Source of the DNA: a virus
Direction: 5' to 3' (one strand)
Length of the DNA: 23,645 nucleotides
IMG/VR virus record: IMGVR_UViG_3300007345_000284
Coordinates: 1 to 23,645 of that record
Shown here: positions 1 to 23,645 of the stretch, one piece after another
Numbering within the stretch: the stretch's first letter is position 1
How the letters are laid out: every line of letters begins with the position of its first letter
Made by a program: the position numbers and the translations under genes
The notes under the pieces: model-generated
The model's database searches: none
What the model saw: only the letters and a program-made list of their open reading frames with translations
What the model was told of the DNA's origin: nothing

Positions 1-2
1 TC

Positions 3-1019
3 GCTGATATGCCTCGGGGTGAGACTTTAAACACCATCTACGCCTACGTTGGTGGGTTCCTCCTGATCGGTACTGCGTTGGGTTCTCGTGTTGCCGCATT
101 GAACGCTGATGCGACGTTGACGATTGGCCCGTTGGTGCACCTGTCGGATGATGGTGTGAAGGATTTTGTTGCTGTCGGGTCGTACGTTTACGCAGCCGTT
201 GGCAGTAAGTGCAATAAGGGCAATCGAACTACTGCCCCTGGTCTTGTCCGCATTCACTTGGGCCAGAACCTCAATGACTCGGCGCTGGATTTCGCTCACG
301 CGAACGACTTGTTCGTCGATGTGACTGGCTCATGTGAGTCTGTGACGTACTCAAATGACGTGCTTGTTCTCGGTGTGACGGGGGCGGCTGGCATCTACAA
401 GCAGTCGTCATCCTTTGTGTCTGAGGGTTGGATTGAGACGGGTCGTATCCGTTTGGGTACGGCGGAGGCTAAGACGTGGCGTGACTTGCGGGTGCTTAAT
501 GTTCCTGACTCGGGTGGCTCTGTCATTGGCTACGCCAATCGTGACGAGGGAACCAGTAACCCTGAGACGTGGCAGCAGGTGGTGTTCACGGATGGGACTC
601 GCTATGACCGGACGGGCAAGGTGTCGTCTAACCCGAATGAGCCTGCGACGGATTTGTTCGTGGCGTTGGAGTTGACGGCTTCTACTGATTTGAGCCAGTC
701 CCCTGTTGTCTCTTCGTACAACTTGAGGGCCATTCCTGCCCCTTCCAGGACACGCTTGTTGAAGGTCCCGGTGATGATGTTTGACCGTGAGACGGATAAG
801 GCCGGAAGTGTTATGGGCTATGAGGGCTATGCCTTCGACCGTTTAAACCTGCTGGAAGCATTGGAGCAGGAGTTTGCTGTGGTTCCTTTTACGGACTTCA
901 CGACGGACGAGAAGGTGAATGTCTACATCGAACGGGTGTCGTACACGAGGACCACTCCCCCGGCGGCTAACGACGGGAATAACGGTGGGATTGCCACCCT
1001 TTTGTTGAGGATAATCTAA
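3..1019 (+). CDS. Virion protein, probable minor tail protein (5' partial)
   Basis: The reading frame is open at the left edge of the window, so the gene starts further upstream; the first in-window ATG at 9 need not be the start. The visible 338 residues are rich in beta-strand, Gly, Thr and Ser, with repeated 'TLTIGPL'- and 'DDGV'-like strand-turn segments. This suggests a beta-propeller or beta-sandwich such as those in actinophage minor tail proteins. I see no enzyme motif. It is the only + gene left of the integrase module and meets a convergent - gene, as expected for the distal end of a late structural operon. The tail assignment rests on context and composition, not on a diagnostic motif. 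One GTTTAAAC site lies inside it at 841-848. Confidence 0.5.
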   Translation, partial: ADMPRGETLNTIYAYVGGFLLIGTALGSRVAALNADATLTIGPLVHLSDDGVKDFVAVGSYVYAAVGSKCNKGNRTTAPGLVRIHLGQNLNDSALDFAHANDLFVDVTGSCESVTYSNDVLVLGVTGAAGIYKQSSSFVSEGWIETGRIRLGTAEAKTWRDLRVLNVPDSGGSVIGYANRDEGTSNPETWQQVVFTDGTRYDRTGKVSSNPNEPATDLFVALELTASTDLSQSPVVSSYNLRAIPAPSRTRLLKVPVMMFDRETDKAGSVMGYEGYAFDRLNLLEALEQEFAVVPFTDFTTDEKVNVYIERVSYTRTTPPAANDGNNGGIATLLLRII

Positions 1020-1033
1020 GACGCTAGAATATG

Positions 1034-1064
1034 CAGGGTGTCACTCGGCCACAGGAGCACCCTG
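1034..1064. terminator. Hairpin between convergent genes
   Basis: CAGGGTG (1034-1040) pairs with CACCCTG (1058-1064). An outer stem ACGCTA (1021-1026) with TAGCGT (1074-1079) could enclose it, and CCCTGA (1060-1065) with TCAGGG (1085-1090) is a competing fold. It lies in the 72-bp gap between the stops of the tail gene and the - strand zinc-finger gene. No T-tract follows, so intrinsic termination is uncertain. A 14-bp repeat copy (1029-1042) overlaps the left arm. Confidence 0.35.
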
Positions 1065-1091
1065 AAAACCCGTTAGCGTGGCTCTCAGGGC

Positions 1092-1316
1092 TTATTCGGG
1101 CTGGTCTGGCCTCTCCTCATACTGCATCTTTTTGTAGCGTCGGTAGGTCCGGCCCCCTTGGGGGGTCCGGCCGACGGATCGGAAGTCATTTATTGGCTGG
1201 TAACAGGAAGGACACAAGTCGACAGTGAACTCCTGACGACGGTGTTCTTTGATGACTACGGTCAAGGCGTCACTTGCACCACACGGGTCGCATACTTTTG
1301 TCGTCACATCTGCCAT
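1092..1316 (-). CDS. Small zinc-finger protein, 74 aa
   Basis: Two CxxC pairs are visible (C9-D-P-C12 and C35-P-S-C38), which could hold one zinc. A strand-rich segment ending in 'EFTVDL' lies between them, and a basic tail with 'GGRTYRRYKK' follows. The central strands loosely recall the N-terminal fold of actinobacterial Lsr2, but I cannot claim homology. The basic tail suggests nucleic-acid binding. The ATG lies 5 bp past the integrase stop codon on the same strand, so it is probably co-transcribed with the integrase. No good ribosome site precedes it. An excisionase or DNA-binding accessory role is possible by position only. Confidence 0.6.
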   Translation of the reverse strand: MADVTTKVCDPCGASDALTVVIKEHRRQEFTVDLCPSCYQPINDFRSVGRTPQGGRTYRRYKKMQYEERPDQPE

Positions 1317-1321
1317 GCCAG

Positions 1322-2338
1322 TTACGTTACCAGTCTCAAGCCTTGAGACGAGTCGCCTTCATCCGTGTCGCGCACATTGGTGGGAAACATCGGATTACCG
1401 GAAAGGATGTTGTTCCTTTCCACCCGCTCAGAGTCAACGCCGATGTAGTGCTCGGTGATCCTGGTGTCGGAGTGGCCAAGCATGGAACTGACGCGCATGA
1501 GGGCACCGCTGTGACCCTCGGCTCGTAGTGCGTTGAACCATGCGCGAGCACCACTGCGACGCAGGGTGTGTTCCCCCTCCCCGGGTGCATCTAGGTCAAG
1601 AGCGTCAAGGGCACGCTTGGCGGGGCGGTAGGGGTGGCTCATGGGCCGCTCAGGTCGCAACGGGGTTGGCCCATCCAGGAGTACCCGCTGCCCGTCGACC
1701 CACGTGAACTTCTGTGAGAACTTGGCTGGCACAAGGAACCAGTTGGGTTGCAGGTCGCCTTGATCCTGCCGGTACCACGACAGGTACCTGTCCAGTTCTT
1801 GCCGTAACTCTTGGCACATCGGGAGCGTGTCCTCGTCTTGTGTCTTGTGCCGGTAAATGTGCACGGTGGCATCAGTGAAGTTGACGTCCTGAATCTGTAG
1901 CGTGCGCAGTTCGCTGCCACGCAGGAACAGGAATAGTCCAAGTGACACAACTGCACGGTCACGTGGATGCTTGGCTGCATCCAACAGGGCAGGAAACTGC
2001 TCCACTGGTACGCGCATACGACTGGTCCGTGGGACCCTGACGTTGGACAGGTTCACGGTGGGATCGAAGTCCCGTGGGACCATGCGTACCCGGCGCATCC
2101 ACTGGAAGAACAGGCGCAGGTTGCTGATGTAGAGGTTTCTGGTCCTGGGTGACCAGTCATACGTTGATAGAAGAGTATCCATATCGGATGCGTTTAAACG
2201 CTTCACGGGCTTGTTGCCCCACACAGGTGCTGCTTTACGCAGCACTTGGGTTCGGTTCTTGATCGTGTTCGGTTTAAGACCAGACGCCTGCAAGTGATCC
2301 ATGTATTGGCTCATCGCGGCTGAGTAAGAGAAATGCAA
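1322..2338 (-). CDS. int: Tyrosine-family site-specific integrase
   Basis: A 338-aa tyrosine recombinase that would catalyse attP x attB recombination for prophage integration and excision. The N-terminal 100 residues form the SAM-like core-binding domain. The catalytic set is in order: R140 (FLRGSEL), K165, H257-x-x-R260 (HTLRRSG), H289 (LGHSD) and nucleophile Y298 (TEHYIG). The first in-frame start is TTG at 2338, preceded by GGAGG with 5-bp spacing (2344-2348 on the opposite strand), so I prefer it to the internal ATG at codon 9. A 14-bp repeat overlaps the start codon and another sits over a TGaTATGCT extended -10, so repressor control is likely. The tRNA-like attP lies immediately upstream. 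A GTTTAAAC site occurs at 2192-2199. Confidence 0.95.
   Translation of the reverse strand: MHFSYSAAMSQYMDHLQASGLKPNTIKNRTQVLRKAAPVWGNKPVKRLNASDMDTLLSTYDWSPRTRNLYISNLRLFFQWMRRVRMVPRDFDPTVNLSNVRVPRTSRMRVPVEQFPALLDAAKHPRDRAVVSLGLFLFLRGSELRTLQIQDVNFTDATVHIYRHKTQDEDTLPMCQELRQELDRYLSWYRQDQGDLQPNWFLVPAKFSQKFTWVDGQRVLLDGPTPLRPERPMSHPYRPAKRALDALDLDAPGEGEHTLRRSGARAWFNALRAEGHSGALMRVSSMLGHSDTRITEHYIGVDSERVERNNILSGNPMFPTNVRDTDEGDSSQGLRLVT
1333..1349. repeat. Perfect 8-bp inverted repeat in the 3' end of int
   Basis: GTCTCAAG and CTTGAGAC flank a single C. It lies within the last integrase codons, just upstream of the next gene's start. It could be an operator-like dyad or a small RNA hairpin affecting that start; no further evidence. 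Confidence 0.4.
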
Positions 2339-2344
2339 GGTATC
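2331..2344 (-). promoter_or_regulatory. 14-bp repeat at the integrase start codon
   Basis: Reads GATACCTTGCATTT on the - strand, one base off the consensus. It spans the gap between the Shine-Dalgarno GGAGG and the TTG start of int, so a bound protein would sit at the very start of the gene. Confidence 0.6.
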
Positions 2345-2355
2345 CTCCGGTGGCT

Positions 2356-2378
2356 AGATTGTTGCAATGCAGCATATC
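2356..2378. promoter_or_regulatory. Overlapping inverted pair of 14-bp repeats at the int promoter
   Basis: The - strand copy at 2365-2378 reads GATATGCTGCATTG, and a weaker + copy at 2356-2369 ends in GTTGCAATG. They share the 5-bp core CAATG. The - strand sequence TGaTATGCT is an extended -10 pointing at int; I see no clear -35. Occupancy would block integrase transcription. A TATCAC-N7-GTGATA inverted repeat (2375-2393) overlaps it and could be an additional operator or arm site. Confidence 0.55.
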
Positions 2379-2410
2379 ACAACATTAGTGATACGTGGGC
2401 ACCTCGGAGG

Positions 2411-2449
2411 ACATTGGTGCCCTGGGGTTCAAGTCCCCCCTCGGACACA
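2411..2449 (+). other. attP: Candidate attP core: 3' portion of a tRNA gene
   Basis: The segment contains a tRNA T-arm: loop TTCAAGT (2428-2434) flanked by GGGG and CCCC. A 7-nt 3' acceptor strand CTCGGAC (2440-2446) and a discriminator A follow. No 5' half of a tRNA is present, so it is not a tRNA gene. Phages using tyrosine integrases often carry the 3' end of their target tRNA in attP to restore the gene after integration. Its place directly between int and the repressor fits. The tRNA species cannot be fixed from the half present; the 5' acceptor in the host should read close to GTCCGAG. Confidence 0.7.
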
Positions 2450-2450
2450 A

Positions 2451-2473
2451 AGTGCCGCTATGAGGCGCTTTTT
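2451..2473 (+). terminator. Intrinsic terminator directly after the tRNA end
   Basis: AGTGCC (2451-2456) pairs with GGCGCT (2464-2469, one G-T pair), loop GCTATGA, followed by TTTT. It sits only 1 bp after the tRNA 3' end, as in a natural tRNA transcription unit. The likely explanation is that attP carries the tRNA together with a replacement terminator. Confidence 0.65.
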
Positions 2474-2475
2474 GA

Positions 2476-2519
2476 CCCTCGGTAGTTAGTTAAATAACAA
2501 ACTACCGGGGGTTCTTTTT
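2476..2519 (+). terminator. Strong second intrinsic terminator
   Basis: A 12-bp stem, 2476-2487 with 2500-2511 (one G-T pair), is extended by three more pairs inside the loop and followed by TTCTTTTTTT. It reads rightward. It insulates the repressor gene from rightward read-through across attP, for example from the host tRNA promoter in a lysogen. Confidence 0.8.
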
Positions 2520-2521
2520 TT

Positions 2522-2543
2522 ATTTGCAACGTAGTGCTATTCT
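2522..2543 (+). promoter_or_regulatory. Repressor promoter with overlapping 14-bp repeat
   Basis: TGcTATTCT (2535-2543) is a good extended -10 sitting about 33 bp before the repressor ATG. The -35 position falls in the T-run of the terminator, so the extended -10 probably carries the promoter. A diverged - strand 14-bp repeat copy (2522-2535, matching TACGTTGCAA) abuts it, consistent with autoregulation. Confidence 0.5.
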
Positions 2544-2575
2544 ATTGTTACGGGGATCGCAATGAAGGAGGAACC

Positions 2576-3016
2576 ATGGCTCGGGCTAGGTTAGTTCCAA
2601 GCGATCAAGAACTCAAACGGTTACTTGAGCGTGGCTTTACCCACGACGACATAGTTGAACACGTATGGGACAAAGAACGTAAGCGAGTAAGTCGGTCTAC
2701 TGTGTCGGCCGCCATATCTAGGGCAGGACTATCTGAGACACAGAACCGGTACACCGACGAGATACCTTGGCGAGTCAGCGGCAAGCATCTGCGTGACTAT
2801 CAGCCCAGGATGCTGCGGCTCTTAGGCCGCAGGCGTGCGGGAGAAACGCTGAACGATTTGGAAGAGTCACGATTGGACAACTGGCTTCAGATGTTAGAGA
2901 ACGACAACGCGGTCGTCGCATACGATCCCGAAGTCGGATTCGGGTACGTCGACAGGGCACCCGAGGACCCGACGGATGTTCCGATCCATAAGACACACAT
3001 AAGGTTTATTGAGTAA
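2576..3016 (+). CDS. Immunity repressor, L5 Gp71-like
   Basis: A 146-aa DNA-binding protein. Residues about 8-50 form a helix-turn-helix ('LLERGFTHDDIVEHVW', then 'SRSTVSAAISRAG'). The C-terminal half aligns by eye with the mycobacteriophage L5 repressor Gp71: 'PW' then 'RMLRLLGRRRAG', 'WLQMLENDNAVVAYDP' and 'GFGYVDR' match L5's short 'PWD', 'WWKMLRDNDLVLEFDP' and 'GFRYVPR' blocks. L5 Gp71 maintains lysogeny by binding one operator at the early promoter and many dispersed asymmetric stoperators that halt elongation. ATG 2576 is chosen because AAGGAGG lies 5 bp upstream; an earlier in-frame start lacks this. The gene has its own promoter beside attP, between int and the early operon. Confidence 0.82.
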   Translation: MARARLVPSDQELKRLLERGFTHDDIVEHVWDKERKRVSRSTVSAAISRAGLSETQNRYTDEIPWRVSGKHLRDYQPRMLRLLGRRRAGETLNDLEESRLDNWLQMLENDNAVVAYDPEVGFGYVDRAPEDPTDVPIHKTHIRFIE

Positions 3017-3207
3017 CTCCCGCCTTGCGGCGGGATACCCCCTTGCCGGATTCGAGACTAGGAATACGCCCCCCCCCTACCCCCCCAGGATTTACTTGGG
3101 TTGGCAGAGGGGGCTTCCTAGTTTCGTCCGGCTCATGTGCCGTCATCTCAACTGAGGTTTCCGCCCCACGGATGTTCCGCACCAATATTGTCCAGCCGAC
3201 ACGCCGT

Positions 3208-3221
3208 CAATGCAAGGTAAC
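3208..3221 (-). promoter_or_regulatory. 14-bp repeat upstream of the early operon
   Basis: Reads GTTACCTTGCATTG on the - strand, one mismatch to consensus. It lies about 60 bp upstream of the overlapping pair at the early promoter and opposes the direction of early transcription. Confidence 0.55.
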
Positions 3222-3271
3222 TTTAACCGTTTTACAGCGTCAAACCGTACGTTGGCAAACTATTGATGCAC

Positions 3272-3307
3272 GAACCCTTGCATTGCAGGGTACCGTCACT
3301 GTATCTT
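3272..3307 (+). promoter_or_regulatory. Candidate early promoter with two overlapping operator-like repeats
   Basis: TTGCAT (3278-3283) and TATCTT (3302-3307) with an 18-bp spacer form a plausible sigma70-type promoter for the rightward early operon. Two 14-bp repeats in opposite orientation, 3272-3285 (+, GAACCCTTGCATTG) and 3281-3294 (-, GGTACCCTGCAATG), share a 5-bp CATTG core and cover the -35. The same 9-bp offset occurs at the int promoter. This parallels the L5 arrangement, where the operator overlaps the -35 of the early promoter. Confidence 0.55.
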
Positions 3308-3358
3308 TGTCCCGCAGACCGGAAATGCTTGATTAGATATCCGACGCGGGGAGGCGCA

Positions 3359-3601
3359 ATGGATAGTGTGATGGACTTCACTGGTTTTGGTGGCGCGACC
3401 GTGCTGAGCAGTCGGCGTGCCGACGGCACGATCATGGTCATCGCCCACCCAAGGGCAAGCAAGCGTGATTGGGACCGGGTATGGAATCGCCTGCCGGACA
3501 TTGAGGTTGAAAAGTTCGACTACCACATCAGGCCCGACGGTACAGAGGTGTACGTCATTACTCCTGCCGTGATGGTGCTCCCCAATAGGCGGGTGGGTTA
3601 G
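3359..3601 (+). CDS. Hypothetical protein, 80 aa, first gene of the early operon
   Basis: The ATG at 3359 is chosen over earlier in-frame starts because GGGGAGG stands 4 bp upstream and because the early promoter lies at about 3280-3307. The protein is a mix of strands and helices with no transmembrane segment and no motif I recognise ('GFGGATVLSSRRADG', 'ASKRDWDRVWNRL', 'RPDGTEVYVITPAVMVLP'). It is followed after 4 bp by the Cas4-like nuclease gene. First-expressed small proteins at this position in temperate actinophages are often host-takeover factors, but that is context only. Confidence 0.7.
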   Translation: MDSVMDFTGFGGATVLSSRRADGTIMVIAHPRASKRDWDRVWNRLPDIEVEKFDYHIRPDGTEVYVITPAVMVLPNRRVG

Positions 3602-3605
3602 GCCC

Positions 3606-4397
3606 ATGACCGTGAACATGCTGGATCAGACTGGACGGGACTACCTGTCCTTCTCGTCGCTGTCCACGTACGCCGACTGCGGGGAACGCTTCTATTGGGA
3701 GCGCGTGCGAAGCGTGCGCACCGATCAGGGCTGGTGGCTGCCAGCAGGCTCTGCATTCCATACCGCCAGTGAGTGGCTGGATCGTGGGACCACGCTGACG
3801 CCGGAACTGGTATGGAGCGACGCCTTCCGCATGGAACTGGACCGCCTAGACGAACTGCCTACTAAGGCAGGGGGGCGAGCCTCCAAGGAGTTCCCGAACA
3901 AGGAGGACGCCGACTTCTGGAACGCCAAGGCTCCGCAGTGGTTAGCCGATTACGTCAACTGGCGCAATGAAATGTTCGATGCGGGATGGTCCTGGTTGCA
4001 GGTACGCGGTGAGGACGCCATTGAGGTGCCCGTCACGGCGACGCTGTTCGACGTGGAGGTCAAGGGCTTCATCGACCGGATCATGGTGTCCCCCGATGGG
4101 GAGGTTCACGTAGTCGATATCAAGACCGGCAGCCGTGAGCCAGCCAGCCTGCAACTGAACGTGTACCAGCATCTGCTTGAGGTCGTCCATGACGTGCACG
4201 CCAGCCACGGTGCGTACTACATGGCACGCAAAGGCACCACTACTGAGCCGAAGTCTCTGTCCATCTCCATGGAAACCATTGCCCGGTATTTCGCATCAGC
4301 CAAGAGAGGCATTGAGTCAGAGATTTACCTGCCCAACGTGGGGATGCTGTGCGGGACGTGTGGAGTGCGCCAGCACTGCTCTGTTTTTTCGGAATGA
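3606..4397 (+). CDS. Cas4/RecB-family exonuclease with iron-sulfur cluster motif
   Basis: A 263-aa PD-(D/E)xK nuclease. 'LSFSSLSTYADCGERFYW' at residues 14-31 is the typical Cas4/RecB N-terminal helix. The catalytic core is D157 (GFIDRI), then D171-I-K173 (VVDIKTGS), with a QxxxY motif in 'LQLNVYQHLL' (about 183-190). One N-terminal cysteine (C25) and three near the C-terminus (C249, C252, C258) match the 4Fe-4S pattern of Cas4 and AddB-like nucleases. Expected activity is resection of DNA ends during phage replication or recombination. There is no CRISPR array or other cas gene nearby, so a CRISPR role is not supported; phages of the L5 type carry a similar nuclease next to the repressor. 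An in-frame ATG at 3618 is an alternative start. Confidence 0.9.
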   Translation: MTVNMLDQTGRDYLSFSSLSTYADCGERFYWERVRSVRTDQGWWLPAGSAFHTASEWLDRGTTLTPELVWSDAFRMELDRLDELPTKAGGRASKEFPNKEDADFWNAKAPQWLADYVNWRNEMFDAGWSWLQVRGEDAIEVPVTATLFDVEVKGFIDRIMVSPDGEVHVVDIKTGSREPASLQLNVYQHLLEVVHDVHASHGAYYMARKGTTTEPKSLSISMETIARYFASAKRGIESEIYLPNVGMLCGTCGVRQHCSVFSE

Positions 4398-4409
4398 ATG
4401 CAAGGTATC
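4396..4409 (-). promoter_or_regulatory. 14-bp repeat between the nuclease gene and the next gene
   Basis: A perfect consensus copy, GATACCTTGCATTC on the - strand. It begins at the TGA stop of the Cas4-like gene (4395-4397) and lies in a 35-bp intergenic gap, opposing early transcription. This is the expected location of a stoperator. Confidence 0.65.
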
Positions 4410-4432
4410 ACTAGAGTAGAGAGGAAAACCCA

Positions 4433-4858
4433 ATGAGTGCACCTGACTCAACCGTCATGCAGTTCAACTTCAAGACCCCGAGTGGTGGTTTACACAACAT
4501 CTACGCGGAGTCAGTGGCCGAGGCCACCACTCTCCTGGCGGAGTTCCAGGCCGAGGTAGTGGCTGCCATTTACGAAACCGAAATGAAGATCAATGCCGCT
4601 TACGCGGTCGCCTCACCCAGCAGCACACCCACCTTGCCTGGTGCTGCCAAGGCCGCCCCCGTCGCTGCTGCAACAGCGGCCCCCACAGGGGACGTGCCAC
4701 TTGGACCCGACGGAACTCCACGGATCGCCAAGTCCGGCGTTTCTGCTAAGGGTCCATGGAAAGCATGGATGACGAGCGCCCGTAAGGGTGAACCTGGCTA
4801 TGCCGAACCCATCTGGATTCGTCGTGGCAGTCCAGAGTGGGACACCCACCCGGCGTAG
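4433..4858 (+). CDS. Hypothetical replication-associated protein, 141 aa
   Basis: Two parts are visible: an N-terminal 60-residue alpha/beta region ('MQFNFKTPSGGLHNIYAES', then a helix) and a C-terminal 40-residue module ('KSGVSAKGPWKAWMTS', 'EPIWIRRGSPEWD') joined by an Ala/Pro-rich linker (about 62-85). The C-terminal pattern resembles the small zinc-ribbon tail seen on some phage DNA-metabolism proteins, but here the cysteines are absent. RBS GAGAGG precedes the ATG. Position between a Cas4-like nuclease and a RecA/DnaB-type ATPase suggests a DNA-processing role; function otherwise unknown. Confidence 0.75.
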   Translation: MSAPDSTVMQFNFKTPSGGLHNIYAESVAEATTLLAEFQAEVVAAIYETEMKINAAYAVASPSSTPTLPGAAKAAPVAAATAAPTGDVPLGPDGTPRIAKSGVSAKGPWKAWMTSARKGEPGYAEPIWIRRGSPEWDTHPA

Positions 4859-4872
4859 TCAGGTCCACAGAC

Positions 4873-4929
4873 GGTGCGGGGTCGGGGCTTACCTCCTTTC
4901 ACCCGACCTCGCACCATCCACGAAGGAGG
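4873..4929 (+). promoter_or_regulatory. Hairpin with anti-Shine-Dalgarno loop (possible translational switch)
   Basis: GGTGCGGGGTCGGG (4873-4886) pairs with CCCGACCTCGCACC (4902-4915): 14 bp with a single G-T pair. The 15-nt loop contains CCTCCTT (4892-4898), the exact complement of AAGGAGG (4923-4929), the ribosome site of the zinc-ribbon gene starting at 4934. Loop-to-SD pairing would form an H-type pseudoknot hiding the ribosome site. No T-tract follows, so it is not an ordinary terminator. Confidence 0.5.
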
Positions 4930-4933
4930 CAAC

Positions 4934-5038
4934 ATGAGCGACAAGTGGACGTGCCCCCACTGTGGGGCCGAGGTCAAGCCGTCAGGCAAATACCTCATGC
5001 GTTGTTTAAACACCGAATGTGATCGGCAGTATTCGTGA
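4934..5038 (+). CDS. Mini zinc-ribbon protein, 34 aa
   Basis: A very short gene with AAGGAGG 4 bp before the ATG. It encodes two cysteine knuckles: C7-P-H-C10-G and C24-x4-C29 (CLNTEC). The whole protein is one treble-clef or zinc-ribbon unit ending soon after the second knuckle. Its stop overlaps the GTG start of the ATPase gene (GTGA), implying translational coupling. Such mini zinc ribbons may be accessory subunits for replication or transcription proteins; no specific function is visible. A GTTTAAAC site (5004-5011) lies within the coding sequence. Confidence 0.75.
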   Translation: MSDKWTCPHCGAEVKPSGKYLMRCLNTECDRQYS

Positions 5039-5832
5039 GGCTTCTCAGCCGAGCCATTACTCAGCGGGACGTGAGCGCCCCGGCGCTGCCCAACATGTTC
5101 ACGTCACTGCACGAGCGTGGCATATCCATCCGTAGCGGAGAGGTGTCGATGCTTGCTGGCCTGCCAGCCGCAGGCAAGTCGATGTTCGCCCTCGCCCTTG
5201 CTGTCCGCAGCAAGGTCCCCACGATCTACCTGTCCGCTGACTCCCACCTGCACACACAGTCGATGCGTCTGATTGCACTGGCGACAAAGACTGAACAGTC
5301 TCAGGTGGAGCAGATGATGGAGGACAAGGAGTGGGCAAAGGAGTCGCTGCTTGAACAAGACTTCATGCGTTGGTCGTTTAACTCAGCACCCACGGCCAAC
5401 GACATTCACGAGCAGGTCGAAGCACACATCACTCTTACCAGCCGACCACCGGAACTATTCATCGTCGACAACCTGACCGACTGCGTGGTCGATGGTGACG
5501 AGTTCGGTGGCATGAGGTCATTTATGAAAGACCTCAAGTTCGCTGCACGAGAGTTCGGCATGGCTGTGCTGGTGCTGCATCACACGTCCGATGCGTACAC
5601 CCTGGGTTACAACCAGTGCCCACCACGTCAGTCTTTGCAAGGCAAAGTTTCACAGACGCCAGCCCTGGTGCTGACGGTGCGTGCACAAGAGGACGGGTTT
5701 CTTGCTGTGTGCCCGGTGAAGAACAGGTATGGCCGCTCTTCCCCTGACGGCAACGATGCGACTTGGTTCACGTATGACCCTGCCCGATGCGTAGTCGAAG
5801 AGATACCCGGTCAGGAGTTGCTACATGTCTAG
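5035..5832 (+). CDS. RecA/DnaB-type ATPase, probable replicative helicase
   Basis: 265 aa. Walker A is GLPAAGKSM (42-50). The Walker B region is 'LFIVDNLTD' (141-149), followed by 'AVLVLHHTS' (177-185), a sensor-like strand typical of RecA-fold hexameric helicases. The protein lacks the N-terminal primase-interaction domain of cellular DnaB, as do the short DnaB-like helicases of Cluster A-type phages. The GTG start overlaps the zinc-ribbon stop, and the downstream nuclease gene overlaps its 3' end by 8 bp, so these form a coupled replication cluster. Expected role: DNA unwinding at the phage fork. A KaiC- or RadA-like recombination ATPase is an alternative. Confidence 0.85.
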   Translation: MRLLSRAITQRDVSAPALPNMFTSLHERGISIRSGEVSMLAGLPAAGKSMFALALAVRSKVPTIYLSADSHLHTQSMRLIALATKTEQSQVEQMMEDKEWAKESLLEQDFMRWSFNSAPTANDIHEQVEAHITLTSRPPELFIVDNLTDCVVDGDEFGGMRSFMKDLKFAAREFGMAVLVLHHTSDAYTLGYNQCPPRQSLQGKVSQTPALVLTVRAQEDGFLAVCPVKNRYGRSSPDGNDATWFTYDPARCVVEEIPGQELLHV

Positions 5833-6187
5833 CGCGTCTAAACGCAAGGGGTCGATGTATGAGAACCAGTTGGAGCAGTGGTTCATTGATAACGGCTACG
5901 ACACTCAAAGGCTGCGACTATCTGGCAAGGAAGATCAGGGCGACCTACACACGCGCCTGTCTGACAAGTCATATCTGGTGTGGGAAGCCAAGAATCGCAA
6001 GCAAACCAATCTTGCAGAATGGGTACGTGAGGCTGACCTAGAGGCAGCCAACCATGAGGTCAAACGCAAGGTGGAGTCTTGGCCTGCCGTCGTGCACAAG
6101 AAACGCATGGGTTCTGTTGGGGAGTCCTACGTCACGATGCCATTGGCCACGTTCATGGAGTTCTTGCGAGCGAAGGGGGTCGTGTGA
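5825..6187 (+). CDS. PD-(D/E)xK nuclease, Holliday-junction-resolvase-like
   Basis: 120 aa. The motif order E14 (YENQLE), G39-D40 (QGDLH) and E54-A-K56 (VWEAKNR) is the catalytic signature of small PD-(D/E)xK enzymes such as archaeal Hjc-type resolvases. 'RKGSMYENQLEQWFIDNGY' resembles their N-terminal helix. It likely resolves branched DNA before packaging or during recombination. Its start overlaps the ATPase gene by 8 bp and its TGA overlaps the GTG of the primase zinc-domain gene. One-base variant GTCTAAAC of the palindromic repeat occurs at 5836-5843, just inside the start. Confidence 0.8.
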   Translation: MSSASKRKGSMYENQLEQWFIDNGYDTQRLRLSGKEDQGDLHTRLSDKSYLVWEAKNRKQTNLAEWVREADLEAANHEVKRKVESWPAVVHKKRMGSVGESYVTMPLATFMEFLRAKGVV

Positions 6188-6588
6188 ATGACAACGACCT
6201 GGACCTGGACATTTACGCGATCCTCGAACACTACGGCTGGACGCTCCCCGCTCCCCGAGGACCGTGGGTCAACGTCCGCTGCGGTGAACATGATGATGCT
6301 CATGCGTCGGCCACGATTAGTGCTGATGCGGGGGCAGTCATCTGCCACGCCTGCGGTTTCAAAGGCAGCGCACTCTCCATCGTCATGCGAAAGGAAGGTT
6401 TAAACGCACGTGATGCTTACAGCCACGCAGCGCGACTCTCTGGAAGAGACGACGCTGACCTACGCTTCTCATCTGCCACAAGCCCTCGCCTATCTGGACA
6501 GTCGGGGAATCTCAGAGCGGACCGCCCGTACGTACCGCCTCGGCTACGTGCCTCCGAATCACAGTCTCCCCGGCGACGAACAGTATGA
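6184..6588 (+). CDS. DNA primase, zinc-binding half
   Basis: The GTG at 6184 overlaps the upstream stop as GTGA. The N-terminal 80 residues carry the CHC2-type zinc motif C33-x2-H36 ... C54-x2-C57 ('RCGEHDD', 'CHACGFKGSA'), used by DnaG-type primases to recognise template. The remaining 50 residues (low-complexity Arg/Ser/Pro) lie in the region where the Toprim gene is read in another frame and are probably not structured. The primase is thus encoded by two overlapping genes, as in L5-type phages. Either the two subunits assemble, or a +1 frameshift joins them. Confidence 0.8.
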   Translation: MNDNDLDLDIYAILEHYGWTLPAPRGPWVNVRCGEHDDAHASATISADAGAVICHACGFKGSALSIVMRKEGLNARDAYSHAARLSGRDDADLRFSSATSPRLSGQSGNLRADRPYVPPRLRASESQSPRRRTV

Positions 6589-7033
6589 GGGACGCATGGC
6601 TATCCCCTTCATCACGACTGGTGGTGTGGTTTGTGTGAGATACCGCAGCATCGACCACAGCGAACCGAAGTATCTGACTCGCGCCGGGGACGAGTCCACT
6701 CTGTTCTCCGTCACCTCGCTACTGGATGACACGGACACCATGGTCATCACCGAAGGTGAGATTGACGCTATGACCTTGAACCAGATGGGTATTAGTGCGG
6801 TCGGGGTCAGTGGTGCGAAGGCGTGGAAGCGGCATTACAGGCTCTTGTTTGAGGACTACGAACGAGTCATCGTCGCCTGTGACGGCGACGCAGCGGGGAG
6901 AGATTTCGGTCGGCAAGTGACCGACCAGATACAGGGAGCAACTGCAATCTCCATGCCTGATGGTGAGGACGTCAACAGCGTTTACACCACGCACGGTGAG
7001 GAAAGCGTACGAGCAATGTTGAGGTTGATATGA
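6410..7033 (+). CDS. DNA primase, Toprim catalytic half
   Basis: 207 aa starting GTG-ATG at 6410/6413; AAGGAAGG at 6391-6398 is the probable ribosome site. 'YLDSRGISERTARTYRLGYV' (28-47) is the DnaG-type pre-Toprim segment. The Toprim motifs are E115-G-E117 (VITEGEIDA) and D158-G-D160 (ACDGDAAGR), which bind catalytic metal. It would synthesise RNA primers with the zinc-domain protein encoded just upstream. A GTTTAAAC repeat (6398-6405) lies between ribosome site and start and supplies an in-frame TAA that prevents N-terminal extension. The stop TGA (7031-7033) directly abuts the ATG of the next small gene. Confidence 0.88.
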   Translation: MMLTATQRDSLEETTLTYASHLPQALAYLDSRGISERTARTYRLGYVPPNHSLPGDEQYEGRMAIPFITTGGVVCVRYRSIDHSEPKYLTRAGDESTLFSVTSLLDDTDTMVITEGEIDAMTLNQMGISAVGVSGAKAWKRHYRLLFEDYERVIVACDGDAAGRDFGRQVTDQIQGATAISMPDGEDVNSVYTTHGEESVRAMLRLI

Positions 7034-7153
7034 ATGGACAAGGCGGAAGCACAAGCAATGTGCGAGTTGTTACACCGGATCGGATTCACAGTCCTGAGCG
7101 TGGACCTGGACAGGGAGACGCTGACTATCCGACCGCTCCCGACGAAAACATGA
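7034..7153 (+). CDS. Hypothetical protein, 39 aa
   Basis: ATG at 7034 follows the primase stop with no gap, and the TGA stop (7151-7153) overlaps the next ATG as ATGA. That is the standard linkage in this operon and is why I prefer this frame to a longer one crossing the same DNA. The product ('MDKAEAQAMCELLHRIGF', 'TVLSVDLDRETLTI') reads as one helix followed by two strands, with no motif I know. It is probably a small replication-operon accessory protein; function unknown. Confidence 0.65.
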   Translation: MDKAEAQAMCELLHRIGFTVLSVDLDRETLTIRPLPTKT

Positions 7154-7374
7154 CGAGCCAGGAACTGGCCGCCTTCCAACAGAAGTTCAGTGAATGGTCA
7201 CGGCAACGCATACTGACCGACGGCTTACGTCAGTACGACCGTGGTGATCGCCAAGCGTTTGAGGACCTGGACTTCCCCACCCTCATCACGTACGCACAGG
7301 AAGAACTGGCAGACATTGTGAACTACGCAGCGATGTTGTCGATCAAACTACAACGATTGAAAGAGTCAGTATGA
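7150..7374 (+). CDS. Small helical protein, MazG-like C-terminal signature
   Basis: 74 aa, starting at the ATG that overlaps the previous stop. It is almost entirely helical. The segment 'TYAQEELADIVNYAAMLSIK' resembles the acidic helix of MazG-type nucleotide pyrophosphohydrolases (EExxD pattern: E-E-L-A-D), which binds magnesium. It is shorter than usual for MazG (about 90-110 aa) and only one metal-binding helix is evident, so enzymatic activity is uncertain. MazG-like proteins in phages are thought to affect nucleotide or alarmone pools. It is coupled to the phosphoesterase gene by an ATGA overlap. Confidence 0.6.
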   Translation: MTSQELAAFQQKFSEWSRQRILTDGLRQYDRGDRQAFEDLDFPTLITYAQEELADIVNYAAMLSIKLQRLKESV

Positions 7375-8114
7375 GTGACGACCTGATCTTTGTAATACCC
7401 GATCTTCAAATACCCCTGCAATCGAAGGGATTTTGCGATGCCATGGCGCAGTGCATTGACGATAATCATGGGCGCATCAGCAGAGTTATCACTATCGGTG
7501 ACGAGTTGGACTTTACGAGCATTGGACGATGGAGTGACGGCACTCCTGCGGCGTACACGAAAGCACTAGGGAAGGAACGTGACGAGTGGGTTCAGGTCGC
7601 CAAAGACCTGCAAGTCACGGACACTATCCGGTCCAACCACACTGACAGGCTCTACAACAGCGTCATGCGGAAAGTCCCTGGATTGCTGGGCGTACCGGAG
7701 ATGGAACTGCCGAACTTCATGCGCCTACCGGACCTCGGTATCACCTTCCACCCGAAGGGGTTGCGTTTAAAGGACTTCATTTTTTTGCACGGTGATGAGG
7801 CAGGCACCAGCCAGATAGCAGGGACCACGGCGAAGAACCTTGTCAATAAGACTGGTTTAAACGTGGTGTGTGGTCACACTCATCGGGCGGGGATCGTTCC
7901 TTACACGACGTCGATCAACGGCAAGGTCACTCGGACTTTGTTCGGTATCGAAACCGGTCACTGCATGGACGTGAGCAAGGCTTCCTACGTTAAGACACAC
8001 AACTGGCAGCAAGCCTGGACTGTGCTGTATCCCACGGGTTCGACGTTTACACCAGCCCTCATGCCCGTCGTAAAGAACGGCTTTACGTTTGAGGGCACTC
8101 GTTATGAGTGGTGA
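7371..8114 (+). CDS. Calcineurin-like metallophosphoesterase
   Basis: 247 aa with metallophosphoesterase motifs in order: D11 (IPDLQIP), G43-D44-E-L-D47, N89-H90 (RSNHTD), H140 (LHGDE) and G168-H169-T-H171. The first motif is D-x-Q instead of the usual D-x-H, which removes one metal ligand. Expected chemistry is hydrolysis of a phosphomono- or diester; the substrate is unknown. L5-type phages carry a comparable enzyme (gp66 in L5) in the same operon neighbourhood. ATGA overlap links it to the MazG-like gene. It contains one exact GTTTAAAC (7855) and variants at 7765 and 8045. Confidence 0.85.
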   Translation: MSDDLIFVIPDLQIPLQSKGFCDAMAQCIDDNHGRISRVITIGDELDFTSIGRWSDGTPAAYTKALGKERDEWVQVAKDLQVTDTIRSNHTDRLYNSVMRKVPGLLGVPEMELPNFMRLPDLGITFHPKGLRLKDFIFLHGDEAGTSQIAGTTAKNLVNKTGLNVVCGHTHRAGIVPYTTSINGKVTRTLFGIETGHCMDVSKASYVKTHNWQQAWTVLYPTGSTFTPALMPVVKNGFTFEGTRYEW

Positions 8115-8802
8115 ACGCAACGTATCTCTTGTACCAATCGTGGCACGCAACGTGACCAAGGTCGCCAAGCGTGTGGCTCGGTCGCACGAGGGCTACACAT
8201 CGACCGATGACCTGATTCAAGAGGGCTGGCTGTGGGTCCTGGACCATGAGCAAAAGGTGTGGGACAACCTGGATGATGAAGCCATGGCAGACAAGGCATT
8301 CGACCGTTGGATTTACGCACGCTTACGCACACACATGCACCGGCATTGCATTAAGCAGCGCATGTTGCAGGATGGTACGAAGCCTGGTGACTACTACGTT
8401 TACACGTCCGCTGTGATCGAAGCCCTGATCCCCGATGCTTTCGATACGGAACCCATGCCTGGTGGTAGCAGCCATGATGTGAACGTCATGCGTGGCAGGC
8501 GTGCACCGAATGAGGGCAACGAATACATCACCATGGTCGCTGACATTCAGCAGGCTTTGCAGCACTTGGATGATGCTGATTACCAATACATCCAAATGCG
8601 TTACGGCGATGGTGGATTGTCGACCGAAGTAATGGCCGTGCATTACGAGGTAACTCAACGAGCCGTACGGTTCCGTTTAAACAGCATCGTTCGGAAGATG
8701 CAAAAGTTCTTGGACGGAGACAAAAAGAAACAGAGGCGCTACTCCAAGAGCAACGCCTCCGCTATCGCCTCCACCTCTCGCATGGAGGACGGTTCGTTCT
8801 AA
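8104..8802 (+). CDS. Sigma-factor-like DNA-binding protein
   Basis: 232 aa from the ATG at 8104, overlapping the phosphoesterase stop by 11 bp. 'YTSTDDLIQEGWLWVL' (31-46) resembles sigma region 2 (DLxQEG). The C-terminal part, about 155-205 ('ALQHLDDADYQYIQMRYGDG', 'TEVMAVHYEVTQRAVRFRL'), resembles a sigma region 4 helix-turn-helix. It could redirect host RNA polymerase to late promoters, or act as an RNA-polymerase-independent regulator. It is the last gene of the rightward early operon, a fitting place for a switch to late expression. The C-terminal 30 residues are a basic, Ser-rich tail. GTTTAAAC at 8675-8682. Confidence 0.65.
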   Translation: MSGERNVSLVPIVARNVTKVAKRVARSHEGYTSTDDLIQEGWLWVLDHEQKVWDNLDDEAMADKAFDRWIYARLRTHMHRHCIKQRMLQDGTKPGDYYVYTSAVIEALIPDAFDTEPMPGGSSHDVNVMRGRRAPNEGNEYITMVADIQQALQHLDDADYQYIQMRYGDGGLSTEVMAVHYEVTQRAVRFRLNSIVRKMQKFLDGDKKKQRRYSKSNASAIASTSRMEDGSF

Positions 8803-8953
8803 GTGCCCCGTGTGCGCAGGAGCCGGGGCCACGCTCCCAACCACCACATCGCAGGTGAAAGGAGAAAATCCCTGCGTGGGTTGCGACTTTAGAAAGGAAC
8901 CGTCAGTTCCTGGTGAAAGGCAATGCGCCTCACCACTGCGTCCAGTTCCTTAG
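8801..8953 (+). other. Zinc-ribbon reading frame without a standard start
   Basis: Directly after the sigma-like gene, in the +1 frame, the DNA encodes two cysteine pairs (C-P-V-C and C-V-G-C, 27 residues apart) in about 50 codons ending at TAG 8951-8953. No ATG, GTG or TTG lies upstream of the first cysteine pair in this frame. The frame could be reached by a +1 shift at the sigma gene's TTC-TAA stop, or through a non-standard start. It overlaps the 3' end of the convergent gene by about 65 bp. It may be accidental. Confidence 0.3.
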
Positions 8954-9239
8954 CCTTAAGACCAGGTGTCGAACCGTCAGGCTTGCCTGGTCCGGTGACG
9001 ATGACGTCACCCACAATCGGGTGTCCACTGCGGCCTAAGCCCCACGCAATCTCGTTGATGGGTAGGCCCTTGGGGATTCCTTCATCATCGACCCACATCA
9101 GCAAGTCATCTTGAATGCGAACGACGTTGCACATGGATGCGACTTCATCCCGTAGCCGACGTGCTTGAGCCTTCTCGTCACGGGGCCAGTTGTGCACCGA
9201 CCACGTTCCGTCCGTCTTAATCTTGACGTACTTGAGCAT
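8889..9239 (-). CDS. DUF3846-like protein, 116 aa
   Basis: The pattern 'DDLLMWVDDEGIPKGLPIN' then 'GHPIVGDVIVTGPG' resembles the DUF3846 family of small proteins from actinobacteria and their phages. The function of that family is unknown to me. It is the last gene of the leftward operon and meets the rightward early operon tail to tail. AAAGGAA upstream and a one-base stop/start overlap (TGATG) with the preceding gene fix the start. A 6-bp hairpin AGGAAC/GTTCCT over the stop codon, followed by TTTCT, may terminate the leftward transcript. Confidence 0.75.
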   Translation of the reverse strand: MLKYVKIKTDGTWSVHNWPRDEKAQARRLRDEVASMCNVVRIQDDLLMWVDDEGIPKGLPINEIAWGLGRSGHPIVGDVIVTGPGKPDGSTPGLKAKELDAVVRRIAFHQELTVPF

Positions 9240-9415
9240 CAGTCATTTCCTTTCTGTTCGTCGAAGAACAGGCCACTCTCTGAGTACGGCTTGAGTAGGG
9301 CGCTCCCCTTCTCTCGCTTGCCTGAACCTGCATGGATGTATTCCTTGCCCCTCTTTGCTGCCCTGCGTTGAGCACGGTTCAAGGGAGGCTGCTTAACGAT
9401 CTTGTAGCGACTCAC
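9239..9415 (-). CDS. Small basic protein, 58 aa
   Basis: Starts with GTG at 9415 overlapping the preceding stop (GTGA) and ends overlapping the next ATG by one base. The protein is rich in Lys/Arg in its first two thirds ('LNRAQRRAAKRGKEY', 'SGKREKGS') and ends in an acidic tail. It is likely disordered and may bind nucleic acid or the ribosome. I do not recognise it. The tight coupling on both sides argues that it is real despite its length. Confidence 0.65.
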   Translation of the reverse strand: MSRYKIVKQPPLNRAQRRAAKRGKEYIHAGSGKREKGSALLKPYSESGLFFDEQKGND

Positions 9416-9555
9416 TTGTCCTCCTTGTCATGGCACTTGCACTTGCAAATGAGATACCCTGCGTTGCGCCCGTAGCAACGGTCATGGTCCGGCTCTTGAC
9501 CTACCCACTTCTTGCAGTACGCCGATACAAGTTCGTGCCGCTTCCAGTTCTGCAT
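9412..9555 (-). CDS. Small cysteine-rich protein, 47 aa
   Basis: ATG at 9555, stop overlapping the next gene's GTG. Four cysteines in two clusters (C14 and C27, then C37 and C39 with C41 and H42) could bind a metal ion. The ATG is immediately preceded by a 14-bp repeat (9556-9569) containing an extended -10 (TGaTAGGCT). No Shine-Dalgarno is evident, so a leaderless mRNA is possible. A second 14-bp repeat in the opposite orientation lies inside the gene at 9453-9466. Function unknown. Confidence 0.6.
   Translation of the reverse strand: MQNWKRHELVSAYCKKWVGQEPDHDRCYGRNAGYLICKCKCHDKEDK
9453..9466 (+). promoter_or_regulatory. 14-bp repeat inside the 47-aa gene
   Basis: Reads GATACCCTGCGTTG on the + strand, one mismatch to consensus, facing the leftward transcription of the host gene. 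Candidate stoperator. Confidence 0.55.
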
Positions 9556-9569
9556 GAATGCAGCCTATC
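9556..9569 (-). promoter_or_regulatory. 14-bp repeat at the start of the 47-aa gene
   Basis: Reads GATAGGCTGCATTC on the - strand. It overlaps the stop codon of the preceding gene and ends exactly at the next ATG. With the upstream GTG it forms an extended -10 (TGaTAGGCT), so it may be promoter and operator at once. Confidence 0.5.
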
Positions 9570-9975
9570 ACACTTGCCTGTCATCACCTTGCACCGGGTC
9601 CCATTCAATGTCGCCGCACGTGACGAACTCGCACGACGCAATGTCACCCTGTTCCCCTTCCTTGATGACCACGTACTCGTCGCTCAAGCACTGCGGACAG
9701 GTCAGGTTTAAACGCACTGGCTCGTATGCTCGTTCGATAAGTTCTTCCGCTGTCGGCTGGTTGTTGGCGGTGTCATCTACGGGAGTCGGCAGTCGCAGTA
9801 GCGACCCGCACGATGGGCACATCCCGTCTGTCAGGTACAGACCAGGGAGCCTTGTGTCGGGATCGAACACGACGCACGCATAGAACATCGTGTTCCCGCA
9901 CAAGCACTCATGGGTTGGTCCTGCCCACCGATGATCGTCAACAATCTTGCCCATTGAGAATGGGTGATCTAGCAC
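9568..9975 (-). CDS. Zinc-binding protein with three cysteine knuckles
   Basis: 135 aa if started at GTG 9975, which overlaps the upstream TAG and has GGGGGAC at suitable distance; ATG 9954 is an alternative. It carries 'CLCGNTMFYAC', 'CPSCGS' and 'CPQC', plus two later cysteines, enough for two zinc ribbons. The layout suggests two duplicated ribbons with an acidic linker ('TPVDDTANNQPTAEELIE'). Such multi-ribbon phage proteins often contact nucleic acid or RNA polymerase, but no specific role is evident. A GTTTAAAC repeat lies at 9706-9713. Confidence 0.7.
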   Translation of the reverse strand: MLDHPFSMGKIVDDHRWAGPTHECLCGNTMFYACVVFDPDTRLPGLYLTDGMCPSCGSLLRLPTPVDDTANNQPTAEELIERAYEPVRLNLTCPQCLSDEYVVIKEGEQGDIASCEFVTCGDIEWDPVQGDDRQV

Positions 9976-10445
9976 GTCCAACGTCCCCCGTACCAGTGGA
10001 ACTTCCCTGCCCACGGCCGATCGGCATGGTGCCCGTCAAGGGTGCGTCTAAACGCACTCGTCTGGAGCCACGGGTCCCACTTGTGCACTGATGTTGCTCG
10101 CAACTCACGCGCAAATGCTCGCTGCTCTTTCATGGATTCGGTAGAAAGATACGTTGCAATGTCACCACTGCGTACCATCCAATAGGTCGCTCCATTGGCC
10201 AATGGCTGGTTCATTTGGTATGCACCCAGGTACTTCCGTGTTGGATTGCGGGACCACCAGTGGCTGTTGCTCTCACGCATACGCACGCAATGCTCATACT
10301 GCACGTAGTAGTGCGGCAGCGGGTAGCCACTCGGGTCGGTTGAGGACTTATGGTTTGCACTGGCTTCGGGTGCCATGAACATGGACGCACCCAAGATTAC
10401 GGGGAGCACTACGGCTGCTACTCGGTCAGACCTACGTTTAAACAT
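9969..10445 (-). CDS. Exported lysozyme/transglycosylase-like protein
   Basis: 158 aa. The N-terminus has basic residues followed by a hydrophobic stretch and a signal-peptidase-like end ('AAVVLPVILGASMFM', then 'APEASA'). The mature part has 'CVRMRESNSHWW' and 'YLGAYQMNQ', recalling the Glu-containing catalytic helix and glycine-rich strand of actinobacterial transglycosylase/Rpf-like domains. It probably acts on host peptidoglycan outside the membrane. The second ATG (10445) is preferred because GAGGAAGG lies about 8 bp upstream, versus 2 bp for the first at 10451. A GTTTAAAC repeat overlaps this start codon. A perfect 14-bp repeat lies inside at 10148-10161. Confidence 0.65.
   Translation of the reverse strand: MFKRRSDRVAAVVLPVILGASMFMAPEASANHKSSTDPSGYPLPHYYVQYEHCVRMRESNSHWWSRNPTRKYLGAYQMNQPLANGATYWMVRSGDIATYLSTESMKEQRAFARELRATSVHKWDPWLQTSAFRRTLDGHHADRPWAGKFHWYGGRWTC
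10148..10161 (+). promoter_or_regulatory. Perfect 14-bp repeat copy
   Basis: GATACGTTGCAATG on the + strand, within the lysozyme-like gene and opposing its transcription. No intergenic promoter is nearby, so if functional it acts as a roadblock rather than as a promoter operator. Confidence 0.6.
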
Positions 10446-10740
10446 CGGCATTACCTTCCTCGTCGTGCTTGTTTATTTGCAGGATCAGGGCGTTTGCGTT
10501 CTTGCTGGCTGCAAAGACCACGCCCTTGTCGATTGCTTTCTTGGCTGCGTTCTTGGTAATGAATGGGCCGTGCAGGTGGACGCATACACCTGGGTCAACG
10601 ACCAGCACGTACCAGTCGGTCCTCTCGGCACGAAGTCGATCTACTGTTCGTAAGACGTCAACCGCCAGGTCGTTGGCACTAGGCGCGGGACTGTCCAGGA
10701 TCGTGGCTATGGCGTCACGTTCTTTCGGCCGGATAGCCAT
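10438..10740 (-). CDS. Hypothetical protein, 100 aa
   Basis: ATG 10740 overlaps the WhiB-like gene's TAA by one base, and its 3' end overlaps the next gene by a few bases. The N-terminal half is helical ('IRPKERDAIATILDS', 'AVDVLRTVDRLRAER'). The C-terminal half reads as a small alpha/beta unit ('DWYVLVVDPGVCVHLHGPFI', then 'KNAAKKAIDKG') similar in style to small phage proteins that pair 'GPFATK' with a helix. Function unknown; coupling to the WhiB gene suggests a joint regulatory role. Confidence 0.7.
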   Translation of the reverse strand: MAIRPKERDAIATILDSPAPSANDLAVDVLRTVDRLRAERTDWYVLVVDPGVCVHLHGPFITKNAAKKAIDKGVVFAASKNANALILQINKHDEEGNADV

Positions 10741-11375
10741 TAACTGACCTCGTTAAGTTTCTTGGTGGCGAGCCGTGCTTTCGCACGCTGCTGTTCTTTC
10801 GCCTCGGGGGATTCAAACCGGGCGTAGTAGCACTGCGAACAGTTGATGCTGTAAACGTGGCGGTACGGGTCATCTACTGGCTGTGCGACTCGCACAAAGT
10901 CGTAGTCCGGCTTGAGGTCGTGACCGTTCTTGCACTTCTTAGGTGACTGGTGACGCCAGTCCTCGTTTAAACCAAACCAGTGGGTGTTCGTAGGTTCGAC
11001 GACGCTGACCTTGAGTCGTCGTCGTATGTCTGCTCTTTCCTCCGCTGTTGTGCCTGCCCAGAAACCGAACTCTTCTTGGTGCACTGACCAGTTGAGGCAC
11101 TGCTTGAGGATCGGGCACGTGCTACACATCCCCTGCATCTCGGCTAGTTGCCTGTTGGTGGGGTACTCGGTGAAGAACAGGTCGTACTCCCCCGCGCACG
11201 CCGCATGTTCGTAGTCGATGGTCGGCATCAACGCTGCAAGGAGCCAGCCGTAGCGTTCGTGTAAACGCCACGACCAGCGCCTCGGCCAGACGCCCAGGTG
11301 ATTGGGTTTCGTTGCTCCCGGTGGTTGCTCAAACGCGATCCGGTCATGTGACTTGCGTCCCAAGGCTGCTCCCAA
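10740..11375 (-). CDS. whiB: WhiB-family regulator fused to a second cysteine module
   Basis: Up to 211 aa. The WhiB domain has the four cluster-binding cysteines C60, C84, C87 and C93 (C-x23-C-x2-C-x5-C) followed by GFWAG, the turn equivalent to the family's GVWGG. WhiB proteins bind 4Fe-4S and act with the primary sigma factor. A C-terminal extension of about 75 residues adds 'KKCKNGHDL' and 'INCSQCYYAR', a C-x2-GH ... C-x2-C unit like those of phage HNH or zinc-ribbon proteins. The start is uncertain: TTG 11375 opens the frame, TTG 11363 has GGGAG upstream, and ATG 11228 would give a minimal WhiB. A 14-bp repeat lies 8 bp upstream of the longest start. Confidence 0.85.
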   Translation of the reverse strand: MGAALGRKSHDRIAFEQPPGATKPNHLGVWPRRWSWRLHERYGWLLAALMPTIDYEHAACAGEYDLFFTEYPTNRQLAEMQGMCSTCPILKQCLNWSVHQEEFGFWAGTTAEERADIRRRLKVSVVEPTNTHWFGLNEDWRHQSPKKCKNGHDLKPDYDFVRVAQPVDDPYRHVYSINCSQCYYARFESPEAKEQQRAKARLATKKLNEVS

Positions 11376-11383
11376 CTTAGATG

Positions 11384-11397
11384 GATACGTTGCAATC
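11384..11397 (+). promoter_or_regulatory. 14-bp repeat between GGCT-like and WhiB genes
   Basis: Perfect consensus match GATACGTTGCAATC on the + strand, in the 26-bp gap between the stop of the cyclotransferase-like gene and the WhiB-like start. It faces leftward transcription. Candidate stoperator. Confidence 0.65.
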
Positions 11398-11401
11398 AGA
11401 T

Positions 11402-11833
11402 CTAACGACCGAACTTGGTCCAGTCGCCATGGCTAATGGACAGGAATCCAACCTGCGGATCGGGGAACACAAACGCAAGCGCGTCGATGCTCGCAATCTC
11501 CGGTGCCAGGTCGTCCAACTGGACGCTCACCCACTCGGTCACGTACCCGGCACGCTCTTCCATGCCACGCACCTGCGCGAGCACCTGGGGGTCACTGATC
11601 CAGGCCACCTCACCCACGACACTCTTCTGCCAACTGTCCTGGGAGCGCACCATCCATGGATACGCTGCATTGAGGTCGTTTACACGCAACTCATACTGCG
11701 CGACAGAAGGATCGGTCTGCGCTGGCACCAGGTCGATGCCGTCCAGGAAGTGCGGGTTCAACGGCTCCCCCGTACGCAACGTGCCGTACACAAACAACGG
11801 CACCGGTCGATTCCTACTCGGTGTGATTCTCAC
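11402..11833 (-). CDS. Gamma-glutamylcyclotransferase-like (AIG2/GGCT fold) protein
   Basis: 143 aa beginning with GTG, preceded by GAAAGGGG. 'LFVYGTLRTGE' (13-23) is the diagnostic P-loop-like glycine motif of the GGCT/AIG2 fold. 'MEERAGY' (91-97) holds the acidic residue expected for catalysis, and 'VVGEVAWIS' (72-80) is the conserved central strand. Family members cleave gamma-glutamyl amides to give 5-oxoproline; BtrG does this in butirosin synthesis. In the same operon are an amidoligase and a class II glutamine amidotransferase, which suggests it removes or tailors a gamma-glutamyl group. Overlaps the upstream gene by 20 bp. Confidence 0.82.
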   Translation of the reverse strand: MRITPSRNRPVPLFVYGTLRTGEPLNPHFLDGIDLVPAQTDPSVAQYELRVNDLNAAYPWMVRSQDSWQKSVVGEVAWISDPQVLAQVRGMEERAGYVTEWVSVQLDDLAPEIASIDALAFVFPDPQVGFLSISHGDWTKFGR

Positions 11834-12077
11834 TGCTACCCCTTTCTACGTCGGCTATTCCTAGGTCGTGCATGGCGGTCACGAATGCGTCGTCGTCCAT
11901 CCATTCGTGGATCGACAGAGGATCGCTACCGTCTACCAGGTGGTACCGCCATGCGATCGCACGCTTCACGTCAGCGCGTGCATCCTTGGTCCACTGAGCC
12001 TTGGCCAGCAGGCGAAGCACGTGGGACGCATCACGCCCCACGTACTCGCTGCCACTGGCAAACGTCAGTCGAATCAT
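11814..12077 (-). CDS. Hypothetical protein, 87 aa
   Basis: The ATG at 12077 lies one base after a 14-bp repeat that forms a TGgTACCCT extended -10 (12079-12092); no ribosome site is seen. The product begins 'MIRLTFASGSEYVGRDASHV', then a helix with 'LLAKAQWTKDARADVKRAIA', and an acidic C-terminal region with 'SIHEWMDDDAFVTAMHDLG'. No family recognised. Its 3' end overlaps the cyclotransferase-like gene, so the two are translated together. Confidence 0.7.
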   Translation of the reverse strand: MIRLTFASGSEYVGRDASHVLRLLAKAQWTKDARADVKRAIAWRYHLVDGSDPLSIHEWMDDDAFVTAMHDLGIADVERGSSENHTE

Positions 12078-12078
12078 G

Positions 12079-12092
12079 GATAGCAGGGTACC
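12079..12092 (-). promoter_or_regulatory. 14-bp repeat upstream of the 87-aa gene
   Basis: Reads GGTACCCTGCTATC on the - strand, about two mismatches. It ends one base from the ATG and overlaps TGgTACCCT, an extended -10-like element. The arrangement mirrors that at 9556-9569. Confidence 0.45.
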
Positions 12093-12112
12093 ACACCTGC
12101 GCAACAGACTCA

Positions 12113-13135
12113 TTACTGCGACTCGCCCCACATCAACTGTTCGTCAGCCTCTGCCATCATCTCAGCGACTGCCTCCCGGTCATCCCACTCCCACTCAGAG
12201 GGAGACACGGGCGTGACCTCGGGAGCATTAGTGTAAACACCATTGGCGAAGTCATACCCTGCAATGACGTGCGGCTTAGCAGTGCGACGCGCCTTGCCCT
12301 TGCCCTTGGACTTGGCCTTGCCCTTTGCCCTGGACTTGGCAGCACCGGTACCCAGGGTCCAGCGGTCGGACTCTTTGGACTTGGGACGTGATGCGTTTAC
12401 ACGCACCCGTGGTGCAGCAGGCACCGGCTCGAACAACTCGCTCGAAACGATGACGCCCTGTTGAATCTGCAAGTACGTACCCTCGGGTAGGTCTTGCGTC
12501 CACTCCAACTTCACACCTGCCGCATCGACTGCTTCCTTGAGAATGTGCATCGTTGATCCGTAGACGAACGATCCATTCTTGGTCTGCCCCACCGCTAACG
12601 GTGAGCCATGACCACGTGCCAGGTGCAGGGTTTCCACACTGTCCCGGGTGTCGTACCAGGCCAGAGCAATGCGACCGTGCAGCATCTCTAACGCATCGGT
12701 CACCGGCAGGTCACCGTGTGCCAGCAGTGCGAAGATTGCTTCACTGTCGACCTCACCATGACGGTCGACGTCATCGCCCAGCATGGCGAACAGGTCGTCG
12801 TCGTGCCCGTAGTCCAGGGTCCCGTTGTGGGTGCCAATAATCGTGCCCTGTTTGATCGGGTGATTATTGAGCGGGTTAGCGGGTGAACCCTTGGTCGCAT
12901 ACCGGGTATGCAGGATGCGCGACGTCGCCTCGGACTTGTGGTGCCCGTGCTTGACCCACGTCGATGCGGGCACTGCGGCTTTCTTACTGCGCACTTTGCC
13001 GTTACTGAGCCACGCTGCACCACTGGCGTGCTTGCCACGTGCCTCACATTCCATGAGCAGATACCCGGCCAACAGGTCGGGGTCGATCTGCCCGTGATCC
13101 TTGGGGTTCAAGCAGAACCCACCGATTCCACACAT
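12113..13135 (-). CDS. Class II glutamine amidotransferase with basic tail
   Basis: 340 aa from ATG 13135 (AAAGGACGG upstream), so that Cys2 becomes the N-terminal nucleophile after Met removal (MCGIGGF), as in Gn-AT-II enzymes. Other family motifs: R33-G34 (EARGKHASG), H76-T-R78-Y-A-T, N91-H92-P93 (LNNHPI), N104-G105 (THNGTL) and D130-S-E132. These bind glutamine and release ammonia. The amidotransferase domain ends near residue 230. A Lys/Arg/Gly/Ala-rich stretch (about 260-285) follows, then an acidic tail, so no synthase domain is fused. Ammonia or glutamyl transfer partners are probably the amidoligase and GGCT-like proteins of this operon. Confidence 0.88.
   Translation of the reverse strand: MCGIGGFCLNPKDHGQIDPDLLAGYLLMECEARGKHASGAAWLSNGKVRSKKAAVPASTWVKHGHHKSEATSRILHTRYATKGSPANPLNNHPIKQGTIIGTHNGTLDYGHDDDLFAMLGDDVDRHGEVDSEAIFALLAHGDLPVTDALEMLHGRIALAWYDTRDSVETLHLARGHGSPLAVGQTKNGSFVYGSTMHILKEAVDAAGVKLEWTQDLPEGTYLQIQQGVIVSSELFEPVPAAPRVRVNASRPKSKESDRWTLGTGAAKSRAKGKAKSKGKGKARRTAKPHVIAGYDFANGVYTNAPEVTPVSPSEWEWDDREAVAEMMAEADEQLMWGESQ
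12253..12266 (+). promoter_or_regulatory. 14-bp repeat inside the amidotransferase gene
   Basis: CATACCCTGCAATG on the + strand, one mismatch, opposing transcription. GTGTAAAC variants of the palindromic motif flank it at 12231 and 12395. Confidence 0.5.
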
Positions 13136-13166
13136 AACTACCGTCCTTTCGTTTCTTACCGATAAT

Positions 13167-13180
13167 GAATGCAGTGTATC
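13167..13180 (-). promoter_or_regulatory. 14-bp repeat and probable promoter of the amidotransferase gene
   Basis: GATACACTGCATTC on the - strand. With the preceding GTG it forms TGaTACACT, a good extended -10. The transcript would begin about 20-25 bp before the AAAGGACGG ribosome site. No clear -35. Confidence 0.5.
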
Positions 13181-13248
13181 ACACCTGTATGTCAGGCATG
13201 TTGTAAGCAGAGATGTTGACCAACGTCGGATAACGACGGACGAGGAAA

Positions 13249-13278
13249 CAGAGGGTGCGTTTAAACGCGCACCCTCTG
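13249..13278. terminator. Perfect 11-bp hairpin with GTTTAAAC in the loop
   Basis: CAGAGGGTGCG (13249-13259) pairs perfectly with CGCACCCTCTG (13268-13278) around the loop TTTAAACG. It covers the stop codon of the 215-aa gene on the - strand. Only TTT follows on that strand, so it may stabilise an mRNA 3' end, attenuate transcription, or form a cruciform presenting the repeat. Confidence 0.55.
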
Positions 13279-13908
13279 CTCCTGCCACCAGCCACTTCCC
13301 AGGTGACGGACCTCCACCCGTTGCACCTCATACGTCGGTGCCGGTGGTGTCTCGGTCCGTTGCTCCGGCTCCCACCACAACACGTCCAGGACCCACGAAC
13401 CACCGTTGCGGTCGGGTCGGTGCGTCACTGCGGGACGTAACCGTTGCGGGTGCCGGTCGGGATGCCAAGTGCGGTCCAGAATCGACACGGCGTTTAAACC
13501 CATGTGACCACTCGGCCGCCACTCGTACCGCTCCTGGAAACGACGCATCACCTCGTTCTGAAAACGGTGCACGATCTCCGACACGGTGTTGAGGTTGCGC
13601 GTTTCTTCGCTCCCGCTCCGCATTCTCCCGCTGTGAGGTTGGAACATCCACGACACTTGCCAATAGGGTTGGCGGTCATGCGACACGCGACGTGTCACCG
13701 ACACGTCGGCCCAGCGTGGCCTTTCCATCGCCCACCACCGACGGTTCCGATCCCACACCGAATAACCGTCAAGTGCCTCGGGAATCACCAACTGCCACCG
13801 TTGATACCGGGTGAACGAATCACCCTGCACGTCAACATTCCGGTCCTCTGCCCGATGCCACCGGAGATGGTCGGCGGCCACAATGTCCTGCCCGATACGC
13901 CTAGGCAT
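13261..13908 (-). CDS. Hypothetical protein, 215 aa
   Basis: A Trp/Arg-rich protein ('RRWWAMERPRWADV', 'YWQVSWMFQPHSG', 'WVLDVLWWEPEQR') with alternating strands and one central helix ('NTVSEIVHRFQNEVMRRFQ'). No signal peptide, membrane segment or known catalytic motif. RBS AAGGGGAG precedes ATG 13908, and a GTTTAAAC repeat fills the exact gap between ribosome site and start. It lies between the amidoligase and amidotransferase genes, so it may act in the same pathway, for example as a substrate or adaptor; this is inference from position. Confidence 0.7.
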   Translation of the reverse strand: MPRRIGQDIVAADHLRWHRAEDRNVDVQGDSFTRYQRWQLVIPEALDGYSVWDRNRRWWAMERPRWADVSVTRRVSHDRQPYWQVSWMFQPHSGRMRSGSEETRNLNTVSEIVHRFQNEVMRRFQERYEWRPSGHMGLNAVSILDRTWHPDRHPQRLRPAVTHRPDRNGGSWVLDVLWWEPEQRTETPPAPTYEVQRVEVRHLGSGWWQEQRVRV

Positions 13909-13916
13909 GTTTAAAC
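13909..13916. promoter_or_regulatory. GTTTAAAC between ribosome site and start codon
   Basis: The palindrome abuts the ATG at 13908 and follows AAGGGGAG on the - strand. It is the clearest case where the motif occupies a possible control position instead of the interior of a gene. Confidence 0.5.
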
Positions 13917-14000
13917 ACTCCCCTTCGTTGTCGATCTAGTCACCGATCTGGCAACCATTCGGGAACCCCGACCCGGTGAGCCGGGGTCCCCTGATGGTGG

Positions 14001-14885
14001 TCAGACGCGCTGTAACGAACGCAGACGCGCCAGCCGGTCCGTGGTGGCCGGTGCCACCGGGTCGGTCGGTGCAGGTGCAGACGGTGCCGGTGATCCGGTC
14101 CCCCGACGCTCCGCCCATCGACGGTGATCCTCTGAGAGGAACCCCATGTCGACCAACCAGGACAGGTAGTCGCCATTCGTCGTGCGATACGTTGCATTCG
14201 ACTCCGCGTGCAGACGGGTGGCACGGATGTATCCGACCCATCCCATGATCTTGCGGAAGTTGATCGAACCGTCACGTTGCCGGACCTCAAGCGTTCCTCG
14301 CTCAAGGAACCATTGCGTATTGACCGCGTAGCCGTGAGACGACGCCACGCCCGTCAGTGCCCGGGCGTCACCCGATTGGGCGGCCGTTACGAACCGATCC
14401 CATGCGGACCCCGACAGGACCGCGCACCATTCGGAATACCGGCCGCCACGTTCCCGACCGGACCGAACCAGGGTGTCGGTCACGTTCTGGCGAGAGGACC
14501 AGATACGTCCCCACCTGGCGAGAGCATCCTGCCCGATGGATGCCATTTCCATGTGCACGTGCAAACCGGCCGTGCGACGTGCACTCTGTGGCCGGAGGAC
14601 CCGTGCGCCAATCTCATTCAGCACCCGGGTGACCGTCGCCAGGTCCTCAAGATGACGCGGGTCATCCCACGTCAGGACCGGTGACACCACCTCAACTTTC
14701 CACGGAAGGCGGCCATTCGTCGGAATGGTCACGTCATCTTTCACCTGCCATTTCGTGTAGTCCCGACCGGAGTACGAAGCGGGAATCGCAGGGATGTTTA
14801 AACCCGCTGCATTCAACGCATCTGCCACCTGCGAATGGCGCAACGGTGACGCCATTTCCAATTCGATCCCAAACGTGAGCGCCAT
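14001..14885 (-). CDS. Amidoligase (COOH-NH2 ligase, glutamine-synthetase fold)
   Basis: 294 aa. Motifs of the Amidoligase_2 family are clear: E8-x-E10 (FGIELEMA), 'KVEVVSPVL' (63-71), 'GLHVHME' (107-113, metal/ATP-site HxH), 'RERGGRYSEW' (about 144-153) and 'GTLEVRQRDGSINFRKIMGW' (197-216). The family is predicted to couple ATP hydrolysis to amide-bond formation between carboxylates and amines, by analogy with glutamine synthetase and GCS. GGAGGTGG lies upstream of ATG 14885, 2 bp beyond the previous stop. Substrates are unknown. Co-occurrence with class II GATase and GGCT-like genes supports a peptide or amide conjugation pathway. The last 45 residues are a Pro/Ala-rich tail. Confidence 0.88.
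   Translation of the reverse strand: MALTFGIELEMASPLRHSQVADALNAAGLNIPAIPASYSGRDYTKWQVKDDVTIPTNGRLPWKVEVVSPVLTWDDPRHLEDLATVTRVLNEIGARVLRPQSARRTAGLHVHMEMASIGQDALARWGRIWSSRQNVTDTLVRSGRERGGRYSEWCAVLSGSAWDRFVTAAQSGDARALTGVASSHGYAVNTQWFLERGTLEVRQRDGSINFRKIMGWVGYIRATRLHAESNATYRTTNGDYLSWLVDMGFLSEDHRRWAERRGTGSPAPSAPAPTDPVAPATTDRLARLRSLQRV
14186..14199 (+). promoter_or_regulatory. Perfect 14-bp repeat inside the amidoligase gene
   Basis: GATACGTTGCATTC on the + strand, facing leftward transcription. Candidate stoperator. Confidence 0.6.
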
Positions 14886-14887
14886 GA

Positions 14888-15454
14888 CTAAGCCACCTCC
14901 GTCAGACGGAGCGAGCACGGAATGCCGGTCCCATTCGGATGATCCCGGCCGCACAGAGGTGCGCCAGATTCGATCTGAGACGACGACAGGCGAACCCGCA
15001 CATCGTCATGGATGCTGCACGACACCAAACGCATCCGACTCCCGGTCTGTCGACGTCGACCCGATTGGATCGCTTCGGCCGGGTAGTCCCCGACCTCCGC
15101 CACGTAGTCATCCACCTGCCGGAAGATGCCTTCGGCGCGAGCGTCCGTCGGGTTCACTGTCCACCCGTCGACGATCCATCCACGTGACCGGAGGAACCCT
15201 GCCCTACGGTCCGTCAATCGACCTGTGCCGACGATCCGTACTCTGTCGATCAGGTACGCCAGGACCGTCGCCACCTCTGCCGACTCTGCCAACAAAGGCG
15301 ACACAAGCAGCACAGTGCGCCCATCTTCGTCACGGCCGATATCGGCCACACGTCCCGACCTGGCACGCTGCGCCGGGTAGGACGGAAGAACCGCGAGCGG
15401 CTCTCCATTCGTCATGCGGCTCGCCAAACCGGCAAGCCATTGTTCCCGATTCAT
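14888..15454 (-). CDS. Degenerate SprT-like (metallopeptidase-fold) protein lacking HExxH
   Basis: 188 aa from ATG 15454 (AAAGGGG upstream). The N-terminal 'MNREQWLAGLA', the strand 'VLLVSPLL', and the C-terminal 'GDYPAEAIQSGRRRQTGSRM' plus 'IESGAPLC' match the layout of the SprT-like putative metallopeptidases of actinobacteria and their phages. In that family the residues after 'SPLL' form a helix with HELVHA. Here the equivalent helix reads 'VLAYLIDRVRIVG', so both zinc-binding His and the catalytic Glu are gone. The C-terminal zinc knuckle is also only partly kept. It is therefore likely a non-catalytic binding protein. An in-frame upstream ATG at 15559 with GGAGG is an alternative start, but the family begins at the Met chosen here. 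Confidence 0.6.
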   Translation of the reverse strand: MNREQWLAGLASRMTNGEPLAVLPSYPAQRARSGRVADIGRDEDGRTVLLVSPLLAESAEVATVLAYLIDRVRIVGTGRLTDRRAGFLRSRGWIVDGWTVNPTDARAEGIFRQVDDYVAEVGDYPAEAIQSGRRRQTGSRMRLVSCSIHDDVRVRLSSSQIESGAPLCGRDHPNGTGIPCSLRLTEVA

Positions 15455-15750
15455 CGGGTCCCCTTTCGTTGTGTCGGACCACCTGTCCGATTCCCACCAT
15501 TGCAAGGTACACCATGCCCGATGTTCGGCACGTTGAAACGCACACATTCGCCCGATCATTTCTCCCACCTCCGATCCCGCCAGGTGGGTGCACTGACTGT
15601 CCTACCGGCCGTTCCTGGCATTTCGTGGCACATGGTGGGTGGCCGGGTCGATTCGTGTCGGAGGTGGTCGGGATGGGTGGGGAACTTGAGCGGCAATCGA
15701 CCGGTGTCGGGATCGAAAGGATGGAAGGAGAGGTGGTGTAAACGATCGAC
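15455..15750. other. Leader of the leftward operon, no convincing gene
   Basis: This GC-rich segment has long overlapping frames on both strands, but none with a recognisable protein. It contains the 14-bp repeat at 15498-15511 and a GTGTAAAC variant at 15736-15743. It probably holds the promoter of the leftward operon. Confidence 0.5.
15498..15511 (-). promoter_or_regulatory. 14-bp repeat upstream of the leftward operon
   Basis: TGTACCTTGCAATG on the - strand, two mismatches, about 45 bp before the first gene of the leftward operon. TACCTT could serve as a -10. Likely a control point for the whole leftward operon. Confidence 0.45.
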
Positions 15751-15936
15751 CCGGGCGATTTTAAACCTCGCGTGCTATTTACTGTACGTATCACTTTACA
15801 TGTGTGGCCTATTTCGGAATGGGGGCAAATATGGACATATTGGGTCAGTTTTAAAGTTTTTTTTGGTTTTGACTTCCTCTACCCCCCTTGAGGTAGGTAT
15901 TAACTTAAGTGGAGAGTGTTTTATTTATTTATTAGT

Positions 15937-15977
15937 GAGCGCCGCTAGGCGCGAGCGCGGCGCTCTTTGTGTTTATT
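15937..15977 (+). terminator. Hairpin 1 before terminase
   Basis: GAGCGCCGC (15937-15945) pairs with GCGGCGCTC (15957-15965), followed by TTTGTGTTTATT. Typical rightward intrinsic terminator, though no + gene precedes it in the window. Confidence 0.65.
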
Positions 15978-15982
15978 AATTA

Positions 15983-16017
15983 GGGCGGCCTCCTTGGGCC
16001 GCCCCTATTTGTGTCTT
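15983..16017 (+). terminator. Hairpin 2 before terminase
   Basis: GGGCGGCC (15983-15990) pairs perfectly with GGCCGCCC (15997-16004), loop TCCTTG, followed by a T-rich stretch. Confidence 0.6.
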
Positions 16018-16026
16018 TAAATCATT

Positions 16027-16060
16027 AACCCGGCTCTAACAGTCGTCGCCGGGTTTATTA
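16027..16060 (+). terminator. Hairpin 3 before terminase
   Basis: AACCCGGC (16027-16034) pairs perfectly with GCCGGGTT (16048-16055), followed by TATTACTT. It lies only 36 bp before the terminase start, so it may also act in the terminase mRNA leader. Confidence 0.5.
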
Positions 16061-16091
16061 CTTACTCACTGTGTTCGGGATTGGACTGTGT

Positions 16092-17975
16092 ATGCCTAGA
16101 GGTAGGAAGGATGGTCAGTCTCAGGAGGCTGTGAAGGCGAAGTTTCTGGATGAGATTCAGAAGGGTCGCAATATTGGTGAGGCTTTGGCGGCTGTGGATC
16201 GCGGCCGGAAGGCTTACGAGAATTGGCGTGCGACGGACAAGGTTTTCGCTGGGAAGGTGGATAACCTTCGGGGCCGCGTCTCGGATGCTTTGGCGGTTTT
16301 GCGTGATGGTGGGTTGCCGGAGTTTCCTGAGTTTAGTGAGAAGTATTTGGATGCCCCGGTTTTTCCGCATATGCAGAATGTGGTGGATTTGTTGGAGGGC
16401 CGTGATCCCGGCTGGTTGCATCCGGCGATGAATTGGGAGCGTAACGAGCCGGACTTGGTGATTTGTAACGTCCCGCCGGAGCATGGCAAGTCGACTGTGT
16501 TGACGATGAATTATCTGTGTTACCGGATCGTGAAGGACCCGAACATCAGGATCATCGTTATCTCTAAGACGCAGGCCATGGCTAACAAGTTCTTGTATGG
16601 CATTAAGACCCGGTTGACGCACCCGAAGTACGCGGAGATGCAGCAGACGTGGGGGCCGCAGGGCGGGTATGACGCGAACTCGGAGTCGTGGTCGCAGTCG
16701 ATGATTTACGTGAACTCGGATTCGCGGGATAGCGGCGAGAAGGACCCTACGGTTCAGGCGCTGGGCGTTCGTGGGCACGTTTATGGATCGCGTGCGGACA
16801 TAATCATCTTGGACGACTGTGTTGACGGCACTAACGCGCACGAGTTTGAGAAGCAGATTGAGTGGATTCAATCTGAGGTGATTTCTCGTATCTCGGCCAG
16901 TGGCATGTTGCTGTGTGTTGGTACCCGGTTGCAGTCGAAGGACTTGTACGTGGAGTTGCGTAACCCGGCTCGGTACCCCGATGAGACTTCCCCGTGGTCG
17001 TACTTGTCGATGCCAGCGGTGTTGGAGTACACGGACGACCCGCAAGAGTGGACGACCTTGTGGCCGAAAAGTCATATCCCTGAAATTGGTGCCAAGGGTG
17101 AAATGGCTGAGCCTGATGCTGACGGTTTGTACCCAAAGTGGGATGGGAAGCGTTTAAACAAGAAGCGTGCCCGTATGCAACCACGAACGTGGGCGATGGT
17201 TTACCAACAGGAACAGGTAAACACTGAGGCGATCTTCTCCCCCGATATGATTTCCGGCTCCGTTAACGGTGCACGGTACGCGGGGCCGGTCCCCAGGAAC
17301 GTGCCAAGTGTGCGTGATGGGCGCGGCGGTGACGGGCTGGTGTACGTGATGGGTGTTGACCCGGCTACGTCGGGTTGCACGGCGGCCGTGGTGATGGGCT
17401 TGGACGTCGCAACGCAGAAACGCTACGTGATCGACGTTTACAACCAGGCTGGTACGACGCCGACGCAGATGCGGGAGATGATTACTGGCTTTATTGACTC
17501 GTACGGCCTGTCTGAGGTTCGTATTGAGAAGAACGGCTTTCAGGGTTTCTTGGTTCACGACACTGAGTTGAACCAGTACGCGGCTAATCGCGGCACGATG
17601 ATCCGGCCTCACTTCACTGGCGTCAATAAGCATGACGCTGACTTTGGCGTAGCGTCGATGACTGCCTTATTCGCTGGGTATGAGGACAAGCAGTGCATGG
17701 TGGAGTTGCCTTCGACGCAGAACAGCGAGGCAATGCGGCAAATGGTAGAGCAGTTGTCCACTTGGCAGCCTGCCGCACCTAAGAGCCAAAAGACGGACAT
17801 TGTTATGGCTTTCTGGTTCGCGGAACTGGCGTGCAGGGACCGTGTGGTGACGTGGACCGGAGGGGCGCACCGCAAAAACGAGTTCCTGACTCCGTGGGAC
17901 TTACGGCAACAAAGAACATTCTCGTTAACTGACGCAGAAGCGCATGGTTTGTGGAAACCAGTAGGAGCGGCATGA
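16092..17975 (+). CDS. terL: Terminase large subunit with N-terminal helix-turn-helix
   Basis: 627 aa from ATG 16092. The ATPase domain has Walker A 'VPPEHGKST' (127-135) and Walker B 'DIIILDD' (236-242), then 'GMLLCVGTRL' as coupling motif. The C-terminal RNase H-like nuclease has 'MGVDPATSG' (first Asp), 'RIEKNGFQG' and 'KHDADFG' (last acidic residue). It cuts and packages phage DNA into the prohead. Residues 11-60 ('FLDEIQKGRNIGEALAAVDR', then 'AYENWRATD') look like a helix-turn-helix of the kind found in small terminase subunits. No separate small-subunit gene precedes it, so the domain may recognise the packaging site. Stop overlaps the portal ATG (ATGA). Confidence 0.93.
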   Translation: MPRGRKDGQSQEAVKAKFLDEIQKGRNIGEALAAVDRGRKAYENWRATDKVFAGKVDNLRGRVSDALAVLRDGGLPEFPEFSEKYLDAPVFPHMQNVVDLLEGRDPGWLHPAMNWERNEPDLVICNVPPEHGKSTVLTMNYLCYRIVKDPNIRIIVISKTQAMANKFLYGIKTRLTHPKYAEMQQTWGPQGGYDANSESWSQSMIYVNSDSRDSGEKDPTVQALGVRGHVYGSRADIIILDDCVDGTNAHEFEKQIEWIQSEVISRISASGMLLCVGTRLQSKDLYVELRNPARYPDETSPWSYLSMPAVLEYTDDPQEWTTLWPKSHIPEIGAKGEMAEPDADGLYPKWDGKRLNKKRARMQPRTWAMVYQQEQVNTEAIFSPDMISGSVNGARYAGPVPRNVPSVRDGRGGDGLVYVMGVDPATSGCTAAVVMGLDVATQKRYVIDVYNQAGTTPTQMREMITGFIDSYGLSEVRIEKNGFQGFLVHDTELNQYAANRGTMIRPHFTGVNKHDADFGVASMTALFAGYEDKQCMVELPSTQNSEAMRQMVEQLSTWQPAAPKSQKTDIVMAFWFAELACRDRVVTWTGGAHRKNEFLTPWDLRQQRTFSLTDAEAHGLWKPVGAA

Positions 17976-19786
17976 CAGATTTCAGTAAGGACCTCAAGAA
18001 AAAGTACGAACGCTTGAGGTCTAACAACGCATCACGCGATGCTCGCATGGGTCTAGTGCGTATGATCCGCCAAGGACGCATGAACGAGGTCTACCCTGAC
18101 CTGTTCCCGGCTGGCCCACTGAACATGGGCATCGTTGCGAACATGATCGACGTGGCTGCCCACGACTTGGCAGAGGTTTTGGCTCCGCTTCCGGCGTTTA
18201 ACTGTGCATCATCCAAATCAGTAAGCGATTCGGCACGAAAGTTCGCTGAGAAGCGCAGCCTCATTGTTCAGGGATACGTGGCGCATAGCGACCTGGGTCG
18301 CCAGATGTACCGCGCCGCTGACCAGTACTTCACGTACGGTCACGTTCCCTCGTTGATTGAGATTGACGACGAGAACAAGATGCCCCGCATCACGTTCTGC
18401 GACGCTCTCGGTGCCTACCCGGTGTTTGACCGCTGGGGCAAGGTTAAGGAGGCGATGTTCTCCTACACCCTGACCAAGGATGAACTGCTGGATAAGTACC
18501 CGAGCGCCGCTCGCGTGCTCAAGCCGCAGCCCGGTTCGTACAACATGGATAAGAGCACGCACACAGTCGTGCGTTACCACAGTGCGACGCAGAACATCAT
18601 GTTCATGCCCGAGAAAGACGGGTTCATCCTGGAGCAGTACGCGAACCCTGTGGGTATGTGTCTGGCTGAGTGGACCGTCCGGCCGACAGTGGACGGAGAA
18701 CCCCGTGGGCAGTTTGACGATGTTGTGGGCGTACAACTCGCTAAGGGACGCATGGCGCTACTGGCGCTTGAAGCGGCAAACAAGAGCGTCCAGGCTCCCC
18801 TGGTGCTGCCCCCTGACGCGCAAGAGTTGGCACTTGGACCAGACAGCGTTCTGCGTACGGCGTCCGCCGAGAAGGTACGGCGCATCCCGCTAGAGGTGCC
18901 GCAGTCTGCGTTCGCTGAGCAGGGTGTTCTGGATGCGGAACTGCGTAATGGCTCCCGCTACCCAGAGGTGCGTACCGGTAACACCGACAACAGCATCGTG
19001 ACCGGCCGAGGGGTGCAAGCACTCATGGGCGGATTCGATACTCAGATACGCGCTGGGCAAGCGATGTTCGCCAAGACGCTTGAGAACTTGGTGTCCAAGG
19101 CACTGGAACTTGACGACAAAATCTACTCCGATCTTGAGCGCACCATGCGCGGGAACATGCAGGGCACTCCGTACGAAATCAAGTACAAGCCTGCGCGTGA
19201 TATCAAGGGTGACTACACCGTTGACGTGCAGTACGGACTCATGGCTGGGCTTGACCCCAACCGTGCGCTCGTATTCGGCTTGCAGGCACGTGGAGACAAA
19301 CTGATATCCCGTGACTTCCTGCGCCGTCAGATGCCGTTCGCTCTTGACGCCACAGAAGAAGAGCAGATGGTCGACATTGAAGAGATGCGCGACTCCCTTA
19401 AGAACGCCGTAGCCGGTTACGCGCAAGCGATACCCGCGCTCGCTTCACAAGGGCAGGACCCCGCTGACATTTTGGAGCGGGTCGCAGAAATTATTGCTGG
19501 ACGCGAGAAAGGGCAACCGATTGAGAAGGTTGTCATGGAGGCTTTCGCGCCAGATGAACCACCAGCCGGGGCTGACCAGGCAGGAATAGAAGCCACTGAT
19601 CCTGGCTCCCTGATGGGTGGCGGCCCCGCTGGTTTAAACGCAGACGGGACCATGCGCGGAGTCGCACCGGGTCAGCAAGGCATGGGACCGGGCGGTAGGC
19701 CCGACCTACAAATGCTCATGGCTTCCCTGGGCAGCGGTGGTGAGCCGAATCTTCAAGCAGGTGTTTCTCGCAGGCTTCCAATCTAG
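17972..19786 (+). CDS. Portal protein
   Basis: 604 aa directly after the large terminase with an ATGA overlap and GGAGCGG ribosome site. It has the length and layout of siphovirus-type portals: an N-terminal helical region ('KDLKKKYERLRSNNASR'), a central strand-rich wing ('YGHVPSLIEIDDENKMPRI', 'GAYPVFDRWGKVKEAM'), and a C-terminal helical crown ending in a Gly/Pro-rich tail. Twelve copies would form the DNA entry/exit ring and bind terminase. The assignment rests on position, size and secondary-structure pattern. The GTTTAAAC site is at 19632-19639. Confidence 0.82.
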   Translation: MTDFSKDLKKKYERLRSNNASRDARMGLVRMIRQGRMNEVYPDLFPAGPLNMGIVANMIDVAAHDLAEVLAPLPAFNCASSKSVSDSARKFAEKRSLIVQGYVAHSDLGRQMYRAADQYFTYGHVPSLIEIDDENKMPRITFCDALGAYPVFDRWGKVKEAMFSYTLTKDELLDKYPSAARVLKPQPGSYNMDKSTHTVVRYHSATQNIMFMPEKDGFILEQYANPVGMCLAEWTVRPTVDGEPRGQFDDVVGVQLAKGRMALLALEAANKSVQAPLVLPPDAQELALGPDSVLRTASAEKVRRIPLEVPQSAFAEQGVLDAELRNGSRYPEVRTGNTDNSIVTGRGVQALMGGFDTQIRAGQAMFAKTLENLVSKALELDDKIYSDLERTMRGNMQGTPYEIKYKPARDIKGDYTVDVQYGLMAGLDPNRALVFGLQARGDKLISRDFLRRQMPFALDATEEEQMVDIEEMRDSLKNAVAGYAQAIPALASQGQDPADILERVAEIIAGREKGQPIEKVVMEAFAPDEPPAGADQAGIEATDPGSLMGGGPAGLNADGTMRGVAPGQQGMGPGGRPDLQMLMASLGSGGEPNLQAGVSRRLPI

Positions 19787-19795
19787 GAGACAGAA

Positions 19796-20071
19796 ATGGC
19801 TAGGAATCAAGACTTAATGGCCGGTATCCGCATGGGTGAGATTGCTGTCTCCTTTGTCGCTAGTGGCGCTTCTTACTCGCCTGACATTGCCGACGACATT
19901 ACGCGCCGTGCCCTAGATATGTGGCACGGAGCGATTGCTTCGCTTGACGATTTCGACATGTTGGATAACGAGGACGAAGAAGAGGACGAAATCGGACCGC
20001 TTCCAGAACGTGAATTGCAGACACCACACATTGTTCATTTTGTAGAGGAATGGGGTGACGACCTTGGCTAG
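19796..20071 (+). CDS. Hypothetical protein, 91 aa, acidic
   Basis: RBS AGGAGA precedes ATG 19796. The protein has a helical N-terminal half ('GIRMGEIAVSFVASGASYS', then 'ITRRALDMWHGAI') and a very acidic middle ('NEDEEEDEIG'). Its 3' end overlaps the next gene by 17 bp. Located between portal and the giant virion gene, it may be a head-assembly or portal-associated accessory; no family recognised. Confidence 0.7.
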   Translation: MARNQDLMAGIRMGEIAVSFVASGASYSPDIADDITRRALDMWHGAIASLDDFDMLDNEDEEEDEIGPLPERELQTPHIVHFVEEWGDDLG

Positions 20072-20489
20072 AGGTGGCTATCAGAAGCCGCGTAAACCGG
20101 CCCCCGTGTCGAACCCTGGGTCCCTCAGTCGTAGAACAGATGGTGGTCCTGCACAGGTGACACAAGATATGACCGGCCTGCCTTATGGCGAAAACGCCGA
20201 TTTCAACGAAATGCAGTCAAGTGCACCTTTAGCGGCCACTCCCGGTCCTGCCATGAACTCAAATCCTTCGCAGGCCGGGGGTGGCACTCCATCGACTACT
20301 GGATTGTTCTCTCCCTCGCAGCGACCCGAAGAGCCAGTTACTGCTGGCGTTGACTTCGGCCCCGGCATGGGCAACCAACCCATCACTCCTGCCCGACGAC
20401 TGAGCGACGTGTACGCAGAAATGGCGGCAAAGAATCCTGATAGCGAACTGACCACCATGGCTGCGATAGCACGACGCATGGGGTATTAG
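20055..20489 (+). CDS. Low-complexity head-region protein, 144 aa
   Basis: Starts with GTG at 20055 inside the end of the preceding gene. It is rich in Pro, Gly, Ser and Ala ('QKPRKPAPVSNPGS', 'SSAPLAATPGPAMNSN'), with one C-terminal helix ('RLSDVYAEMAAKNPDSE', then 'TTMAAIARRMGY'). The long disordered part with a short terminal helix recalls scaffold or assembly chaperone proteins, but no motif proves this. The stop is immediately followed by the GTG of the giant ORF. Confidence 0.65.
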   Translation: MTTLARGGYQKPRKPAPVSNPGSLSRRTDGGPAQVTQDMTGLPYGENADFNEMQSSAPLAATPGPAMNSNPSQAGGGTPSTTGLFSPSQRPEEPVTAGVDFGPGMGNQPITPARRLSDVYAEMAAKNPDSELTTMAAIARRMGY

Positions 20490-23400
20490 GTGGCTAAGAA
20501 GGACAAGAAACTCGCCGGGAAGTCTGTTCTCAGTGCCGAGTTCGATTCTTTATGGAACGCAGTAGAGCCTCCCGTAACAGTTGGGCGCAGTAACCCTGCC
20601 CTGGGGACGCCAGATAATCCTGCCGGTCGCATGAATCAGATGCGTTCGCAGATGACTCCACCCCCGTTGTCGACTGTGGACCCTGCGTTTAACGAAAAGA
20701 TCGACCGTCTTGATCGGAAAGTAGACACTGCTCGGCAGGCGTACATCCGTGAGAACTTCAACCCTGGTAAGCGCCCCGGCTTCACTCGCATCACCAGCCC
20801 CGTGCCGGACGTCGACGACATTCTCGTCGGTCCCGGTGAGTACAACCCTGGCGCTCTGCCTAATGAGTACACCGAAGGCTTCAACTTGCAGGCCCAACTG
20901 GACCGCAACCGTGTGGAGCGCGGTGAGTTTGATCCGATAGAGGACGCTGACTACAACGCCATGTTCAACCCTCTCGGTGAGGGTGCGGCGCAGCAGAAAC
21001 TAGAGCAAGACCTTGAGTGGCTTGAGTCTGAGGGTGACCTGCGCAACCTGTTCGATGACCCGCCGATCACGGCAATGAAGGGTCAGCAGCGCCGCAACGA
21101 GTTCATCGCCTCCAAGTACCCGCTTCTTGCGATGGGTTTGGCGCAAGGTAACTACACAGACCGTGAGATGCGCGAGTCAATCAACTTCGCTGTCGCCTTC
21201 GATGCCGCCGCTTTCCTGAACAACGTGAACATGACCGACGATCAGGCCAAAGCGTTCTTCGGCCGGATGAGTGAGCCGCAGCAACTGCTGGTTCGTGACA
21301 TTGCCCAGGCGTGGCAAGAGCAAACCGTTGAGGAAGCCGAGGCTGGCACCCTTCGCGTCACCGATCAGGATTACGCGGATCAGATTGAGCAGTATCGTGC
21401 CGACGTAGTTGAGGACTTAACGTCCGGCCCCGAAGGGGGCTTCTCCCCCACCAAGTGGATGATCGGTGAGGTTGCCGAGCGTAAGGCTCGCAACGACGTC
21501 ATCGGTCAGCAGGACACCGGTAACACGGTCATTACCAACACCAAGTACCTGTGGAACTGGACCGCTGGCTGGGCGTTCGACGTAGTTTTCAACCAGACCA
21601 ACGAGTTCTTGCAGCAAGCAGCACGCGCTGGCGCACTCGCAGTCGACTCACTACCAGACATTCCTGGCGTGACCGGCCCCGATATGGGTTACAACGTCGG
21701 GTTCTCTAATGCGTGGGCCATGGCCAAGTTGGGTGCCATGGACCCGAAGATGGTCGCTGAGATTTCTGCCAAGTACGGCAAGCGCAAGACCGATATCGCC
21801 GTCGAAATCATGCAAGCCCAAGCCGAGGGTGACACGACACGCCTGCCAGAAATCCTGATCGAACTTGGGAAGCAGGCGCAAGAAGGCGACACGCAGGCGG
21901 TCGAACTTATGGAGTGGCTTGGTGTCACTCAGTTCCCGGGCGGTGACGGTTACGTAGAAGCGATGCAGGTCTTTGACGAGTTGCAGTTCGCTCGCACCGG
22001 CAACACAGGCAACATTCTCGCTGTCGGATTGTATGGGCAACCGTCGGCCGAGGATCGGCTAGAGCAGGGACAGTCCCTTACGTACAAAGCGGTGTCCACG
22101 ATAGGTAACGTCGCTGGATACGCCCTGGACCCGCTGCTGCTGACTGGCCCCGTCAAGACAGCGATGACGGCACGTTACGGACTGTGGAAAATCCTTTCCG
22201 CAGAGGCTCGTGGAGTGAACCGCGCCGAAGAGTTCACCTCCATGTGGCAGCAGCGTGCGGTACAAAACGCTTTCAACAGTCTCGGTGGTGACCTGCGAGC
22301 AATCAACCAGGCTGGTGTCTCACGCGCTGGTGAGTTGCGTAAGAGCGTCGAAGCGCGGTGGAAGCGTTACTTCCGTCCCGAGGCACTTGACGATATGCGC
22401 CTGTACATGAAAGAACTCGGTGACGACGCCTACACACCCGAGGCTTTCCGTGACTACTTCATGGAGAACGAGAACCTGGTGCAGTTGGTTGTCGGTCAGC
22501 ACGCTCGCCGTCGTCGTCAACTGGTCGTCCCCCACATGACGTCAGCCACAGTGCTGGCCAAGAAGATGGGTATGGCGGCGCGTGGCTTCACGTACACACC
22601 AGAGTCCGCGTACCAGTACGTCGACGAACTGGTCGGCCCGGGTTACACAAACTCCATGCCCGAGGAAGGTGTGCAGGCTCTCGCTAAGGCTCTTGCCGAG
22701 GCAAGCGAGAACGGCGACGAGATAGCACGCATCCTGGGTGATTTCGTCTGGGTCGACGGACAGATGGTCCGCTCATTCACGGGCACAGCATTGAAGGCGA
22801 ATAAGCGCATCGGCGCTCGCTACGGCTGGCGCACTAAGGGCGGATTCCTGGCTTCCCGCCGTTGGTGGGAGCGCAAGCGCCGGATCGGTCAGCGTATGCC
22901 CATGCAGGGTGGTCCTATCTGGACTGCCGATGGACGCCATGCCAAGCGCGTAGGTGACTTCCTTGAGTGGGCTGGTATGCCCCGCCACTTCGCTCGCGGC
23001 GTCGAACTTATCTGGGCTGATAAGGCGACGACCGGTGCGCAGCGCACACAAATGCTGCCCGGGATCATTGAGCAGGGCTTGAAGGCGAGAGGCATAGATC
23101 AGGTTCCTGGTGGCAATGATGTGCTCGCCCGGTTCGCTGGCATCCCTCGTGAGGACCAGTACTCGCCTAAGTTTTTTGACGGTTTAGCCGAGGACGCCCG
23201 ACTGACGGAGCAGTTTAAACAACAAATACGTCAGTCTTTCGAGTCCGAGCGTGCGCTCCGTTTCGGTGAGATGGGGCGCGAAGTCAACCAGTATCAGGTT
23301 GGCGACGAAGTTTTCATGTGGGACAAGGATGCCGGTCAGTGGAAGTCGATGACCGTTGCCACGGTGACAAACCGTGGTGGGGTGCGTTTAAAGGGCACCG

Positions 23401-23645
23401 GCGACAAGACGATTAGTAAGGACCTTCTTCTTCCGCAGTCTGGGAACTACCCGAACATTCCCCCGCCGCTGCGTTTGAGTGATGACGAGATTGCGAGTAC
23501 ACTTGATGATTATGTCAAGCAATGGGATGCCACAGCCAAGCGAGCCGACAAGTCAGCAACCAACAATAAGACTGACGAAGGAAGAGCAAAGGCAACTCAA
23601 CGAGGTATTGATGCGCGGACGCGAGCCGCAACGGTTCGACTACGA
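20490..23645 (+). CDS. Giant virion-associated protein (3' partial, at least 1052 aa)
   Basis: A single frame runs without a stop from GTG 20490, directly after the previous TAG, to the window edge. It is rich in charged helices and lacks membrane segments and recognisable enzyme motifs. Recognisable parts: a Pro-rich N-terminus (to about residue 70), a helical body ('MTDDQAKAFFGRMSEPQQLL', 'IVEIMQAQAEGD'-type segments), an Arg/Trp-rich patch ('FLASRRWWERKRRIGQRM') and a strand-rich module near residue 940 ('YQVGDEVFMWDKDAGQWKSM') reminiscent of an SH3-like or Tudor-like barrel. Size and place after the portal suggest an internal or ejection protein, or a large head/neck protein. Function unknown. 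Confidence 0.75.
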   Translation, partial: MAKKDKKLAGKSVLSAEFDSLWNAVEPPVTVGRSNPALGTPDNPAGRMNQMRSQMTPPPLSTVDPAFNEKIDRLDRKVDTARQAYIRENFNPGKRPGFTRITSPVPDVDDILVGPGEYNPGALPNEYTEGFNLQAQLDRNRVERGEFDPIEDADYNAMFNPLGEGAAQQKLEQDLEWLESEGDLRNLFDDPPITAMKGQQRRNEFIASKYPLLAMGLAQGNYTDREMRESINFAVAFDAAAFLNNVNMTDDQAKAFFGRMSEPQQLLVRDIAQAWQEQTVEEAEAGTLRVTDQDYADQIEQYRADVVEDLTSGPEGGFSPTKWMIGEVAERKARNDVIGQQDTGNTVITNTKYLWNWTAGWAFDVVFNQTNEFLQQAARAGALAVDSLPDIPGVTGPDMGYNVGFSNAWAMAKLGAMDPKMVAEISAKYGKRKTDIAVEIMQAQAEGDTTRLPEILIELGKQAQEGDTQAVELMEWLGVTQFPGGDGYVEAMQVFDELQFARTGNTGNILAVGLYGQPSAEDRLEQGQSLTYKAVSTIGNVAGYALDPLLLTGPVKTAMTARYGLWKILSAEARGVNRAEEFTSMWQQRAVQNAFNSLGGDLRAINQAGVSRAGELRKSVEARWKRYFRPEALDDMRLYMKELGDDAYTPEAFRDYFMENENLVQLVVGQHARRRRQLVVPHMTSATVLAKKMGMAARGFTYTPESAYQYVDELVGPGYTNSMPEEGVQALAKALAEASENGDEIARILGDFVWVDGQMVRSFTGTALKANKRIGARYGWRTKGGFLASRRWWERKRRIGQRMPMQGGPIWTADGRHAKRVGDFLEWAGMPRHFARGVELIWADKATTGAQRTQMLPGIIEQGLKARGIDQVPGGNDVLARFAGIPREDQYSPKFFDGLAEDARLTEQFKQQIRQSFESERALRFGEMGREVNQYQVGDEVFMWDKDAGQWKSMTVATVTNRGGVRLKGTGDKTISKDLLLPQSGNYPNIPPPLRLSDDEIASTLDDYVKQWDATAKRADKSATNNKTDEGRAKATQRGIDARTRAATVRLR
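23512..23645 (+). CDS. Possible start of the next gene (3' partial)
   Basis: In the frame one base on from the giant ORF, ATG 23512 opens a frame reading 'MSSNGMPQPSEPTSQQ' and 'LTKEEQRQLNEVLMRG' to the window edge, which looks protein-like. No clear ribosome site. The overlap with the giant ORF (at least 134 bp) is longer than usual here, so one of the two frames is probably not translated at this point, or the giant gene ends just beyond the edge. Confidence 0.4.
   Translation, partial: MSSNGMPQPSEPTSQQPTIRLTKEEQRQLNEVLMRGREPQRFDY

Follow-up and report, generated by a model that had tools for sequence, protein, structure and literature searches.

A probable stoperator-type immunity network with a TGCAA-half recognition word in an uncultured phage

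The 23,645-nucleotide stretch of DNA analysed here (IMG/VR record IMGVR_UViG_3300007345_000284, the whole of which is referred to below as the window) encodes what, by profile searches and a structural model, is an L5/R4-type (Gp71-type) two-domain immunity repressor, and carries dispersed copies of an asymmetric 14-bp word, GATACSYTGCAWTS. Very probably this is a temperate phage whose repressor binds some 14–17 dispersed sites and blocks both initiation and elongation of transcription. In the mechanism that we propose, the repressor would bind through its HTH and Stoperator domains, probably as a monomer, to a predicted asymmetric site of 13–16 bp reading AWTGCARSGTATCnC along transcription and present in about 14–17 copies. 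At the early promoter, and probably at that of int too, bound repressor would block initiation; wherever a site at a junction or within a gene of the two early/middle operons runs the same way as transcription, it would stop RNA polymerase, and the stopped polymerase would in turn keep the prophage silent and exclude relatives bearing the same word. Reversed sites, we infer, would act only as operators.

The repressor and its recognition word

The repressor matched the PHROG families phrog_3929 (3e-24) and phrog_357 (1.9e-7), and its profile match to 7r6r (E 1.1e-7) spans residues 10–140, covering both DNA-binding domains. Its structural model returned 7r6r at rank 1 in Foldseek (E 1.9e-3) and fitted the Stoperator domain of that structure over 84 residues, 58–143 (VIA Z 9.3, rmsd 2.4); the next chain after this match reached Z 6.0, over residues 4–52 only. 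It is on these three kinds of match that the family assignment rests, and they bear out the Gp71-like repressor proposed in the earlier note. The recognition helix is placed at about residues 40–49 and the Stoperator domain at about 58–143. Residues R45, K81 and R108 of the TipsytheTRex repressor contact DNA, and R45 and R108 are essential there (PMC9283540). By manual reading of the profile alignment these two align with R40 and R99 here; K81 aligns with a tyrosine. R40 is kept in nine of ten relatives and R99 in seven of ten; conservation of R40 does not extend to the Streptomyces homologues.

On the two strands of the window GATACSYTGCAWTS has 14 matches with no more than one mismatch (shuffle mean 0.05, maximum 1 in 100 shuffles), and the same pattern read backward does not occur at this level; with two mismatches allowed the counts are 17 forward and 2 backward. 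Perfect matches number five (shuffle mean 0.01), so that the excess over chance claimed earlier holds, but the count of four does not. The asymmetric dispersed word previously described is confirmed; a de novo motif search of the window, given no preset pattern, ranked it second after TGCGTTTAAAC, with 16 sites and a score of 50.9 (11.5–14.2 in shuffled controls). On a near-identical longer contig of 37.4 kb, which holds 14 matches to the pattern, the same search did not place the word among its top three or top five motifs. A matrix trained on the rightward half picked out seven leftward-operon sites, and its counterpart trained on the leftward half picked out six in the rightward half, in each case with 0.5 expected and up to 3–4 in single shuffles; neither found a site in the late part of the window. 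Chance or base composition does account for half of the weak tail, there being 28 matches with up to three mismatches when 14.3 are expected. As the origin of the sites with at most one mismatch it is already refuted by their number, the empty backward control, the transfer from half to half and eight matches in a second phage (L100), and its overall probability is negligible. L100, from another metagenome, is 94–96% identical to the window, close enough for its sites to be shared by descent.

Sites are given below on the strand that reads AATGCA-GTATC, opposite to the GATAC reading of the earlier note. The 17-site list adds to the 14 sites three others (1029, 12079, 15498) hand-picked from the 28 matches with up to three mismatches; the remaining 11 of the 28 were left out, one of them, at 17536, lying in the late part. 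A separate 17-site list includes 2163 and 5635 and omits 3281 and 15498. The 14 sites are fewer than the usual 20–30, in a genome that is possibly incomplete. A palindrome, GTTTAAAC, is a stronger dispersed word in the window (16 copies, 0.14 expected) and falls outside what had been claimed earlier.

Table 1. Genes and sites in the window
Position	Strand	Feature	Basis
1029..1042	+	weak site, 3 mismatches, after last late gene	pattern scan
1322..2338	-	tyrosine integrase, beginning at TTG 2338 (gene caller: 2302)	Phage_integrase 8.3e-12
2331..2344	+	site at integrase start, reversed relative to int	pattern scan, ≤1 mismatch
2365..2378	+	site in the int–attP interval, opposite in orientation to int	pattern scan, ≤1 mismatch
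2396..2450	+	likely attP core; resembles the 3' portion of a tRNA-Leu gene, from variable arm through T arm to acceptor end	by eye
2576..3016	+	immunity repressor, 146 aa; N-terminal HTH and Stoperator domain	PHROG, 7r6r profile, model
3208..3221	+	site upstream of early operon	pattern scan, ≤1 mismatch
3281..3294	+	likely operator within putative early promoter	pattern scan; promoter by eye only
3606..8802	+	early operon: exonuclease, DnaB, RusA-like, primase, phosphoesterase, sigma-like	PHROG
4396..4409	+	perfect site, exonuclease stop (4397) to next start (4433)	pattern scan
8113..8126	+	site at phosphoesterase/sigma-like gene junction	pattern scan, ≤1 mismatch
8889..15559	-	leftward operon: WhiB, GATase, amidoligase, genes of unknown function	profile searches, gene caller
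9453..9466	-	leftward-operon site inside short ORF 9412-9555 (ORF dropped by second gene caller)	pattern scan
9556..9569	+	reversed site abutting start codon of minus-strand short ORF 9412-9555	pattern scan
10148..10161	-	perfect site inside ORF 9969-10451	pattern scan
11384..11397	-	perfect site, gap between ORF 11402-11833 and WhiB gene	pattern scan
11659..11672	-	perfect site inside ORF 11402-11833	pattern scan
12079..12092	+	reversed site, 2 mismatches, before by-eye start 12077	pattern scan
12253..12266	-	site inside glutamine-amidotransferase-like gene	pattern scan, ≤1 mismatch
13167..13180	+	reversed site upstream of start 13135	pattern scan, ≤1 mismatch
14186..14199	-	perfect site inside amidoligase-like gene	pattern scan
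15498..15511	+	reversed site, 2 mismatches, upstream of likely start 15454	pattern scan; start from gene caller

Placement and polarity of the sites

Genes in the window were taken from a hand list of ORFs, with a trained gene caller as a check; a first quick gene caller proved unreliable. By the hand list 9 of the 14 sites lie at gene junctions, against a background of 16.5% (p 8e-5), and with the three weaker sites 12 of 17 (p 1e-6); by the trained caller the figures are 10 of 14 against 27.1% (p 7e-4) and 12 of 17 (p 2e-4). Four or five sites lie inside genes, and that at 12079 would join them if the gene callers' start at 12113 were used. None of the 14 falls in the late part (p 0.001), in agreement with the absence from the late operon noted before. 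Sites lie, as reported earlier, at the int start and at the 4396 and 11384 junctions, and there is one between int and attP. The match at 1029 exists but is weak, and the supposed repressor-promoter site was not found, no match with up to three mismatches lying between 2379 and the repressor start. A site is likewise present at the proposed early-promoter -35, but that promoter (TTGCAT-18-TATCTT, about 3278–3307) was recognised by eye, and a promoter scan found nothing there. ARAGORN found no whole tRNA at the putative attP core, and an exact 33-mer of the attP/tRNA had no match in genome_contigs; an alignment search of the same set with the repressor found no relative, and megablast of the window against phages gave no match.

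Within the operons of the window 10 of 14 sites point the same way relative to transcription (p 0.18), or 10 of 12 when the two two-mismatch sites are set aside (p 0.04). Pooling with two relatives, G019 and G022 (IMG/VR contigs 3300042301_003057 and 3300012668_000094), brings the count to 24 of 31 (p 0.003) or 24 of 33 (p 0.014). The share for G019 is 7 of 8, or 7 of 10 by a 14-wide list, leaving out sites at and beyond the repressor and treating two small plus-strand ORFs in the leftward block as spurious; that for G022 is 7 of 9 with the overlapping sites 30569 and 30577 taken as one (8 of 10 as two), leaving out sites at contig ends, between blocks and adjoining the repressor. Polarity is looser in the window than in R4 and CosmicSans, where it is near perfect; Streptomyces polarity was counted with operon limits from the GenBank annotation, since the second gene caller picked the wrong strand for R4.

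It might be supposed that the word is instead a promoter element, recognised for example by the sigma-like protein (8104-8802) or WhiB, or is bound by another phage regulator, the company of the repressor being incidental. In the GATACnnTGCAWT reading an actinobacterial -10, TAnnnT, is present in every one of the 14 sites; six sites (2331, 2365, 9556, 12079, 13167 and 15498) point at a downstream start codon or leader, and a sigma-like gene is at hand. As promoter elements, however, ten sites would point against their own operon, no -35 partner is seen by eye, and promoter-like sites are rarer in the window than in shuffles (2 against 6.5). Also in favour is the absence of the word from relatives with similar repressors; against, the networked relatives (G019, G022 and, weakly, G024) have words with a TGCAA half and have most of the recognition helix in common, although in G003 the helix is 65% similar over residues 36–52 and no network was found. 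On balance this explanation is unlikely. Start-associated sequences occur in cluster K phages, and many of the present sites lie near starts, so that functionless repeats of this or another kind, or replication iterons, also deserve mention. The sites occur in both orientations, four or five of them within genes, the word has no ribosome-binding motif, and the copies are spread over 13 kb and not clustered at one origin-like place; we regard such an origin as very improbable.

Repressor binding remains our preferred explanation. The stoperator-type immunity network originally proposed is supported by the repressor family and by the asymmetric, dispersed, junction-rich sites; it is qualified by the looser polarity, by four relatives with no detected network and by the system being already known in kind. 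It is conceivable, though doubtful, that stoperator networks are gained and lost while the repressor itself persists, and that the one in the window is partly built. This suggestion draws on the confinement of sites to the early/middle operons, some of them inside genes and six reversed upstream of starts, and on the persistence of the repressor at 45–58% identity both with and without a dispersed network. The six reversed sites, just upstream of annotated or likely starts, could then affect initiation alone, and the two activities of these repressors, promoter block and elongation block, would be separable in nature by site polarity.

The word and the repressor in relatives

The earlier expectation that the sites co-vary with the repressor was realised in part. 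G019, whose repressor is 56% identical to that of the window, has its own dispersed word GCAACATGKCAC (14–17 sites); G022 (43%) has TGCAACCMTRACACA (16–17 sites, score up to 90); and five Streptomyces phages carry GTGTG-type words. The signal is weak in G024 and not clear-cut in G007, G008 and G009, and in the motif searches made no network was detected in G003 (repressor 48% identical), G004 and G005 (58%) or G021 (45%). From the distinct words of G019, G022 and the Streptomyces phages it appears that word and repressor vary together in some relatives, as in cluster A. A cross table of matrices against genomes, with the cut-off at about one match expected per shuffled target, was near block-diagonal: the window matrix found 15 sites in the window, 11 in L100 and 7 in G019, and the Streptomyces matrices 24–35 on their own genomes. 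Off-block entries reached 5 where about 1 is expected (for the window matrix, 5 in G008 and 3 in Daudau). With at most one mismatch GATACSYTGCAWTS was absent from 1.54 Mb of repressor-homologue loci and from 0.27 Mb of whole relatives. Equal frequency in phages lacking the repressor, which was to have told against the network, was not seen: terminase relatives (0.82 Mb) gave 5 matches against 12 for the backward control, and of 17 of them searched for a repressor 6 have one, many of the rest being fragments.

Several other candidate words were set aside. GCCTGGTATGTCAC has five copies in G004 and none in G005, the repressors of the two being 100% identical; CCSGACTATTTCGC, in both, lies mostly inside genes, and of its 13 sites in G004 six fall within the longest of the late genes; and the strongest G004 word, ACCCCTTAGGAG (score 49.6), resembles a ribosome-binding site. 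TGCAAGAACCCRWC, with 9 sites in L209, scored 19.4 where controls reached 18.0, and was not recovered on G021, the whole contig to which L209 belongs. In G008, STATTACTACNKTA (9 sites, score 35.3, controls 8–11), with four sites within 160 bases of the repressor, is possibly that phage's own operator word.

Comparison with known systems

G019 and G022 have a recognition helix near-identical to that of the window (VSRSTVSAAL) and words that likewise contain the TGCAA half; the second half differs in GCAACATGKCAC and TGCAACCMTRACACA, and G022 has sites in its late block. The Streptomyces R4-like phages (Arquatrovirinae, cluster BD) have repressors 36–43% identical, and in each phage a single asymmetric word of 14 bp predominates among dispersed motifs (22–29 sites in the five examined). 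As annotated in Aaronocolus and Daudau, exonuclease, DnaB, primase and sigma-like genes come after the repressor. They differ in having their own recognition helix, a word with the GTGTG half upstream, sites in the late operon too, near-perfect polarity and, in four of five records, an annotated serine integrase where the window has a tyrosine integrase. Column-shuffle comparison of the window word with eight Streptomyces-type motifs gave p 0.005–0.047 for L016, L030, L031 and L044 and 0.06–0.72 for the other four; the CACA/TGTG tally was a loose text match on consensus strings, several of its loci coming from a single phage or from near-identical ones (results for L034 and L035 coincide). On the column-shuffle values, and since it would need opposite polarities relative to transcription in the two groups, the seeming resemblance of the window word to the Likavirus word (AAGGTnnCAC) was discounted.

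The cluster A phages L5 and TipsytheTRex, compared through 7r6r, PMC9283540 and PMC6550527, resemble the window in their two-domain repressor and asymmetric 13–14 bp promoter and junction sites; the window has another word, looser polarity, a late operon free of sites, and 14–17 sites against 20–30 (PMC6550527). In Rhodococcus cluster CA (PMC13313380; CosmicSans) the repressor adjoins exonuclease, DnaB, primase, phosphoesterase and sigma-K genes and there is a dispersed word, which differs in reading ACTTGACAATAGAC along transcription, with 27 of 27 sites in one polarity, beside a serine integrase. As a positive control the same motif method recovered GTCTATTGTCAAGT from CosmicSans (27 sites), in agreement with the published Rasputin consensus (PMC13313380).

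In the groups examined the half of the word that is conserved within a group lies upstream. Along transcription it would be CTTGAC in Rhodococcus CA (and probably in cluster A, judging from the common TCAAG end of the published words), GTGTG in Streptomyces BD and TGCAA in the window, and an upstream conserved half fits the model in which the HTH is the first part of the repressor that RNA polymerase encounters (PMC9283540). An immunity mechanism studied in depth, but within a narrow range of taxa, is in this way extended to uncultured phages and gains a further class of word, and near relatives with no network allow the gain and loss of a dispersed regulatory network to be asked about. Systems of this kind are already known from R4-like phages of Streptomyces and from Rhodococcus phages. 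What looks new here is the DNA word, together with the group of viruses that carries it; the class of word, with its TGCAA half upstream, is new, and some of the sites are reversed near gene starts.

Relationship of the repressor to cluster A repressors

The earlier note had described the 146-residue product of the gene at 2576-3016, which has an N-terminal helix-turn-helix (HTH) and a Stoperator domain, as a Gp71-like repressor, and family, profile and structure comparisons all agree with this. It matches phrog_3929 (3e-24) and phrog_357 (1.9e-7), both named transcriptional repressor; the repressor of Rhodococcus cluster CA matches phrog_357 at 3.9e-76. By tblastn, homologues of the window protein turn up in 172 Streptomyces phage records (E of 0.01 or less), with about 43% identity in the best long alignments, and gp29 of Streptomyces phage R4 is annotated as 'similar to L5 gp71'. 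A profile made from the window protein and six relatives matched 7r6r, the solved repressor-DNA complex of the cluster A phage TipsytheTRex, over both domains (E 1.1e-7). The same structure ranked first in Foldseek (E 1.9e-3, probability 1.00) for a model built from 11 sequences (pLDDT 85.5), and VIA superposed 84 Stoperator-domain residues of the two at Z 9.3 and an rmsd of 2.4; the runner-up chain (Z 6.0) matched repressor residues 4-52. The match is considered specific because, in the available excerpts of PMC9283540, the authors of 7r6r report that DALI found no structural homologue of its Stoperator domain. The same excerpts give R45 and R108 of the TipsytheTRex repressor as essential. 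These align with R40 and R99 of the window repressor, which are conserved in nine and seven, respectively, of ten relatives; R40 is missing from the Streptomyces homologues. The repressors of the relatives G007, G008 and G009 carry Q, E or A at the expected DNA-contacting arginine R99 (R108 in TipsytheTRex).

The dispersed word and its placement

Asymmetric 14-bp sites had been claimed to be dispersed over 1029-15511, four of them perfect and far above chance, and both claims hold. With at most one mismatch GATACSYTGCAWTS occurs 14 times against 0.05 expected, and perfectly five times against 0.01 expected, while its backward reading, used as a control, gives no match in the window at one mismatch. 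A de novo motif search, as the note had proposed, recovered the word without the original pattern as the window's second strongest motif, with 16 sites and a score of 50.9 (11.5-14.2 in shuffles); the same search did not list it in G001, a longer contig 99.85-99.92% identical to the window over the shared parts, though the pattern matches 14 times there. The refined word, nnksAATGCArsGTATCnCwnn, has 17 sites and a score of 134.7 (100 shuffles: mean 18, largest 72.5); those at 2163, inside the integrase gene int, and 5635 are weak or doubtful and were left off the parts list. A matrix trained on either of the two operons recovered 6-7 sites in its counterpart and no late-part site.

The placement at gene junctions and the absence from the late operon are likewise as described: nine of the 14 sites (at most one mismatch each) lie at junctions, which make up 16.5% of 1020-15600 in our own gene list (p 8e-5), and the late part contains none of the 14 (p 0.001). 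Adding three weaker sites gives 12/17 at junctions (p 1e-6), and a trained gene caller gives 10/14 over a background of 27.1% (p 7e-4). The four or five intragenic sites are all in the leftward operon.

Beyond the window and G001, the word matches eight times in L100, a close relative phage from another metagenome (DNA 94-96% identical). At one mismatch, the word was found neither in the other repressor-homologue loci (1.54 Mb) nor in whole relatives (0.27 Mb), and in terminase relatives (0.82 Mb) it occurs five times versus 12 for the backward control.

Features of the window
Feature	Position	Remarks
Likely attP: 3' part of tRNA-Leu-like gene	2396-2450	Adjoins tyrosine integrase
Part of leftward operon	10740-15559	WhiB-like, glutamine-amidotransferase-like and amidoligase-like proteins
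Four reversed operon sites	9556, 12079, 13167, 15498	
GTTTAAAC	16 places, 841 to 23213, e.g. 2192, 9706, 13492	

Polarity and a second repeat

In R4, leaving out sites near the repressor, the ...CACAC word runs against transcription at 7/7 late, 8/8 early and 10/10 leftward sites, and in four other annotated Streptomyces phages there are 0-2 exceptions per block. In the Rhodococcus cluster CA phage CosmicSans GTCTATTGTCAAG does so at 27/27, one site lying past the last annotated gene. Read along transcription, these words become GTGTG... and CTTGAC..., respectively. The window's operon sites read AWTGCA...GTATC along transcription (parallel) in 10/14 cases, or 10/12 without two sites having two mismatches; the relatives G019 and G022 have 7/8 (7/10 by a 14-wide list) and 7/9 parallel sites in their own words, so that the pooled count is 24/31 (p 0.003) or 24/33 (p 0.014). 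In the groups examined, these counts place the half conserved within the group mostly upstream. This agrees with the model in the excerpts of PMC9283540, according to which the HTH is what polymerase encounters first, and with the finding reported there that elongation is not stopped by reversed sites. Each reversed operon site, like two more at int, sits shortly before a gene start, annotated or likely (two starts being our choice), and all six contain TAnnnT when read toward the downstream gene. Reversed sites may thus act on initiation, a putative role for which a promoter tool run on the window gave no support.

The palindrome GTTTAAAC is separate from the candidate stoperator word and statistically stronger; a literature search on it as a palindrome gave nothing relevant by title. 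It is found 16 times in the window (57% GC) against 0.14 expected, and with one-base variants 27 times, 23 of them inside ORFs. G001 has 23 copies against 0.24 expected, L100 has 12, and L211, a locus with a 36% identical repressor, has 10 in 11.3 kb; early as well as late genes hold copies. Related phages seem to carry different palindromes. The terminase relative G010 (L201, L202; contig of L138) has 70 TTTAAA in 27 kb and ATTTAAAT 12 times against 0.17 expected; TTTAAA occurs 0 times in G003 and once in G004, which are rich in CCTCGAGG/GCTCGAGC instead. In G004, 19086-22799 (L189) holds a single plus-strand block of six ACCCCTTAGGAG[AG], several directly before ATG, resembling start-associated sequences. 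G004 and G005 are 99.98% identical outside differing middle blocks (19463-27757 of G004); that of G004 has GCCTGGTATGTCAC five times, on one strand throughout, and G005 has none.

Relatives and known systems

Some relatives fit the expectation that words vary with the repressor: G019 (repressor 56% identical) has its own word GCAACATGKCAC at 14-17 sites, G022 (43%) has TGCAACCMTRACACA at 16-17, and G024 (56%) a weak word, ATGCAACATKRCA, at 10. In G003 (48%), in G004 and G005 (58%, sharing one repressor sequence) and in G021 (45%) the searches tried found no stoperator-like network. G007-G009 (38%), lacking an R99 equivalent, have mostly weak words; the exception is G008, with nine sites of STATTACTACNKTA in 13593-14240 and 4715-39591 (score 35.3, controls 8-11). 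Four of the nine lie within 160 bases of its repressor gene (13750-14190), and STATTACTACNKTA is possibly the operator word of that homologue. The matrix-by-genome table is near block-diagonal, with off-block entries up to 5 against about 1 expected; the window matrix gave 5 in G008 and 3 in Streptomyces phage Daudau (about 1 expected). Repressor-homologue loci of 9 kb or more numbered 78, not all independent and with the five annotated Streptomyces phages included. In 56 of them the strongest de novo word had a CACA/TGTG half by a loose text match (L026-L029, L042 and L054 are among those without), and in 58 the top score exceeded twice the shuffled controls.

The feature pointed out in the earlier note is thus correct, and its kind most likely so: a repressor-stoperator system with putative binding. 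In the openly available papers searched, no title among those mentioning stoperators points to uncultured phages and a search on freshwater immunity repressors gave nothing, and the TGCAA...CAC word is in none of the published stoperator descriptions examined, as far as their available text goes. Such systems are described, in the available excerpts, for cluster A (PMC6550527), Gordonia A15 (PMC5559632), Rhodococcus CA (PMC13313380) and R4-like Streptomyces phages (PMC10276819, citing Smith 2013); the points of interest here are the new word, its loose polarity and the relatives without a network.

Follow-up and report, generated by a model that had tools for sequence, protein, structure and literature searches.

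Phage amidoligase cassettes have reportedly been noted since 2009, by Iyer et al., and bacteria possess peptidoglycan amidotransferases of their own that are fed by glutamine, AsnB/LtsA among them. A second such system, MurT/GatD, carries out glutamine-fed amidation of cell-wall stem peptides (PMC3267633). We propose both bacterial systems as parallels to the locus described below, by analogy only: the synthase folds differ, and we claim no homology between the ligases. Among phages, gene sets of the LUZ24/PaP3 and RIO-1/phiEco32 types have been called a 'peptidoglycan modification cassette' (PMC5498523, PMC11945000, PMC3890496), and related cassettes have been predicted to target peptidoglycan, with superinfection exclusion or lysis tuning suggested (PMC5498523, PMC11945000, PMC10580990). 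In the literature examined we found no experiment showing the product of a published phage cassette. These sets bring together an Amidoligase_2 enzyme, a class II glutamine amidotransferase (GATase) and a gamma-glutamyl(amine) cyclotransferase (GGCT), to which they add an ATP-grasp ligase, present in PaP3, and a COOH-NH2 ligase.

The same three enzymes are encoded, close together and co-directional as in those cassettes, on the minus strand of the window analysed here, which takes in the entire viral record (IMG/VR record IMGVR_UViG_3300007345_000284; 23,645 bases). The extra ATP-grasp ligase of the full seven-gene podovirus form was not found: since no RimK-family ATP-grasp gene was detected in the window or in four relatives (the records are fragments), we file the cassette as the three-enzyme form. 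A COOH-NH2_lig search gave no match, but neither did its control. The nearest published arrangement is that of Arthrobacter phages of cluster AL (Laroyevirus: Laroye, Salgado and Waltz) and of Ottawa and Kharcho, in which the three genes are adjacent and co-directional and the annotation of the stretch lists no ATP-grasp gene; the cluster AL phages had been noted to carry these genes (PMC5513430). Their GATases are 39-41% identical to that of the window and their amidoligases only about 25%, and Ottawa gene 67 belongs to the family of the window's 87-aa protein. Unlike that of the window, the Arthrobacter block has GGCT first and is not a leftward island next to a terminase. Bacillus phage 035JT001, the best phage match to the window's amidoligase (32%), has GGCT about 1 kb away and an 87-aa-family gene directly after the ligase; in contrast to the window, the annotation of the stretch examined includes no GATase. 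Since the three-enzyme kind is already described in the literature, the cassette is less novel than a sequence-only reading of this DNA had implied. What is added here is a survey, in which the three-enzyme form recurs in actinophages and is spread over very different phages, and a small conserved 87-aa partner whose gene lies beside amide ligases in many unrelated viruses.

Near-identical copies of the window are present in IMG/VR (L008-L011). A tyrosine integrase (1322-2338, minus strand) and a homologue of immunity repressors of Streptomyces phages (2534-3016, plus strand) indicate that the phage is probably temperate, and the 45% identity of its terminase to Streptomyces phage terminases makes an actinobacterial host likely; a terminase-based host search in bacterial genomes gave no match. 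Replication genes and a terminase-portal module run rightward. The cassette lies within a leftward island (8889-15568) together with a WhiB regulator and small genes, a DUF3846 protein (8889-9239, minus strand) forming the downstream end. We rejected the cassette as a defence system, as a PADLOC search gave no match; an Rfam search for RNA elements was likewise negative.

The three enzymes and their proposed chemistry

Profile searches confirmed the families and the positions that the sequence-only reading had assigned to all three enzymes, each above its Pfam cut-off and with PHROGs assignments in agreement. In the case of the amidoligase (14001-14885, minus strand; 294 aa), the match was to Amidoligase_2 (PF12224; E=2.2e-18, 67.5 bits vs a cut-off of 22). 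An AlphaFold model (pLDDT 82.9) has a glutamine-synthetase-type fold, and its best PDB matches were glutamine synthetase, 1tt4 (a predicted glutathione synthase), Dop and PafA, with Foldseek values for glutamine synthetase of E=5.5e-5, prob 1.00 and a TM-score of about 0.4. As TM-scores are at that level, the modelled likeness to the closest solved structures is one of common fold, not close kinship. The acidic metal-site residues expected of this fold are conserved: E8, E10, D51, E65, H109, H111, R144, N189, E200 and R202 are invariant in an alignment of 46 sequences, and the two N-terminal Glu residues, the HxH and the ExR are kept almost without exception among 166 homologues. A search of PDB profiles using the aligned ligases was discarded, having returned only spurious matches, the best of which fell on N-terminal extension columns of some rows. 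ATP-dependent amide formation is the predicted activity of this enzyme.

The GATase (12113-13135, minus strand; 340 aa) matched GATase_6 (E=9.3e-15, 55.2 bits vs a cut-off of 27) and, in a PDB profile search, the GlmS glutaminase. Its N-terminus reads MCGIGG, placing Cys2 at the N-terminus once Met is removed, and the catalytic Cys, the Arg and Thr substrate residues, the Asn-Gly oxyanion hole and the Asp are each kept in 111 of 111 homologues. As had been read from the sequence, there is no synthase domain and only a basic, Lys/Ala-rich tail beyond the glutaminase; the enzyme therefore needs a partner. The GGCT/AIG2-fold protein (11402-11833, minus strand; 143 aa, GTG start) matched GGACT (E=2e-12, 48.2 bits vs a cut-off of 22.8) and, among PDB profiles, YtfP and AIG2-like proteins. 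Across 73 homologues the Tyr of its YG(T/S)L loop is kept in 72, and the Gly and the catalytic Glu in all.

These features suggest a division of labour in which the GATase would release ammonia from glutamine and the amidoligase would activate a carboxylate with ATP and join ammonia or another amine to it, yielding an amide. The 87-aa protein would act within the ligase complex as a small subunit or adaptor, and GGCT would take the gamma-glutamyl group off an amine, so as to edit or clear gamma-glutamyl products. The best overall explanation, to which we give an even chance, is a phage amidotransferase cassette acting likeliest on cell-wall stem peptides. Within it, we regard the enzyme type, a split amidotransferase, as quite likely; that the target is the cell wall is a tentative call, falling slightly short of even. 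The likeliest substrate would be the D-Glu/diaminopimelate portion of the host's stem peptides or of the precursors of these peptides. In an infected cell or a lysogen the wall might be altered so as, for instance, to limit superinfection or to tune lysis. If peptidoglycan is the target, the cassette would let phages edit the walls of the cells that they infect or lysogenize. Computation here establishes the families, the fold of the ligase, the conservation of the active sites and the linkage of the genes; the chemistry as a pathway, the complex, the substrate and the benefit are inferred from these. In its general idea, that the products are amide or gamma-glutamyl conjugates on envelope, protein or DNA, the sequence-only reading agrees with the published prediction.

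Co-occurrence of the enzymes and the 87-aa protein

Viral contigs were scanned separately with the ligase and GATase alignments, and the best 80 loci of each scan were analysed. An amidoligase was present in 73 of the 80 GATase-found loci, on the same strand in all 73 and either adjacent or with one small gene between, the gaps between open frames being at most 919 bases. After dereplication the proportions were 28 of 31 loci at 95% identity and 18 of 20 at 80%. The amidoligase-found loci had GGCT nearby in 53 of 80 and GATase in 20, always on the same strand, and among whole records GGCT was present in 14 of 20. Set against a base rate that is only rough (14 ligase, 288 GATase and 11 GGCT matches in a phage collection of 50,697 records), this co-occurrence of sequence families is far above chance, and the association that the first reading had left to a neighbourhood survey is borne out. 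It is very unlikely that unrelated accessory genes lie together by happenstance, an explanation that would fit the variable spacing, the variable slot occupied by a 215-aa protein and a hairpin dividing the region (see below), but that is largely refuted by the survey, given same-strand adjacency in 73/73 amidoligase-GATase and 53/53 amidoligase-GGCT pairs across very divergent phages and a gene order kept in the relatives L019 and L100.

The linkage is looser for the set as a whole. GGCT is absent from many amidoligase-GATase loci and GATase from most amidoligase-GGCT loci, so the three enzymes need not make one pathway. In 38 of the best 80 amidoligase loci GGCT is found without GATase, and GGACT-type enzymes act on small gamma-glutamyl-amines; together with the match of the ligase model to the predicted glutathione synthase 1tt4, this would suit enzymes that make or recycle a free gamma-glutamyl or amide metabolite (in nitrogen salvage, or as a polyamine or glutathione-like compound) and have no envelope target. 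We consider this rather unlikely, the literature's prediction of peptidoglycan (PMC5498523) counting weakly against it.

The 87-aa open reading frame (12077-11814, minus strand) overlaps the start of GGCT by 20 nt, and its product is a conserved amidoligase-associated protein that we propose as a fourth component. A profile seeded with the window and L100 sequences and run for four iterations gathered 66 members, 47 of them distinct, mostly encoded directly after an amidoligase or GATase. Iteration may drift, and a separate test was made by scanning viral contigs with two subfamily alignments (A12 and A13) without reference to the ligase. A ligase and/or GATase lay directly upstream of the family gene in 27/27 loci, many of them in phages already found, so that the test is not fully independent; the ligase itself was present in 26, and the 27th contig begins inside GATase. 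Conversely, a family member was detected in 39 of the best 80 ligase loci, about half having no detectable member. No member matches Pfam, a PDB search gave no significant match, and 3 of 38 match PHROGs, one of these without a function. The alignment has one invariant Arg, a nearly invariant Phe and Gly, and a variable C-terminus.

These observations bear on whether the small protein is itself modified or carried. The sequence-only reading had suggested the 87-aa and 215-aa proteins as substrate or carrier. Conservation of the 87-aa protein as a partner fits part of that suggestion; homologues of the 215-aa protein are confined to its own clade, and no carrier-type C-terminus is conserved in the 87-aa family. 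The C-terminus of Pup is GGE or GGQ. A few 87-aa family members do end in GGE or GE, but most do not, the window's own member ends in NHTE, and no conserved C-terminal residue was found among the 47, a pattern that makes a carrier of the Pup or LysW kind less likely. The presence of Dop and PafA among the closest folds of the ligase model, and of a conserved small protein beside the ligase, would be compatible with host or virion proteins being amidated or gamma-glutamylated, by analogy with PafA/Dop action on Pup and proteins. We judge such protein modification to be improbable, given the unconserved C-terminus and the lack of any sequence match of the ligase to PafA or Dop in family searches. 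The role that we consider likeliest for the 87-aa protein is that of a small subunit or adaptor in the ligase complex. More broadly, we would put at evens the proposal that phage amidoligases work with an obligate, as yet unnamed partner of about 85 aa (subunit, adaptor or acceptor), encoded directly after the ligase or its GATase across phages and prophages whose hosts differ widely. If true, phage amidoligase cassettes would be amidotransferases of several subunits, not ligases acting alone. The enzymes together with the 87-aa partner are the right protein set for biochemists to purify together.

Neighbouring genes and transcription units

The larger block around the cassette is also partly conserved. 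Its order (226-aa protein, ligase, variable gene, GATase, 87-aa protein, GGCT, WhiB, 100-aa protein, transglycosylase-like protein) is largely kept in L019 and L100, the L100 block starting near GATase, where the contig ends. Directly upstream of the ligase, the 226-aa protein (14888-15568, minus strand) has a homologue (E=2.6e-11) that is identically placed in L019, a distant relative. The variable slot between ligase and GATase holds in the window the 215-aa protein (13261-13908, minus strand), which has no family match and no homologue outside the window's near-identical clade, and which we accordingly rejected as a conserved partner. On the other side, a WhiB-like regulator (10740-11375, minus strand; Whib, E=1.8e-12) adjoins GGCT, and in L019 and L100 it does so or sits one small gene away. 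It is followed by a 100-aa protein (10438-10740, minus strand), whose homologues in L100 and L019 are placed likewise.

The last of these neighbours is a putative secreted transglycosylase-like protein of the Rpf/SLT type (9969-10451, minus strand), called from an N-terminus that is hydrophobic by eye and from its positional counterparts, which match SLT in L019 and Transglycosylas in L100 (both E=0.006, below cut-off). A shared pattern, C..RES..G.YQ, adds to the call. The window copy alone had no match, including no PDB sequence match, and its structure model (pLDDT 36) was too poor to use. The position of this gene after the cassette in three divergent relatives, sub-threshold call though it is, favours a cell-wall target and counts weakly against a free metabolite; the gene may, on the other hand, have to do with lysis and be unconnected with the cassette.

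That the cassette forms one leftward operon, as first read, holds in so far as the three enzyme genes all point the same way and the start of GGCT lies within the end of the 87-aa gene. A single unit is doubtful, because a strong hairpin and a promoter-like element precede GATase. The hairpin (about 13250-13275, minus strand), with the palindrome GTTTAAAC in its loop, lies between the 215-aa gene and GATase, and the fold of 13228-13290 (63 nt) has an energy of -32.4 kcal/mol (z=-5.0). The gap before GATase is 125 nt; simple scans of it reported no sigma-70 promoter and no terminator, and a pattern listing gave an extended -10-like element, TGTGATACACT (13140-13185, more narrowly near 13160-13185, minus strand). 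Such an element recurs before the 87-aa gene (TGTGGTACCCT, near 12097) and near 9575, copies that the simple scans did not flag either. We infer that the region is probably transcribed as at least two units. Promoter-like elements of the GTGTGATA type stand just before three genes (at 13181, 12097 and 9575, minus strand), at two of which the start codon falls within about 15 bases of the element, which would suggest leaderless transcripts.

An over-represented palindrome and the DNA as a target

The 8-base palindrome GTTTAAAC occurs at 16 sites in the window (841 to 23213) vs 0.15 expected, an excess of about 100-fold, and in 57 GATase loci (within L101-L173) of a related phage lineage there are 1,388 copies in 486 kb, or roughly one every 350 bases. 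Variants with one mismatch stay close to background in these motif-rich relatives, which have relatives of terminase, portal, primase and sigma factor in common with the window. No copy is present in about 20 GATase loci, the majority of them with an amidoligase as well, and in the stretch examined of such motif-free loci none of the four relatives was found. As motif and cassette thus occur independently, we rejected a link between them.

In some phages the bases carry attached amino acids or amines, and the sequence-only reading had listed DNA among the possible targets. That suggestion did not survive: modification of phage DNA by the cassette's enzymes is extremely unlikely and was rejected, neither the window nor the relatives that were searched (the records are fragments) having yielded a thymidylate-synthase- or hydroxymethylase-like gene, and the palindrome being independent of the cassette.

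Among 297 sampled actinobacterial genomes, a sample that the true hosts may lie outside, the GTTTAAAC pair pattern occurred in only two, once each, and none looked enriched; the motif is also absent from Streptomyces phage Hydra, a carrier of the repressor homologue. A bacterial-genome scan for three close GTTTAAAC sites (L176-L255) returned loci of which many, among the matches listed, were regularly spaced in the manner of CRISPR arrays. Within coding sequence, the motif is read in both of the codon frames that contain no stop, frame 1 (Leu-Asn) and frame 2 (Phe-Lys) occurring 414 and 358 times in the 57 loci and 11 and 1 times in the window. A variant, GTTTACAC/GTGTAAAC, is found nine times in the window (4488, 6980, 8045, 8398, 11259, 11678, 12231, 12395 and 15736), in contrast to the near-background level of such variants in the motif-rich relatives. 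The over-representation of GTTTAAAC is reminiscent of the HIP1 palindrome of cyanobacteria.
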